Shown here one piece after another: positions 1-46,325 of a stretch of DNA of 46,325 bases. Source of the stretch: a virus. Where the stretch lies: positions 1 through 46,325 of the IMG/VR virus record IMGVR_UViG_3300022745_000050. One strand, 5' to 3'. Made by a program: the position numbers and the translations under genes. A model generated the notes under the pieces. The model saw only the letters and a program-made list of their open reading frames with translations, had not been told where the DNA came from and did not search any database. Within the stretch, counting starts at the first letter, position 1. Each line of letters starts with the position of its first letter.

Positions 1-140
1 ACATGCCCAAGATCATCCCAGACAATCATGTTGCCGTCATGCACAGCCGCTATGCGGTTCCATTTATCAGGCCCGATGAACGGCCCTTCAAAGTGCACGG
101 TCGGGCTGCGGCGCAAAGCCCATTTCGGTGTGTCGGTCAT
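1..140 (-). CDS. Hypothetical protein, N-terminal part, cut by the left edge
   Basis: The ATG at 140 overlaps the stop of the preceding gene (ATGA), and 46 codons are visible before the window ends. It starts MTDTPKWALRRS and has no motif I recognise. The reading frame matches the partial gene at the right edge (46188-46325) if the CATG shared by both edges is counted once. The joined protein would be about 91 residues, with the last part reading HGRKVILCGDF. Function unknown. It belongs to the leftward accessory operon. Confidence 0.6.
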   Translation of the reverse strand, partial: MTDTPKWALRRSPTVHFEGPFIGPDKWNRIAAVHDGNMIVWDDLGH

Positions 141-382
141 TTCAGCATCCCCATAATCACAGCGGCATACATGCCGAGAACAAAACACCCCATCGCTACC
201 ACCGCGAAAGAGCCGGACCGCAGCCCGTTCCAGAGCCAGCGGCGGTATTGCGTCCAGAGCGATAGTCGGTAGTGCAAAATGGGTTGGTTGGCGTCTATCC
301 AGCCCGCCCCGAGCACGTCGCGGGCGGTGTTGGGGGCGTCCTTGGGCGGGACGCGGTTGGCCATTGTCATGTCGGTCCTCAT
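137..382 (-). CDS. Small membrane protein
   Basis: 81 residues. The N-terminal half is soluble and polar. The C-terminal ~25 residues, ending VAMGCFVLGMYAAVIMGMLK, form one clear membrane segment, so the protein is probably C-tail anchored in the inner membrane. The start ATG overlaps the stop of the upstream gene (GCATGAGG at 382), and its own stop overlaps the next start, which indicates translational coupling within a leftward operon. I do not recognise the family. A superinfection-exclusion or other membrane-level host-takeover role is possible but is only inference. Confidence 0.6.
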   Translation of the reverse strand: MRTDMTMANRVPPKDAPNTARDVLGAGWIDANQPILHYRLSLWTQYRRWLWNGLRSGSFAVVAMGCFVLGMYAAVIMGMLK

Positions 383-606
383 GCGAAAATGTCGGTTTCG
401 ATTGTCGGTCGTGTCGGTTCGGGGAAGGCCAGCGCCAAGGCCGCTGCGGCGGTCGGCGCCGTGAATGTGTAGGTTTTGGTGTCTGGCGTGATGATCTCCA
501 GCGTCACAGAACCTCCAGGCTCCATTGCGTAGAGGTTCATCGCCAGATCCGGGTTCTCCGCGCGCAGTGTGTCGAAACGTTCAGGCGAAGATGCTGTCAG
601 GGTCAT
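379..606 (-). CDS. Hypothetical protein with C-terminal DIFA tail
   Basis: 75 residues with no recognised domain. The middle is beta-like, with many V, T and I residues. It begins 26 bases inside the preceding gene and overlaps the next start by four bases. It ends TDIFA, one of twelve proteins in this window that share the short tail x-[DGS]-[ILV]-F-[GAED]. The overlaps on both sides support it as a real, coupled gene. Function unknown. Confidence 0.6.
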   Translation of the reverse strand: MTLTASSPERFDTLRAENPDLAMNLYAMEPGGSVTLEIITPDTKTYTFTAPTAAAALALAFPEPTRPTIETDIFA

Positions 607-829
607 CGACCGTCCCCTTCAACACGTTGGGGCGATCTGCCTCCGAGAGCGACAGATAGTGCCGCAAAACGAGCACAACGAGCCGGTTTCGTGTCACGCC
701 GATCAGTTTTGCCGCTTCGTCCAGATGCGCGGGCAGCGCGACACCGACCCGGAAAGACAGCGGTTTGGACGTTTTCGACGGCGGCTTTTTGCGTTTTGGC
801 TTTGCCGGCGATTTCAGATTGGTCGGCAT
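581..829 (-). CDS. Ribbon-helix-helix-like regulator, first gene of the leftward operon
   Basis: 82 residues. A lysine/proline-rich N-terminus of about 24 residues precedes LSFRVGVALPAHLDEAAKLI and a following helix (VTRNRLVVLVLRHYL). That strand-helix-helix arrangement resembles CopG/Arc ribbon-helix-helix DNA-binding proteins. It is the first gene after the divergent promoter region at 830-974, which suits an autoregulator. It ends DSIFA, the shared short C-terminal tail. The fold assignment rests on pattern only; the DNA target is unknown. Confidence 0.55.
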   Translation of the reverse strand: MPTNLKSPAKPKRKKPPSKTSKPLSFRVGVALPAHLDEAAKLIGVTRNRLVVLVLRHYLSLSEADRPNVLKGTVDDPDSIFA

Positions 830-859
830 CTGGCCCCCTTTGTTGGTCCGTTTTCAGGG

Positions 860-888
860 GTGTATTACAAAGTGTGTTACACTGTCAA
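860..888 (-). promoter_or_regulatory. Putative leftward promoter with a perfect -35
   Basis: On the minus strand TTGACA (888-883) is followed by weak -10 candidates around 867-859 (TAATAC or TACACC). It lies 31-59 bases upstream of the start at 829. The region holds two near-direct repeats, GTGTATTACA (860-869) and GTGTGTTACA (872-881); the second recurs in other promoter regions. The -10 is not convincing on its own. Confidence 0.4.
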
Positions 889-903
889 CCGACAAATCAG
901 ACA
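883..903. promoter_or_regulatory. Recurrent 21-base operator-like site
   Basis: It matches TGTC-N4-GACAAATCAGACA exactly. Four further strong matches lie at 11518-11538, 28966-28986 (reversed), 31310-31330 and 42782-42802, all at gene starts or intergenic gaps. Here it overlaps the leftward -35 and sits 15 bases upstream of the rightward -35 at 918. It is a candidate binding site for the phage repressor or the ribbon-helix-helix protein. Confidence 0.5.
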
Positions 904-917
904 CGTCAGACGGTTTG

Positions 918-946
918 TTGCGCGTGTATGGTTTGTAGGGTATAGT
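918..946 (+). promoter_or_regulatory. Sigma-70-type promoter of the tail fibre gene
   Basis: TTGCGC (918-923), a 17-base spacer and TATAGT (941-946). The predicted start is near 953, about 22 bases before the ATG at 975. The -35 form TTGCxx with a 17-base spacer recurs in the promoters at 28954-28982 and 37220-37248, which suggests a common host sigma-factor preference. Confidence 0.65.
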
Positions 947-974
947 CAGGCAAACCCGCGCAGGGAGCGTCGCC

Positions 975-2171
975 ATGTCCAACCCGACCCCGTATGTCCC
1001 CAACTATTCCTACGTGGGGTGGCAGACGCTCAATCCGGCGAAGCCTCTGCCTGCGTCTCAAGTGGACAACGACTTCGCGTCCATTGCGGCGTCTTTGGCC
1101 GCGACGATCACGGCCTTGGCCGACGTGCGGCGCTCGGACGGCAAGCTGGCGAACGGTTCGGTTACGATCGACAGCCTGGCAGACGATACGGTCGGCAATA
1201 TGGGCGCGGCATTGACTGGAACGGCGGCCTACGCGGCCTCGGCCAGCGCGTCCGCCACTGCCGCCGCCGCGTCTGCCGTGGTCGCGTCGAACGCCGCTGT
1301 CAACGCGGCTGCGGGCCGTCTGGCGATCGCTGCGAACCTGTCCGATCTGGCGAGTGCGTCCACGGCGCGGACGAACTTGGGCGCCACGGCGCTCGGCACC
1401 ACGCTCTTTACTCTGGCCACCGCTGCGGTGGGCCGCACGGCGCTCGGCTCAACGACGGTCGGCGACGCGCTGTTCATCGCAGCGACCGCCGCAGCCGCGC
1501 GCTCCACGCTTGGCTCAACGACGGTAGGGGACGCGGTCTTCATTGCGGCGAACGCGGCCGCCGCGCGCACGGCGATCGGCGCGGTGATCGGAACGGACGT
1601 TCAAGCGTGGGACGCTGATCTCGACGCTTTGGGCGCAATGGCCATCGCGGGGATGATGGTTCGCGCGGGGGCGGCGAGTTACACGACGCGTGTCATAACG
1701 AACGGGACGGGCATCACAGTCGCGAACGGCGGCGGCATCTCGGGCAACCCGACGATTGCGGCCGATCTTGCTGACGCGACGGCCCTCGCTTCCGGTACGT
1801 CGGGAAAAGTTGTTGACGCTGCCGTTTTGTTGGCGTCGCGCCCGACCCAAGCGCAAATCGCAGCGCAGACGGCAGGCAAGTATCTGGACGCGTCGGCGCC
1901 AGTGATACGCGCTTCCGGTTTCGTGACGTCGCTCGGCGCGCTGACGGCCGGCCAAGGCGTCACCACGGTCAAGAACTCGACCGGGAACTATACCGTCACT
2001 CTCACCAACGCTGCGCCGAACGCGACCTACCGGGTGAACGCGACGATCAACGGTACGGTAGCCGCCTTCGTGACTGTCTCATCGAAGACGACTACGACTT
2101 TCGTAGTCACGACTTTCGGCTCCGGTGGATCCGCATCGGACCAATCGTTTGATTTCATGGTGTCGTACTGA
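975..2171 (+). CDS. Tail fibre protein
   Basis: 398 residues, very rich in Ala, Thr and Ser. The N-terminal ~70 residues (YVPNYSYVGWQTLNPAKPLP) look like a virion-attachment region. The middle carries collar-type repeats: RTNLGATALGTTLFTLATAA, RTALGSTTVGDALFIAATAA and RSTLGSTTVGDAVFIAANAA. Such repeats are typical of phage trimeric fibres. The last ~90 residues (beta-rich, ending FDFMVSY) are the likely receptor-binding tip. Unusually, it is alone on the plus strand, far from the other tail genes, with its own promoter at 918-946. Its stop lies three bases from the stop of the convergent polymerase gene. Structural role fairly sure; receptor unknown. Confidence 0.8.
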   Translation: MSNPTPYVPNYSYVGWQTLNPAKPLPASQVDNDFASIAASLAATITALADVRRSDGKLANGSVTIDSLADDTVGNMGAALTGTAAYAASASASATAAAASAVVASNAAVNAAAGRLAIAANLSDLASASTARTNLGATALGTTLFTLATAAVGRTALGSTTVGDALFIAATAAAARSTLGSTTVGDAVFIAANAAAARTAIGAVIGTDVQAWDADLDALGAMAIAGMMVRAGAASYTTRVITNGTGITVANGGGISGNPTIAADLADATALASGTSGKVVDAAVLLASRPTQAQIAAQTAGKYLDASAPVIRASGFVTSLGALTAGQGVTTVKNSTGNYTVTLTNAAPNATYRVNATINGTVAAFVTVSSKTTTTFVVTTFGSGGSASDQSFDFMVSY

Positions 2172-2174
2172 ATT

Positions 2175-4403
2175 TTACTCCTTCCTGTACCGCTTGCCGC
2201 GCCACCCGCCCGCGGTGAGCGGCATACCCTCGGCCCATGCCGGCAACTCGCAGATCAGCTTCTCAAACTCGGCCAAGTCACCAAAGCCGCGCGGCACTTC
2301 GGAGATGATTTCGTCGTAGACGTGGCCGATGATCGGGTAGCCGGCGCGCTCGGCCTTCCACATGCCGTTTACCAGCAAGTCGCGGGCGGTGGCCTGCGTC
2401 CAGTTCTCCGCAATCAGCCCGCCGTACAGTTTCGACCGGGTGAACTTCTTGGTCGTCGAGTTCACTGACATGATTGAGATGCCCGGCGACGTGTCGCCTT
2501 GGATCCGAACCTCGCCCTTCAACTCCAGCCGCTCGGCCTGTTCCCGGTCCATGACTTCGGCGTCGGACCACTCATTCGGCCCGATCTTCACTTCGACCCA
2601 CACTTGCGCGGACAGACGCGGCGCCCCGTAGGCCAAACAGCGGCCAGAGGGCAGCCGCAGCCACAGGAACCCATGTCGGACGATGAACTGGCAGCGCGCC
2701 GCAGACGTGACGGTGCCGGGGTTCTCCACGGCATCGCGCACGGCGGCTTCGCTCAAAGTCCAGGACTTCGCGATGGCCGGGTTGGTGGCCCGCCAGCCCA
2801 CTTTGATGATCTCGCACGCAATCCACGCTTCCCGCGATAGCACGTCGGTGTGGCTCTTGCCGCGCTTCAGATTGGCGGCGTAGCGCTTGACCGCCTTCTC
2901 ACGCCGCTCTTCATCTGCGGCCTGCCACACGGGCTCGTATAGGCCGTGCAGGTCCACGCCGTAGTTCCGCGACATCGAATAGAAGGCCGACACTCCACCC
3001 CCGAAACCTAACGCCAATTCGGAAACCTTGCCGACCGACTGCCGCAGCGGGTGTTTCTTCGTGATCACGTCCGTCGACATGTTCATGATGCCAGCCGCCG
3101 TGCGCCGGTACATGTCGGGCAAAGACGGGTCTGCGATGATCTCGTGCAGCGCTTTGACTTTCCAGTCCTCGCCCGCCATCCACGCGATGACAGCGCCCTC
3201 GATGCCGCTGTAGTCGGCCTGCACCAGTTCCTTGCCCGGCCCGGCCCAAACGAAGCCCCGTATCGCGTCGCTGATCAGGTGCAGCGGACGGCCAAGCGTC
3301 TCGCCGTACAACGCCTTCAGCGCCTCCGGGTCCTCGGTCTTGAACGTGTTAAATAACACGTCGGCGCGCGGGTGCGCCTCGTCGAACTCACGGCGCGGGC
3401 GGGGCATGTTGGCGAAGTTCACGCCAGTGCTGCTCCAGCGCCCCGTAGACGCGCCGTGATAGAGGAACGTGCCTCTCACCCTCCCGTCAGCGCTGGCGCG
3501 GTCCAGCATGGCCTCCAGCTTCGCCACGGAGGTCTTTGCGGCCTCCTGGCGTATCAGGAGCGCGGCGCGGACGTGGCCGGGCAGATCAGTGGTGTCCAAC
3601 AGATCGGCGATTTCGGCCTTGGCCGCGGACGTCAGTTCTACGCCCTGCATCTGCACCCACTCCACCAGCTTGCCGGGCTGCGAACAGGCCGTCACGAAGC
3701 CCCCGGTGGCCGCCCGCATCTCGCGGTCCAGCATCGCCTTGGACTTGTCGGCCAGCCGGATAGCCGCCACGGCAGAGGCCCGGTCGATCCGCACGCCGCG
3801 CCGGTTGATCTTCTGGTCCAACACCCACACGGCTTGTTCCGCATCGGACAGGGGCACCATGCGCTTGGCGGCGGCCTCTTCTGTCTCCACATCGCGGACG
3901 CAGTAAGCGCAGAATAGTTTCCAGTCCTCGGGGTGATCGGCCGGTTCGTTCCAGTACAGTCCGGGCGGCTCGTCCTTCTTGGGCTTGCGCGGGATCGAGA
4001 ACTTGCGGATCAGCCGCATACCGTCTTTGTCCTTCTGGACGTCCAGCCCGAGGGCCGCGCCGAGGTCGCCAAGGGACCGGGGGAGCGACATGGCGGCAGC
4101 GGCGGCAGCGGTGTCGACGAACTGATCGAGACGCGGGCGGGGCCAACCGAAGCGATCGGCCAGAAGGTCGAAGCCGAGGGCCTCAAAGGCGGCGTTGTGG
4201 GCGTGTATCCTGGCCCCTGCCGAGATTGCGGCGCAGAGGTCATCCGGGCGTGGCGTGTCGTAGGTCCACAGCCGGATCGGCGCGTCGTCGATCCGATAGG
4301 CGGCCATCAGGACAGTTGTCTCGGGATGCTCAAAGTAGACGCTGGCCCCGCAGGTCTTCAGATCGACCGGGCTGCGCGTCTCGAAGTCGACTGACACCTT
4401 CAT
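2175..4403 (-). CDS. Family A DNA polymerase with 3'-5' exonuclease domain
   Basis: 742 residues. The N-terminal DEDD exonuclease is seen as DFETR (D6, E8), AHNAAFE (around 68-74) and YCVRDVE (D171). The polymerase domain shows TGRWSS (around 320-325), motif A ADYSGIE (D397), motif B RQSVGK and LGFGGG (around 454-470), and motif C at 694-699. Motif C reads HVYDEI, with tyrosine where most family members have the His of HDE. The ATG overlaps the stop of the methyltransferase upstream (GGATGA), so it is the last gene of the early operon. It replicates the phage DNA together with the SSB and the prim-pol helicase. The protein lacks the C-terminal DxFG tail of its neighbours. Confidence 0.93.
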   Translation of the reverse strand: MKVSVDFETRSPVDLKTCGASVYFEHPETTVLMAAYRIDDAPIRLWTYDTPRPDDLCAAISAGARIHAHNAAFEALGFDLLADRFGWPRPRLDQFVDTAAAAAAMSLPRSLGDLGAALGLDVQKDKDGMRLIRKFSIPRKPKKDEPPGLYWNEPADHPEDWKLFCAYCVRDVETEEAAAKRMVPLSDAEQAVWVLDQKINRRGVRIDRASAVAAIRLADKSKAMLDREMRAATGGFVTACSQPGKLVEWVQMQGVELTSAAKAEIADLLDTTDLPGHVRAALLIRQEAAKTSVAKLEAMLDRASADGRVRGTFLYHGASTGRWSSTGVNFANMPRPRREFDEAHPRADVLFNTFKTEDPEALKALYGETLGRPLHLISDAIRGFVWAGPGKELVQADYSGIEGAVIAWMAGEDWKVKALHEIIADPSLPDMYRRTAAGIMNMSTDVITKKHPLRQSVGKVSELALGFGGGVSAFYSMSRNYGVDLHGLYEPVWQAADEERREKAVKRYAANLKRGKSHTDVLSREAWIACEIIKVGWRATNPAIAKSWTLSEAAVRDAVENPGTVTSAARCQFIVRHGFLWLRLPSGRCLAYGAPRLSAQVWVEVKIGPNEWSDAEVMDREQAERLELKGEVRIQGDTSPGISIMSVNSTTKKFTRSKLYGGLIAENWTQATARDLLVNGMWKAERAGYPIIGHVYDEIISEVPRGFGDLAEFEKLICELPAWAEGMPLTAGGWRGKRYRKE

Positions 4404-5134
4404 CCGAATACTCCTTCGTCAGCCATCAGGTAGGACAGCCCGAGCCGCTTTTTGGCGACTTCAAAATAAACGTCATCGCGCTCAATGCCGATGAATTTGC
4501 GCCCGGTGTTCTGGCAAGCGACGCCGGTTGTGCCGCTACCCATGCAGTTATCCAGAACGGTGTCGCCTTCGTTGGTGTACGTTCTTATCAGATACTCCAT
4601 CAGGGCGACGGGCTTTTGCGTGGGGTGAACGGTTGAGCCCTCGGAGGCGATGTTCAACACGTCGCGCGGCCAATTTGTGAACTCCTGAATGTAGTCTTTG
4701 CCTCCGCGGGTCCCGTAATTTTCGCTGCTATGCTTAACCTTGTCGTGCCGGGTCTTGTTGATCCGCTCGACGCCCTGCGCATTGTACGGCCCTGCGGACG
4801 CTCCAAAAACAAGCACCTGTTCGTGCTGCCTGACGGGCATCCGCTTGGCGTTTAAGACGCCTGTGATCTTCGTTTTGACCCACGTCCACTCGTAGGAGAA
4901 CCCCTTCGCGTTGCTCATAACTAAGGCGCTACTGAAGGGCTGCGTGGCAGTCAGAACGACCGCGCCCCGACACAAGCGCCGGTACTGCGCCCACAGCGGG
5001 GCAAACGGAATAACCGAGTCCCACTTGTTTTGCGTAGTGCCGTAGGGCAGATCGGACAGCACGAGGTCAACTGATCCGGCTTCCAGCGTTGCCATCACCT
5101 CTAAGCAGTCTCCTTTGAATATCTGGGCGTTCAT
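4400..5134 (-). CDS. DNA (adenine or N4-cytosine) methyltransferase
   Basis: 244 residues. The catalytic SDLPYGTT (27-34) is a DPPY-type motif. The AdoMet-binding segment VLDNCMGSGTTG is near the C-terminus and is followed by FIGIERD. This order (catalytic motif first) fits the beta-class N4/N6 amino-methyltransferases. The start MNAQIFKGDCLEVM is the usual N-terminus of the family and overlaps the stop of the zinc-ribbon gene (ATGA). It likely protects phage DNA from restriction. The C-terminus reads DEGVFG, the shared tail; its last codon also overlaps the polymerase start. Confidence 0.88.
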   Translation of the reverse strand: MNAQIFKGDCLEVMATLEAGSVDLVLSDLPYGTTQNKWDSVIPFAPLWAQYRRLCRGAVVLTATQPFSSALVMSNAKGFSYEWTWVKTKITGVLNAKRMPVRQHEQVLVFGASAGPYNAQGVERINKTRHDKVKHSSENYGTRGGKDYIQEFTNWPRDVLNIASEGSTVHPTQKPVALMEYLIRTYTNEGDTVLDNCMGSGTTGVACQNTGRKFIGIERDDVYFEVAKKRLGLSYLMADEGVFG

Positions 5135-5328
5135 TTCTTCCCGCCTCTGTTCTTCAAGGACTTCTCGCCCGCGCCGCCGACGTGCCATTGCCGGCAGTGC
5201 TTGCAGTGGTAGGCCGTGCGCTTGGGGCCATCTTTGCGCCGCACGACGGCGACGGCGTTCTCGTAAGACATGCCGACCTTCCCCGCGCAGGACGCGGTTT
5301 CGTATTGGCTGCGATCAATGTTCTTCAC
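5131..5328 (-). CDS. Small zinc-ribbon-like protein
   Basis: 65 residues from a GTG at 5328 that overlaps the TGA of the upstream gene (GTGA) and has GGGGGAG upstream. The C-terminal half has YHCKHCRQWH, a CxxC...H pattern. This is common in short phage proteins thought to bind zinc, though only part of a full ligand set is visible. It sits between two methyltransferase genes with four-base overlaps on both sides. Longer in-frame readings upstream would overlap the Dam-like gene and are unlikely. Function unknown. Confidence 0.65.
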   Translation of the reverse strand: MKNIDRSQYETASCAGKVGMSYENAVAVVRRKDGPKRTAYHCKHCRQWHVGGAGEKSLKNRGGKK

Positions 5329-5816
5329 GACAGAACTCCCCCGTCGAAGGATTGCGCCAGCCAGCCGAGTGAGCGCGCTTGCCAAAGCGCCGTCTGACCT
5401 AGAAGACCTTTGGCGAACAACGCCGTTCCGTTGCCGGGCTGTTGCCCGGTCGAACCGTCCGGCCGTTCGAATTTCACCTTTGGCGCGACGAACAAGATGC
5501 TGTCGGCCATAGGGGCGAAGTGCTGGAACCACGGGGCGCTTGTTCGGTCCGGTACGAGCGCGACGCCGTTTGCGTGCGCCATGAACTTCTCCAGCCACGG
5601 CACGAGCCCGTTCCGGCCGCCGAAAGGAGGGTTCATCCAAACGAATCCCTGCCACTCGGTTTCCAGCGATCTTGCCGACAAATAGGCCCGGCAAGGGCAG
5701 TTCGTGGCCCTTGGGGGGCTGGCCACGTCCAGATCGAAGACGAAACCCATAGCGTCAAAAATATATTTTGGGGTGTACCATTCGTCGGATCTGCCGATTG
5801 TCTCCCATACACTCAT
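5325..5816 (-). CDS. Dam-like N6-adenine methyltransferase (phage Dam family)
   Basis: 163 residues. It opens with DEWYTPKYIFDAM (11-23) and carries VWMNPPFGG (N62-P63-P64-F65), the catalytic motif of the phage DNA N-6-adenine methyltransferase family (DUF/Pfam Dam). Its length is normal for that family. The ATG overlaps the stop of the cytosine methyltransferase (GGATGA). Together with its neighbours it makes a three-enzyme modification cluster, presumably against host restriction. Target sequence unknown. Confidence 0.85.
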   Translation of the reverse strand: MSVWETIGRSDEWYTPKYIFDAMGFVFDLDVASPPRATNCPCRAYLSARSLETEWQGFVWMNPPFGGRNGLVPWLEKFMAHANGVALVPDRTSAPWFQHFAPMADSILFVAPKVKFERPDGSTGQQPGNGTALFAKGLLGQTALWQARSLGWLAQSFDGGVLS

Positions 5817-6832
5817 CCAAATATCCCCGTGTCGGTCGCCAAGTCAGACGCTTCCGTCAGCCGAAAACGTCGGATTGCGTCGGTTTCGAGATAGGTTTCG
5901 ATGAAGGCTTGCGCGACGGGCGCAACGATTGCATTGCCGTAACCGCGCAGTCGTCCCACGCGCTCGGCAGCCCCATGAGCCAGCGGGAATGACTGGGGTT
6001 CAACTGGCCTCCACTTTCCATCCCGGCAGAAGAGCCAATCAGCATCTGACCAGAAGCTGTCAACCGGGCGGGGCTGTCCGGCACCCACGCTTGCACCTGC
6101 ATATTCAGGTCGGATAAGCTCACGCCCATTGACTGAGACCCCCGCGCCATGCTCTCCCGCTTTCGTTCCAGAAAGCGTTCCGGGGTTCCGTTGGCTTGCT
6201 GCGTCACTGGGGTCGGCCACCCCGTCATCTTCGCGTCCAGTGCCAAGCACGCGCAGCCGTGCTTCGTCCCGTGCAAGTCCTTCTGTGTCTCCGAACGGCC
6301 CGTCGCGTCGTGCGCTTGCGGAGTTGTCCAGCCTTTCTCCAACCCACCATAGTCTTTGCCTGATGTGGGGCGCGCCGAGGCCCGCAGCGCAGAGATCGAC
6401 CGCTGCGCTGGCGTAGCCCGATCCTTCCAAGTCAGCTTGTACAAGGTCGAGCCAACCGAGGCCGTCCTTGCTTGCAACCTGCTCCCCAAAAACGACTGGA
6501 GGGCGGCACTGGCCGATGAGGTAGTGGAACGCTGGCCAAAGGTGCCGCTCGTCAGCAAACCCCGCTCCTTTGCCTGCCGCGCTGAAAGGCTGGCAAGGGC
6601 AAGACCCGGTCCAGACGGGTCGGTCGTCTGGCCATCCGGCAAGTCTGAGGGCGTAGGACCAAACACCGATCCCGGCGAAGAAGTGGCATTGCGTGTAGCC
6701 TCTGAGGTCGTCGGGTCGGACACCTTCAATGCTCCTTTCGTCCACATCGCCGGGCGCGATGTGGCCCTGTTTGATCAGTTCGCGCAGCCATGCGGCAGCT
6801 TTAGGGTCGTATTCGTTGTAATACGCGGTCAT
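5813..6832 (-). CDS. C5-cytosine DNA methyltransferase
   Basis: 339 residues from the ATG at 6832, which overlaps the upstream stop (GAATGA). Motifs in order: I FAGIG (52-56), IV SCPCQPFS with catalytic Cys80, VI GEQV (around 116-119, where the usual form is ENV), VIII HIRQRL (around 156-161) and X GYGNAIVAP near residue 305. The middle variable region (DNSASARRDGPFGDTEGLAR) would hold target recognition. It ends TGIFG, the shared tail. Unusually, most of its length is also read in another frame by the gene at 5857-6723. Confidence 0.9.
   Translation of the reverse strand: MTAYYNEYDPKAAAWLRELIKQGHIAPGDVDERSIEGVRPDDLRGYTQCHFFAGIGVWSYALRLAGWPDDRPVWTGSCPCQPFSAAGKGAGFADERHLWPAFHYLIGQCRPPVVFGEQVASKDGLGWLDLVQADLEGSGYASAAVDLCAAGLGAPHIRQRLWWVGERLDNSASARRDGPFGDTEGLARDEARLRVLGTGREDDGVADPSDAASQRNPGTLSGTKAGEHGAGVSVNGRELIRPEYAGASVGAGQPRPVDSFWSDADWLFCRDGKWRPVEPQSFPLAHGAAERVGRLRGYGNAIVAPVAQAFIETYLETDAIRRFRLTEASDLATDTGIFG
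5857..6723 (-). CDS. Embedded gene in another frame of the cytosine methyltransferase
   Basis: 288 residues from a GTG at 6723 with AAAGGAG eight bases upstream, inside the methyltransferase gene. From memory, the product resembles a phage-encoded family of unknown function. Features include VSDPTTSE at the start, LASLSARQAKERG, GWTTPQAHD, TGWPTPVTQQ, and the conserved-looking end LNPSHSRWLMGLPSAWDDC. That last block is read from the same bases that give FPLAHGAAERVGRLRGYGNAIV in the methyltransferase. It ends QSDVFG, again the shared tail, although no start codon overlaps there. The ribosome site, the length and the tail all argue for real translation. Confidence 0.6.
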   Translation of the reverse strand: MSDPTTSEATRNATSSPGSVFGPTPSDLPDGQTTDPSGPGLALASLSARQAKERGLLTSGTFGQRSTTSSASAALQSFLGSRLQARTASVGSTLYKLTWKDRATPAQRSISALRASARPTSGKDYGGLEKGWTTPQAHDATGRSETQKDLHGTKHGCACLALDAKMTGWPTPVTQQANGTPERFLERKRESMARGSQSMGVSLSDLNMQVQAWVPDSPARLTASGQMLIGSSAGMESGGQLNPSHSRWLMGLPSAWDDCAVTAMQSLRPSRKPSSKPISKPTQSDVFG

Positions 6833-7059
6833 TCGAAGATGTCCCCTTGCTTGGGGTCGGGCGCGGCGGGGGCCGCCGCCACGTCCAGCGCACGCAACAG
6901 CGCTTCGACCGGGTCGGCCGCGATCTGCACGCCCCACCCGCTCTTGCCGACGCTACGGAAATTGCCCTGGTAGCCCGAAGGGCATTTCATGACGGAGAGA
7001 ATGTCCAACCGGCCCGATGTAGCGGCCTTGCGGATTTCATCTTCCAGATTTTTTGACAT
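6829..7059 (-). CDS. Hypothetical protein with clamp-motif-like tail QGDIFE
   Basis: 76 residues: a charged N-terminal helix (MSKNLEDEIRKAATSGRLD), a short central region (CPSGYQGNFRSVGKSGWGV), an Ala-rich helix and a Pro/Ala linker, then KQGDIFE. Q-G-D-I-F fits the bacterial beta-clamp-binding pattern Q-x-[DS]-[LIM]-F well. It overlaps both neighbours by a few bases in the early operon. No known family recognised. Confidence 0.65.
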   Translation of the reverse strand: MSKNLEDEIRKAATSGRLDILSVMKCPSGYQGNFRSVGKSGWGVQIAADPVEALLRALDVAAAPAAPDPKQGDIFE

Positions 7060-7204
7060 CGCCCACCCACACGTATTTGCGCACCGGATTGACGCGCGGT
7101 TTCGGTTCGGCTTTCGGCTTCACGGGTTTGGCCGGTTTGGGCGGCTGCTCAACGCTCGCCGCCCGTTTCGGCGCCCGGATGAAATGTTCCCCGCGCCAGT
7201 CCAT
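7037..7204 (-). CDS. Small Lys/Pro-rich protein
   Basis: 55 residues. The ATG shares its A with the stop of the GapR-like gene (TGATG), and the end overlaps the start of the next gene by about 23 bases. The middle, PPKPAKPVKPKAEPKPR, is a basic proline-rich linker between MDWRGEHFIRAP and KYVWVGDVKKSGR. Such composition suggests nucleic-acid or partner binding. Function unknown; support comes from the operon packing and sensible composition. Confidence 0.55.
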   Translation of the reverse strand: MDWRGEHFIRAPKRAASVEQPPKPAKPVKPKAEPKPRVNPVRKYVWVGDVKKSGR

Positions 7205-7479
7205 CAGCCAAACACGTCCATGCCGAGCGCCTGCCCGTAGACTTGCAGGATCGCGTTTTCTTCGTGTACTTCGTCGGGCTTGCGCTTGCGAACCGCGAGG
7301 ATCTTGCGCAGCACTTTGGTGTCGTAACCACGGCCCTTGGCCTCGGCCATGACTTCCTTGGTCTGCTCTGCGATGTCGTTCTTCTCAGCCGCCAGCGCCT
7401 CCAGACGCTCGACGAACTGCCGCAGTTCTTCGGCGGTCACTCTGTAAGTGTCGCCGCTGTTGTGTCCCTTGCCGGCCAT
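7204..7479 (-). CDS. gapR: GapR-like nucleoid protein (DUF2312/UPF0335)
   Basis: 91 residues. It matches the DUF2312 pattern: AEELRQFVERLEALAAEKND followed by IAEQTKEVMAEAKGRGYDTKVLRKILAVRKRKPDEVHEE. The family includes Caulobacter GapR, which binds overtwisted AT-rich DNA and supports replication. Start ATG with AGGAGG seven bases upstream. It ends GMDVFG, an extension beyond the usual GapR end that carries the shared tail. A 9-bp stem-loop lies just upstream (7505-7528). The phage copy may help replication or reshape the host nucleoid (inference). Confidence 0.85.
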   Translation of the reverse strand: MAGKGHNSGDTYRVTAEELRQFVERLEALAAEKNDIAEQTKEVMAEAKGRGYDTKVLRKILAVRKRKPDEVHEENAILQVYGQALGMDVFG

Positions 7480-7504
7480 TCGGCCCTCCTGAAAGTTGGG
7501 GTGC

Positions 7505-7528
7505 GCAGCGGCCTTTGTTGGCCGCTGC
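7505..7528 (-). terminator. Intercistronic stem-loop after the SSB gene
   Basis: GCAGCGGCC (7505-7513) and GGCCGCTGC (7520-7528) form a perfect 9-bp stem with a six-base loop between the SSB stop and the GapR-like start. There is no T-run after it on the minus strand, so partial termination or mRNA stabilisation is more likely than a strong stop. The nearby TGTCTGATTA (minus strand, 7546-7537) resembles half of the recurrent operator-like site. Confidence 0.45.
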
Positions 7529-7548
7529 CGTTCGCTTAATCAGACATC

Positions 7549-8175
7549 TCAGCCAAAAAGGCCGCCCGCACCGGCACCGCCCTTGGTAGCGTCGGGCGCG
7601 TCGCCCTCGTCAGCGATCGTCTCCAGCCATTTGTCGGGGTCGGGCCCGCCACCGCCGCCCAAGACGTCAAAACCCGTCGCCAGCTTGGCCACCTGAACCA
7701 GAGAGATGCCGAAGGAGATGCCCTTGCCGTTCTTCGGGTTTTCCCACGTGAAGGGGTTCACCACGGCGTAGACCTGAGAGCCGCTGGTGCAGCCGTCAAG
7801 GTCCATGACGGGATTGCGCTTGGCGTCAAACACCTTCGGCTTGTAGTCCGAGCCCGACGACGCGCGGATGAAGCGGTGGCCAGCGTAACCGGCATGGCGT
7901 TCGCCCGACTTCTTGTTGATGCCCTGCGGGCCGTCGCCGTCTAGGAAGGGCGACTTGATGATGCCGTCCTTGATCCACTGGAGCGCTTTCTCGCCCCACT
8001 CTTCCTTGGCGACGGCCAACGCCGCGGCCTCAAGGGCGGCAATGCTGGTCGTCTTCGCGAACAGGATCGTGCAGCCGTATTTCACCTGGCCGCTGTCGTT
8101 CTCCCGCGCTTTGAACAGATCAACCGCGTAGCTGACGATCCCGAGCGGGGTCTTGATGTCTTCGCCTCGTGCCAC
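7549..8175 (-). CDS. Single-stranded DNA-binding protein, Enc34/DUF2815 type
   Basis: 208 residues from a GTG at 8175 with TAAGGAGG upstream. The sequence follows the DUF2815/Enc34_ssb pattern: TPLGIVSYAVDLFKAR, KYGCTILFAK, a central KSPFLDGD with GHRFIRASS, and YAVVNPFTWENPKNGKGISFGI. The C-terminus is an acidic then Gly-rich linker ending GGLFG. SSBs commonly end in a partner-binding tail, and T7 gp2.5 uses an acidic tail ending in Phe. It lies directly downstream of a RecB-like nuclease, a common pairing in phage replication or recombination modules. Confidence 0.85.
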   Translation of the reverse strand: MARGEDIKTPLGIVSYAVDLFKARENDSGQVKYGCTILFAKTTSIAALEAAALAVAKEEWGEKALQWIKDGIIKSPFLDGDGPQGINKKSGERHAGYAGHRFIRASSGSDYKPKVFDAKRNPVMDLDGCTSGSQVYAVVNPFTWENPKNGKGISFGISLVQVAKLATGFDVLGGGGGPDPDKWLETIADEGDAPDATKGGAGAGGLFG

Positions 8176-8186
8176 GATGGGCCTCC

Positions 8187-9446
8187 TTAGTTGAGAATAT
8201 CGAAGTGCTTCTCCACGCCCGACGCAACTGCCGGGCGGGTCGTCTTGGTTTCGCGCACCAAATTGGTGCCCGTTTTGGGCGTGCTGGACAGACCGGCAAC
8301 AACCGCCGCGTCGGCCTTGGCCTTCTTCAGAGCGTCACGCACCTGTTTGGGCGTCCGCAGTTTGCCGGGGTTGAGGTAGGCCGTTTCGGCCAGCCCCGCC
8401 GCCTTGACCGCCGCCAGAACCTCGGCGTCGGCCCCTTCGTTCCACTTCTCCCGGCCTTCCTTTTCGACCAAGATGTAGTTCGGGATGGCGACGCCGTTCT
8501 CGGCCTCGCGGTGAGCGTGGGCACGCACCGCGTTGATCCACTCCCCGATCATGTCCGCAGCGTCGAGAAGCTGCGCCAGCCGCTCCGGGGAATGCGTGTC
8601 GGGCGCGTTGGAGATGCGGGGCTGGTTGATGTCGTCGAACCAAACACCCGCCGCGTCCAACGCCTTCTGCTCCAGCGCCGGGCAGAAGCCCGCAGCCTTG
8701 CAGAACTTGCAGTGATCGCCGGCCTTCAGGTGGACTGCCGCCCACGCCGCCAACGGCGCTTTTTCTTGGTCCGCGAGGGCTTGGGCGCTGCGCTGCATCG
8801 CCTCCAGCAAGTCGGCAGTCCACTCCACCAGATCGGCGACGTGGAAGACTTCCGACCGGATGCGACCGTCTTTGTGGCCAGCGCGGGGCTGCACGATCGT
8901 CACCTTGACGGTTTCGACCAACAGGCCCGCATTGGCCAGCATGGCGCCCAAGGCGTAGGTCCGCAGTTGCGGGTTGCCCTTGGCTTCCACGACGACGCCG
9001 CGCCCGCCCTTCAGATCGACGACTTCGATCTGTCTGACGGATGGCGTGTAGATCACCGCGTCAGCCGTGCCCCCGGCTTGAAACGGCGGGTTGAGACTGG
9101 CCAGCGAAAAGCGCTGCTCGATCTGGAGCGTCGCCCCTGCGTAGCCTGCCACGCCGCGCACGTAGTCAATGTAGCGCTGCGCGGTGTCGGCCATCTCTTC
9201 GTCAACCTCAAAGGAGTGCTTCTTCCCCTTCTCCGTCGTGCCGATGTACTCGGCGGCGTCCTTGCCGTTGCGTAAGCAGCGCTCGGACAACTGGTGCGCG
9301 GCGGTGCCCCAATCCGCCGCTTCGCTGGTCGTCTCGGGGAGGTCCATCGTCAGGGCCAACGCACCGCCGCAATTCCAGTTCCGGTCGGTGGAACTGGCAC
9401 TCCAAGTGGCGTGCTCCCTCTCGGCGTGGGCGACCATATCAGCCAC
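8187..9446 (-). CDS. RecB/Cas4-like PD-(D/E)XK nuclease (DUF2800)
   Basis: 419 residues from a GTG at 9446 overlapping the upstream stop. The nuclease core reads EVVDLKGGRGVVVEAKGNPQL, giving D-x-K and a Q-x-x-x-Y motif (QLRTYALGA). Cysteines CGG near residue 26 and CKFCKAAGFCP near residue 256 are placed as in Cas4/AddB-type iron-sulphur nucleases. This matches the DUF2800 family commonly found beside DUF2815 SSBs. It is likely involved in phage recombination or DNA end processing. It ends KHFDILN, so it lacks the F-G/A tail. Confidence 0.82.
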   Translation of the reverse strand: MADMVAHAEREHATWSASSTDRNWNCGGALALTMDLPETTSEAADWGTAAHQLSERCLRNGKDAAEYIGTTEKGKKHSFEVDEEMADTAQRYIDYVRGVAGYAGATLQIEQRFSLASLNPPFQAGGTADAVIYTPSVRQIEVVDLKGGRGVVVEAKGNPQLRTYALGAMLANAGLLVETVKVTIVQPRAGHKDGRIRSEVFHVADLVEWTADLLEAMQRSAQALADQEKAPLAAWAAVHLKAGDHCKFCKAAGFCPALEQKALDAAGVWFDDINQPRISNAPDTHSPERLAQLLDAADMIGEWINAVRAHAHREAENGVAIPNYILVEKEGREKWNEGADAEVLAAVKAAGLAETAYLNPGKLRTPKQVRDALKKAKADAAVVAGLSSTPKTGTNLVRETKTTRPAVASGVEKHFDILN

Positions 9447-10122
9447 CCACGACGGTGCGCTTCAGCGGGTTGACCGAGACGGCCTTGCCCCACACGTCGA
9501 CGACCCTGGCCAACGTGTCTTGATCAGCGCCCGCCAGCAGCGACACTTTCCACGACGGCTGGCCCTCGGGCGGGGCGCCGAGCGCTTCAACGAAAATCTT
9601 CGGCCCGTCTTCCTGCGTGGCGGGCATCCCGAACTTCGCGACGTACTTGCCCATGACGGCCTTCACGTCGTCCACGGTCAGGGGCTTGACCGGGTCACGG
9701 TGCGCTTCAACCTCGGCGGCCTCGTCGGCGGCGTCTTGTTCGACCGTCTCGGCATCGTCGGGGTGCTTCGGGTCGACACGCTCTTCGCCGGTCGAGATGT
9801 TTGCGGGCGGCGCGGCCTTGTCGGCGGCTTCGTCCTCGGCGATCTCTTCCTTGGTGCGGCGCGCGCGGCCCGGTGCGGGCTTGCCGCGCTCACGCTTCGG
9901 CGCCTCGGAGGCTTCCGGTTCGGGTGCCGTGACGGGCGTGGGTTCGGGCTGCGGGGCGGGCGCCGGGCGCTCTGCCGCGGTCTCGCGCTTGGGCGCTTCT
10001 GGCAGCGCCAGCGTCACGCCGCGCGAAAACCCAATGGCCGACATGGCGTTCGCCAAGTAGGCCGCCGCACCGCCGCTGGAGATGTCCTCCTGCGGGACAG
10101 TCACTTCGATCTTCAGTGTCAT
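9439..10122 (-). CDS. Hypothetical protein with long charged linker
   Basis: 227 residues. The N-terminal ~45 residues form a small beta domain (MTLKIEVTVPQEDIS). About 100 residues of Pro/Glu/Ala/Lys-rich disordered sequence follow, then a C-terminal globular part (LTVDDVKAVMGKYVAKFGMPATQEDG to the end). The C-terminal segment resembles modules in phage replication accessory proteins, but I cannot name it. It overlaps both the helicase and nuclease genes by a few bases, so the three are probably translated together. Confidence 0.6.
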   Translation of the reverse strand: MTLKIEVTVPQEDISSGGAAAYLANAMSAIGFSRGVTLALPEAPKRETAAERPAPAPQPEPTPVTAPEPEASEAPKRERGKPAPGRARRTKEEIAEDEAADKAAPPANISTGEERVDPKHPDDAETVEQDAADEAAEVEAHRDPVKPLTVDDVKAVMGKYVAKFGMPATQEDGPKIFVEALGAPPEGQPSWKVSLLAGADQDTLARVVDVWGKAVSVNPLKRTVVGG

Positions 10123-11471
10123 CTGGTCAAGACCTCTCGTATTGCGGACATCTTCCGCGTTAAAATCTCCCCGACAGCCTCGTCGATGGAGCCTTCCAGA
10201 ACGGCCACGCGCACGATCGGCTGTCGCGTCTGGCCGTGGTTCGTGATCCTCTTGGACATCTGCGCGCCGTCCTTCGGCGTCATCGACATCTCAACGAAGA
10301 TCAGAAGTGCAGCGGAGGACAGGTCGATGGCCTCGCCCGCCGCTTGGATCTGCCCGAGAAACACTCGGCATTTCGGGTCGTGCAGGAAGCGTTGCTCCGC
10401 GGCCCCGCGCTCGCTGGCCGGCGTGGAGCCGTCGATGCCGACGACGCCAAAGGCGGCCAATGCTTCGTGCAGCGCGTCGCCGACGTCCTTGTGCCAGTAG
10501 GCCAGCACGACCTTGTCAAGCCCGCCGTCAAACTCATCCTTGACGAAAGCCGCGACTGCCTCGGCCTTGAGCGTGCCGGTCAGGCGACGCAGCGGCCCAA
10601 GGTGCATCTCCAGCTTGCGCGTGTCGCCCGCTTCGGCGGCGTCGAGGATGGCCTCGCCGTCGCTGTCCTTTTCGATCTGCCGCCGCATCGCCGCTGTGAC
10701 GGCCAAGGGCAGCGTCTCGTAGACGGGTTCCCGGATGCCCACGTCTTGTTGCGTCCGCAGCAGCATGAAGCTACCAAGGCGCTCGCGCAGTTCATCCAGG
10801 TTCCGCCCCCCGATCACGACCGGAATACGATTGAAGTTAGAAATCTTCTTCATTTTGACGATGCAATAACGGTGGAGGAACGTCTGGTACTTGGTGACGT
10901 TCGGCCAGCCGCGCGTATCATCGGCCTCCAGCCGTTCGGGGCAGAGCGCCCGCATCATCGGGTACAGGTCGTTCGGGGCGTTCGGAATTGGCGTGCCCGT
11001 CAGCGCCCACGTCCCCGCCGCCCGGCTGATCAGCGACGAAGACAGGGCCAACGTGGCGCCATCCTCCATCGGCACGCCGTAGACGGCCTGCGTGCGCTTG
11101 GCGTCAAAATTCTTGGCGTTGTGGGCTTCGTCCAGAATGATCCGGTCCCACTTGCGCTTGAGCAATTCAACCCGAAGCGCCGCATTGGTCATCGCGGGCC
11201 AACCAACGATGACCGCTTCGCCCGTGACGGGCTTGGCGTCGGTCAGCACTTGGACTTTGCGCTTGAAGGGGGACCACTGGCCGAACGCTCGGCCCCACAC
11301 CGGGCGGCCCGATGCGGTGGTGACGACGAGCACGTTTTCTTCGAGGTTATAGTCTGCGGCCATGATGGCCGTCCCGGTCTTCCCGACGCGCGGGGCGTCT
11401 GCCAGTAGGGCGTTCTGGTTGTTGGCCAGAAAGATCGCTCCGCTGATCTGTGTGGGGAAGGGTGTCAGCAA
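10119..11471 (-). CDS. SNF2-family helicase
   Basis: 450 residues starting with TTG at 11471 (TAGGAA upstream; no better start is in frame). Motif I is DAPRVGKT (25-32) and motif II is LDEAH (113-117). Motif III is ALTGTPIPN, followed by the SNF2-typical NDLYPMMRAL. Motif V/VI reads QAAGEAIDLSSA and QMSKRITNHGQTRQP. The last motif has KRI.. in place of the usual R-x-G-R spacing. It is a DNA translocase for phage replication, recombination or repair. A recurrent operator-like site lies 47-67 bases upstream. Confidence 0.87.
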   Translation of the reverse strand: MLTPFPTQISGAIFLANNQNALLADAPRVGKTGTAIMAADYNLEENVLVVTTASGRPVWGRAFGQWSPFKRKVQVLTDAKPVTGEAVIVGWPAMTNAALRVELLKRKWDRIILDEAHNAKNFDAKRTQAVYGVPMEDGATLALSSSLISRAAGTWALTGTPIPNAPNDLYPMMRALCPERLEADDTRGWPNVTKYQTFLHRYCIVKMKKISNFNRIPVVIGGRNLDELRERLGSFMLLRTQQDVGIREPVYETLPLAVTAAMRRQIEKDSDGEAILDAAEAGDTRKLEMHLGPLRRLTGTLKAEAVAAFVKDEFDGGLDKVVLAYWHKDVGDALHEALAAFGVVGIDGSTPASERGAAEQRFLHDPKCRVFLGQIQAAGEAIDLSSAALLIFVEMSMTPKDGAQMSKRITNHGQTRQPIVRVAVLEGSIDEAVGEILTRKMSAIREVLTR

Positions 11472-11517
11472 CTTTTATTCCTACCTGGAAACCGTGTTCG
11501 CCGTGTTCATCGTGTGC

Positions 11518-11538
11518 TGTCGTATGTCAAATCAGACA
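11518..11538. promoter_or_regulatory. Recurrent 21-base operator-like site upstream of the helicase
   Basis: TGTC-GTAT-GTCAAATCAGACA. It sits in the only real gap (about 80 bases) inside the early operon, between the DUF6378-like gene and the helicase. On the minus strand TTGACT precedes it closely, so it may overlap an internal promoter. See the sites at 883, 28966, 31310 and 42782. Confidence 0.45.
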
Positions 11539-11550
11539 GATCGGACAAAG

Positions 11551-11910
11551 TCAAGGCAGTTTGACGCCGTTAACTTCGGCCCCCGTGAGGGTGTAGCCCA
11601 CCATGTCGACGAAGCTGTCGGCGTGATCGGGCGTCTCACAAAGACGCGCTTCCTTCATCAGCCGCATCAAGGGCGACACGTCTTTCGCCGTGATGTCGAT
11701 GTTGCGCCCGGTGTTCTTGAAGTAGGCGTCCCAAAATCGCGCGATGCGGGCGAAGTTGTCCTCGGGCTTGCCGTAGGCCGCGCGCCGCGCCCCGGAGACG
11801 ATACGCTTGGCCTCGTCGGCGATCTGCGTTTTGATGTCGGGCATATCGCGCCAGATCGTCGGGTCATTCACAATGGCAGCAAACGCTGCGGCCTCTTCCT
11901 CGTCAGTCAC
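11551..11910 (-). CDS. Phage protein of DUF6378 type
   Basis: 119 residues from a GTG at 11910 that overlaps the RusA stop (GAGTGA). The pattern RRAAYGKPEDNFARIARFWDAY, then LMRLMKEARLCETPDHADSFVDMVGYTLTG, is that of the widespread phage family DUF6378 (YGxxxxNFxRIAxxW and K-x-AR...HxDSxxDxxGY). Its function is unknown. It is usually found in replication or nucleotide-metabolism regions, as here. Confidence 0.75.
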   Translation of the reverse strand: MTDEEEAAAFAAIVNDPTIWRDMPDIKTQIADEAKRIVSGARRAAYGKPEDNFARIARFWDAYFKNTGRNIDITAKDVSPLMRLMKEARLCETPDHADSFVDMVGYTLTGAEVNGVKLP

Positions 11911-12329
11911 TCAAAAATCCCTCCAGTGATGATCGGCGAAACCCGGATCCACATGCCGGGCTTGTCGCCGTAGATTTTGCGGACCCTTCCGTCGACGATC
12001 TGGCCGTCGTCCACCCACACGACCAGATTGCAGGCATCGACGACCTTGCCGAAATTATCCCAATCGGGCTTTTTCGTCGGCAGCAGCACGCCGCTGCGGG
12101 CGTCGGCTTGGCGCTTCTTCGGCCACGAGGCGGCGATCGGCACCACGACAGTCATTTCCAAGGCCAGCGGCCCCTCCAGCGGCGGGCGGTCGCCCATCAC
12201 TTGCTCCGCTGCGTATTTCAGAACCGCCTCAAAGTTTCGCGTCTTTTCCGGCGTGTAGGTGTTGCCGTCCTTGGAGAACCGCGGGCGGCCTTTCGCCACG
12301 GGCTGACCAAGGACGACGATCTCGATCAT
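11907..12329 (-). CDS. rusA: RusA-like Holliday junction resolvase
   Basis: 140 residues from the ATG at 12329, which overlaps the upstream stop (GTATGA). It starts MIEIVVLGQPVAKGRPRFS and contains KPDWDNFGKVVDACN and VWVDDGQIVD, which hold the conserved acidic cluster of RusA endonucleases. It resolves branched DNA during replication or before packaging. It ends TGGIFE, the shared tail. A longer upstream reading in this frame would overlap the previous gene and is rejected. Confidence 0.87.
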   Translation of the reverse strand: MIEIVVLGQPVAKGRPRFSKDGNTYTPEKTRNFEAVLKYAAEQVMGDRPPLEGPLALEMTVVVPIAASWPKKRQADARSGVLLPTKKPDWDNFGKVVDACNLVVWVDDGQIVDGRVRKIYGDKPGMWIRVSPIITGGIFE

Positions 12330-12559
12330 ACGGCGGCCGCGTCGGCCGGTTGCGGCAGCGGGACCGTGAGCATTGCGGTCTGCGCCAGCTTGCGGAGCCG
12401 GGCGTTGTCTGTCATCTCGGCCAACAGGTCCAGATCGTCCATGAGTTCGAGGCAGTCCATCAGGGTCGCCCCGTTTTGGATTTTGGCCCGCAACTCGACC
12501 CCCGCGCGCCAATAGGAGCGTACCTCAAACTCAAGCAAAGATGTCGGTTTCTTCTGCAT
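12326..12559 (-). CDS. Hypothetical helical protein
   Basis: 77 residues from the ATG at 12559 (MQKKPTSLLEFEVRSYWRAG), overlapping the upstream gene by 29 bases and the RusA start by four. It is mostly helical and leucine-rich (MDCLELMDDLDLLAEMTDNARLRKLAQTAM). No family recognised. It is the second gene of the early operon; a regulatory or host-interaction role is possible. Confidence 0.6.
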   Translation of the reverse strand: MQKKPTSLLEFEVRSYWRAGVELRAKIQNGATLMDCLELMDDLDLLAEMTDNARLRKLAQTAMLTVPLPQPADAAAV

Positions 12560-12779
12560 TGTCGTCCTCCAAATATGCGGACAGCCGGATCGGCGCGCCG
12601 CTCTCAAACTCCAGGGACACCAGCAAGAGCGCGAACCAGTCCGAAGACACGGAACCCCGCTCAAACCACTTACGCGCAGTATCTCGGGGCGGGACTTTCG
12701 GGCAGTGCTTGCCGAGCAACCCGACGACGCCGTCAGCGTCACCAAAGTTTTCAATCAGAAAGCGAGTTGCGTCAAACAT
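12531..12779 (-). CDS. Cro-like small HTH protein, first gene of the early operon
   Basis: 82 residues. GDADGVVGLLGKHCPKVPPRDTARKWFERGSVSSDWFALLL looks like a short helix-turn-helix of the kind seen in Cro-like lambdoid regulators, with the recognition region PRDTARKWFERGSV. It is the first leftward gene and is divergent from the CI-like repressor at 12930, the classic place for Cro. It ends EETDIFA, the shared tail. The HTH call is moderate; the positional argument is stronger. Confidence 0.6.
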   Translation of the reverse strand: MFDATRFLIENFGDADGVVGLLGKHCPKVPPRDTARKWFERGSVSSDWFALLLVSLEFESGAPIRLSAYLEDDNAEETDIFA

Positions 12780-12796
12780 ATCTACCTCAGACTGCG

Positions 12797-12862
12797 TGTC
12801 TGTCTTGTGCCAGACAATTTGTCCCCCGTCAATAACCTACAGCCGACATATTTCGGACAAAT
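12797..12862. promoter_or_regulatory. Operator region between the Cro-like and repressor genes
   Basis: It holds a palindrome, TGTCTG-N8-CAGACA (12797-12816), and a wide inverted repeat, ATTTGTCC (12817-12824) and GGACAAAT (12855-12862). The half-sites TGTCTG and ATTTGTC are also the halves of the recurrent 21-base site found elsewhere, so the same protein probably binds both. The palindrome overlaps the predicted -10 of the leftward promoter. Confidence 0.6.
12804..12832 (-). promoter_or_regulatory. Putative leftward early promoter
   Basis: Minus-strand TTGACG (12832-12827), a 17-base spacer and CACAAG (12809-12804). The -10 is weak, but the position just upstream of the Cro-like gene and the overlap with the 12797-12816 palindrome fit a repressible early promoter. 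Confidence 0.45.
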
Positions 12863-12867
12863 CGTCC

Positions 12868-12896
12868 TTGCACGACCTGACAGGGTGTGTTACATG
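12868..12896 (+). promoter_or_regulatory. Putative promoter of the repressor operon
   Basis: TTGCAC (12868-12873), a 17-base spacer and TACATG (12891-12896), about 34 bases before the repressor ATG. The -10 is embedded in GTGTGTTACA (12885-12894), a 10-mer also found at 872, 37230 (reversed) and 40373. It could be read as an extended -10, TGTTACA. Confidence 0.5.
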
Positions 12897-12929
12897 CTAC
12901 TCACGGAAACCGAGAACAGGAGAAACACA

Positions 12930-13373
12930 ATGACACGTAACGTGAGAACCCACATGCCCGAGGGGCCGGGCTCCGGGGGTTACGTCCCGGAGCATCTGAC
13001 GAAACAACAGTTCGGCGCAAGGGTTTACGAACTGATGCGCAGAAAAGAGTGGAGCCAAAGCGATCTAGCGCGGGCTTCTGGCTTGGCGCGGGACGCCGTG
13101 TCGACCTACGTCCGGGGCAAGTCGCTGCCGGGTCCGGTCAGTCTGAAGAAGTTGGCCACCGCTTTGGGTGTGTCTGAACTTGAACTGCTGCCAAACCATA
13201 CGGAAAACGCGATCATGGCAGACAATCCGTCATTCGAAATGAAGGCTTCGCCCGCAGATCCGGGAAAAGTTTGGCTGCGGGTCAACCGGCTGGTGACGAT
13301 GGGGACCGCCGTTCGGGTCGCCGATTTGCTGGAAAACGAGCGAGCGGCCAACGATGCTGCTGACCGAGACTGA
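12930..13373 (+). CDS. CI-like phage repressor (XRE-family HTH)
   Basis: 147 residues from the ATG at 12930 with CAGGAGA upstream. A clear XRE HTH covers about residues 30-88: FGARVYELMRRKEWSQSDLA, RASGLARDAVSTYVRGKSLP and LKKLATALGVSELELLP. A short C-terminal region with no peptidase motif follows, so it is not a LexA/lambda CI-type self-cleaving repressor. The gene diverges from the Cro-like gene across a palindrome-rich operator and overlaps the excisionase-like gene downstream. It likely maintains lysogeny and may bind the dispersed 21-base sites. Confidence 0.8.
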   Translation: MTRNVRTHMPEGPGSGGYVPEHLTKQQFGARVYELMRRKEWSQSDLARASGLARDAVSTYVRGKSLPGPVSLKKLATALGVSELELLPNHTENAIMADNPSFEMKASPADPGKVWLRVNRLVTMGTAVRVADLLENERAANDAADRD

Positions 13374-13686
13374 GGCCGCTGCCAAGCTGCGTTGCAGCAC
13401 GTCCAAGATCAAACGACTTCGCCTCGGCGGCCGTCTTGCTTACGTGCCAGGTCGCCCGGTTCTGATCGACGAAGCCGACATCGAGAAATATCTGGAGAGC
13501 ATAAAATGTCCATCCCGGAACTGCGCGCCACGGCTGACGGCACCTACTACGCCTTCTGGAGTGACGCGCGGCGATCCAAACGCAAGAGCATGGGCACTTC
13601 AGACAGTGCTGTCGCTCAAGAGCGTTTCGCGCACTGGCTGCTCATCCGCAACGACAAATCGCAAGGCGAAGCGGTCTACACCGTGA
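13354..13686 (+). CDS. Excisionase-like DNA-binding protein (MerR/HTH_17 type)
   Basis: Up to 110 residues. The first ~50 (LLTETEAAAKLRCSTSKIKR, then LRLGGRLAYVPGRPVLIDEADIEKYLESI) are a textbook HTH_17/excisionase-type winged helix. It overlaps the repressor end by 20 bases. After ESIK the frame runs on for about 60 residues over the integrase start without a sensible pattern, so the true product may be shorter. It may also be joined to the integrase by a -1 slip at the A-run ATAAAATG (13501-13508). Domain call firm; C-terminus uncertain. Confidence 0.65.
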   Translation: MLLTETEAAAKLRCSTSKIKRLRLGGRLAYVPGRPVLIDEADIEKYLESIKCPSRNCAPRLTAPTTPSGVTRGDPNARAWALQTVLSLKSVSRTGCSSATTNRKAKRSTP

Positions 13687-14588
13687 GGGACTGCTGGACC
13701 GTCTACGACGCCAAGCACGTTCAGAAGAACGTCGCGTCGACAGCCACGCTGGCCTTCGCTTGGAAGGCGCTAGAGCCGCATTTCGGTGCGATGCTCGTGC
13801 CGCAAGTGGCCCAAGACGCCGTAGACGACTATACCGACAAACGGACCTCCGGGCGCCTCGGGCGCAAGGTCAAAGAGCCGACTGTGCGCCGCGAGTTGTG
13901 CGCGCTCTTCGCTTGTCTGAATTTCTGCGCGACGCAGAAGATGTTCCCGGCCAGCGCGGTCGAAAAAGTGAAGCTGCCGTCCGCAGGAGAGCCCCGCGAC
14001 CGCTGGCTGACCACGACGGAGATGCAGTCGATGTTGGCCGCCGCTGCGCGCCTGCGTCGCGGCGATCGTCTGTCGCGCGGCGAACGGTTTTTGTGGCTGG
14101 CATTGGCCACCGCTGGTCGCATGTCGGCTTTGTTGGATTTGACGTGGGACCGGGTGGACTTTGAAACCAACGTCATACATCTTGACGTTCCGGGGCGCGA
14201 GAAGACCAAGAAGCGGCGGGCCAGCGTGCCGATCTCGTCGGACCTGTTGCCCGTGCTGAAGCGGGCGATTGACGAGCGGGAGAGCAATCTGGTGTTGGAC
14301 AATAAGGCGTCTATCTGGACGACGATCCAGCTTATCGCGATCGAAGCCGGGCTTGGGGGCGTGAAGCCCAAGAACACACGGCTGGAGAAGCCGAAGGCAA
14401 CTGGCATATCTCCGCACACTTTGCGCCATACGGCAGCTACCCACATGGCTCGGCGCGGGGTTCCGCTCTGGATCATCGCCAAGGTCCTCGGCAACACGCT
14501 GGCGATGGTCGAGAAGGTCTACGCGAAGCACTGCCCGGACGATCTCCGGGCGGCGGTGAACATGGTGTCGAACGGAGCGCTTTCCTGA
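13506..14588 (+). CDS. int: Tyrosine-family integrase
   Basis: 360 residues from the ATG at 13506 with TGGAGAG upstream; a longer in-frame reading to 13392 has no ribosome site and overlaps the HTH_17 domain. The N-terminal ~70 residues are an arm-binding-like domain, followed by a core-binding helical region. The catalytic set is visible: TAGRMSALLDLTWDRV (first Arg), HTLRHTAATHMARRG (H-x-x-R-H) and the nucleophile in MVEKVYAKH. It integrates the phage at attP, whose tRNA-like core lies about 145 bases downstream. Confidence 0.92.
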   Translation: MSIPELRATADGTYYAFWSDARRSKRKSMGTSDSAVAQERFAHWLLIRNDKSQGEAVYTVRDCWTVYDAKHVQKNVASTATLAFAWKALEPHFGAMLVPQVAQDAVDDYTDKRTSGRLGRKVKEPTVRRELCALFACLNFCATQKMFPASAVEKVKLPSAGEPRDRWLTTTEMQSMLAAAARLRRGDRLSRGERFLWLALATAGRMSALLDLTWDRVDFETNVIHLDVPGREKTKKRRASVPISSDLLPVLKRAIDERESNLVLDNKASIWTTIQLIAIEAGLGGVKPKNTRLEKPKATGISPHTLRHTAATHMARRGVPLWIIAKVLGNTLAMVEKVYAKHCPDDLRAAVNMVSNGALS

Positions 14589-14620
14589 GCGCAAGTGCCC
14601 CAAAAGGGCGTCATACACGA

Positions 14621-14704
14621 CCTACACCGACCGACATCGCCCTACACTGAACTGGAGAAACGCAGCAAAATCAGAGAAAAGCCTTATCAGACAGCATCCT
14701 ACAA
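14621..14704 (+). promoter_or_regulatory. Candidate integrase arm-type sites
   Basis: The repeat CCTACAC occurs at 14621-14627 and 14641-14647, and CCTACAA at 14698-14704, all in the same orientation between the integrase stop and the tRNA-like core. Short direct repeats flanking a core are typical of arm-type integrase sites. The role is inferred from position. Confidence 0.4.
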
Positions 14705-14728
14705 AGCCGCGCAGAGTGTCTTGGTAAG

Positions 14729-14765
14729 GGAGAGGTCGAGAGTTCAATCCTCTCTTGCAGCACCA
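14729..14765 (+). other. attP core: tRNA 3' end
   Basis: The bases fold as the 3' part of a tRNA: T-stem GAGAG (14738-14742), T-loop TTCAATC, T-stem CTCTC (14750-14754), then TTGCAGC as the 3' acceptor strand, A and CCA (14763-14765), followed by five T. No 5' half is present, so this is not a working tRNA. It is what a phage carries when it integrates into, and restores, a host tRNA gene. It lies just downstream of int. I did not identify which tRNA. Confidence 0.8.
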
Positions 14766-14801
14766 TTTTTCTCCCTTCCGAACCAAGCACTTAGCGCAAA
14801 A

Positions 14802-14841
14802 CAGACACCGCCCAACGCGCCAATCATACAGAGCGTTGGGC
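14802..14841 (-). terminator. Terminator of the late operon
   Basis: A perfect 9-bp stem, GCCCAACGC (14810-14818) and GCGTTGGGC (14833-14841), with a 14-base loop. On the minus strand it is followed within ten bases by TTTT. It lies just after the stop of the last late gene (14856). The loop contains TGTATGAT, a half of the recurrent operator-like site. Confidence 0.55.
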
Positions 14842-14855
14842 ACTATTTTGGGCAC

Positions 14856-15548
14856 TCAGCCGTACATCGCCCCGAGCCCGCCGCCCCCAAATAGGGCCGC
14901 GCGGCGCTGTTGTTCAGCGGCATTGGCCTGTTCTTGCTGCTGTTGACGCAGTTGGTGGTTCTGCAAGAACTGGCTGGCGATCTGGCCCATAACGTCGCCG
15001 CCCTGCGCGGCGGGCATTTGCCCGCCCGCAAACATTCCAGCCAGCCCGGTCGGCGCGGGGCCGCCAGCGGGGCCGTGGACGCCGTTGGAAGTGCCCAACG
15101 GGGCACTCGGATCGGTGATCGGCATACCTGCCGGGCCGAGGCCGTGCTGCGGCCCTGTCCACTCGAAGTGCATCGGGTCCGGGCGAGATTTCCAGTTGCC
15201 GCCCCACTCCAGACCGTGCTTCGCCGCCAGATCGCCGATGTTCGCCGGCATGTCCGTGGCGTGGCCGCCCATCGCGTTGGCCGCCGCGTTGATGTCGATG
15301 GCGTTGCCGTAAGCGTGCTGCGACAGTCTGTCGCTGCCCCTGATGTCGCGGTAGTTGAAGCCGCCGCTGGACATCGGATTGTAGCCCTCGGCGGTCAAGT
15401 CCGTCATCAAGCCCTGAAACGCCTCGGCGGCGGCACGGTTGACGCGCCACAGTTGGCCGTTCGGGGCCTTGATCGTGACGAGGTTCTGGTCCTCCCAACC
15501 GGGGGCCAGCGGGTTGCCGAAGATTTGCTCGTTGCCGTAGTTCGCCAT
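14856..15548 (-). CDS. Virion-associated M15 peptidase (VanY/D-Ala-D-Ala carboxypeptidase fold)
   Basis: 230 residues. The zinc-peptidase signature is clear: GFNYRDIRGSDRLSQHAYGNAIDIN (S-x-H-x-x-G-x-A-x-D) and DPMHFEW with the third ligand. The C-terminal ~60 residues are Gln/Ala-rich (QLRQQQQEQANAAEQQRR). It is the last gene of the internal-virion block, so it probably acts as a virion-carried cell-wall hydrolase during DNA entry rather than as the endolysin, which is at 33479-33973. Confidence 0.8.
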   Translation of the reverse strand: MANYGNEQIFGNPLAPGWEDQNLVTIKAPNGQLWRVNRAAAEAFQGLMTDLTAEGYNPMSSGGFNYRDIRGSDRLSQHAYGNAIDINAAANAMGGHATDMPANIGDLAAKHGLEWGGNWKSRPDPMHFEWTGPQHGLGPAGMPITDPSAPLGTSNGVHGPAGGPAPTGLAGMFAGGQMPAAQGGDVMGQIASQFLQNHQLRQQQQEQANAAEQQRRAALFGGGGLGAMYG

Positions 15549-15940
15549 CAGCGTGTCGCCCCCGCCATAAAGAGGTCGGCCAGCGAGGGGTATCCCGTCG
15601 CCGTGGGCCGCCGCATCCCGTATTGCTGCGCCTGTTGTTCGTGAAGCGTTTGGCCGTATGCGTCGGCCGCCGCAGGGTCTGTGAACGTCCCGAGATTTTC
15701 CCCGGTACGCTGGAAGCGCCCGAGCGCCTGTTGCGGCGTGAGAATGACGCCATTCGGGGCGATCTGCGGAACCAGAGTTTCGCCCTGATCGCCGCCGAAT
15801 GACGTGCTATAGACGGTCCCGTAAGAACCGTCATTCATCGCTGCAACCGGACGTTGGTTCAGGTCCAAGTTGCCCGGTTGCACAAGGCCGGAAAGATCGG
15901 CCCACGGCACGATGAACATTTTCTTGAGCGCGTCGCTCAT
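15548..15940 (-). CDS. Putative internal virion protein
   Basis: 130 residues. The segment GENLGTFTDPAAADAYGQTLHEQQAQ resembles a short motif (LGxFxTPxAAxAYAxxLHxxQ) that I recall from small proteins next to peptidases in podovirus internal-virion regions. It overlaps the start of the upstream gene and abuts the M15 peptidase gene. Exact role unknown. Confidence 0.6.
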   Translation of the reverse strand: MSDALKKMFIVPWADLSGLVQPGNLDLNQRPVAAMNDGSYGTVYSTSFGGDQGETLVPQIAPNGVILTPQQALGRFQRTGENLGTFTDPAAADAYGQTLHEQQAQQYGMRRPTATGYPSLADLFMAGATR

Positions 15941-18480
15941 CGGTTGGCCTCCGCGGGAGCCTGGAACACGGAGCGCAAGAGCGCTTCCGGCACGACAGTC
16001 GGTGCGCCGCGCTCAATCGCCGCCCGCATGAGTTCGACTGCCTGCGGGTGCGTGAACATGTCGGACAGAGTGCCGAGGCTGTGACGCAGGGCGGCGCGCT
16101 TTACGGCGTCCGACGCGTTGGCGAAGAAGCTGGTGCCCGCCGTCTTCAGCAAGTCCACCGCGCGCCCCGGCGCCGAGCGAATACCCATGTCGGCGTTGAT
16201 CGAGCGGTTGAACTCGGTCGCGCTGCCGATCGGCAAGCGGCGGCCCGTGGCTTGGAAGACGTCCAGCATATTATTCGCGACGTCCACTGGAGCCCCGATA
16301 GCGGCCAGCGCCGCGTCCAAGGTGGCCTTGCGCTGCGGGTTGCCCGTCAGGTCTTGGTGGAACTTGGTCCCCGCGCGCGAACTGTCACCAGTCTGCGTTT
16401 CGGTGGCCGCGTGATTGAAGCGGTCAGCGAAGTTCTGCCGCACAAGACCCTTCGTCGCTTCGGGGTCCTGCAGGACAAGGCGGGTCAGCGCGTCGCCGAT
16501 CTCCGTCTCAGAACCGACGTGCGCGCGGGGGCCGAGCAGAGCGTTGCCCGCCGTGATAGTGTCTTTCGCTGCGGCAACGTCTGCCAGCGGGCCGACACGC
16601 GCTGCGGCGGCCTTGCCCGAGGCAGAGACGACGGTATTGAGGCGATCGGCCACGGCGGGGAACTGCGCCAGCAAATCGGCGCTGTCCCGCATGGCGCGGG
16701 CCAAAGCGTCGGCGTTCACCGTGCCATCCGCGTTCGTCGCCTTGTCCATCAAGTGCGTCGCAAGCGAGTTCTCCATCGCCACGCGGGCGTCGGGCGGCGC
16801 GACAGAGCCAAACGCCTTGGCGTCGCTCGGCGTCCGCAGCGCGCCGGGGACGTCCTCGGGCGCCGTGGTGAACTTGGTGTTGAACTGATCGCGGGCGATG
16901 GCCTTCCCCATGCCGGGGCTGTTGAACGGCTCCAGCGGGGCGCTGGCGGCCTTGAACGTGTCAACCGCCGATTTGTAACCGGGCACGGTTTGAAGTGCCG
17001 CGTCCAGTTGGTCGCGGGTCCGCTCAAGCGCGGTAACGGTGGCCAAGTCCCCGGCGTCTTTGGCCGCAGCGATCTCGGCTTGAATAGCGCCGCGCGCACC
17101 GTCCAGACCGCCGACGCTGGTGTCGACGCCGCCATTGACGTGCATCGTGTCGCGAACGCGCCGGAGCGCCGCCTGCGTGTTGCCCCGCGCGGTCGTCATC
17201 GTGTCGTCGATGAACTGCACGACGGGGCGCGCGTCCACTTGGATCTTCTCAGGCCCGGTGCGGCTGGTCAGGCTCGGCATTTCGGTCTTCGCCGGAACGT
17301 CTTTCGGCACCATGACGTGCTCGGGGCTGCCCATCGTGCGCGCCTCGATGCTGGTGTAGGCCGGGTTCGTGGTCGTGGATAGCGCGGGGAGGCCCGCCAC
17401 TTCTACCGTGGGCGGCGACTGGCGCGCGGCCTCGAAACCTTGGTCGGCCAGCGCGTTGCGCATACCCTCGCGGCGGTCGTAGACGCCCTTCAGCGCGGGT
17501 TGGAGGATTTCCCCGGCCTGCATGTCCGTCAGGCGGGGGCCAGCACCAAAAATCGCGTCCTGAAGCGCTTGGCCTTCTGGCCCTGCCTTCAGCGCGGCGT
17601 CTGCGGCTTGCGCCACGCGCGGCCCGAGTGTGGACGGAGCGTCACTCTGCGGGGCGATCGTGTCCAGCCAGTTGTTCGTCGCGGTCTTCAGTTGCTCGGG
17701 CCGTTGCGCGAAGAACGGGGCCATTTTGGTTTGGCCGTCGATCGAACCTTCCACGACGCGTTGCACGGCGGGAAGCCCCGACGCGCCGCCCTTGGCTTGC
17801 GTCAAGGCTTCAGGCCCGGTCAGCTTGACGCCCGTGGTGTTGTTCTGCAAGTCAATCGCGCGCTGCCAGTCGGCTTCCGACACGTCGCCCGCAGCGCGGC
17901 GCAATACGTTCTCGGGGGCCACGCTGGCGCGCGCCCCGGCCACGCCGAGGTTCCCGCCCACCAGGCCCAATATCCGCGCAGCCATTTCGTAGTTCGGGCC
18001 GCCGCCGAGCGCCTGCACCGTCTGGCCGGCGCCTTCGGACACAACGGCGGGCGCGATGACGTTGCCGAGCAGTTCGGACCCGTACTCCCCCGCCGCGCGC
18101 AGAGCGGTCGGCGCGTTGCGCACGGCAGCGCTCGGCATGGCCGCAAAAGGCACCAGCGTGCCGGCCGTCTCGGCGAACTTGCCGGGCATCGTCTTGGGCG
18201 CGTAGAGATTGTCGTTCATCATCTGGTTGCCGGCGTCGTACATGCCGCGCGACTGTTCTTCCGAAAAGATCGGGACGTCCCCCGGCGTCAGCGCGGCCGT
18301 CAGAATACCGGACAGCGCGCCGCGCGCGACACCACTCAGACCGCTCAGACCCATGTCGGCCCAAACGTTCGGCTGCTCCTTCTGCGTGATGCCGAGCGGG
18401 TCGGCAGCGCTCGGCGCATTGTCGAACTGGTCGAACGGGTTTCCGCCCTGTTGGTCGAACTGGTCGAACGGGTTCCCCAT
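15937..18480 (-). CDS. Large internal virion / DNA ejection protein
   Basis: 847 residues, Ala-rich and mostly helical. It begins with two copies of GNPFDQFD. Gly/Ala-rich hydrophobic stretches follow in residues ~45-180 (ARGALSGILTAALTPG, ILGLVGGNLGVAGARA), then long helical segments with charged heptads. It has no enzyme motif that I can see. Position after the nozzle genes and size agree with podovirus core/ejection proteins that form a channel across the envelope. Four-base overlap with both neighbours. Confidence 0.7.
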   Translation of the reverse strand: MGNPFDQFDQQGGNPFDQFDNAPSAADPLGITQKEQPNVWADMGLSGLSGVARGALSGILTAALTPGDVPIFSEEQSRGMYDAGNQMMNDNLYAPKTMPGKFAETAGTLVPFAAMPSAAVRNAPTALRAAGEYGSELLGNVIAPAVVSEGAGQTVQALGGGPNYEMAARILGLVGGNLGVAGARASVAPENVLRRAAGDVSEADWQRAIDLQNNTTGVKLTGPEALTQAKGGASGLPAVQRVVEGSIDGQTKMAPFFAQRPEQLKTATNNWLDTIAPQSDAPSTLGPRVAQAADAALKAGPEGQALQDAIFGAGPRLTDMQAGEILQPALKGVYDRREGMRNALADQGFEAARQSPPTVEVAGLPALSTTTNPAYTSIEARTMGSPEHVMVPKDVPAKTEMPSLTSRTGPEKIQVDARPVVQFIDDTMTTARGNTQAALRRVRDTMHVNGGVDTSVGGLDGARGAIQAEIAAAKDAGDLATVTALERTRDQLDAALQTVPGYKSAVDTFKAASAPLEPFNSPGMGKAIARDQFNTKFTTAPEDVPGALRTPSDAKAFGSVAPPDARVAMENSLATHLMDKATNADGTVNADALARAMRDSADLLAQFPAVADRLNTVVSASGKAAAARVGPLADVAAAKDTITAGNALLGPRAHVGSETEIGDALTRLVLQDPEATKGLVRQNFADRFNHAATETQTGDSSRAGTKFHQDLTGNPQRKATLDAALAAIGAPVDVANNMLDVFQATGRRLPIGSATEFNRSINADMGIRSAPGRAVDLLKTAGTSFFANASDAVKRAALRHSLGTLSDMFTHPQAVELMRAAIERGAPTVVPEALLRSVFQAPAEANR

Positions 18481-20201
18481 CAGTTGCCCCCCAAGACCGC
18501 AGCGGCGGCGCCCGCGCCGTATTTCTGGTCAAAAGCGGCGGCCAAGTTCGGGTCGCCCTTCAGCATGTTGATTGCCCCTTGGGGCGGCGTCGGGAATTGG
18601 CCCGGCGCTGGCGCGTTGAGGTTGCCTGCCGGGCCTGCCGAAGCGTCGGGCTGTGCGCCGCCGTTCGCCGCGTTGCGCGCCATGACGGCCTGCATTTCGG
18701 GCGGGATCGGCAGCCCGTTCTGCTGCATGATGGCGGCGATGGCCTCGGCCGAACCCCGCGATGTGCCTTGCAGCGCGGACAAAGCGGTGGCCCGCGCGAC
18801 AGATTTGTTCTGCAAGGTCTGCTGATCGTCGCCCGGCATCGGGATAAACACGCGGGCGTAGGTCTGGAACTCTTCCTTGCCGAACGCGGCCCCGGTGTCG
18901 GGGCGCAAGATGGCCATCATGAAGTTCTGCGCGTTGCCATAGAATGCGCGCCCCGCGTCGGACACCAGATGCCGCGTCGCGGCGTTCGGCAGCCCGCTCA
19001 GAGCGCCAAGCAAACCTTCGTAGTCCGCATCGGTCGGGGTGTACCCGCTCTTGATCGCGGCGTCCAAATTCGCGCTTGCCGGCGCGGCGCGGCTGTAGAA
19101 AATTCCGGCCTTATCGCTGGCCTCCGTGGACTTGCCGCCGAGGCCCGTGTCCTGCGCGCTCCCCGTCAAGGACCCGGTGAACGTGCGCGTGCCTTCGGGC
19201 AGCGCGTCGCCCGTCATGGCGTCCCGCATCGTACCGTCCTGCGCGATGGCCACCGAGCCAGTCCGACCGTCCTTCGTGACGTAGTTCTTGACGTCCACCG
19301 CCCCCGCTTTGGGGTCGTAGGGCGTGGCGCCCATAGCCGCCGCAGCGGCAGGGTCCATCAGTATGGGCGTGCCGCCCGGCCCGACGACCTGCACGGGGGC
19401 GCCAGCCGCTGCGGGCTGCTGGCCTACTGCATCCGGGCGCGATACGACGACTGGCTTGCCGTCGCGAACGATCGTCTCCACCGGAACGCTGCCCATGACC
19501 GAATTGCGTTGATCGGCGGCGGGCAAACCGCCCAAGATCGCGCCCTTCATTTCCTCTTCCGTCAGGGGTTTCTTCGCCCCGTCGAGTTTCTGCCCGTTCG
19601 GGAGATACGTCGTGTCCCCTTGGCCAACGTTCACGGCGCCCGTGAACATGCCCGGAAGGCCGGTTGCGGTGGCCGTCTGATCGGGCAGGAACGCGGTTTC
19701 GCCTTGCCCCACCTTAACGGGCTCCGCAAGCTGCCGCGCCATCGCCCCGGCGTTGTTTACGCCCGCCACGTCCAGCGCGCTTTTCGCGCTCACGTCCTGC
19801 CCGCGCCGATTGGTGGCGTTGTTTACGCCCGCCACGTCCAGCGCGCTTTTCGCGCTCACGTACTGCCGCGCCATCGCCCCGGCGTTGTTTACGCCCGCCA
19901 CGTCCAGCGCGCTTTTCGCGCTCACGTCCTGCCCGCGCCGATTGGTGGCGTCCGTCATACCGAAGCCGTCCGGGGTCTGGCCGAAGCCTTGGACGCCGGT
20001 CAGCGACGACCGCTCAGAGGCGGTCGGGTCAAGCGGGTTGTTGAACAGCCACGCCAGCCGCGCGGCTTGTTCGCGCGTCGCGCCGGCCGTGGCGTACCCG
20101 GCCAAATCGCTGCTCGAGGGCGGCATGAAGGCTTGCGCCAGGTTCCCGAAGGCCGCGCCGAGAGACGGGTCGTTGTACATGCGGTTCGTGGTGATACCCA
20201 T
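18480..20201 (-). CDS. Internal virion protein with tandem 22-residue repeats
   Basis: 573 residues. The N-terminal ~190 residues hold three near-identical copies of a 22-residue unit with core VSAKSALDVAGVNNA, separated by TNRRGQD or GAMARQY. Shorter paired motifs follow (VGQGETAFLPD, VGQGDTTYLPN). The C-terminal half is helical (SAEAIAAIMQQNGLPIPPEMQ). Start ATG overlaps the upstream stop (TAATG). Position suggests an ejected core protein. The repeat copies are nearly identical at DNA level, so the number may vary between isolates. Confidence 0.68.
   Translation of the reverse strand: MGITTNRMYNDPSLGAAFGNLAQAFMPPSSSDLAGYATAGATREQAARLAWLFNNPLDPTASERSSLTGVQGFGQTPDGFGMTDATNRRGQDVSAKSALDVAGVNNAGAMARQYVSAKSALDVAGVNNATNRRGQDVSAKSALDVAGVNNAGAMARQLAEPVKVGQGETAFLPDQTATATGLPGMFTGAVNVGQGDTTYLPNGQKLDGAKKPLTEEEMKGAILGGLPAADQRNSVMGSVPVETIVRDGKPVVVSRPDAVGQQPAAAGAPVQVVGPGGTPILMDPAAAAAMGATPYDPKAGAVDVKNYVTKDGRTGSVAIAQDGTMRDAMTGDALPEGTRTFTGSLTGSAQDTGLGGKSTEASDKAGIFYSRAAPASANLDAAIKSGYTPTDADYEGLLGALSGLPNAATRHLVSDAGRAFYGNAQNFMMAILRPDTGAAFGKEEFQTYARVFIPMPGDDQQTLQNKSVARATALSALQGTSRGSAEAIAAIMQQNGLPIPPEMQAVMARNAANGGAQPDASAGPAGNLNAPAPGQFPTPPQGAINMLKGDPNLAAAFDQKYGAGAAAAVLGGN
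19751..19948 (-). repeat. Three tandem 66-bp repeats inside a virion gene
   Basis: The 10-mer CGTTGTTTAC recurs at 19751, 19817 and 19883, exactly 66 bases apart, and the following ~45 bases are the same in each copy. Copies one and three also share the adjoining CCTGCCCGCGCCGATTGGTG, which points to a recent 132-bp duplication. The frame is kept (22 codons per unit). Confidence 0.9.
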
Positions 20202-20905
20202 TACAGATGCCCCGGAGTGTAGAGGTTAGGGAGGCGGATGGCCGATCCCGTAGCGCCGCGCACCGCCGCCCCGCCAAGGGACGCGGCTTTGGGGGCGCCC
20301 ATGCCGAACAGCGTTCCGCCCGTAAGCCCGGCCGAGGTCGCCACGCTGCCGAGGCCCCCGAGAATGTCGCCGAGCATCTTCAGGCCGTTGCCCTTGGCGT
20401 TCGCGGCGTCGAGTTCGTAGGGCAGGACGTTCGAAGAGCCGGTCTTGAACCCGCCGATCTGGCCGACTGCGCTTGCGTCCTGCGCTTGCTGACGGCTCAA
20501 GCCGCCGAGCACATCGCCGAACGACCGCAACTCGCCGAGCGCGTGCCCGGTCGCGCCGGTCATGGCCGCAGCTTTGGCTCGCTGCTTGTCTTCCTCTTGC
20601 ACGGTGATGTTCGAACCCCCGGCAGAGGGCAGCGCCTCGGCGGCGGTCGGCATTGGCGTGCTTTGGCTGGCGAAATAGTCGCCAAGCTGCGCGCCCTTGT
20701 CGGCCGTCTGCTGATCGAGGTTCTTGAACCGATCTTGCGACTGCGTGTTGATGGCTTCGGCCTGCTGGTCGAGGCCGTTCTGGCGGGCGCGTTCGGTGGA
20801 CAGCGCGGCCGTGCGCGCGTGGGCGACGCGGCTTTCCGCAGCCGAGTTCGCCGCAGCGGATCCCGCGGAGAGAGCCAGTCCTGCAATGGTTAACGGGTCA
20901 CACAT
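20201..20905 (-). CDS. Internal virion protein (T7 gp14-like position)
   Basis: 234 residues beginning MCDPLTIAGLALSAGSAAA, the usual N-terminus of small podovirus core proteins, with a hydrophobic segment at the start. A long coiled-coil-like helix follows (ARTAALSTERARQNGLDQQAEAINTQS), with a Gly/Ala-rich C-terminal part. It probably enters the host envelope on ejection. Assigned by N-terminus, size and gene order. Confidence 0.7.
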   Translation of the reverse strand: MCDPLTIAGLALSAGSAAANSAAESRVAHARTAALSTERARQNGLDQQAEAINTQSQDRFKNLDQQTADKGAQLGDYFASQSTPMPTAAEALPSAGGSNITVQEEDKQRAKAAAMTGATGHALGELRSFGDVLGGLSRQQAQDASAVGQIGGFKTGSSNVLPYELDAANAKGNGLKMLGDILGGLGSVATSAGLTGGTLFGMGAPKAASLGGAAVRGATGSAIRLPNLYTPGHL

Positions 20906-20908
20906 GAT

Positions 20909-21514
20909 CTACCTACTCACCACGACAGCGCCGGTCGTCGGCGCGAAGTTCGTCGCGACGCCCGAGTATTTCTTGAAGTTGGCCACCTGTTGCTGCGTGT
21001 TGTAGGCGCTGGTCAGGTCGGCAAACATGTTCGACAGCGGGTTGAACGCGGCCGGTCGCGACAGGGCCGTCGCCCGGCCGAGCGCCGAGTTCGTCGCCTG
21101 CTGCGCATCGCCGGTCGAATTGAGCGTGCTGATCAAACTTGACCTTGCGTCTTCTGCGGACGTGGCCGCATCCGTGGCGCTGGCCACCGCTTGATCGGCG
21201 ATGTTCTGGCGGTTCAGGTCGTAGCGCTTCTGCAACTCCCCGGCCTGCTGGCCGCGCGCGGAACTGTCCAGATTGCCGTTCCGCGCCAGCGAGAACGTCA
21301 GATCGCGCGTCGCCTTGCCGTACTGGTCGTCAAGCTGCGGCGTCGCGTAGTTCATATACGCGTCGCGACGCCGATTTAGAAAATCGCCGCCCGTCTGCGT
21401 GTCGAAAATCCCATTGATCCGGTCTGTCCCGGCGCGGATGCGGTCTTGCCGAGCCAATTCATCGGCACGCGCCGCCTTGGCCTCTTTGCCCGCACCGCCG
21501 TCTTTTTTACTCAT
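20909..21514 (-). CDS. Structural protein of the internal-virion block
   Basis: 201 residues, helical and Ala/Asp/Gln-rich, with TDRINGIFDTQTGGDFLNRR and MNYATPQLDDQYGKATRDLTFSLARNG. These blocks resemble a family I recall near podovirus ejection genes; function unknown. It overlaps the upstream acetyltransferase gene by eight bases. Confidence 0.6.
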   Translation of the reverse strand: MSKKDGGAGKEAKAARADELARQDRIRAGTDRINGIFDTQTGGDFLNRRRDAYMNYATPQLDDQYGKATRDLTFSLARNGNLDSSARGQQAGELQKRYDLNRQNIADQAVASATDAATSAEDARSSLISTLNSTGDAQQATNSALGRATALSRPAAFNPLSNMFADLTSAYNTQQQVANFKKYSGVATNFAPTTGAVVVSR

Positions 21515-21962
21515 CGGTCAAATTCCGCCTCATGAAGAAACCGACCGGCTGAAATCCAAACTTGATCAGGAATTTCGCCGTGCGGTCAGACTGGAACGCG
21601 TTGTCGTTCCCGCCTGTGATTTCCTTGGCGCCGAGCCCTTTGGCCCACTCCACCAAGTGTTTCATCAAAAGTGCGGCTGCCCGAGAGCCACGATATTCGG
21701 GTCTGACGAAGATTACCTCTTGCGCGACGAAAAGTCCATACGCGTGTCGGTATTCGTATATTCCGGCCATCAGAAAGGCCACCACTTCGCCGTCTCTGTC
21801 CACGACGAAGAACGTCGTGGAGCACGTCGCCAAATAGTCCCGGTAAGCGTCGCGCACCTTCTCCGGGGCGAACTCCAAATGCGGCGTCGAGAGCGCGCAG
21901 TTCAGCCGCGCCATTTCGACAATGGCGTCCTCGTCGGCGTCAATCCCAAGACGAACGAACAT
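21507..21962 (-). CDS. GNAT-family acetyltransferase
   Basis: 151 residues from the ATG at 21962 (MFVRLGIDADEDAIVEMARL). The GNAT fold is suggested by FFVVDRDGEVVAFLMAGIY, then the acetyl-CoA loop VRPEYRGSRAAALLMKHLVEWA (a Q/R-x-x-G-x-A variant) and a C-terminal KFLIKFGFQPVGFFM. It overlaps the DUF2833-like gene. Acetyltransferase-like genes at this place are frequent in podoviruses; substrate unknown. Confidence 0.75.
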   Translation of the reverse strand: MFVRLGIDADEDAIVEMARLNCALSTPHLEFAPEKVRDAYRDYLATCSTTFFVVDRDGEVVAFLMAGIYEYRHAYGLFVAQEVIFVRPEYRGSRAAALLMKHLVEWAKGLGAKEITGGNDNAFQSDRTAKFLIKFGFQPVGFFMRRNLTDE

Positions 21963-22431
21963 TGCGCAGCCTCGCGAATTGGATGAAGTCTTCGCCGCGC
22001 TTGCCGTATCCGTGCAGGCGCCCGGTTTCCGGCTCCATCCCGAGCACGCGCAGCCATTCGTGAACGTCGTCGTACCCGGCCAGAGACACCGCTTGGATCC
22101 GGTGAACCCCGACTTGGTCAAACTGCGGGAAGAGCCGATCTCGAATGAACCTGGTGATCGGAAGGCCGATCTTCGGGAACTGCGGCGTGGCGAAGAACAA
22201 GAGCGTCAGGACGTTAGGCCACGCTTCGATAGTTCCGCCGATACATATCGGCTCGTCGCCAAGCGCCCCGCACAGAACGTCGTCTCGGCCGCCGAACCGA
22301 TCGGCCAGCAAGTCGGCCAGTTCTTCGCGGTTCCGGCAGTCGGACGTGGCCGAGAACTCTGCGTAATCGCGGTCCCGCATGTTGAGCGCGACGTGGTGGA
22401 CCTCATCGCGCGTTGCGCGATCAATCCGCAT
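21940..22431 (-). CDS. DUF2833 / T7 gp13-like protein with GNAT-like fold
   Basis: 163 residues from ATG 22431 (MRIDRATRDEVHHVALNMRDRD); an ATG five codons upstream (22446) is also possible. DYAEFSATSDCRNREELADL, IEAWPNVLTLLFFATPQFP, RAVSLAGYDDVHEWLRVLG-type spacing and YGKRGEDFIQFARLR fit the DUF2833 family. That family includes T7 gp13 and sits next to the nozzle gene. It overlaps the nozzle gene by 11 bases. It probably aids morphogenesis of the core or tail. Confidence 0.75.
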   Translation of the reverse strand: MRIDRATRDEVHHVALNMRDRDYAEFSATSDCRNREELADLLADRFGGRDDVLCGALGDEPICIGGTIEAWPNVLTLLFFATPQFPKIGLPITRFIRDRLFPQFDQVGVHRIQAVSLAGYDDVHEWLRVLGMEPETGRLHGYGKRGEDFIQFARLRNVRSSWD

Positions 22432-24847
22432 TGTCGTCGCTGTCATAGTGGATGATGCAGGACGCCAACTTGTGCGGCCCCACGTCCCGCGACCGGAAAC
22501 GCAGAGACATGTGCGTGGAGTGGTGCTGGAAGGGCACGGATCCGGCCACGCTATAGGTCGTTTCGTCCAGCGTCGCGATCGTGTCTTCCGCAGTCGGGTC
22601 GTTCGGGTCCATCGCCCCGGAGACGACCCAAAGACCGCGCAAAGCGGCGTCGATAGCTTGGAACATTTTGCCCTGCGACGGCGAACCCGCGTCCATGTAG
22701 GGCAGCCAGAGTTCGGCCACCGTGGCGTCGTGGACCTCGGACGTCCCGTTGCCGCCGTAGCAGAAGATCGTGTCGCCAGACCGCAGATACACCCGCCGAT
22801 TGTGCGCAATGGCCTCGGTCACGTTGAACGGCACGGTGCTGGAGCCGCTGATATAGGTTGTGTCGTAGGTGCTCCACGCCGACACTTTGGCCCCCGTGAA
22901 GAACGAAAAAACGAAAATCTGGTCCTTCATGATCAGCCAAAACCGGCCACTTACGGGCTCGATCAGGCCGATGACTTGGGCGCGTTCGTCCTCGGTCAGC
23001 GATTGCAGTTTCGCCACGACGATGTCGTCCACCGGAACGCCGATGTCGGTCGTAGAAGCCGCGTTTGACGCGTCGCGCGCCCGCAGGGACCGGAGGCCGC
23101 TCTCGGCGAGGTAGAACAGGTCGGTGTCGCCGAACTGCGTGATGGAGCGCGGCGAAGCGGTCCCTGTGTTTTCAAGGACTTGGATCTGGCGGTTAAGCGT
23201 CGGGTCCGGGTCGACGAAGCGAATGTCAACGACGCGCTCGGCGAACACCGCCGCGTAGCCTTGATAGCGGGCCACCGCGACGAGCGCTTCCATCTCGGAC
23301 GTCTGCGAAGACATGTCGATGAAGCCCGCGCCAACAGCGTCGGTCGTCCACTGCGTCGGGGCGGCGACACCAGAGAAGTGCAAGATCGGCCCCGCGACGG
23401 AATACAGCTTCGTGCCGATCGTCGAGACGAAGTTGCCGGGGGTGAAGGCGTCGTCCACCGAACCGCCCGACACGGCCACCATCGTCGTGTAGGGCGTGAC
23501 GCCGCCCGACAAGGTCGTGGCGCCCGTGACGCTGACAGTGCCCGTGGTAACGAAGGTCAGCGCGCCGCCGTTCACGCTGCTGGTCTGGCTGACTGACGTG
23601 ATCGTGATCGTGTGGGTCGTCGTGGCGCCCACCGTGACGCTGGAGAGGCTGGCCGTGTAATCCGGCGACGACGTGTAGGAGTTGATCGCGGACACGATGG
23701 CGGCGGCGCTGGCGGCCAGAGAACCCGTCATCGCCACCGGCGCGGAGACGAGGTCGATGCCCGCTGCACGCACCAAGAGCGTCGAAGAGCCGAGCGTGGC
23801 GCTGGCAAGGACGAAGGACGCCGTGGCCTGCGCGCCGCCCGTCAGAACCGACATGCTGCCCACAATGGTGAGCGTGATGGGAAGGCCATTCACCGCCGCC
23901 GTGTGCGTAGCGGTGGCCACTGTCACCGTCCCGGCGTTGGACGTCGCTGTATAGTCGGGTATCGTCGTGGCGGCGTTGATCGCGGCGGCGACGGCGGTGG
24001 CGGTGGCGGTAGCGGACCCGGCCCAAGCCACGGCACCGCAGAGCGCCACGCCGTTTACGGCGGGCGAAATCGTGTCGCCGCCCGCGCCTGCGGTGATCTG
24101 GAACGACCCGGTCGCGACGGTCCCGCCGAACGTCCCGCCGCCCGACAGCGCGGTCAGGTAGGTATCCAGCACCAAACCGCCCGAGACGGTGAGCGCAACG
24201 GCAAAACCGTTCGGCCCCGTGCCGGAAGTGGACGCGACGATGTTCACGACGTTGCCGTTAGCCACCGCCGTGTATTCGGGCGCGGAACTGTAGGACGTGA
24301 TGGCGGTGGCGATGGCCGAAGCCATGCCTTCCGGCGTCGTCGGCCCCGTCACGGCACCCGAGATGACGGACACGCCGTTCACCGTCAAAGCGGTGAGCGA
24401 ACCTGAGGGGCACGCCGTGACCGTGACGGCGCAGCGAGCCCGGCCGTCGTACCAGTCCGTGACTTGCGTGCCGTCGTAGAAATGCAGGACCGAGCCGTCC
24501 GAGAACTCGCCTATGGCGTAGATTTTGCCGGCATAGAGCGCTGCGCTCAAGATGCTGGTGAGCGTCAACCCCGGCGTGGAGTGCTGAAGACGCTGATACG
24601 ACACGCCGGTCGGCAGCGTCGGCGCGGTGGCGCTGCCAAACACGACGAGCCCGGCCTTGGTGCGGTACATGCCGACCGTGCCCGCCGGAAGCGAATAGGT
24701 CGGCACGAAGGCCGCGCGCTGCTCAAACTCCCCGCCGCGCGTGATGTGGCCATTGTTGGCCTTGACGAGAACGCCGCCAGATGCCGCTTCGTCCAGACGC
24801 CGCGTGTCAAGCCCGCCGATAAACTCCCTGACCCAAATGCTGCCCAT
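22421..24847 (-). CDS. Tail nozzle (tail tubular protein B)
   Basis: 808 residues from ATG 24847 (a GTG at 24850 is also possible). The N-terminus (WVREFIGGLDTRRLDEAASGG) and the C-terminal half (GTKLYSVAGPILHFSGVAAPTQW; YQGYAAVFAERVVDIRFVDPDPTLNR; DTDLFYLAESGLRSLRARDA) match the podovirus nozzle/TTPB family. An inserted part (about residues 140-460) contains three similar ~100-residue Ig-like units, each with [AV]xxAI[NT]xxxxxPxYTA. Adjacent to the adaptor gene, as in T7. Confidence 0.85.
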   Translation of the reverse strand: MGSIWVREFIGGLDTRRLDEAASGGVLVKANNGHITRGGEFEQRAAFVPTYSLPAGTVGMYRTKAGLVVFGSATAPTLPTGVSYQRLQHSTPGLTLTSILSAALYAGKIYAIGEFSDGSVLHFYDGTQVTDWYDGRARCAVTVTACPSGSLTALTVNGVSVISGAVTGPTTPEGMASAIATAITSYSSAPEYTAVANGNVVNIVASTSGTGPNGFAVALTVSGGLVLDTYLTALSGGGTFGGTVATGSFQITAGAGGDTISPAVNGVALCGAVAWAGSATATATAVAAAINAATTIPDYTATSNAGTVTVATATHTAAVNGLPITLTIVGSMSVLTGGAQATASFVLASATLGSSTLLVRAAGIDLVSAPVAMTGSLAASAAAIVSAINSYTSSPDYTASLSSVTVGATTTHTITITSVSQTSSVNGGALTFVTTGTVSVTGATTLSGGVTPYTTMVAVSGGSVDDAFTPGNFVSTIGTKLYSVAGPILHFSGVAAPTQWTTDAVGAGFIDMSSQTSEMEALVAVARYQGYAAVFAERVVDIRFVDPDPTLNRQIQVLENTGTASPRSITQFGDTDLFYLAESGLRSLRARDASNAASTTDIGVPVDDIVVAKLQSLTEDERAQVIGLIEPVSGRFWLIMKDQIFVFSFFTGAKVSAWSTYDTTYISGSSTVPFNVTEAIAHNRRVYLRSGDTIFCYGGNGTSEVHDATVAELWLPYMDAGSPSQGKMFQAIDAALRGLWVVSGAMDPNDPTAEDTIATLDETTYSVAGSVPFQHHSTHMSLRFRSRDVGPHKLASCIIHYDSDDNAD

Positions 24848-25560
24848 CACGGAGCCTTGTAGATGGCGATCGGGAGACGGTTCGTCCGCATGGAGCCCTT
24901 GTCGTTGTCCTTGAACAGGCGATATGTTTTGCGGGGCATAAGGGCGCCGCGCAGCTTCAGGTAGAGGTTTGACGCTTGGTCCAACTTCACTTGCGCGTCC
25001 TTCGCGCCGGTGGCCGCCAGGTATTCGGCGGCGCAGTGCATCACGAGAAGCCGATCGTCGATGTCCGCGGTATCGCTTTCCTCGACAAGCGGGTTCAGCT
25101 TTCGGATGCCCGTGATTTTAACGTTGCCCTCCAGCGTCGTGGCGTCGGCGTTGGTTTTCGGTATCGGCCAAATCTCCAGCATCTCGCCTTCGCTGATGCG
25201 AACGCGTTGAGCCGGATCCCCGCGAACGTCTCGCTCGCTGTCGTAGACCGCGTAGTGTTCGGCCGTGATGCCCCACTGAAGCGGAAAATAAATGCCAGCA
25301 TTCCTGATCTCGATCTTTTCGACACGGTCAATGTCGATGTCAGACGGCATGTCGTAGTATCGCTGGCCCGCTTGCAGGCTGATGATACGCTCGACACGGA
25401 GATGCGGCCACGAAAAGTCGTGCCAGAACCACTCCTGCTTGCGTTGCAGAGCGATGATCTGCGACGCTTCGTTCTGCGCATTGTGCGCGACGTTGAGCGA
25501 AATGCGGCACTCGGCGCGCAAGTCGTTCAACAGCTTGGCGAGAGTGGTTCCGCGCGACAT
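24847..25560 (-). CDS. Tail adaptor (tail tubular protein A)
   Basis: 237 residues. LLNDLRAECRISLNVAHNAQ, QEWFWHDFSWPHLR and AGQRYYDMPSDIDIDRVEKI are typical of podovirus adaptor proteins, which connect portal and nozzle. LLVMHCAAEYLAATGAKDAQVK near residue 170 is also characteristic. The stop overlaps the nozzle start (TGATG). Confidence 0.85.
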   Translation of the reverse strand: MSRGTTLAKLLNDLRAECRISLNVAHNAQNEASQIIALQRKQEWFWHDFSWPHLRVERIISLQAGQRYYDMPSDIDIDRVEKIEIRNAGIYFPLQWGITAEHYAVYDSERDVRGDPAQRVRISEGEMLEIWPIPKTNADATTLEGNVKITGIRKLNPLVEESDTADIDDRLLVMHCAAEYLAATGAKDAQVKLDQASNLYLKLRGALMPRKTYRLFKDNDKGSMRTNRLPIAIYKAP

Positions 25561-25572
25561 CTAGCCCTACCT

Positions 25573-26040
25573 TCAGCCCATGACGCCGGGCATGTCTTCG
25601 AAATCGTCGTCCGGGTCGGACGCGGTAGTGACGGGCGCGGTGTCCTGCACCGGGACCGGATCCGCACCGGCGCTCTTCTTGCGGGTGCGCTTGGGCGCTT
25701 TGTCCTCAGGGCTGACGCGCGTGACGATCTCTTTGTACGCGCTCTCGGGCAGCGACAGTTCTTCAAAAGTTTCGAAGAGCCGCGCGGCGGCACCGGGAAA
25801 CAACATGTCGACGGCGCGGGCGGTGATCTGGCCCTCGTTGTTCACGCCGTAGACTTGGCAGAGGCGGTCGCGTTCATCGCGGCTGCGGCGGGTGTCAGAG
25901 CCGAAAATCTCGATTTCCGACACGGCGTCGTCGCCGTGGATCAGTTGCAGAACGGCGACCTCAGACGGGGTCACGCCGAACTTCTGCACAATGTGGCCGT
26001 TGTCTCCAGCCAGCGCGACGAAGCAGTTTGCGAGTTCCAT
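25573..26040 (-). CDS. Putative head-tail region protein
   Basis: 155 residues. The N-terminal ~95 residues are globular (MELANCFVALAGDNGHIVQK...EIEIFGSDTRRSRDERDRL). The tail is Lys/Pro-rich and then acidic, ending DPDDDFEDMPGVMG. It lies between the decoration-like and adaptor genes, with AAGGAC upstream. I do not recognise the family; a head-completion or scaffold-associated role is inferred from order only. Confidence 0.55.
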   Translation of the reverse strand: MELANCFVALAGDNGHIVQKFGVTPSEVAVLQLIHGDDAVSEIEIFGSDTRRSRDERDRLCQVYGVNNEGQITARAVDMLFPGAAARLFETFEELSLPESAYKEIVTRVSPEDKAPKRTRKKSAGADPVPVQDTAPVTTASDPDDDFEDMPGVMG

Positions 26041-26070
26041 GTCAGTCCTTGTCAGGTTGAAAGGGGGTGA

Positions 26071-26090
26071 GGCGGGGCCGAAGCCCCGCC
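26071..26090 (-). terminator. Stem-loop after the decoration-like gene
   Basis: GGCGGGGC (26071-26078), loop CGAA, GCCCCGCC (26083-26090). On the minus strand the loop is the very stable TTCG. It lies eight bases past the stop at 26098. A short pyrimidine stretch follows but no real T-run, so it may reduce rather than stop transcription, or protect the abundant head mRNA. Confidence 0.5.
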
Positions 26091-26097
26091 GTCAGGA

Positions 26098-26775
26098 TTA
26101 CCAAGCGTCGGGGACGTTGCGGCGGATGCGGACGAAGATCGTGCCCGAGCCTTCCAAGAACGCCGTGACGGCCGTGGCGACGATCGACAGGGTGTCGTCG
26201 CGACCGATGGCCGACAGCGCCGTGATGTCGGTGCCTTGCAGAACCTTGCCCATCGGCGTGGCGGCGGCCGAGGTCGCAGCGATGGCCCCGCCCGTCACAG
26301 CGGTGGAGTTGATCTTCAGGCTGATCGTGGCCAACTTCGACGCGGTGGTGACGGGGACGTTCACGACGAACGAGATGTCCTCGATCACGCCGTCAATGCC
26401 GGGGCGGAAGCCCGTGACGATGTCCTGCGCCGTGGTGATGGACGCGAGGTTCACCGCGAAGGGCAACGTCACGATGTCGTTGCCGTCCACCCGTTCGAAC
26501 TGGAGCAAGACCGAGGCGCCAGCGGCCAAGGTGGTGCCCGTGTTGTTCGTGACGGTGATGTTCGACGCGCCGTAGGTGATGCTCATCTGCGACGCCGCGA
26601 CCGTCCAGCGGTCCACGTTGTTGATGATCATGAACGAGCCGGTCGGTGCGTTCAGACCCGAGGTAAACGACAACTGGCTGGTGCCGCTCGGGTAGGCGAC
26701 GGTGAAAGTGCCGGCGTTGGCGACCGCAGCGGTGAGCGCGGTGGACGCCGTGGCGAAGAGGTTCTTGTTACGCAT
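26098..26775 (-). CDS. Putative capsid decoration or head fibre protein
   Basis: 225 residues, rich in Thr, Ser, Ala, Val and Ile with few charges; beta-rich throughout (GTFTVAYPSGTSQLSFTSGL, SMTITYGASNITVTNN-like runs). It follows the major capsid gene and is bracketed by two stable hairpins (26071-26090, 26807-26826), suggesting separate expression control. AAGGAACG precedes the ATG. Composition and position suggest a surface or decoration protein; no family named. Confidence 0.6.
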   Translation of the reverse strand: MRNKNLFATASTALTAAVANAGTFTVAYPSGTSQLSFTSGLNAPTGSFMIINNVDRWTVAASQMSITYGASNITVTNNTGTTLAAGASVLLQFERVDGNDIVTLPFAVNLASITTAQDIVTGFRPGIDGVIEDISFVVNVPVTTASKLATISLKINSTAVTGGAIAATSAAATPMGKVLQGTDITALSAIGRDDTLSIVATAVTAFLEGSGTIFVRIRRNVPDAW

Positions 26776-26806
26776 ATCGCGTTCCTTCGTTCAAAAGAGG
26801 GTTGAA

Positions 26807-26826
26807 CCCGGCGCTTGCGCGCCGGG
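26807..26826 (-). terminator. Stem-loop after the major capsid gene
   Basis: CCCGGCGC (26807-26814), loop TTGC, GCGCCGGG (26819-26826); on the minus strand the loop is GCAA, a GNRA tetraloop. It lies eight bases after the capsid stop and is followed on the minus strand by TTCAACCCTCTTTTG. It is likely a partial terminator or a 3' stabiliser of capsid mRNA. Confidence 0.55.
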
Positions 26827-26833
26827 CGAGGGG

Positions 26834-27925
26834 TTACGCGATGTCGTAGACACCCGAAGTGTTAAGCTGCTTCGCCACCAGCACGCCGGTCATGGTGATG
26901 CCGTTGTACATGACGTAGCGGTCATACGGCCTGGCCGGGTTGTGGCGCTTCATCCGCATCCCGTCCGCGTAGAGCAGACGGAGGCCGGCGCGGCCCATGT
27001 CGATGGCGTAGCAGCGCTTGTTGTACCCGAGGTCGTCGAGCGTCGGGTCGTATTGCAACTGCACGCCGCCGATCATCGGGTCGTCCATGAAGCCATCCGG
27101 CTTCACCGAACCCTGCCAGCCTTGGTTGGTGTACCAGCCGTTCGCCCGGAGTTCCTGCTTGTAGCCTTCGATGAAGTCGGAACCGGCGAAATACTGCACC
27201 TTCGTCGCGCCGGAGGCGTAACGAGCGCGCTGGCGCTTTTCCTTGTCCATGAAGGTGATCAGGGCGCCACCATTGGAGTTCGACACGGTGATCGGGCCTT
27301 GGCCGCCTGCCGAGGCGTTGGCCGTGGTAGCGGCCCGGTTGCGCCACCAGGTGTTTGCCACGCGGCTGATGCCGCCCGACGAACCCAAGGTCGGAGCGTC
27401 AAGGATCCACGAACGGATGCCCGCGATGGCCTTGGCGTCGGTGGTGCCGTCGCCGTACAGAAGACGGTTCAGCGAGAACGCGTAGTCTTCGCCGAGGGCG
27501 TCGTTCTTTTCGTCCAGAAGGTTGGCCAGCGCTTGCATTTCACGGTCGCTTTGCGGGCGGTCCTGCTGGTCGGCGCGGGAGTTTTCTTCGACGATGTCGA
27601 TGCCGTCGTACTTGAGTTCGGTCTGCGTCACGACCATGCCGATGTGGTGTTCTTTCCACGCGACACGCGCACGCTTCAGGCCGAGCGGGTTGTAGTAGGC
27701 CACTTGGTCGTCGCCGTTGAAGCCCGCCAGAGCGCCGCCGCCCTGACCGGATTTCACGCCGTAGGACACAAATTCCTTGCCGGTGGTGAATTTGCCCGCC
27801 GCATCGTTGAGGGCGTTCAGGAGGGGCTTGTTCTGGACGTTTTGCTTCCAGATCTTGCCTTTGTCGATGTAGGTTTCGAGGACACCGACGTTGATGTCGG
27901 AGAGTTCGTCAGCGGTGAACGGCAT
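26834..27925 (-). CDS. Major capsid protein
   Basis: 363 residues starting MPFTADELSDINVGVLETYI. Blocks such as GKEFVSYGVKSGQGGGALAGF, RARVAWKEHHIGMVVTQTEL and LLDEKNDALGEDYAFSLNRLLYGDG, and the C-terminal MRMKRHNPARPYDRYVMYNGITM, are those of podovirus/myovirus capsid proteins of HK97 fold. It is preceded by a scaffold-like gene and the portal gene. AAGGAATAGG lies upstream of the ATG. Confidence 0.85.
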   Translation of the reverse strand: MPFTADELSDINVGVLETYIDKGKIWKQNVQNKPLLNALNDAAGKFTTGKEFVSYGVKSGQGGGALAGFNGDDQVAYYNPLGLKRARVAWKEHHIGMVVTQTELKYDGIDIVEENSRADQQDRPQSDREMQALANLLDEKNDALGEDYAFSLNRLLYGDGTTDAKAIAGIRSWILDAPTLGSSGGISRVANTWWRNRAATTANASAGGQGPITVSNSNGGALITFMDKEKRQRARYASGATKVQYFAGSDFIEGYKQELRANGWYTNQGWQGSVKPDGFMDDPMIGGVQLQYDPTLDDLGYNKRCYAIDMGRAGLRLLYADGMRMKRHNPARPYDRYVMYNGITMTGVLVAKQLNTSGVYDIA

Positions 27926-27942
27926 CTTGCCTATTCCTTATG

Positions 27943-28929
27943 TCAGCCCCGGCTCACGCGTTGACGGATAATGTCAATCGTCGATTGAGGCTTCGGGGCA
28001 GTGTTTCCAGCGACCTGGCCACCAGTGACAGGAGGAGGCGTTGGCCTCACAGACGCGACGGTTTGCCGAGGGGCGGGCGGCGGGATCAGGGCTTTGTACG
28101 CCCGGTCCAACTGCGCCTTCACGCCTTCCGGCGTGTTCGGCTTGCCTTCGCTCATCTGGAGGTACGCGACCTCTTTCATAAGCGGCTGCAACTTCGTTTC
28201 GAAATTCGGGTCCTTACGGCGACGCTCCGCTTCCCAAGTTTCGGCGGCCGACACGACGGCCGTCGCTGCCTGCTGCGCTTGCTGCTGCGCGTAGCGTTGC
28301 TGCTCGAAAGAGCGCGTCGCTTCGACAGACTGCACGCCCGCGCGGGCTCGGCTGACTTCAAGTGCTGCGTCGGCGCTCATTTCGCCTTTTTGGACGCGGC
28401 CTTTGAGGTCTTCGGGAAGCACTTCCCCGGCAGCGATAAGAAGCTGCTGGACAATGGGCTTGGCACGTTTCCACGCTTCGGCGGGGTTGGTCTTCATCAG
28501 ACCGCCGATCACCAGCATGTCAGCGGCTTCCTCGGCACTCAGGCCGTGGTTGTCGATGAACGTCTGGACATTCTGATACCGCTCGGCGTCGGCCTTGTTG
28601 GCCTTGGCCTGCCGTAGCAGTTGTTGAAAGCGCGGATGCTTGTTGAAGGGGACGTCCGAGAAGTTTTCCTCGTCCGGTTCCTTCGCCTTGCCTTGAACGT
28701 CGGCTTGGCCGACTTCCGCTTCGGCGGGCGGGGCCGATCCGTCTTGGCCGCTTTTGTCCGCAACAACGTCACGAACGATCGAAAGCGTATCCTTGACGGC
28801 GTTTTCGCCGGTCGCGTTGGACGAAGTCGCGTCTGCGGGAGCGGCGGCTTCGGCCGACTGCTCCTGCGCGTCCAGGTCGGACACGGCTGACGAGGCCATA
28901 TCCAGGTCGTTATCGTCGGTGACAGCCAT
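27943..28929 (-). CDS. Scaffolding protein
   Basis: 328 residues. The N-terminal third is acidic and low complexity (SAVSDLDAQEQSAEAAAPAD). The middle and C-terminal parts are Gln/Ala/Glu-rich coiled coil (SFEQQRYAQQQAQQAATAVV), with a Pro-rich stretch and basic end. This composition and the place between portal and capsid genes are typical of scaffolds. AGGAG precedes the ATG; a good promoter lies at 28954-28982. Confidence 0.75.
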   Translation of the reverse strand: MAVTDDNDLDMASSAVSDLDAQEQSAEAAAPADATSSNATGENAVKDTLSIVRDVVADKSGQDGSAPPAEAEVGQADVQGKAKEPDEENFSDVPFNKHPRFQQLLRQAKANKADAERYQNVQTFIDNHGLSAEEAADMLVIGGLMKTNPAEAWKRAKPIVQQLLIAAGEVLPEDLKGRVQKGEMSADAALEVSRARAGVQSVEATRSFEQQRYAQQQAQQAATAVVSAAETWEAERRRKDPNFETKLQPLMKEVAYLQMSEGKPNTPEGVKAQLDRAYKALIPPPAPRQTVASVRPTPPPVTGGQVAGNTAPKPQSTIDIIRQRVSRG

Positions 28930-28953
28930 CTAGGGCTCCTATTCAGTGCGTCG

Positions 28954-28982
28954 GTTATACCTGATTGTCTGATTTGTCGCAA
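28954..28982 (-). promoter_or_regulatory. Sigma-70-type promoter for the scaffold-capsid genes
   Basis: Minus strand: TTGCGA (28982-28977), a 17-base spacer and TATAAC (28959-28954). The predicted start is near 28947, 18 bases before the scaffold ATG. The recurrent operator-like site fills the spacer, so binding there would block polymerase. Confidence 0.65.
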
Positions 28983-28986
28983 GTCA
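28966..28986. promoter_or_regulatory. Recurrent operator-like site inside the scaffold promoter
   Basis: Read on the minus strand it is TGAC-TTGC-GACAAATCAGACA, one base from the consensus TGTC-N4-GWCAAATCAKACA. It lies across the -35/-10 spacer of the promoter at 28954-28982, a standard place for repression. Confidence 0.5.
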
Positions 28987-29006
28987 AGTCATACTTAGCA
29001 GACACG

Positions 29007-31331
29007 CTAAGTTTGGTTGCTTCCGAAGGCGGGGGAACTGCCGCCCGGACCGCCCGGCGCCGCTGGCGCGTTGTTCGCCCCGTGCGCGCCCTGCATGGCC
29101 GGATTGTTGCCGGGATTGGCGGGCGAGGGCTGCGCGTTCTGGTTCTGCGAGACGATGGACGGCGCGTTGGCCACTATCATCTTCGTCAGGTCCATCCGGT
29201 CGTCCAGACGACGCAGAACTTCGCGCGCTAGTTCCTCTTGGTTGATCGAAGGCATCTGGATCAGAAGCGGAAGCAGCTTCTCCATATTGGCGATCTCGAC
29301 GGCTTGGTTCGGTTTGCCGGTGGATCCGGCCGCGACCTCAAGATGAATTTCGCCCGCGATCTCGGCCAAGGTCATCTGCGGCCACACCGCGCCGGGTCCG
29401 ACGATCTGCTTTACGATCTCTTCGGACATCTCGCGCTGCATGATCTGGCCGCCCGCCCGCGCAATCGCCGACAGGAACGCGTCCAAATCGTCAATCGAAG
29501 ACGCGTCGGCCGAAGTGCTGGAGTTGGACGCGATCGCCGCTTCCGTGGCGGTGGCCTTGCTCACGCCGCCGAACTGCGCTTCCTGCGCGCCGACGACAAG
29601 CTGCGTGTCGGTGAAGATCGGCCCCGTCTCATAAAGGTTCGGGTCGACGCCCGGCACGGGGATGACTTGCAGAATGTCGCTGATCTTCGTGCCCGGAGCC
29701 ATGCCGAGCATGGCCAGTTCGAAGGGCTTCATCGTCTTCAGGCGCAGCGGGTCCTCTTCGCTGTCAAAGGCGCCGTTGGCGGCCACCCACCGCGGGCGGG
29801 CCGCTTCCCGGTGCTCCCGGAGCCCTTGGCGCGAACGGTTGTATTCCTTCTGCATGTCCATCAGCAAAGACACGTCGGACGGCGGGAAGACCTCGTGCTC
29901 GTTTTCGGTCGCGTTGAACGTCAGCGCGTAGACCGGCCAGAAGTTCTCCACAAAGACGTCGGGGGCCGCGGGCGGCCGCAGGAAGCCCTTGTAGCCGTCT
30001 GCCACGTAGTAGACGAGGCCGGTCGGCTTGTCGTAGTGCTTCCACACGCAGACCATGCCGCCCTTCTTGTCGCTGGTGGTCGGAATGTAGTTGTCGTCGT
30101 GAACGGTGTTTGCGCCGGCGTCCCGCGACGTGGCGTCGTCCGTTTCGTAAGACGTGTAGCCGTCTTCCATGTCCACGCCGAAAATTTCTTCGACCTCTTC
30201 GACGGAGTAGGCGTATTCGATCGTCAGGTGCCGCGCACCGACGAAGCCATCCAGTTGCTTGGTCAGCTTGTCGGGGATCACTTTCGTTGACATTGGGTAG
30301 TCGATGATCAGACCTTCGCGAAGCACGATCTCGGGCTCGGCCTGAAGCGACGCCATCGACAATTCGAGTTCCGCCTTTTCGGCGCTGTCCTCGTCGTATT
30401 CGCCAGAGGCCACTTCCTCCGACAGGGATTTCAAGTGGTCAAGCCGCACGCGGGCGTCGGCCAACTGCTCCGTCAACCCGGCGCGCGGCCCCATTTCGCG
30501 CTGGAAGCCGAGTTCCACATAGGCGACGCCGGTCGTCAGTGCGCGCCGCACTACGGCCTTCATGCCGCGTTTGAAGTCGATCGGCTGCTGGTTCGCCAGC
30601 GCCGTCGCAAACAGGATCTCCAGCGTTTTGCCGATCTTGTCGTACATCTGACGGCGCTGGAGCCCTTGCTGGAAGTCCGCGACGAGCGCCATTGCCTGAT
30701 CGAAGCCGGGCGGCATTTGCGGCACGGGCGGCAACGCCGGCCCCCCGTTGTGGCCGAGCGTGGGCGCCGAGACGCGCATACGCGGGTCCATATTGCCCCC
30801 CGGCGTACCCGACATGCTGACGCTGCCCTGCCAGCCCTCTTGCGGCGCGCCGGGCGCGGCTGCGGGTGCTGCCATAGGGTCGGCAGGCATCGGCGCGGGC
30901 GTCGTGGCGGCGGCTTGCACGGCGGCTTGCCCCGCCATGACGGTCTGCATGGCGATCATGAGCGATTGCGGGTTTTCGTCCCAAATAGCGAAGTCAATCT
31001 GCTCCCGGCGCCGCGCGGAGACTTTCGGGTTCTTCGCGTAGAGCGCGGCGGTCTTCTGCCGGATATGGCGGCCCGCGATATTGGCGACGTAGTTCTCTTT
31101 GATCCAAGTCTTGTCAGCACCCCACGTCGCGATCTGCATGTCGTGGCGCATACGGTCGAAGGCGATCTTATGGTGCCGCTTGTCGGCCTTGATCGTCTGG
31201 ATGATCTGCTTGACGAGGTTGATTTCCTGCGGCGTCGCGTCGGGCGCGGTTTGCTCGGTCCCCGTGACAGACAACGACGGGCTGTCGTTGCTGTCAATCT
31301 GCATTGTGTTGTCGCCCGTCAAATCAGACAT
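29007..31331 (-). CDS. Portal protein
   Basis: 774 residues from the ATG at 31331. The region NLVKQIIQTIKADKRHHKIAFDRMRHDMQIA and the following KENYVANIAGRHIRQKTAALYAKNPKVSAR are typical of large podovirus portals. The centre has FVENFWPVYALTFNATENEHEVFPPSD and MQKEYNRSRQGLREHREAARPRW. Residues 140-215 are a Pro/Ala/Gly-rich insertion. It follows TerL directly (TTTTGATG). A recurrent operator-like site overlaps its first codons (31310-31330). Confidence 0.87.
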   Translation of the reverse strand: MSDLTGDNTMQIDSNDSPSLSVTGTEQTAPDATPQEINLVKQIIQTIKADKRHHKIAFDRMRHDMQIATWGADKTWIKENYVANIAGRHIRQKTAALYAKNPKVSARRREQIDFAIWDENPQSLMIAMQTVMAGQAAVQAAATTPAPMPADPMAAPAAAPGAPQEGWQGSVSMSGTPGGNMDPRMRVSAPTLGHNGGPALPPVPQMPPGFDQAMALVADFQQGLQRRQMYDKIGKTLEILFATALANQQPIDFKRGMKAVVRRALTTGVAYVELGFQREMGPRAGLTEQLADARVRLDHLKSLSEEVASGEYDEDSAEKAELELSMASLQAEPEIVLREGLIIDYPMSTKVIPDKLTKQLDGFVGARHLTIEYAYSVEEVEEIFGVDMEDGYTSYETDDATSRDAGANTVHDDNYIPTTSDKKGGMVCVWKHYDKPTGLVYYVADGYKGFLRPPAAPDVFVENFWPVYALTFNATENEHEVFPPSDVSLLMDMQKEYNRSRQGLREHREAARPRWVAANGAFDSEEDPLRLKTMKPFELAMLGMAPGTKISDILQVIPVPGVDPNLYETGPIFTDTQLVVGAQEAQFGGVSKATATEAAIASNSSTSADASSIDDLDAFLSAIARAGGQIMQREMSEEIVKQIVGPGAVWPQMTLAEIAGEIHLEVAAGSTGKPNQAVEIANMEKLLPLLIQMPSINQEELAREVLRRLDDRMDLTKMIVANAPSIVSQNQNAQPSPANPGNNPAMQGAHGANNAPAAPGGPGGSSPAFGSNQT
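31310..31330. promoter_or_regulatory. Recurrent operator-like site over the portal start
   Basis: TGTC-GCCC-GTCAAATCAGACA on the plus strand; on the minus strand it covers the codons right after ATG (MSDLTGDN). Because it is coding here, it may be a chance match or a roadblock-type site. Its likeness to the intergenic site at 42782-42802 extends over 21 bases. Confidence 0.35.
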
Positions 31332-32983
31332 CAAAAGCCCCCTGCGGCCTTGCGGGCACGCTCTTGCTCGGCCCATTTATCGGCCAGTTTCACCCAAGCC
31401 AGCGTCCCGTATTCGGGGCGCTTGGCCTTTTCTTCCTTCGCCCGATCCCGGCCGGGGCCGAATTGGCTTTGCAATCCAAGGCCAATATACGCCAAAGCGT
31501 CCACCGCGTCATCGTGTATTCCGTTCGGGAAGGCCAGCAACTCGCTGACGATCTTTTCAGTCCACGGCTTTTCGCTCGGCAGGTAGACTTTGCCCATTGC
31601 GACGCGCGCTGCGATAGATTGCGCGCGCTGTTCCTTATCGCCAACCGGCGTCACTTCGACGAGGTTGATGTAGGTGCCCGTCTCGTCCATCCGCTTGCGC
31701 AGAAACGGCCCGATGGACTTGGAGATGTGGCCGCGTTCCGCCCACCAGAGCAAAGGCCGCTGCTTGCCGCCAGCCATCGCCAGCATCGCCTCCACGGCCT
31801 GATCGGTCGGGACCTTGGCGCGGAAGCAGTCCAAGAGCCAGATGTTGTTTTGCCGGTCTATGCCGACCTTCAGCAAGACCGTGTAGTCATTCCGCTGGCC
31901 AGTTGCGACAGCGTGGTCCGACGCGCAGTAAATCCGCAGATCCTCGGGCAGATCGGACATTTTGTAGAACTGAAGGTTCTCGCGGCGAAACAGCACGCCA
32001 TCAGCCACCGTTGGCCGCTGTTGGTACAGGGCCGCGAAGCCGAGCGGGTCAAGGCGCTGCTGCGACTGCATGAAGTCCAGGTCAAAGCGTTCCGGCCACA
32101 GAACCTCGCCCTCGGCGCGGCCGAGCGGATCCTCTTCCTCGGCGATAGCCGGGAGCCGGATGATCTTCCACTTCTTCGCCTCGATGGCGTTGTAGCAAGG
32201 GTTCTCCGGGTCAGTGATCCGGCCGATGATGTCGTCGGAGTGCCAGCGCGTCATAGTGATGATCACCAGCTTCCGGCCCATCCGGCGCGTCATCGCGACT
32301 TTCGTGAACCAGTTCCACGCTTGATCCCGGATCGTCTGCGACCGGGCCTCTTCGTGGTCCTTGTACAAATCGTCGATGAGTAGGCAATCTGCACCCCGAC
32401 CCGTCAGCGCCCCGCCGCGACCGACGAACACCAAACGGCCCCCGGCTGCGGTTTGGATGTTGGCCTTGGCCGAGCCGCCACGCCGCAGCGAATACCCGGA
32501 GAAGACTTGCTTGAATTGCGCGGAGGTCAATATCGACCGCGTGTCGGCGCCCATGTCCTCGGCCATCGTGTCTGAGTACGAGGCAATGGCCAAATTCCAC
32601 GTCGGGTGCCGGCCGCTCATCCAGGCGGCAAAACTCTTCGTGGCGAGTTGGGTTTTACCGTGGCGAGGGGGCATCGCAAAAATCAACTGTTGGATTTCGC
32701 CGCGTTCTACGGCCTCCAGCGCCGCGGCCACTTCCCGATGGAACTGCGCCGCTTCGTAAGACGACTTCGTCGCGTCATTCGGGTGCGCCGGGTCGGGCAT
32801 CGTGAACTCAGTGAAGTCCAGCAAATGATCCCGCGCGGCGTGGATCTTCTGCTGGCGCTTCATCAGCGTCAGGGCCTTGCCGATGTCCGCGTCCGAGGGC
32901 TCGGCAGCCTTCTTCGCCGCTTGCTCGGCTTCGAAACCGTAGCGGAGCCCGGTCTTCGGGTTGACGCGGCGCATATCAGGCAA
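31331..32983 (-). CDS. terL: Terminase large subunit
   Basis: 550 residues starting with TTG at 32983 (TAGGAG seven bases upstream); an ATG three codons later is possible. ATPase: Walker A MPPRHGKT (104-111), Walker B CLLIDDLYKD (200-209) and coupling motif IITMTRWHSDD. The nuclease domain includes YCASDHAVATGQRNDYTVLL (around 345-365) and GIHDDAVDALAYI near residue 505. It packages DNA with the small subunit at 36649-37083, which is separated from it by the lysis and tail genes. Confidence 0.92.
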   Translation of the reverse strand: MPDMRRVNPKTGLRYGFEAEQAAKKAAEPSDADIGKALTLMKRQQKIHAARDHLLDFTEFTMPDPAHPNDATKSSYEAAQFHREVAAALEAVERGEIQQLIFAMPPRHGKTQLATKSFAAWMSGRHPTWNLAIASYSDTMAEDMGADTRSILTSAQFKQVFSGYSLRRGGSAKANIQTAAGGRLVFVGRGGALTGRGADCLLIDDLYKDHEEARSQTIRDQAWNWFTKVAMTRRMGRKLVIITMTRWHSDDIIGRITDPENPCYNAIEAKKWKIIRLPAIAEEEDPLGRAEGEVLWPERFDLDFMQSQQRLDPLGFAALYQQRPTVADGVLFRRENLQFYKMSDLPEDLRIYCASDHAVATGQRNDYTVLLKVGIDRQNNIWLLDCFRAKVPTDQAVEAMLAMAGGKQRPLLWWAERGHISKSIGPFLRKRMDETGTYINLVEVTPVGDKEQRAQSIAARVAMGKVYLPSEKPWTEKIVSELLAFPNGIHDDAVDALAYIGLGLQSQFGPGRDRAKEEKAKRPEYGTLAWVKLADKWAEQERARKAAGGF

Positions 32984-32992
32984 AGTGTTCTC

Positions 32993-33187
32993 CTACCCGC
33001 AAATCGCGGAGAACGTGGTCACAAACCGCGCCCCTTCTGCGCGCGATTGCGCGGTGTCGTGCGACGACCACGACGGCAGATCGGCGCGCAGTTCCGCGCA
33101 AACGGCGCTAGTCGCGTAGCCGCCCACTGGCGCGCAAGACGGTATCAGGATCAGCGATAGGCTTGCGAGAGGCCGCAGCGTCCACAT
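32993..33187 (-). CDS. Outer-membrane spanin (o-spanin lipoprotein)
   Basis: 64 residues. MWTLRPLASLSLILIPSCAPVGG is a lipoprotein signal with Cys18 as the modified residue. The rest is short and periplasmic, as in Rz1-type proteins. The start lies inside the inner-membrane spanin gene in another frame, the classic overlapping Rz/Rz1 layout. It would join the inner and outer membranes in the last step of lysis. Confidence 0.72.
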   Translation of the reverse strand: MWTLRPLASLSLILIPSCAPVGGYATSAVCAELRADLPSWSSHDTAQSRAEGARFVTTFSAICG

Positions 33188-33296
33188 GAATTTGCTCCGC
33201 TTGTTTCAGGTCGCGCAGTTCTGCCGCTTGCCGCCCTTGCCGGGCTATCAGGACGCCCCCGATAGCCCGCAAGATGGCAAGAACTACCGCCCACAT
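33108..33296 (-). CDS. Inner-membrane spanin (i-spanin)
   Basis: 62 residues: an N-terminal membrane segment (MWAVVLAILRAIGGVLIA) and a charged periplasmic helix (RQAAELRDLKQAEQIHVDAA). Its ATG overlaps the holin stop (TGATG) and 80 bases of its end overlap the o-spanin gene. Short for an i-spanin but with the right topology and place in the lysis cassette. Confidence 0.7.
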   Translation of the reverse strand: MWAVVLAILRAIGGVLIARQGRQAAELRDLKQAEQIHVDAAASRKPIADPDTVLRASGRLRD

Positions 33297-33466
33297 CAGG
33301 CGGCGCGGCGCTTGGACCAGACGGACCAGATCGCAATCGCGATGGTGCCGACTGCCCCGCCGAGGGCCGTCGCGGTGGCCGCGTCAATGATGCCTTTGCC
33401 GACCAGCACGCCAAAGCCTGCGGCCGCGATGGTGCGGACGACGCCGCCGATTTCTTCAGCACTCAT
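33296..33466 (-). CDS. Holin (Pam3 gp28 / phage_holin_8-like)
   Basis: 56 residues. It starts MSAEEIGGVVRTIAAAGFGV with AAAGGAC upstream. Two hydrophobic segments (TIAAAGFGVLVGKGIID and ALGGAVGTIAIAIWSVWS) surround a short loop, and it ends SKRRAA. The pattern EEIxGxVRTxxAAxxGxxVGKGxIDAATATAxxGAV, ending WSVWSKRRA, is that of small alphaproteobacterial phage holins. It overlaps the i-spanin start and lies five genes from TerL. It forms the lysis pore. Confidence 0.8.
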   Translation of the reverse strand: MSAEEIGGVVRTIAAAGFGVLVGKGIIDAATATALGGAVGTIAIAIWSVWSKRRAA

Positions 33467-33478
33467 GGTTGTGTCCTT

Positions 33479-33973
33479 TCAAGACAGTTGGAAGTGCGGC
33501 CCGTCGACAAAATCGGGGCCTGGGTGTTTCCGTTTGTACCGATTGAGCGCGTCCTGCATGTCGGACGGGGCGCTGCCATAGCGGTCCATCGTCTCAAACC
33601 AGTTGCAGCCCCACGTCAGCCGGTTGGCCAGCCCGAGGGCTTTGGCGGACTGGCTCATGGCCGACGCGACGGCCGGGTATAGGCCCCACGCGGCTTCCGT
33701 TACGATCGGTTTGCCGTCCACGAACGGCGTCAAATCCACCGCGTGACCGAAGCCGTCTTCGTGCGGCTGGTGGTTGGACTTGCTCTTGTAGCCGTCCTTC
33801 TGCGTGACGCCCTTCAAGAACAGCGCGTGCTGCTCTTCCGGCGTCCGCACGGCCTTGCCTGTGACGCCGAAATCGACCGTGGACAGGACGATGGCCCCTT
33901 CCACAATGCGGATCAGGTCCGGGTGGGCTCCGATCAGATTGGCGCGGCTGCGTGGTCCGAGGGAGTAGGTCAC
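33479..33973 (-). CDS. Endolysin, M15-type L-Ala-D-Glu peptidase
   Basis: 164 residues from a GTG at 33973 that overlaps the upstream stop (GTGA). The M15C pattern is clear: RTPEEQHALFLKGVTQKDGY, SNHQPHEDGFGHAVDLTPFVDG (H-x-x-G-x-A-x-D) and the final DGPHFQLS with the last zinc ligand. It has no signal peptide, so release depends on the holin. It is one of two M15 peptidases in the genome (see 14856-15548). Confidence 0.87.
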   Translation of the reverse strand: MTYSLGPRSRANLIGAHPDLIRIVEGAIVLSTVDFGVTGKAVRTPEEQHALFLKGVTQKDGYKSKSNHQPHEDGFGHAVDLTPFVDGKPIVTEAAWGLYPAVASAMSQSAKALGLANRLTWGCNWFETMDRYGSAPSDMQDALNRYKRKHPGPDFVDGPHFQLS

Positions 33974-34203
33974 TTGTCGGCCTTTCCGTCCAATTTCGCG
34001 TAAATCCGGTCAAGGCCGGCTTCGATTTTGTCCAAAGCGTCCTTGAAATCGGCCTTGGCGACGTAGCTGGTGGGCAGCGACACTTCCAACTTTTGCAAGT
34101 CCGTCCGAAGAGCCTTCACGGCGCTCCACAGTTCGCGGGCCAGCCATCCGACGACCGCCAGCGCGACACCCGCTGCGATATTGAAGAGGTTCTGCGGGTC
34201 CAT
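33970..34203 (-). CDS. Lysis-region membrane protein
   Basis: 77 residues: one membrane segment (NIAAGVALAVVGWLARELW) and a C-terminal coiled coil (VKALRTDLQKLEVSL...DALDKIEAGLDRIYAKLDG). Such single-span coiled-coil proteins are common beside endolysins and may be accessory holins or antiholins (inference). AAAGGACG lies upstream of the ATG. Confidence 0.65.
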   Translation of the reverse strand: MDPQNLFNIAAGVALAVVGWLARELWSAVKALRTDLQKLEVSLPTSYVAKADFKDALDKIEAGLDRIYAKLDGKADK

Positions 34204-34219
34204 CGGAGCGTCCTTTCGC

Positions 34220-34294
34220 TTAAACTACGTGCCACAACGCCACGGCCCACACCGCAGCGCCGAGGATGATGCAGGGGACGAGCCAGCTATTCAC
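34220..34294 (-). CDS. 24-residue membrane peptide
   Basis: A GTG at 34294 opens MNSWLVPCIILGAAVWAVAL followed by WHVV and TAA: a single hydrophobic span. It lies between the tail-associated gene and the lysis-region membrane protein, seven bases after the former's stop. The ribosome site is weak, so this is tentative. It could be an extra lysis regulator. Confidence 0.35.
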   Translation of the reverse strand: MNSWLVPCIILGAAVWAVALWHVV

Positions 34295-34299
34295 GCCGA

Positions 34300-35412
34300 T
34301 CAGCCCAACCCCATTGATACTTTACTGACCGTCACAGGGCCAGGCGTTGCCGTCTGGTAAAAGTGTTCGACAACACCGCATGAGCCTTGCACCTGAGAAA
34401 ACTTACTGTCCGTCCGCGTGATAGACGTGCCATCCGGCAGGCGAATGACTAAGGTGCTGCCGTTCAATGACCATCCAACATTCGCATATGTACGGCCATC
34501 CAAAACGCAAGCTGCGCCGTAATTTACGCTTTCAGTTGTAGCGGCGCTGGAAACGTAGGTTGTTATATCCACCTTCGTATCAGTGAAGACGATATGCAAA
34601 GAATTTGTGGTAATGTTGGAGACGGTCAGAAGAGTACCTGTCGGCTGCACTGAAATCATGGCGATTGATCCAGATGCAGGCCATTGAATATCGCAGTAGA
34701 TTGACGCGACTTTCCCCGTACCAAAATTGAGATAGGGATATGATGCAGTCGTGCCAGACGCATCCCCCGATGCAGTGACTGCCAACTTACCGCTGGCAAT
34801 GTAGGGATAGACATGCACTCCATTCTGAGGTGCCATATTTCTCCAAAGCAGGCCGTCCGGCGTAGTATCAAGTGGCCCATCAGGCTTGACACTGAAATCG
34901 TCAGAAAACACGCGGCCCGTAGAAAATACAGTAGGAGTCAGCTTCCGCAGCGAAACGTTATCCCAGTTTGACGATCCGACAACACCTTGCCCAAGTTGAA
35001 TAAATGTTGTTGCAGTCGTCGCCGTGAATTCCGTCACCCCCGCCTGTGCAGCGATTGCGCCGTTTGTAGCAAAGTTCAGATATTCGGACGCCCCAAAGCC
35101 GCTACTGCTGAGCGCAACAGAGCCTGCCACGGTTCCGGTATTTTGGGCAAAGAAAGCATACCGCTGCCCACTTGTGACAGCGACGGACTGCTGGCCTCTA
35201 GCTGTTCCGGTGGTATTTGTGGCCCGCATCTTACCAGCGACCCACGAGATAGCCCCGCCCGCCGAACTGCCATCAGTCCATCCGGTCAGATCGGTCGGAA
35301 ACTTGCCGTTCGTGACAAGTTCTGCGCCAGAAATGTCTACGGAACGAACTTGGCTTCCGCTTCTAGATCGCAGCCCTGACAGGCCGTTCAGTGCGCGCAA
35401 TCCATTAAGCAC
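34300..35412 (-). CDS. Tail-associated protein with lectin/carbohydrate-binding-like modules
   Basis: 370 residues. After MLNGLRALNGLSGLRSRSG comes a module like CBM4/9 (ELVTNGKFPTDLTGWTDGSS...GQQSVAVTSGQRYAFFAQ...WDNVSLRK). A second beta-rich, concanavalin-like module follows (FSDDFSVKPDGPL, SGKLAVTASGD, YCDIQWPASG). This is a typical architecture for glycan binding. The DNA is visibly richer in A and T than neighbouring genes, which suggests recent acquisition. It may be a tail-surface protein that recognises capsule or LPS; whether it is in the virion is unproven. Confidence 0.6.
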   Translation of the reverse strand: MLNGLRALNGLSGLRSRSGSQVRSVDISGAELVTNGKFPTDLTGWTDGSSAGGAISWVAGKMRATNTTGTARGQQSVAVTSGQRYAFFAQNTGTVAGSVALSSSGFGASEYLNFATNGAIAAQAGVTEFTATTATTFIQLGQGVVGSSNWDNVSLRKLTPTVFSTGRVFSDDFSVKPDGPLDTTPDGLLWRNMAPQNGVHVYPYIASGKLAVTASGDASGTTASYPYLNFGTGKVASIYCDIQWPASGSIAMISVQPTGTLLTVSNITTNSLHIVFTDTKVDITTYVSSAATTESVNYGAACVLDGRTYANVGWSLNGSTLVIRLPDGTSITRTDSKFSQVQGSCGVVEHFYQTATPGPVTVSKVSMGLG

Positions 35413-35707
35413 AGGACACCGCCACGTTGCCGCCGACGCCGCTCTTCGTCCGGGCGAACAGATACGCAGGAGACGCAGCGCCCGGCCACAACGCGGCCAA
35501 AGTCTGATTGATCACTGCCGCGCCTTGGCCAGCCGGCCCGAGCGGGATGGCCCCGGCGTCATTCGTCGGAAGCGTCGTCGTAGCGCCCCACTGAAGCCAG
35601 ATGTCCCCGTCGATCGGGTACACCGACACCGAACCAGAAGCCGCAGAAGCGGAGTTCAAACAGACGTAGGTGCCGGTGAGCGCAAGGGTAACGGGTGAAA
35701 TCGCCAT
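35405..35707 (-). CDS. Small structural protein
   Basis: 100 residues from ATG 35707 (MAISPVTLALTGTYVCLNSA). Short beta-rich protein with GDIWLQWGATTTLPTNDAGA and a C-terminal SPAYLFARTKSGVGGNVAVSCA. It reads like a small beta-sandwich virion protein, and overlaps the next gene by eight bases. A promoter with TATAGT lies upstream (35735-35764). Role unknown. Confidence 0.6.
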   Translation of the reverse strand: MAISPVTLALTGTYVCLNSASAASGSVSVYPIDGDIWLQWGATTTLPTNDAGAIPLGPAGQGAAVINQTLAALWPGAASPAYLFARTKSGVGGNVAVSCA

Positions 35708-35734
35708 GTCGGCCCCCAAAGTAAATGTTGGCCG

Positions 35735-35764
35735 ACTATACCAGACATTTCAGACAAAAAACAA
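35735..35764 (-). promoter_or_regulatory. Putative late promoter
   Basis: Minus strand: TTGTTT (35764-35759), 18-base spacer and TATAGT (35740-35735), about 27 bases before the ATG at 35707. The spacer contains TGTCTGAAATGTCTGG, two copies of the TGTCTG half-site seen in the operator region at 12797. Confidence 0.5.
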
Positions 35765-35804
35765 CCCCACTTCCGTCAAGGCAAAAGGCTTGAAACCGGA
35801 ACAA

Positions 35805-36242
35805 TCAAGCGTTCAAACTTGACCTAAGCGCGTCACCGGGTCGTAATTCCGCTGCACCAGACCGTCCTCGCGATGGAACGTCACCGATTGCATGGCCCGG
35901 CGCGACCGGAATGTCGGCGAACGCCTCGGCCATCATCTCCACGAGATCCGGCCCCTCCGTCGCCTGCGGCTTCAGAAGCACCGAGAAACTGTTGCCATCC
36001 TCGTCGGGCTTGGTCTTGGCCCACACCAAGGCCGGCGAAAGCGCGGTCCTGACCGCCGTCTTCGCCGCCTCGATGGCCACGTCCTGCGGTGTGTAATTCC
36101 GGTCCCACTGAAAGAGCGTGTTGCGGCTCACGCCCAAGGCTTCGGCGGCGATGGTGTAGGGGTTCTTGACGCCCGATGCTTTGGCCGCAGCGATGGCTTT
36201 GCGCCGACGCGCGGCCTCTTCCGGTGACGTTGGGGCTGGCAT
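35805..36242 (-). CDS. HTH-domain protein, possibly frameshifted at its end
   Basis: 145 residues from ATG 36242. EEAARRRKAIAAAKASGVKN is followed by NPYTIAAEALGVSRNTLFQWDR, a clear homeodomain-like HTH, then helical sequence to DLVEMMAEAFADIPVAP. The last ~33 residues are Gly/Arg/Ser-rich and look like the wrong frame. The other frame after CCGGGCC gives AMQSVTFHREDGLVQRNYDP and then VTRLGQV, which looks more protein-like. Either a one-base indel/frameshift or a natural end. It lies between TerS and the tail genes. Confidence 0.6.
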   Translation of the reverse strand: MPAPTSPEEAARRRKAIAAAKASGVKNPYTIAAEALGVSRNTLFQWDRNYTPQDVAIEAAKTAVRTALSPALVWAKTKPDEDGNSFSVLLKPQATEGPDLVEMMAEAFADIPVAPGHAIGDVPSRGRSGAAELRPGDALRSSLNA

Positions 36243-36272
36243 GGGCTTGTCCCTGTCTGATACGACGCGGCA

Positions 36273-36301
36273 AATATGCCTACAAATCATACAGAAAGCA
36301 A
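36273..36301 (-). promoter_or_regulatory. Putative promoter of the HTH gene
   Basis: Minus strand: TTGCTT (36301-36296), 17-base spacer and CATATT (36278-36273). The spacer holds TGTATGATTTG, a half of the recurrent operator-like site. A second half, TATCAGACA, lies in the opposite orientation (36262-36254). Confidence 0.45.
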
Positions 36302-36648
36302 GCGAGACGGGTCTGAGCGCGGGGCGACTGGTCGGGCCGGTGCGGCGCTGCGGCGATGCGGCTTAACGACGATACGGCTGGACGTCGGAGGACACGGCGC
36401 CGCGTCAGAGATAGGGCTGGACGTCGGAGGACACGGCGTCCCGAAGTATCGGCGGGGCGCAAATTTCTCCGGGCGTCCGATGCAGTTTCCGCCGAAGCGG
36501 GCGGACTGGGGGCCGGGGGTGCGGCGGCCCGGCCGGCGCGCGCGGGGGCAGGGCGCGGCCGGGCCGCCTAACTGTCTAACCTAGACAGTAGACAGTTGCG
36601 CCTTATCAATAGGTTAGGCGGTTAGGTTGCGCGCGCATTGCGCACAAG
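36302..36648. other. Gene-free region after terS, candidate packaging site
   Basis: No credible gene. It has a 24-base direct repeat with core GACGTCGGAGGACACGGCG (36376-36399 and 36415-36438), then a very GC-rich stretch. An inverted-repeat cluster follows: CCGCCTAAC (36564-36572) with GTTAGGCGG (36613-36621), and inside it AACTGTCTA (36570-36578) with TAGACAGTT (36589-36597) plus another TAGACAG (36582-36588). Position beside the small terminase gene suggests a pac or cos region; this is inferred. Confidence 0.5.
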
Positions 36649-37083
36649 TCAGTCGAAAACGTCAGGACCTGGACCGACTGGCGTTGCTTTTGCGGCCGCC
36701 ATTGCCTCCAGCTTGGCGATTGCTTCCGCCAATTCCCCCGGTGACATCTCATGTGGTTCCTTGCCTTGCATTGCATCGGATATGCCGAACCCGGCCTTAT
36801 CCATCAATACCTTGGCCGCCTGTACTCTGGCCCCCGCCGGCGCTTTCGGATTGCCTGTTATCTCCAGCAAACAGTTTAGGGCGGCCGGGACACCTTCCCC
36901 GACTAGCCTTTCCATCTGGATCCGCAGCACTTCCTCTCTGACGGCCGGCCGCGAAAGCGCCATGCTGGCGCCGGGCTGAGTTATTCCGGCCTTATGTGCC
37001 GCGAAGCCTTGTGAGCCTGTTTCCGCATACACCGCGGCAACGGTACGCTCAATCGGCGTTAAGCGTCCAGATTTTCGCGGCAT
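36649..37083 (-). CDS. terS: Terminase small subunit
   Basis: 144 residues: an HTH-like N-terminus (LTPIERTVAAVYAETGSQGF, AAHKAGITQPGASMALSRPA) and a long helical part (MERLVGEGVPAALNCLLEIT, APAGARVQAAKVLMDKAGFG, HEMSPGELAEAIAKLEAMAA). This matches small terminases of alphaproteobacterial phages as I recall them. It ends GPDVFD, the shared tail. The repeat GCATAACGCT occurs at its start (37080-37089) and upstream (37133-37142). Confidence 0.72.
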   Translation of the reverse strand: MPRKSGRLTPIERTVAAVYAETGSQGFAAHKAGITQPGASMALSRPAVREEVLRIQMERLVGEGVPAALNCLLEITGNPKAPAGARVQAAKVLMDKAGFGISDAMQGKEPHEMSPGELAEAIAKLEAMAAAKATPVGPGPDVFD

Positions 37084-37219
37084 AACGCTGATCCTTCTTA
37101 CAGTGTAAGGTCAGGACGTTATGTCCTGCCCGGCATAACGCTAACATATGCTTAAATCTATATATGTGCAACTGTACGAAGGTCGCGCAAAATCATCATA
37201 CAAACCCGACAAAATCCGC
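37084..37219. promoter_or_regulatory. Divergent regulatory region between terS and the rightward cassette
   Basis: It contains the inverted repeat CAGGAC-N5-GTCCTG, a second GCATAACGCT copy (37133-37142), an A/T-rich part and ATCATACA (37195-37202), the half of the recurrent operator site. No gene is seen. Confidence 0.45.
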
Positions 37220-37248
37220 TTGCAACGGGTGTAACACACCTGTATGAA
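37220..37248 (+). promoter_or_regulatory. Sigma-70-type promoter of the rightward small-gene cassette
   Basis: TTGCAA (37220-37225), a 17-base spacer and TATGAA (37243-37248), about 36 bases before the first ATG (37285). The spacer contains the palindrome GGTGT-AAC-ACACC (37228-37240), which includes the recurrent 10-mer GTGTGTTACA on the minus strand. Confidence 0.6.
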
Positions 37249-37284
37249 GTGACTACAGACACCGACAAACAAAGGACAAACAAA

Positions 37285-37380
37285 ATGGAACTCGTGGCAA
37301 TCGCAGTGTTTACCTCCCCTCTCTGGATCGGCTGCGTCTATGCGGTATGGGAAGGCATTTACGGTTACCCTCGCGACTAA
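37285..37380 (+). CDS. 31-residue membrane peptide
   Basis: MELVAIAVFTSPLWIGCVYA followed by VWEGIYGYPRD: a single hydrophobic span near the N-terminus. AAAGGAC lies upstream. The 22 bases leading into and including the start are repeated exactly before the next gene (37449), so the two share a translation signal by duplication. Function unknown. Confidence 0.55.
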   Translation: MELVAIAVFTSPLWIGCVYAVWEGIYGYPRD

Positions 37381-37383
37381 TGG

Positions 37384-37430
37384 AAGGGGCGAAAGCCCCT
37401 CCCCCCCCCTCCCCCCCCCCCCCCTCCCCC
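37384..37430 (+). repeat. Hairpin plus long poly-C tract
   Basis: GGGGC-GAAA-GCCCC (a GNRA-loop hairpin) runs into C9-T-C14-T-C5 up to 37430, ending 18 bases before the ATG at 37449. Such a run is prone to slippage in replication and sequencing, and the G-rich strand could form a quadruplex. Without a T-run it is not a standard terminator. Confidence 0.7.
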
Positions 37431-37448
37431 GAACAAAGGACAAACAAA

Positions 37449-37658
37449 ATGGACCCGCTTGACCTTATCGCAGCCGCGCGCAACCGCCGCGCCGCCGCTG
37501 ATCTTGTTTCCGCTTCTGGCATCCATTGCCCCACGCAAGCGTGGAAAAGCTACTATGACGCGCGTGACGCCGCGCCGCGCGATACTGACGGCCGCGTTAA
37601 GCTGACCGCCGCACTTCGCGCACTGAAGGCGGCCGCCGCGGCGTCAACCGCCGTTTGA
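37449..37658 (+). CDS. Hypothetical small protein
   Basis: 69 residues (MDPLDLIAAARNRRAAADLV...), helical, Ala/Arg-rich; no recognised family. Start chosen at the ATG after the duplicated leader with AAAGGAC; longer in-frame readings pass through the poly-C tract. Part of the rightward cassette. Confidence 0.55.
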   Translation: MDPLDLIAAARNRRAAADLVSASGIHCPTQAWKSYYDARDAAPRDTDGRVKLTAALRALKAAAAASTAV

Positions 37659-37683
37659 CCACACCAAAAAAGGACCGCCTAAC

Positions 37684-37968
37684 ATGTTCGCCAGCGTCAC
37701 CCACACCCGAGACCAAATCCAAGCGGAAATTGCGCGCTGCTATCACTTGAGCCGCAATCAAGACGTCATGTCCCGCACACTGTACGCGTCGCGCGCCAAA
37801 CGCCTCTGGCGCGCTGCGGAAGACGTTTTTCAAGGCCGCGCTTACTACCACGAAATCGAACAGTCGGCCGCGCGCCTTGACCGCGACATGAGGGACGCCC
37901 CCAAGAACGCCCCCGAGTGCACCGGCCCGAATTGGTCTGACGTGTGGCGCGCGGTTAGCAAACTCTGA
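37684..37968 (+). CDS. Hypothetical protein
   Basis: 94 residues, helical and basic (FASVTHTRDQIQAEIARCYH, SRAKRLWRAAEDVFQGRAYY). AAAAAAGGACC lies upstream of the ATG. No family recognised. Possibly a DNA-binding or host-interaction protein; no evidence beyond composition. Confidence 0.55.
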   Translation: MFASVTHTRDQIQAEIARCYHLSRNQDVMSRTLYASRAKRLWRAAEDVFQGRAYYHEIEQSAARLDRDMRDAPKNAPECTGPNWSDVWRAVSKL

Positions 37969-37984
37969 CGCAAGGAAAGTTGTC

Positions 37985-38239
37985 ATGCCCAAAGCAACCA
38001 AAGCCGACAAGACCCAGCACCATAACGCGCAAATGCTAGTCTTCGCGACAAGCGATCGCGTCTACTCTTTCGCGGCTACTCAAGACACTAGGTTTAACGA
38101 TTGCCTAGCGGCCGCGCCTGAACCTGTACAGGCCGCCTATCGCGCGGCCGTCGCTGCCTTGACCGACCTTGAGGCGCGCCTTGTGAACGCTGGCAAGGCG
38201 TACCGCGACACCTTTGGACATTGCAAATTGAACGCGTGA
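37985..38239 (+). CDS. Hypothetical protein
   Basis: 84 residues. MPKATKADKTQHHNAQMLVF, then a helical part (EPVQAAYRAAVAALTDLEAR). CAAGGAAAG lies before the ATG. The stop is overlapped by the GTG of the next small gene. No family recognised. Confidence 0.5.
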   Translation: MPKATKADKTQHHNAQMLVFATSDRVYSFAATQDTRFNDCLAAAPEPVQAAYRAAVAALTDLEARLVNAGKAYRDTFGHCKLNA

Positions 38240-38379
38240 CCTATCGCCCTGCGCGGCGGATATACGAAGCGCGGATGAGTACCGCCGGAAAGTGCGGGTC
38301 TTACTTCTCCGACATGGTACGTATCGCAGTTCAAGACGCGCGCAAGAACTTGGCCGATCGGCCGAAATTGCGCGCCTAG
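38236..38379 (+). CDS. Small hypothetical protein, coupled start
   Basis: 47 residues from a GTG overlapping the previous stop (GTGA); an internal ATG at 38275 would give 34 residues. MTYRPARRIYEARMSTAGKC, then YFSDMVRIAVQDARKNLADR: basic and helical. Short, so moderate confidence. Confidence 0.42.
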   Translation: MTYRPARRIYEARMSTAGKCGSYFSDMVRIAVQDARKNLADRPKLRA

Positions 38380-38433
38380 ACTGTCTGTCTTGACGTCCTA
38401 CACAATCCAACAAACCTAAGAGGATCCCCCAAA

Positions 38434-38817
38434 ATGTCAGACTTTCAAATTGACGATCACGAGCTTGACGCAGAATGCGCGCAACTCGCGGCCGACATTT
38501 ACGCAGAATTTATGGAAGGCAAACCCGCAGAAAACCCGGAAGACTACCGGGGCGATATGTCAGACCGCGCGCATGAGGCGGCCGCCGGCCACCAGTGGGT
38601 GATCTACACTTACAAGGCAATCCGGCTTTGTGCCTCTTGCGACATTGCGCAAGGGGAAGAGTTTTTACAGGATGCCGGCCTACCGGAAGACGTCACGTTT
38701 GGCTCTTTGGCGACTACCCTTGCATATGGCGAAATTCGCGCGCGCATCGACGCCGCACTGTCTGAATTGATTGACGCTTGGGAAGAGCCGGAAGAGCCGG
38801 AAGAGCTTGCGGATTGA
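38434..38817 (+). CDS. Acidic hypothetical protein
   Basis: 127 residues, strongly acidic, ending in EEPEEPEELAD. MSDFQIDDHELDAECAQLAA, a central HQWVIYTYKAIRLCASCD with one CxxC, and helical remainder. AAGAGGATC lies upstream. The charge suggests DNA mimicry (as in anti-restriction or nucleoid-inhibiting proteins), but this is speculation. Confidence 0.55.
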   Translation: MSDFQIDDHELDAECAQLAADIYAEFMEGKPAENPEDYRGDMSDRAHEAAAGHQWVIYTYKAIRLCASCDIAQGEEFLQDAGLPEDVTFGSLATTLAYGEIRARIDAALSELIDAWEEPEEPEELAD

Positions 38818-38885
38818 TTGTCAACCAATGCGGCCGTCAACGCGCGGCCGTATTACTGGACAATCAAACAAGGAAGGAAAGCACT

Positions 38886-39635
38886 GTGGCCAAGGACGAC
38901 ACTTTTCTGTCAACTATTCCGTTCGGCGGGTTCTATTGCTCTATTCACTCCGAGGAAGTGGATAGGGCATTTGAACAAATGTTCACCGATCGGGACACCG
39001 GGACAAAATCCGCGCCGGATTGCCTGGTACAGAAGGCTCAAGACGCAGTGGATTTTTCCGGCGTCTATCGCGCCTATGCGGCCGACTATGCCGCAAGTTT
39101 TCTGGCCCGGCTTTCGCTGGACGGAAAATTCGAAAGCACGACGTCGCCGCGTGAATACAATTTCGAGACTGACCGGATCTTTGTCGAATTGACGCGGTCT
39201 GACTTGGCGCGGATCTGGCGCGGCGTGTCGAAGGCGGATATGGACAAGGCTTGCCGCGCGCGCTTCACTTCGCGTGACGGGTTCATATCGTGGTATGACC
39301 GGGACTGGCGAACCTGGGGCCCGTTGTCGACTTGGGATCATAACCAAATAGGGACCTTGCTGGGGGTCTATGCCGAGATTGAACAGGGTTCGACCTGGGA
39401 TCAATGGGCAGAATACAGTTTGATGGAAGACGCCATCTGCAATGGCGCGCCGGATAGATGGATCTGGGACAACGCCGGGCCCGACTTGGCGCGCATGGCT
39501 AACCTATGGGACTGGATCCAAGAGCGACAAAAGCGCAGCGTCAAAACTATGGCGCAATGGCTTGCCGCATTGCGCGCGCAAAACCGGCCTTTCCGTGATA
39601 CACCCCTTGGCGCCTGGGAAGGCGGTGCAGCATGA
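38886..39635 (+). CDS. Conserved phage/plasmid protein of unknown function
   Basis: 249 residues from a GTG at 38886 with AAGGAAGG upstream. FLSTIPFGGFYCSIHSEEVD, AFEQMFTDRDTGT, TSPREYNFETDRIFVELTRS, RFTSRDGFISWYDRDW, WDHNQIGTLLGVYAEI and SLMEDAICNG recall a family I know from phages and plasmids with no established function. The ordered aromatic/acidic pattern speaks for a folded protein. Overlaps the next gene by four bases. Confidence 0.6.
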   Translation: MAKDDTFLSTIPFGGFYCSIHSEEVDRAFEQMFTDRDTGTKSAPDCLVQKAQDAVDFSGVYRAYAADYAASFLARLSLDGKFESTTSPREYNFETDRIFVELTRSDLARIWRGVSKADMDKACRARFTSRDGFISWYDRDWRTWGPLSTWDHNQIGTLLGVYAEIEQGSTWDQWAEYSLMEDAICNGAPDRWIWDNAGPDLARMANLWDWIQERQKRSVKTMAQWLAALRAQNRPFRDTPLGAWEGGAA

Positions 39636-39829
39636 CCGGCAAATACCAGCCTTGGCCAAGCGAAGCGGATCCAGCGTGGCGCCGACTGGCAAAGCAGGCT
39701 ATGAAAGAGGCGGATGATATGCTTACCCGGATCCCGCCGCGGCAGCGCGACATCGGAGATCCTAACCATCCGGTGCACACCGGCTTGTTCGGGCAGGACG
39801 TGGCGTCATTTCTCAAGAGGCAACAATGA
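39632..39829 (+). CDS. Hypothetical small protein
   Basis: 65 residues: MTGKYQPWPSEADPAWRRLA, helical middle, ends GLFGQDVASFLKRQQ. The GCATGACC start overlaps the upstream stop and its own stop overlaps the next ATG, so it is translationally coupled. No family recognised. Confidence 0.5.
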   Translation: MTGKYQPWPSEADPAWRRLAKQAMKEADDMLTRIPPRQRDIGDPNHPVHTGLFGQDVASFLKRQQ

Positions 39830-39939
39830 TTTTCATCGCTATCGCCCTGGGTTTTCTTGTCGCCCTGTTTGCCACCCCGCCCATAATTCTGGGCTGGATC
39901 CGAGTGCAAATCATCCGCCGCTTTGAGAGGCGCCCCTAG
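39826..39939 (+). CDS. 37-residue membrane peptide
   Basis: MIFIAIALGFLVALFATPPI then ILGWIRVQIIRRFERRP: one membrane span and a basic cytoplasmic end. ATGA overlap with the gene before. The terminator stem starts within its last codons. The last gene of the rightward cassette. Confidence 0.55.
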   Translation: MIFIAIALGFLVALFATPPIILGWIRVQIIRRFERRP

Positions 39940-39957
39940 TGGGCGCCTTTCCTTTTG
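39928..39957 (+). terminator. Rho-independent terminator
   Basis: AGGCGCCC (39928-39935), loop CTAGT, GGGCGCCT (39941-39948), then TTCCTTTT. A perfect 8-bp GC-rich stem and T-rich tail; it closes the rightward cassette and includes the last stop codon. Confidence 0.82.
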
Positions 39958-40062
39958 CGCCTGACCCGGTTTTTAGGGCCGCCAGAGGGGCAAGTCACCC
40001 CTTGCCTATACCCTACCCTATCCCGCGCCTCTCTGGCCCTTCCTGGCGCGCTCTGGCGCGCT

Positions 40063-40200
40063 GCCTATCGCCATCGGACCTGACCGCCTATCGCCATCGG
40101 ACCCGACCGCCTATCGCCATCGGACCTGACCGCCTATCGCCATCGGACCTGACCGCCTATCGCCATCGGACCTGACCGCCTAGCGCCCTCGGACCTGACC
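40063..40200 (+). repeat. Six tandem 23-bp repeats (iteron-like)
   Basis: The unit is GCCTATCGCC followed by ATCGGACCTGACC, six in a row without gaps. Units 1, 3, 4 and 5 are identical, unit 2 differs at one base and unit 6 at two. No spacers, so not a CRISPR. A 23-bp period (about two helical turns) is typical of iterons at plasmid/phage origins. It lies downstream of the terminator and before the other repeat families. Confidence 0.9.
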
Positions 40201-40253
40201 GCCCGCGCCGCCCGCGCGCCGGCCTGTGCGCCCGTTGCATTGGCCCCCGCCAA

Positions 40254-40373
40254 GATTTCCTTGGGCTTAATCTTTTCGCGACAGGGACGCCGGGATTTCC
40301 TTGGGCTTAATTTTTTCGCGACAGGGGCACCGGGATTTCCTTGGGCTTAATCTTTTCGCGACAGGAAAATGGG
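40254..40373 (+). repeat. Three tandem 40-bp repeats
   Basis: Each unit begins GATTTCCTTGGGCTTAATCT (TTT in unit 2) and continues TTTCGCGACAGG. Units start at 40254, 40294 and 40334; the last six or so bases of the third differ. TCGCGA is palindromic. They lie immediately before GTGTGTTACA (40373-40382) and TACAAT, which may be a promoter. Confidence 0.88.
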
Positions 40374-40435
40374 TGTGTTACAATTTGCTATTTGTTGGCC
40401 CCTGTCTTCGCCCATCGAGCCCACTTCCCCAAGCG

Positions 40436-40488
40436 GGAGGTGGCGGATGCAGGGGCGGCGGAAGTCGCCACCTCCCCCCGTAGGGGGG
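40436..40488. other. Two stem-loops in the putative origin
   Basis: GGAGGTGGCG (40436-40445) pairs with CGCCACCTCC (40466-40475), 20-base loop. CCCCCC-GTA-GGGGGG (40474-40488) forms a second, overlapping hairpin. Such foldbacks near iterons can be sites of initiation or priming. Confidence 0.65.
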
Positions 40489-40492
40489 CCGA

Positions 40493-40667
40493 ACTTCCGT
40501 ACTTCCGTAAATTTAACCTCCGTATAAGAAATCAATGACTTAGCCCCCAACTTCCGTACTTCCGTAGACTTCCGTGCCGAACTTCCGTAATCAATGAAAT
40601 CAATGACTTACAAGACCACTCTCGGGAACTTCCGTGAACTTCCGTACAACTTCCGTACAACTTCCGT
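40493..40667 (+). repeat. Ten copies of ACTTCCGT
   Basis: Exact copies start at 40493, 40501, 40550, 40558, 40568, 40581, 40628, 40638, 40649 and 40660, with a one-mismatch copy at 40516. Several are 8-11 bases apart, the last four in near-helical phase. A/T-rich spacers include ATCAATGACTTA twice. They run up to the stop of the prim-pol helicase gene (40676). Confidence 0.9.
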
Positions 40668-40675
40668 ACAACTTT

Positions 40676-42769
40676 CTAGCCGAAAACACCGTCGTTCAGG
40701 ACATCTTGTCCAGCCCCACCCACCACTTTGTAGCCCTTTATTTTCTTGTCGCTGTCCCGCACCGCCACGCAGATCAGGCCCGAACCTTCCCAAACCCGCA
40801 GCAAATCTTCGGCCTCGTCGCCCTTGAAACCGAACTCTTCCACCATGTGTTTCACCGCGCGGCGGTCCCCGCTCTGCGCCGCCTTTGACCAAGGCCGACC
40901 GCTTTCCCACGCCGCCCGCATTGCCCCCAAGACCTCGTCGGCCACCGCTGGAGTCAGTGCGACACCGGGGCCGAACCCCACCACTTCGCGCTCTGCCACG
41001 AGCGAGGACTGGCCATCGCCAAGCCCGACGACGTCGAACCGATAGGGCTCCGACCACCCATCCTCTGCGGCCTTCTGCTTTTCGCAAGTCAGCGTGCCGA
41101 TCGACGCGCCCTTCTTGCGCTCCAGCTTGAATACGAAATCGCCCGCCCCGAGCAGGACCGTCGAGCCCCGCATGTCGCCAGACTTGCCGGCGTGGTGGAC
41201 GCCCATGACGGCGCACTGGAACTCGTCCCGGACGCGGTCGCAGGCTTTGACGAAGAGCGTCATGTCCTTCTGCAAGTTTTCGTCCGCGCCCGGCATGGCG
41301 CGCGATACGGTGTCGACCACCACGAGGGCAGGCTTTACGCCCGCAGCGCGCACCGTGCGCAGCAGCTTCTCGATGTCGTCGGGCCGCATGAACTCGATGG
41401 ACTTCTCGATAATCAGAAAGCGATCTGTGAACTGGCCAATGCCCCGGCGCTTGTGCCAGGCTTTCGCCCGGTTGCCCATGTCGAAGGATCCTTCGGACGC
41501 GATGTATAGGACGTCCGCGTTCGGCTTGGCGTTGATCTTGTCGCCGTGCCAATCCGGCAACCCGTGGGCGATGGCGAGGGCCATGTCGATGGCGAGGAAC
41601 GATTTGCCTGCACCGGGCGTCGAGTACAGAAACCCGACCGAGACGTCCGGTACGTGCCGGTCGATCAGGAAAGACGGCGGGGGCCTGTTGATCACATCGG
41701 ACAGTTTGAGCAGGGGGTAGAGCGCGTCTGACTTCGCCTCGATCGCCTCCGCAGCCGCAAAGGGGCTTTCCTCTTGGGTTTGAAGTTCCTCGAACCAGAC
41801 CTCGGCTTGGGTGAAATCGCCGTTTGACAGGGCGTCAGCTTGGTCGAACAGCCACGACGCGCCGCGCTTGTACGGGGGCTTCATGCGGCACCAGTCAGCG
41901 GCCACGATGTCGGGGTCGTTCCCGCTTGGCCAACGGTCGCACCACTCGCTGAAGATGTCGAACGCCTCGCGCTCGTCAGGGACCGCCGCTTTGATCGCGT
42001 AGCCCATCGCCAGATAGCTTTCCCGTGTCGGGAAGTGGTCTGATGTGTTGGGCGTCGCGGCGACAGCTTTGCGGATCAGTGCCGGGTCGCCCCGTAGGGT
42101 TTGCTGATCGACGTCGGACGCAGCGCCCTCTTTGACGATCGGGCGTGCCGCGGGGAGCGCTTGGCGCAGCCGCTCCAGAAGGGGGCCGACCTGATCGTGC
42201 GGCAAGAGAGGGAGTTGATCAAATGGGGGGAGCGGCCGGTCCCACGCGTAGGGCTTGCCTGTCTTCGGGTGGACGCCGAGAGCGACGAACTGCCGGCCAT
42301 GCGACAGGACCTCCACGCGCTCGGGGATGCCCTTGGCATTGGGTTCACCGAAGTCGACGCGCTGATACGGCACGTCGCCATCGGTGCGGAAGACGTAGCC
42401 CTGCTTTGGCGCTTGCCCGGTCCTGACGGGGGCATGGCCATCGCCGTCGACGATCGGCCGGATGATCGCGGCAAGGTCGGGGTGCATCGTGTCGGCGTCG
42501 ATGAGCAGCACCTTGCCCGTCTTGATGCCGACGCCGGCGCCCATCGCGTGCCAGCGCTCGAAATCACGTTCGTCTGCGACGTGGTTGATCCAGTCGAAGG
42601 AACCCCATTTGCCGCTCGGGAAGCGGATGCCGGGGGTCTTGCCCCGGCCGTCCTGGTGTGTTCCGACGCGCTTGTACAGGGTGGAGTTCGGGCTGATCTC
42701 CGCGTTGGGCGGTATGATCGGCACCAGATCGGTGTAGCCGAGTGCGGCCAGTTTCTTGAAGGGGTTCAT
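40676..42769 (-). CDS. Prim-pol primase / RecA-like helicase replication protein
   Basis: 697 residues. The N-terminal ~200 residues are a bifunctional primase-polymerase domain (GVGIKTGKVLLIDADTMHPD with D91 and D93). Residues ~225-315 match PriCT_2 (LIRKAVAATPNTSDHFPTRE, FDIFSEWCDRWPSGND, WLFDQA). The C-terminal motor has Walker A STPGAGKS (383-390) and Walker B PALVVVDTVSR. It likely initiates replication at the adjacent repeat region. The C-terminus is NDGVFG, the shared tail, here not forced by any overlapping start. Confidence 0.88.
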   Translation of the reverse strand: MNPFKKLAALGYTDLVPIIPPNAEISPNSTLYKRVGTHQDGRGKTPGIRFPSGKWGSFDWINHVADERDFERWHAMGAGVGIKTGKVLLIDADTMHPDLAAIIRPIVDGDGHAPVRTGQAPKQGYVFRTDGDVPYQRVDFGEPNAKGIPERVEVLSHGRQFVALGVHPKTGKPYAWDRPLPPFDQLPLLPHDQVGPLLERLRQALPAARPIVKEGAASDVDQQTLRGDPALIRKAVAATPNTSDHFPTRESYLAMGYAIKAAVPDEREAFDIFSEWCDRWPSGNDPDIVAADWCRMKPPYKRGASWLFDQADALSNGDFTQAEVWFEELQTQEESPFAAAEAIEAKSDALYPLLKLSDVINRPPPSFLIDRHVPDVSVGFLYSTPGAGKSFLAIDMALAIAHGLPDWHGDKINAKPNADVLYIASEGSFDMGNRAKAWHKRRGIGQFTDRFLIIEKSIEFMRPDDIEKLLRTVRAAGVKPALVVVDTVSRAMPGADENLQKDMTLFVKACDRVRDEFQCAVMGVHHAGKSGDMRGSTVLLGAGDFVFKLERKKGASIGTLTCEKQKAAEDGWSEPYRFDVVGLGDGQSSLVAEREVVGFGPGVALTPAVADEVLGAMRAAWESGRPWSKAAQSGDRRAVKHMVEEFGFKGDEAEDLLRVWEGSGLICVAVRDSDKKIKGYKVVGGAGQDVLNDGVFG

Positions 42770-42781
42770 TCGGTCTGCCTT

Positions 42782-42802
42782 TGTCGGTCGTCAAATCATA
42801 CA
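42782..42802. promoter_or_regulatory. Recurrent operator-like site upstream of the prim-pol helicase
   Basis: TGTC-GGTC-GTCAAATCATACA, 13 bases upstream of the ATG at 42769, in the 53-base gap after the HD phosphohydrolase gene. Binding here would control replication protein expression. Confidence 0.5.
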
Positions 42803-42822
42803 TCTAGGCCAGACTTTTCACC

Positions 42823-43407
42823 CTACTCCGCTGCGTGCTCCGGGAAAAGGCTCTTGAACATGGACAGGAAAATTCCCTTCGCGCCATCCGGCAGCAACCC
42901 CGCCACTTCGACCGGCAAATCGAGCGGTTGGCCGGGCAGGTTCCACGGTTTATCGCATGGCGCCATGAGAACCGTTTTCTCGTTGTGCAGGATCGCCCGA
43001 TCGGCGGCGGTCACGCGTTCGAAGACGGACGGCGGCGTGAAGAACATGCCGAACCGCTCCAGCACCGCGACTTCGATGTTTGCCTCCAGCGTCGCATAGC
43101 CGCCGATGTACGGCTTGATCGGGCTCGGCACGTCCATGACATATGCCTCGGCCGCGTCGTGCAGAAGCGCCAGGCGCGCAGCGGACGTGTCGTTGTTCGC
43201 GAAGAAGTAGGCCGCCAGAAGCGCGCAGTGCTCGGCCACCGAATAGAACCGCAGCGTGTGGCCGCCGTACCGGCAAGTGTTGGCCAGCGCGTGTGCGATG
43301 TCCAGAATGTGAACCTCTTCGGGCTGCGGATTGAACGGATGGAAGACGCCGCCCGTGTAGGTCTGGATCCAAGCGTCTTGCTTTCCGGGCAAGTTAATGG
43401 TATTCAC
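42823..43407 (-). CDS. HD-domain phosphohydrolase (5'-nucleotidase-like)
   Basis: 194 residues from a GTG at 43407 with CAGGAG seven bases upstream. FYSVAEHCALLAAYF, LLHDAAEAYVMDVPSPIKPYI and DRAILHNEKTVL give the H..HD..D pattern of the HD family, close to phage YfbR-like 5'-deoxynucleotidases. It may alter nucleotide pools during infection. Last accessory gene before the replication protein. Confidence 0.82.
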   Translation of the reverse strand: MNTINLPGKQDAWIQTYTGGVFHPFNPQPEEVHILDIAHALANTCRYGGHTLRFYSVAEHCALLAAYFFANNDTSAARLALLHDAAEAYVMDVPSPIKPYIGGYATLEANIEVAVLERFGMFFTPPSVFERVTAADRAILHNEKTVLMAPCDKPWNLPGQPLDLPVEVAGLLPDGAKGIFLSMFKSLFPEHAAE

Positions 43408-43492
43408 TTCGTGTCTCCTGCTTGTCGGTTTGGGGTCATTGTCGGTCAGGGGCGGCGCGTCAAATACGACGCGCCGCTTTTGTTTTGGGCGG

Positions 43493-43711
43493 TCAGGGTT
43501 CTTGCTTGCGGATGGCGGCGGCGATGCGGGAGCTATCCGTTTCATCTATCAGCTTATCAAGCCACCCAACGGTCTTTGCCCACTCTACCGCTTCGGCGTG
43601 GAAGCTATCCGCCACCTTCGCCGCCCGTTCCCGTTCCTCCGCCCGTGCTGCCTCCACCGCCAGCCGCGTCTCCTCAGCCCATGCGGCGCGGAGGCGCTGG
43701 GCGAGAGTCAT
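43493..43711 (-). CDS. Hypothetical helical protein
   Basis: 72 residues: MTLAQRLRAAWAEETRLAVEAARAEERERAAKVADSF, then WAKTVGWLDKLIDETDSSRI and AAAIRKQEP at the end. The pattern ARAEER...A and the end IRKQE are shared with the gene at 43862-44485, so the two are probably distant duplicates. ATGA overlap with the gene upstream. Confidence 0.55.
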   Translation of the reverse strand: MTLAQRLRAAWAEETRLAVEAARAEERERAAKVADSFHAEAVEWAKTVGWLDKLIDETDSSRIAAAIRKQEP

Positions 43712-43779
43712 TTCTTTGTTCCCTTCATGACGGCGGCGATGAGCCCAAGGATGATTGCGAGGATGATGGTGGGAGTCAT
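43708..43779 (-). CDS. 23-residue membrane peptide
   Basis: MTPTIILAIILGLIAAVMKG followed by TKK. A single hydrophobic span with positive end. ATG overlaps the stop of the peptide upstream and its stop overlaps the next ATG. AAAGGACC lies upstream. Too short for usual gene finders but embedded in a chain of coupled genes. Confidence 0.5.
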   Translation of the reverse strand: MTPTIILAIILGLIAAVMKGTKK

Positions 43780-43865
43780 TCTGGTGGTCCTTTCATGTCG
43801 CGGATGGCGAGGAGGATGATGAGGAGGGGGATGAGAATTGCGGGGATGGCGAGGAGGTGGATCAC
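43776..43865 (-). CDS. 29-residue membrane peptide
   Basis: A GTG at 43865 with AGGAGG close upstream opens a peptide starting IHLLAIPAILIPLLIILLAI after Met and ending RDMKGPPE. One strong membrane span. GTGA overlap with the previous stop. Forms a tandem pair with the next membrane peptide. Confidence 0.5.
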   Translation of the reverse strand: MIHLLAIPAILIPLLIILLAIRDMKGPPE

Positions 43866-44485
43866 ACCCCCTCCTGCTTGCGGATGGCGGTAGCTTCCCG
43901 CAGCATATCGCCAACCGCTTCAAACGCGGCGCTTGTCCCTTCATCGAACGTGTCAGGGATAACGCAACCGCCCGGAATGTCGGCAGGATTTGCCAAGCAC
44001 TGTATAGCGTCTTTCACCGCTTCCAGCGTCTTAACCCGCTCCTCCGCCCTTGCCGCAGCAACGGCCAGCTGCAGTTCCTCGGTGCAGGCGATGCGCTCGG
44101 CTTCGACGGCCTGTGCGACTGGCACGGCTTCCACGGCGGCAAGGATGCGGGCTTCGTAGTCGGCTTGCGCGGCAGCTTTGGCGGCTTCGGGCGTCATAAA
44201 TATACCAATTTCAGCATGGCCCGTGGCCCATACGCGATGCTCACCTTTCCAGATGGACAGATGGTAACCACCGCCCACGGCCTCCGCGAAAGACATACTG
44301 CCCCTAGTGATTACAGGATTGAAAACCAGCGGCTTCACCTTCACGGCGGTCAGCAGCGGGGCGATCTGGTCGAGGAGGGCGGTGGCTTCTGAGAGCGCCC
44401 TCTTTTTCGCCGCATCTGGGAGACTGTCCAAATCGTAGACAAGCGCCCGCGCCACGGCTTCGACAACTTCGAGGGGATGGGTCAT
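43862..44485 (-). CDS. Accessory protein of Ea/Ead type, function unknown
   Basis: 207 residues from ATG 44485 with GGGAGAG upstream and ATGA overlap. MTHPLEVVEAVARALVYDLD, a central IWKGEHRVWATGHAEIGIFM, and a long helical end with AVAAARAEERVKTLEAVKDA. The end ATAIRKQEGV resembles that of 43493-43711. It looks like the mosaic helical proteins of phage accessory regions. No function assigned. Confidence 0.6.
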   Translation of the reverse strand: MTHPLEVVEAVARALVYDLDSLPDAAKKRALSEATALLDQIAPLLTAVKVKPLVFNPVITRGSMSFAEAVGGGYHLSIWKGEHRVWATGHAEIGIFMTPEAAKAAAQADYEARILAAVEAVPVAQAVEAERIACTEELQLAVAAARAEERVKTLEAVKDAIQCLANPADIPGGCVIPDTFDEGTSAAFEAVGDMLREATAIRKQEGV

Positions 44486-45312
44486 TTCGGCTCTCCCTTC
44501 GCGTCCAGCGCGGCCAAGACGGCGCGCATTCTGGCCAGTGTTGCCTTTACCGTGCCAAGGCATGGTCCCGCGACATGCTCTCCACCTGTGGGGTATCCTT
44601 GATCCGCCAAGTATTCGCGCCAGCCCGCAGATGCAGTTGCCATGAGTGCGCCAAATCCAATTCGCAGCCCCAGCGATTTCACCTCGTTGTGATATTTCGG
44701 GTCGGGCCAAGCTGGATTTTCTGCAAGCGCAAGAACATCCACGGCATCCGCCAGCGCATCCCGCGCCGTCTTCAGCGCGGCATCTGCCGCATCCGCGCGG
44801 GCTGTCAGACGAGCAACACAGTCGCGCACCACGTCCTTGACGACAAACGGACCCACCGACTTGCCGCCCACGATGGGCCTGGCCAGTATCGCTCCGACAA
44901 GTCGGTTCATCCATGAGACGTGATAGATATGCTCTGGGTAGTAGTTCTTAGCGGCATCCATCACCGAGTGATAGGTGCCAAAGGGCAAACCCATGAGGGG
45001 GGCAACAATCTCGTAAACCGTCCGCATTTCATGATGAGCGCCCATCACCCGATCAAACTCGGCGCTCCAACTATCCCACCCCTTCTGCTTGTATGCCTCA
45101 GCTTTTGCGATGGCCGAAATGTTGGGAGATTCGGCCCGCTGGACGCGGCGGTGCAGCGATTGATTGGTAGCACGGGCTTCATCCCGTTCCACCTCTGCCG
45201 CATCCGCCCGCGCCTTCTCTGCGTCGAGGGCGATGAGGATTGCTTGCACATATTCGTAGGTCAGATCAGACCATCCGGCTTGCTCGTAGTTTGATGGTTC
45301 AATTGCGTCCAT
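44482..45312 (-). CDS. Ead/Ea22-like accessory protein
   Basis: 276 residues from ATG 45312 (a GTG one codon upstream is also possible) in the TGATG overlap. Coiled coil in residues ~30-60 (LDAEKARADAAEVERDEARA), then WSAEFDRVMGAHHEMRTVYE and a long helical part with ARADAADAALKTARDALADAV. It resembles the Ead/Ea22 type by composition only; function unknown. Confidence 0.55.
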   Translation of the reverse strand: MDAIEPSNYEQAGWSDLTYEYVQAILIALDAEKARADAAEVERDEARATNQSLHRRVQRAESPNISAIAKAEAYKQKGWDSWSAEFDRVMGAHHEMRTVYEIVAPLMGLPFGTYHSVMDAAKNYYPEHIYHVSWMNRLVGAILARPIVGGKSVGPFVVKDVVRDCVARLTARADAADAALKTARDALADAVDVLALAENPAWPDPKYHNEVKSLGLRIGFGALMATASAGWREYLADQGYPTGGEHVAGPCLGTVKATLARMRAVLAALDAKGEPK

Positions 45313-45653
45313 CACGCATCCCCTTTCAGCAATTGGTAATCTTGGATCATCCGGTCAGCGGGCAATCCGTAATGGGCGACAAGCGCTCGGATCATTGGCA
45401 GGCTCAACTTCCTGCGGCGAGAAAGCACTTCACTGGCATGGCTGCGTTGACCGAATACGGGCAACAGGTCACGGCGGGAAAGACCGCGCTCCGCCATCAT
45501 TGCGTTGATCAAGTCGATTGGGTCTGGCACAGGTTTTGCTCCGTCAGAAGGTGCATCAACGCGCAATGCGTTTTTGAAATAGTCGCGGACCCAGACAGGC
45601 TCGGACCTGATTAAAGCGCGGGCGCGGCGTACTGGCTCTAGAAAGGTATCCAT
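45312..45653 (-). CDS. HigA-like HTH protein
   Basis: 113 residues from ATG 45653. The C-terminal ~65 residues (LINAMMAERGLSRRDLLPVFGQRSHASEVLSRRR KLSLPMIRALVAHYGLPADR) form an HTH like HigA/MqsA antitoxins. No toxin gene adjoins, so it may act as a regulator or as a decoy antitoxin against a host toxin (speculative). Start in a TGATG overlap. Confidence 0.7.
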   Translation of the reverse strand: MDTFLEPVRRARALIRSEPVWVRDYFKNALRVDAPSDGAKPVPDPIDLINAMMAERGLSRRDLLPVFGQRSHASEVLSRRRKLSLPMIRALVAHYGLPADRMIQDYQLLKGDA

Positions 45654-46201
45654 CACGCACCCCCTTTCAGCTTGGCGAGGGCGTCTTCCAAAGCGCCGAA
45701 ATTGACCTGCGCTTTCCGATACCCATACTCCCCAACAAGCCCTTCCCATACAGAAACAGCTGCCCCCACCAGCGCCAGCGCATCGGCCAGCTTGTCGCCG
45801 GGCGTAGGGGCCTCCGCGAAAGAACCGTATGGGCGAGGACCATTTACTGCGTCACGCAGAGCTTCAGCGCGAGGGCCTATCAAGTCAGGCCGTGACACCT
45901 CAAACCAGCGCCAAACATCGTAGGCCGCTTGGTGCAGATGCAGATAATTCATCAACGCGTTGTGCAGGCGATCATCAATATCGGCCTCCAGCGCGGGGGC
46001 AGGCTCGGGCTGGACGGTGGGAGACAGGTTCGCTATGCCATCGCAGCACAGGCATTTTCCGGTCACGCTATATAACGTCTGCATGGTCTGCCTATCCGCA
46101 GCAAGGCCACGCTTCACCCGGCTGATTGTCCCATGCGACAGACCCGTAAGGCGGGCAAGTTCTCGGACACCGTATTCTGGGAACAGATCAATCAGCGGCA
46201 T
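45653..46201 (-). CDS. HTH-domain accessory protein
   Basis: 182 residues from ATG 46201 with GGAGGCC upstream. GVRELARLTGLSHGTISRVK is an HTH; a pair CLCCD near residue 50 may bind metal. The rest is helical and acidic (LHNALMNYLHLHQAAYDVWR). Possibly a transcription regulator of the accessory operon; target unknown. Confidence 0.6.
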   Translation of the reverse strand: MPLIDLFPEYGVRELARLTGLSHGTISRVKRGLAADRQTMQTLYSVTGKCLCCDGIANLSPTVQPEPAPALEADIDDRLHNALMNYLHLHQAAYDVWRWFEVSRPDLIGPRAEALRDAVNGPRPYGSFAEAPTPGDKLADALALVGAAVSVWEGLVGEYGYRKAQVNFGALEDALAKLKGGA

Positions 46202-46325
46202 GGCTGGCCTCCGTGATGGCGCGAAGGGCGGTGCGAATATCGCTGCTTGCCCATATTGTGACGTTGGGATGGTGTTTTATGCTGAACTCGGTGAAGTCGC
46301 CGCAGAGAATAACTTTACGGCCATG
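46188..46325 (-). CDS. Hypothetical protein, C-terminal part, cut by the right edge
   Basis: 45 codons ending at 46188: HGRKVILCGDFTEFSIKHHP, then NVTIWASSDIRTALRAITEA and SHAAD. Its end overlaps the start of the next gene. The N-terminal part is probably the gene at 1-140 (see that entry). No family recognised. Confidence 0.6.
   Translation of the reverse strand, partial: HGRKVILCGDFTEFSIKHHPNVTIWASSDIRTALRAITEASHAAD

Follow-up and report, generated by a model that had tools for sequence, protein, structure and literature searches.

The window analysed here is the whole 46,325-nucleotide stretch of IMG/VR virus record IMGVR_UViG_3300022745_000050 (positions 1 to 46,325). Twelve of its reading frames end in a similar short peptide, and they are listed below together with genes of the replication block that were considered as receptors for this peptide.

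379..606, minus strand: 75-aa protein (g379), tail ETDIFA; 26/28 homologues end in [ILVAM]F-x
581..829, minus strand: 82-aa protein, tail PDSIFA; weak matches to repressor/CopG-type PHROGs (E 0.006 and 0.013)
2175..4403, minus strand: tailless family A DNA polymerase; candidate receptor
4400..5134, minus strand: N6/N4 DNA methylase (PF01555), tail DEGVFG; likely start 5134, maximal ORF to 5188
5813..6832, minus strand: C5 DNA methylase dcm (PF00145), tail DTGIFG; likely start 6832
5857..6747, minus strand: alternate-frame ORF within dcm, tail QSDVFG; matches PHROG 1008
6829..7059, minus strand: 76-aa protein (g6829), tail QGDIFE; 16/17 homologues end in [ILVAM]F-x
7204..7479, minus strand: GapR (PF10073), tail GMDVFG
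7549..8175, minus strand: Enc34/T7-type SSB (PF10991), tail AGGLFG; also a candidate receptor
8187..9446, minus strand: DUF2800/PD-(D/E)XK protein, ending HFDILN (Leu replaces Phe); candidate receptor or variant tail
9439..10122, minus strand: core protein unk227, without the tail in the clade; candidate receptor
10119..11471, minus strand: SNF2 helicase, without the tail here; candidate receptor
11907..12329, minus strand: RusA resolvase (PF05866), tail TGGIFE; likely start 12329
12531..12779, minus strand: 82-aa protein, tail ETDIFA
36649..37083, minus strand: terminase small subunit TerS (PHROG 2538, E 9e-5), tail GPDVFD
40676..42769, minus strand: PrimPol/AAA helicase-primase, tail NDGVFG

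The original prediction held that twelve proteins share a C-terminal tail. All twelve ends read as stated, all on the minus strand, and the excess was larger than had been noted: among 62 window genes found with our own simple gene caller, 11 ended in [ILVM]F-x, against an expected 0.43, averaged over 30 alternative distances from the end (Poisson P ~2e-12). The twelfth tail (5857) belongs to the overlapping alternate-frame ORF inside dcm, which the gene caller did not retain; this ORF was conserved in two relatives, with the tail present in both. The polymerase, helicase and structural proteins of the window lacked the tail, as had been predicted, and so did the Dam methylase (5325-5816), which ends in GGVLS. 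About one fifth of the phage proteins bear a common short tail, and many of them are DNA-handling enzymes of unrelated families.

The motif, preceded by a variable linker, was [GDSN][VIL]F[GADES]-COOH. Its C-terminal position was near-exact, the usual place of the tag being one residue from the C-terminus, and the last residue was small or acidic in most tails (D or E in 55 of 180 distinct tails). The residue before Phe was V in 90, I in 56, L in 30 and A in 4 of the same 180 tails, which had been chosen by [ILVA]F. The view that ATGA overlaps alone do not force the tail was borne out: of 184 tail genes, 96 have ATGA or GTGA as last base plus stop and 88 do not, so stop/start overlap is not the explanation.

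Homologues kept the tail far beyond the level that such overlaps would force, so the refuting condition named with the prediction, tails conserved no further than the overlaps, does not hold. In 40 selected clade contigs, 271/1411 proteins carried the tail in the exact C-terminal register, whereas 30 other offsets averaged 8.3. These contigs, like those used for the dialect concordance below, were picked because they belong to the tailed clade; near-duplicates were removed along with some small fragments, and the close pairs L221/L232 and L118/L119 were left in. A less selected count took the 22 contigs whose polymerase is at least 51% identical, without choosing them by tail, and gave 155 tails in 854 called genes, though contigs L040 and L042 in it are near-identical. 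In 67 distant contigs (polymerase at most 40% identical), 25/1488 genes ended in [ILV]F-x, other offsets averaging about 7.

The same picture was obtained for individual families. Homologues in the tailed clade carried the tail in 27/27 cases for RusA, 17/18 for PrimPol (scored as [ILVAM]F-x) and 12/13 for TerS, and GapR was tailed in 33/37 clade-set homologues versus 0/79 loci of other phages, a comparison covering 79 of the 80 loci listed. For RusA outside the clade set, 79 of 80 listed loci were likewise compared (tailed L125 was left out) and 70 had a called RusA; 65 of these lacked the tail, and the five tailed ones sit on contigs having further tails. In six non-SSB families compared without gaps, positions -8 to -25 averaged only 0.10-0.17 identity while the tail stayed. 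That the tails are functionless, a product of chance or of shared ancestry of short C-termini, is hardly credible. Cargo genes are in many cases homologous from one genome to the next, which makes the tail counts non-independent; against this stand the roughly 33-fold excess at one offset, the distribution of tailed proteins over 36 BLAST clusters (17 of them single proteins), the agreement across families, and the homologue and dialect tests, which contradict it.

As judged from these comparisons, the tail is conserved and mostly limited to one phage lineage. By the depositors' annotation, 14/69 CDS of Rhizobium phage RHph_N65 and 11/76 CDS of EBPR siphovirus 2 end in [ILVM]F-x, a few of them maybe by chance. 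EBPR siphovirus 2 has the tails and the common replication block, yet it shares no structural family with the other long genomes. Among 71 loci of Firmicutes relatives, 13, 51 and 7 had zero, one and two proteins ending in F[LI][SDNEG], respectively.

Cargo in the clade included four methyltransferase families, RusA, HNH, a Rv2179c-like exonuclease family and GapR. C-terminal degrons exist, and the near-exact C-terminal position and the mostly small or acidic last residue would suit, instead of a docking tag, a signal for protein stability or degradation that a protease or quality-control factor of the host recognises. However, annotated carriers were mostly DNA-acting, with only a few matches to structural families, and terminal D/E was common, unlike in ClpX C-degrons. 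We regard such a signal as very unlikely.

A single residue before Phe (I, V, A or L) dominated across unrelated proteins in 32 of 37 genomes, the remaining five being mixed. Cross-family concordance of these dialects was 0.70 in 777 pairs with SSB excluded, compared with a null of 0.402 (sd 0.017) and a maximum of 0.48 in 5000 permutations. Composition was rejected as their cause, since dialects were unrelated to G+C or proteome composition. A host search gave a polymerase match (E 1e-60) in 7/397 genomes, at order level, too few to link dialect with host. The alanine dialect was found in L124, L126/L227 (one contig) and G005. In L227, g6829 has its nearest relative in V-dialect L039, yet it ends PTSGAFD where the latter ends PTSGSVFE; GapR (VGVFG) and PrimPol (QNVFQ) of L227 are exceptions that keep V. 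SSB had Phe at -2 in 36/37 cases, with Leu before it in 31/37 genomes regardless of dialect, and its tail may therefore use another site. The agreement within genomes points to one shared receptor.

The tails had been compared to sliding-clamp-binding peptides, which would place phage enzymes on the host DnaN clamp. The canonical beta-clamp motif is Q-x-[SD]-L-F or QxxL(x)F; the tails resemble it in having a hydrophobic residue then Phe, often with D or S ahead, so that its positions 3-5 look like [DGS]-[VIL]-F, and the cargo list resembles clamp clients. A phage DnaN-type clamp was not found with PF00712 in the window or with PF02768 in the window and G001-G005 (6/6 records), controls being positive, which would leave the clamp of the host available for this role. 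The gp45-family profile PF02916 had no match in the 6 records, and no control matched either. As predicted, QGDIF and QSDVF fit the clamp pattern, but these two are the only window tails with Gln four residues ahead of Phe, and the other 10 of 12 lack it. Among the 180 distinct tails, Qx[DSG]hF fits 10, and Gln at the first motif position is thus not clearly enriched over the 5.9 expected from background. Unlike the clamp motif, the tails have V or A at the Leu position and a near-fixed distance from the C-terminus, and the motif would predict neither this distance nor the alanine dialects. The clamp comparison was not supported, and binding to host DnaN is unlikely.

Somewhat favoured, on balance, is the reading that the tail is a C-terminal tag by which many unrelated DNA-processing proteins are tethered to a single shared site at or close to the phage replisome. 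The cargo would comprise SSB, primase-helicase, resolvase, GapR, methyltransferases, nucleases and the terminase small subunit, which would thereby act on DNA while it is copied. The identity of this cargo points to a docking tag of the replisome, resembling the tails of T7 gp2.5/gp4 and the gp45-binding tails of T4 but on many more proteins. A replisome role fits less well for the tailed TerS and the small uncharacterised proteins. The predicted docking of early proteins on one hub by a common tag has good indirect support, in that the tail is conserved, GapR in other phages lacks it, and dialects agree within genomes; the clamp wording of that prediction does not.

Known systems offer partial parallels. 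The tip of bacterial SSB, DDDIPF, is an acidic segment ending in Pro-Phe. This SSB-Ct, whose hub role is described in an excerpt of PMC10164576, is likewise a Phe-containing C-terminal tip for protein docking, but in bacteria one protein, SSB, bears the tip and many proteins bind it, whereas here many proteins bear it. Nor is the SSB-Ct pattern followed, the tails having G/D/S/N at -4, V/I/L at -3 and one residue after Phe. The T7 system likewise combines C-terminal tails on SSB (gp2.5) and helicase-primase (gp4) with a family A polymerase, and here too there are a tailed SSB of the gp2.5/Enc34 type, a tailed helicase-primase and a family A polymerase; the phages studied here differ in having about a dozen tailed proteins each, a strict [GDSN][VIL]F-x-COOH, only mild acidity and genome-specific dialects. 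In T4, according to excerpts of PMC2988020, gp43, gp55 and gp33 have interchangeable hydrophobic/acidic C-terminal epitopes binding gp45, that of gp55 on a divergent linker, and alpha-glucosyltransferase, a DNA-modifying enzyme, co-purifies with gp45 (excerpts of PMC13216743). Unrelated proteins thus share a C-terminal epitope there as here, but those texts name three such C-termini with the phage clamp as receptor, and a DnaN-type clamp was not found here by the profile searches above.

For the tethering tag, the tail would bind a protein, and the receptor would be one component, encoded by the phage in the replication block (SNF2-unk227-DUF2800-SSB-polymerase) and distinct from the host clamp. 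The tail may have originated through imitation of the tail of SSB, a tail that several more distant relatives also have. The family A polymerase specifically, as T7 gp5 for the tails of its partners, is a rather doubtful receptor. It is common to the phages, none of the 92 polymerases listed (window included) is tailed, and the SSB is of the T7/Enc34 type (PF10991, E 2.8e-17; PHROG 112, Gp2.5-like; PDB 5odj, E 2e-6), as in the T7 system, where partner tails dock on the polymerase. In excerpts of the T7 literature, gp5 has basic patches on which gp4 docks through its acidic C-terminal tails (PMC12593628), and a role in binding both polymerase and primase-helicase is attributed to the gp2.5 tail (PMC5686142). 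Against it, dialect did not track how similar the polymerases are (Mantel r 0.05, p 0.27; Spearman 0.05, p 0.28), and sister polymerases 83% identical occur in V and A genomes. As docking site, a polymerase insertion of the clade was rejected, being missing from tailed L233 (tail-rich), L239 and L242. An AlphaFold model of the L039 polymerase, read through its stop into the tailed protein that follows, did not place the tail (pLDDT ~29) and was uninformative rather than negative.

In correlation tests of replication and structural genes, no gene followed dialect in a receptor-like manner; TerL (r 0.35, 7 genomes) and MCP (r 0.44, 6 genomes) correlated weakly, as well as replication genes did, and the tailed GapR and RusA also correlated weakly. 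Compared column by column with dialect, the core proteins gave suggestive associations in unk227, DUF2800 and SNF2 and decisive ones in none, phylogeny being a confounder. The SNF2 helicase is itself tailed in distant contig L056. By BLAST, unk227 was present in 26 contigs, none among the 67 tail-poor ones. It was rejected as a strictly co-occurring hub: its profile gave further weak matches in L077 and L046; in L057, L071 and L088, the gene ahead of DUF2800 bears the other tail at its own end; and tailing was slight in L235, L237 and L238, which have unk227 but 1-2 tails each, and in L311 (polymerase 52%), where the replication block is complete but 21 genes include a single tail and RusA has none. 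The slight tailing of these four contigs also counts against the tethering tag, as do the mixed genomes and the L227 exceptions. unk227 had no match in Pfam (E 0.001) or PHROG (E 0.05). Its AlphaFold model has a confident helical C-terminal domain (pLDDT ~96 over residues 151-220), without a PDB match at E 0.001 and with one viral match, F8TV50 (348 aa), which presumably is the homologue in EBPR siphovirus 2.

There is close to an even chance that the tails form a genome-wide C-terminal address code whose dialects (IF, VF, AF, LF) coevolve with one replisome receptor, possibly unk227. A parallel code ending in [DE]-L-[IV] may exist in a more distant polymerase lineage. If the tethering tag is real, a single interchangeable terminal peptide would gather a large set of enzymes on the phage replication machinery, and the dialects would make the receptor findable through simple peptide binding. 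The last five residues would then give a guessed role to many small uncharacterised phage proteins, and the peptide would be a portable recruitment tag for phage replisomes.

All twelve C-terminal tails listed in the original prediction were found, on the minus strand of the window, a phage record of 46 kb. The tail has the form [GDSN][VIL]F[GADES]-COOH, with phenylalanine as the penultimate residue. Among the 62 window genes predicted by a simple gene caller, 11 had [ILVM]F-x ends; read at 30 alternative offsets from the C-terminus, the same pattern averaged 0.43. The gene caller is not the source of this excess, since depositor annotation shows the tails too: [ILVM]F-x ends were present in 14 of 69 annotated CDSs of Rhizobium phage RHph_N65, the nearest named relative of the window phage (polymerase identity 60.7%), and in 11 of 76 of EBPR siphovirus 2, although a few of these ends may be chance. 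The twelfth tail was that of an alternate-frame ORF:

5857-6747, minus strand, ORF ending in QSDVFG, nested in the C5 methylase gene at 5813-6832

This ORF matched PHROG 1008 and was shared by two relatives at 56-59% identity, where it ended in DIFG and NVFG. The C5 methylase gene around it is itself tailed, so both reading frames of the stretch carry the tail. Among the matches listed in one search, 19 of 20 overlapped 5857-6747.

A consensus was derived from 180 distinct tails chosen by [ILVA]F-x. Position -4 was G in 72, D in 55, S in 30 and N in 11; position -3, limited by the choice of the set, was V in 90, I in 56, L in 30 and A in 4; and position -1 was G in 61, A in 38, D in 34, E in 21 and S in 18. 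Glutamate was enriched 3.5-fold at -5. The tails had been likened to a sliding-clamp-binding peptide, but this likeness failed for the glutamine of the bacterial clamp motif, which is not clearly enriched here (Q at -6 in 10 tails, 5.9 expected). The one-residue distance from phenylalanine to the end was broken in SSB, which ended in LFGNQ in EBPR siphovirus 2 and in LFGL, LFGS or LFGE among the related contigs L235, L237, L238 and L311.

Conservation of the tails exceeds what an overlapping start codon would force, and they are kept in homologues of the clade. In 96 of 184 tail genes the last base and stop codon are compatible with an overlapping ATG or GTG start; in the other 88 they are not. 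Ends of the form [ILVAM]F-x were found in RusA resolvase (27/27), GapR (33/37), the PrimPol helicase-primase (17/18), the terminase small subunit TerS (12/13), SSB (33/37) and two small proteins, g379 (26/28) and g6829 (16/17). In the six families other than SSB, identity at the phenylalanine was 0.85-1.0 versus a mean of 0.10-0.17 at -8 to -25, an ungapped comparison in which linkers differing in length score as different. None of 79 GapR proteins of other phages was tailed (best-segment identity 55-74%); outside the clade GapR usually ends in ALGM, with or without a few more residues, and in the clade this end is extended (ALGM-DVFG) or altered (ALGIFG). Only 5 of 70 RusA relatives were tailed; all five contigs bear further tails, and four are known clade contigs.

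The tail belongs mainly to one phage lineage. Among the tabulated contigs, 22 had a polymerase identity of 51% or more, and these together had 155 tails in 854 genes. Another 67 contigs, with an identity of at most 40%, had 25 [ILV]F-x ends in 1,488 proteins (other offsets gave about 7), and SSB accounts for at least 7 of these 25. In between, L233, L234, L239 and L242 (about 45-47%) were still tailed, and L235-L238 (42-43%) had 0-2 tails each. L311 was an exception, with tails in 1 of 21 genes at a polymerase identity of 52%, though the whole replication block was present. L289 had 4 tails in 18 genes, with no polymerase within the available stretch. Over 40 selected clade contigs, 271 of 1,411 proteins were tailed, whereas the other offsets averaged 8.3. 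A different end, acidic residues followed by L-[IVL], was seen on SSB and several other proteins of the more distant relatives L071, L057, L074 and L088; DL[IVLMWF] ends closed 38 of 1,488 proteins, against 0-11 at other offsets.

The residue before phenylalanine mostly followed the genome. With SSB and GapR excluded, 37 genomes had three or more tails, and in 32 of them a single residue was used in at least 60% of tails. This residue was V in 15 genomes, I in 13, A in 3 and L in 1. We call this the dialect of the genome; examples are all-I (L221, L222, L232, L233), all-V (EBPR siphovirus 2, L039, L041, L223), all-A (L124, G005) and L (L042). Across non-homologous families, SSB excluded, the residue agreed in 0.70 of 777 within-genome pairs, and shuffling residues within families gave 0.402 (sd 0.017, maximum 0.48). 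Neither genome G+C nor proteome composition predicted the dialect. Such agreement among unrelated proteins is hard to explain otherwise and points to a common receptor. SSB had leucine before phenylalanine in 31 of 37 genomes. Three proteins of L048 ended in DPF[ANS], possibly a further dialect, and its SSB ended in ADVFG.

In one contig (L126/L227), g6829, GapR, PrimPol and the polymerase are all closest to those of V-dialect L039. Its g6829 ends in PTSGAFD versus PTSGSVFE in L039, and V is retained in its GapR (VGVFG) and PrimPol (QNVFQ). This single gene hints that incoming genes adapt to the resident dialect.

As candidates for the receptor, the polymerase, SNF2 and a tail-less core protein, unk227 (9439-10122, minus strand), were present without a tail in 8 of 8 long genomes. 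DUF2800 was counted in 7 of 8 and is present in the eighth too, its gene being split at the stretch boundary. A weak correlation between dialect distance and protein distance was seen for DUF2800 (Mantel r 0.28), SSB (0.27), SNF2 (0.25) and unk227 (0.21), and none for the polymerase (r 0.05, p 0.27). TerL (0.35, 7 genomes) and MCP (0.44, 6 genomes) scored as high, so these correlations may reflect overall relatedness. Rank tests in up to 29 genomes favoured unk227, DUF2800 and SNF2, and likewise the tailed GapR and RusA. Because no phage gene tracks the dialect distinctively, and phages with little tailing encode unk227 too, the receptor may instead be a host protein.

unk227 had no match in Pfam or PHROG. 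Its C-terminal helical domain has a confidently predicted fold, for which a PDB structure search gave no match, and looks duplicated in some relatives; the protein also contains a conserved segment, RERGKPxPGxARRTKEEIAEDEAAD. In the window PolA, residues 600-631 form an insertion common in the tailed clade and missing from some tail-rich members. Unusual polymerase and C5 methylase genes were seen in L012 (26691-29828 and 19594-22089) and L124 (11347-14433): the polymerase genes exceed those of relatives by about 300 residues, and a LAGLIDADG match interrupts the C5 methylase, where Hint and intein-splicing were also matched, both under their cut-offs.

We found no report of a shared tail of this kind among the titles and abstract openings listed from a PubMed Central collection that includes few subscription papers or preprints. 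Precedents for recruitment are the C-terminal tails of T7 (PMC5686142 and PMC12593628) and the interchangeable C-termini of T4 gp43, gp55 and gp33, which bind gp45 (PMC2988020). Both are offered as analogues of what is proposed here. The annotated carriers in the clade mostly act on DNA: SSB, PrimPol, RusA, GapR, methyltransferases (N6/N4, C5, Dam and MT-A70), nucleases of the HNH and Rv2179c-like families, and one terminase small subunit. Many carriers belong to no known family (13 of 20 among the scanned clade proteins), and structural families common to these phages have few such ends. The likeliest reading of the tails is replisome recruitment, in which they would bring their carriers to the replisome of the phage.

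Follow-up and report, generated by a model that had tools for sequence, protein, structure and literature searches.

Repeats, boxes and hairpins behind a primase-helicase gene

The stretch of viral DNA analysed here, called the window below, comprises 46,325 nucleotides (IMG/VR virus record IMGVR_UViG_3300022745_000050). Its positions 40063-40675 hold no plausible gene. This region is situated between two convergent transcription units, that is, between two gene 3' ends: on its left, a terminator-like hairpin closes the genes of the plus strand; on its right lies the end of a primase-helicase gene, 9 nt away from the last iteron, and the region is therefore not the promoter of that gene. A preliminary description of this DNA had seen a gene-free stretch running up to the prim-pol helicase gene, and indeed it does, the contact being with the gene's 3' end. 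The repeats that it listed (six 23-mers, three 40-mers and ten copies of ACTTCCGT) are present where it placed them, as are its two overlapping stem-loops, which share 3 nt (Table 1). An Rfam search of 39900-40800 found no match.

Table 1. Features in and around the intergenic region of the window
Feature	Position	Strand	Remarks
Terminator-like GGCGCC hairpin with T-rich tail	about 39930-39958	+	read directly; left limit of the intergenic region
Six tandem 23-mers (GCCTATCGCCATCGGACCTGACC)	40063-40200	+	contiguous, sixth copy diverged; phage-specific, outside the conserved core
Three tandem 40-mers (..GATTTCCTTGGGCTTAATCTTTTCGCGACAGG..)	40248-40367	+	contiguous; phage-specific
Longer G+C hairpin	40435-40476	+	arms 40435-40445/40466-40476; right arm shares 3 nt with the mini-hairpin
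Mini-hairpin CCCCCC-GTA-GGGGGG	40474-40488	+	loop C(GTA)G on the plus strand; stem covaries in relatives
Iteron array	40493-40667	+	ten exact ACTTCCGT and one degenerate copy, three clusters with IHF-like boxes between; presumed initiator-binding
IHF-consensus box 1 (AATCAATGACTTA = WATCAANNNNTTR)	40530-40542	+	homologous boxes in 34 loci
IHF-like box 2 (AATCAATGAAATCAATGACTTA)	40589-40610	+	consensus match, perfect core 40598-40610
Primase-helicase gene, 697 aa	40676-42769	-	Prim-Pol / PriCT-2 / RepA-type (AAA_25, RecA fold) helicase / C-terminal winged helix; Pfam, PHROG, RSF1010 RepA 1g8y, AF2 model
Part coding for the predicted winged helix (residues 607-682)	40724-40951	-	structure models
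Codon of wing residue K676	40742-40744	-	tracks iteron base 4

All ten exact iterons are on the plus strand; the mismatched copy, ACCTCCGT, lies at 40516-40523, and the rest of the 46-kb window holds a single exact copy, at 35769. The array is far beyond chance: the 11 copies of ACTTCCGT in the window were reached in none of 100 whole-window shuffles, and the commonest 8-mer of the array occurs 10 times compared to at most 3 in 2000 dinucleotide shuffles. The preliminary description did not mention the two IHF-consensus boxes, each of which separates iteron clusters and matches WATCAANNNNTTR perfectly. The window contains four matches to the IHF consensus where 0.29 are expected. The loop of the longer hairpin includes an inverted near-iteron, GCGGAAGT (40458-40465). 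Loops of the C(GNA)G type, as in the shorter hairpin, form unusually stable DNA mini-hairpins. The hairpin region has unremarkable single-strand fold energies (z -1.7 and -2.0), and the case for the hairpins therefore rests on their conservation.

Several other features are found nearby. A perfect 10-bp duplication, CTGGCGCGCT, occupies 40043-40062, immediately ahead of the 23-mers. A 37-aa putative membrane peptide (MIFIAIALGFLVALF...) is encoded at 39826-39939, just before the terminator facing the putative origin, and tiny membrane ORFs occur at the same position in L002, L006, L007 and RHph_N65. A C-rich tract of 35 bases (82% C) is found at 37396-37430.

The 697-residue protein, presumed to be both initiator and replicative primase-helicase, carries the Pfam domains Prim-Pol, PriCT-2 and AAA_25. 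The nearest solved helicase is RepA of RSF1010 (1g8y; E 3e-6), which its fold matches too. In an AlphaFold2 model (mean pLDDT 86), the chain ends in a predicted winged helix, with helices at 607-622, 631-646 and 650-663 and wing strands at 666-672 and 677-682. Modelled alone, this domain reaches a pLDDT of 73 (about 80-86 in its core). Among known structures it compares best with SAMD1-DNA, at Z 8.6 (71 residues), and the winged helix at the C-terminus of MCM scores Z 7.5. Such values speak clearly for the fold class of the predicted domain and for that only; Foldseek with the winged helix alone returned no match at E<0.001. The last codons (40679-40690, minus strand) specify a short [VIA]F[x] tail, disordered in the structure model (GVFG, SVFD, GIFE, GIFD and others in the window and its closest relatives). 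It is kept where the winged helix is missing (EIFT in L010) or different (L102, L110, L122, L138); L129 (GALG) and L200 are without it. The tail resembles the C-terminal Phe tail by which T7 gp4 binds its polymerase.

One layout with changing iterons in related phages

Relatives were gathered by protein search from IMG/VR contigs, Rhizobium phage RHph_N65, EBPR siphovirus 5 and a few bacterial genomes; the full-length relatives of the protein are about 29-59% identical to it. More than 40 related phage loci carry the same module 3' of the primase-helicase gene, in the order 3-4 iterons, box, 3-4 iterons (often including a head-to-tail pair), box, 2-3 iterons, usually followed by a short palindrome and then a longer G+C hairpin. 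The iterons are 8 bp long, point in a single direction and form three clusters, with the two IHF-like boxes at conserved spacing. In the closest relatives of the window, the array begins 1-76 nt past the primase-helicase stop, and in some others up to 6 kb from the gene. The gaps spanning the boxes, tallied by hand, are mostly 33-39 bp, then 43-49 and 54-57; as a test of helical phasing they are weak, since values of 34-35 predominate and any period from about 10 to 11.5 suits them equally well. Spacing strings are alike among phages despite different iteron sequences: 11,11,10|47|13,10,8|34|15,8 in the window (reverse complement), 12,10,10|37|13,10,8|34|14,8 in RHph_N65 and 11,9|35|12,9|34|10 in L043. 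The iteron consensus strings, assigned by hand and written on the helicase strand, are ACGGAAGT in the window, L003 and L004, GCGGAGAT in RHph_N65, GCGAAAGT in L005, GCGAGGGT in L006 and L007, GCGTAGGT in L002, TTGCAAGT in L009, GCGAAGCA in L129, GCGGAGCA in L135/L136, GCGGAAAT in L137 and GCGGAGGT in many loci of a second group.

The IHF-like boxes number 54 in 34 loci across the relatives, compared to 1.5 expected from shuffles. It is this count that constitutes evidence, and not the invariance of TCAA and TTR, which the search pattern held fixed; the W positions are A or T in every case and N4 is more variable. About 15 of the 53 distinct boxes obey the strict consensus (the A of WATCAA), most others reading TTTCAA. 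In IHF sites the core elements are CA and TT, and flanking A/T modulates affinity (review, PMC10380432). The 19-mer of the box is also present in many contigs devoid of array or helicase and is a poor marker alone. In L249 (5.0-6.7 kb) it lies in an attP-like setting with the sequence of a tRNA 3' end, a repeated GGACCCAAA and an integrase gene, which independently hints at a role of the box as IHF site.

The mini-hairpin is conserved in its pairing. Its stem, computed on one representative per type, is 98% paired, with 17 cells changed on both sides and a covariation of 0.63 compared to 0.22 in shuffles. Of the 44 loci examined, about half have a clear GNA-loop hairpin; where a three-base loop closed by C-G adjoins the array, it reads GTA or GAA in the orientation of the window's plus strand (TAC or TTC on that of the helicase gene). 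An inverted iteron is found inside the hairpins of L005, L025, L060, L061, L082 and others, as it is in the window.

The preliminary description had counted three iteron types and proposed that they bind several proteins. The relatives lead to a different picture, with one conserved iteron type and an IHF-like box. Neither the 23-mers nor the 40-mers turned up in the loci of close relatives; their exact patterns had no match in viral_contigs, and similarity searches found none in phage and plasmid records. They are private to the window phage, and the conserved core consists of the ACTTCCGT array and the double hairpin. Absence of the repeats from close relatives with the same replication gene had been named as an argument against an origin: the 23-mers and 40-mers are indeed absent there, while the 8-mer array and the hairpins recur in nearly every close relative.

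Further afield, L102, L110, L122, L138, L200, L216 and Vibrio phage 1.076.O have other repeats in what is, by eye, a broadly similar setting. Arrays are weak or absent in L017, L039, L040 and L048, which have long flanks, and BcepGomr (L084) is without this array, having other A+T-rich repeats and a hairpin. In the second group, 28 loci (for example L053 8861-9631, L043 and L078) have, no more than about 1 kb past the array, a gene for a conserved protein of some 220 aa (..GTYIAGAEVRDDVDLIASEMEAKWGADRLRLLV..), of which the window group yielded no counterpart. In L211, a gene starts right after the array, about 200 bases past the box at 2729, and its product, judged from its beginning (MAGLNKVTLIGRLGADPESKSFQNGG), resembles a single-stranded DNA-binding protein. 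Phage-specific 27-bp tandem repeats occur in L004 (1-412, GCCCGTG..), L003 (5337-5783, GATGCTG..) and L005 (26-167, GCGGTCG..), likely inside coding sequence.

Which protein reads the iterons

Only one ORF family, that of the primase-helicase, occurs in every one of the 44 array loci tabulated. These loci had been fetched via the primase-helicase; hence two controls were made that started from elsewhere. Among 37 loci collected through the terminase, strong arrays were found only beside a helicase gene lying in range (L103, L104, L107, L113). Among 83 loci collected from the DNA, with the box 19-mer, most were without the array; those that had it and enough flank mostly showed, upstream, an AAA_25 helicase ending in a winged helix, and they include L211 and L216, in which the helicase has diverged so far that a protein search gives no clear match.

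A sliding-window partial Mantel test, with helicase distance removed, ranked the wing tip (673-684) best of 215 windows for iteron distance, with r 0.50 and P(max) 0.001 for 31 non-redundant taxa and r 0.49 and P(max) 0.08 for 14 close relatives, the permutation of taxa ignoring the tree. Within group 2 alone there was no wing signal, the iterons hardly varying there. In a scan of 6120 residue/base pairs, the top pair was residue 676 (K) with iteron base 4 (G), at p 2e-7, followed by a second-best pair at p 5e-5. A lysine is present in 36 of the 37 loci with G at base 4 and in none of the 7 others; base 4 varies in few loci (7-8). Residue 676 had been spotted by eye before the scan, which ranks it independently of that choice. 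The E-values and permutation values are uncorrected for ancestry, except in the tree-contrast test: with independent contrasts on supported branches of the helicase-domain tree, five out of five agree and none disagree, giving a sign test p of 0.06 that is limited by the number of contrasts (7 changes on the best tree). The cleanest contrast is that of the sisters L003 (ACGGAAGT, K) and L006 (GCGAGGGT, R). In the exception, L072, the lysine sits one residue later.

Changes at the C-terminus are accompanied by changes in the DNA. The L010 protein stops before the winged helix, and 17.7 kb of L010 contain neither array nor IHF-like site; in L138 and L200, unrelated C-termini go together with unrelated repeats. 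The winged helix is thus most likely to bind the iterons with sequence specificity, as judged from these sequence comparisons. One could imagine instead an origin at which a RepC-like initiator, encoded separately by the phage, binds the iterons, the winged helix having some other purpose. RSF1010 does have a separate RepC (PMC4234260), and our gene screen across genomes covered the near neighbours of the arrays. This arrangement is nevertheless unlikely in view of the wing-residue/iteron covariation, of L010, and of the joint replacement of C-terminus and repeats in L138 and L200.

A putative origin of replication and its relation to known systems

The core at 40435-40667 is very probably the replication origin of the phage, bound by its own primase-helicase in the manner of P4 alpha or RSF1010; this reading draws on sequence comparison. 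As in iteron origins, multiple short direct repeats of one orientation lie in non-coding DNA with the gene of the presumed initiator adjoining. To this extent the origin proposed in the preliminary description, from iterons, a foldback and an adjacent initiator-like gene, is upheld as a probable one, without its three iteron types. Cumulative GC skew, which it had put forward as a check, brings no support for an origin here: there is no usable extremum at the array in either the window or RHph_N65, and in the latter, which is complete, the extremes fall at about 24 kb and 46-48 kb and the array at 35 kb.

Other arrangements of repeats with IHF sites fit worse. The repeats could belong to a packaging site (cos/pac), bound by the small terminase with the IHF box between. 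The cosB site of lambda consists of repeats plus IHF, a layout that the array matches, and the gene for the large terminase subunit is 7.5 kb off in the window. However, loci with a terminase of 55-100% identity show a strong array only if the primase-helicase lies within reach, in which case the array is beside the helicase; a lambda-type site accompanied by terminase genes was not what the terminase-first loci displayed. In RHph_N65 the terminase is 8.5 kb from the array, and the iteron sequence follows the helicase wing, so that packaging seems very improbable. We give as little credence to a repressor or a ParR/ParB-like protein as the ligand, with the array as transcriptional operator or partition site (centromere). 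Clusters of short direct repeats, such as this one, are typical of operators and parC-type centromeres, but the array lies between two gene 3' ends, away from any promoter position, no second protein family is beside it in all loci, and covariation implicates the primase-helicase's own winged helix. An attP, with integrase arm-type repeats and IHF sites, is hardly credible at all: the layout of oriented short repeats with IHF boxes would suit it, the window phage encodes an integrase and the 19-mer in L249 adjoins an integrase and a tRNA 3' end, but the array is placed after the helicase gene and, contrary to a lambda-type attP, adjoins no integrase gene in the window (26 kb away) or in RHph_N65 (21 kb). 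The window integrase, of the tyrosine type, is encoded at 14004-14528, and the phage is therefore probably temperate.

If the core is an origin, the most likely course is that the C-terminal winged helix reads the 8-bp iterons via its beta-wing, as the covariation suggests. IHF or a similar bender, acting at both boxes, would then fold the three iteron clusters into one complex, as the consensus match and spacing of the boxes suggest. The RepA-type helicase domain would thereby be loaded at the hairpin end, on opened DNA, and the exposed strand might form the C(GTA)G mini-hairpin and serve as loading or priming signal for the Prim-Pol domain, which is the least certain step. The bending and priming steps are inferred from P4 alpha, RSF1010 and pRN1.

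Phage P4, with its alpha protein and ori repeats, is among the closest known systems. The alpha protein, whose helicase is of the SF3 type, resembles the window protein in domain layout, both uniting primase, helicase and winged helix in one chain. Its primase is a bacterial-type Toprim (PMC4234260, where P4 alpha, RSF1010 and pRN1 are compared together), whereas the window protein has Prim-Pol and PriCT-2 rather than Toprim. In contrast to P4, the helicase of the window is of the RepA type with a RecA fold, IHF-like boxes separate the iteron clusters, and hairpins adjoin them. With oriV of RSF1010 (IncQ) it has iterons and stem-loops in common, and in sequence and fold its helicase domain resembles the hexameric RepA helicase. 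In RSF1010, however, RepA, RepB' and RepC are separate, whereas Prim-Pol, helicase and winged helix are fused here in 697 aa and the presumed iteron reader is the winged helix on the same chain. The ssiA and ssiB sites of RSF1010 are the model for the proposed mini-hairpin signal. As in pRN1 (orf904) and Bordetella phage BIP-1 (PMC4234260), a Prim-Pol/helicase/winged-helix gene is followed, directly 3' of its stop, by the putative origin, with a stem-loop conserved by structure rather than sequence; those two have an SF3 helicase and no iterons or IHF-like boxes described, whereas the window helicase is AAA_25/RepA-type rather than SF3. That Prim-Pol/SF3-helicase/winged-helix proteins bind initially downstream of their own gene and use a stem-loop there had already been proposed (PMC4234260).

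The domain order of the window protein is that of the PrimQH proteins (primase, PriCT, RepA/DnaB-type ATPase and C-terminal winged helix; PMC5862659), to which we liken it on this ground and not by clustering of the primase domain. Kazlauskas et al. include RepA-type members and suggest that the winged helix recognises origins; the sections consulted name no origin sequence for this family, whereas the window provides a candidate origin and a candidate recognition residue. The literature found names no cognate site for RepA-type Prim-Pol members, and subscription journals may hold an earlier description. As here, the DNA-binding domain of RepA of the V. cholerae satellite PLE covaries with the ori iterons, and functional swaps have proven this (PMC8263062); unlike here, the protein is an unrelated one (RepA_N, no fused primase-helicase), the origin is unrelated, and PLE is a satellite, not a phage.

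What is new is a RepA-type member with iterons, IHF-like boxes and a hairpin in a geometry conserved over many phages, together with a candidate specificity residue. This provides a concrete candidate origin for RepA-type members, a layout that can be searched for in genomes and a prediction of specificity that concerns a single residue. With about even chances, we may be dealing with a widespread class of phage origins of fixed geometry (iteron clusters, two bend sites, hairpin), in which iteron specificity has switched repeatedly, largely via the wing of the winged helix (residue 676 versus base 4). Such switches would make the origin types of related phages mutually incompatible, and the pressure behind them might come from competing phages, from satellites or from nucleases directed at origins. 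These phages would then offer a natural series of diverged origin/initiator pairs in which to study how replication specificity evolves.
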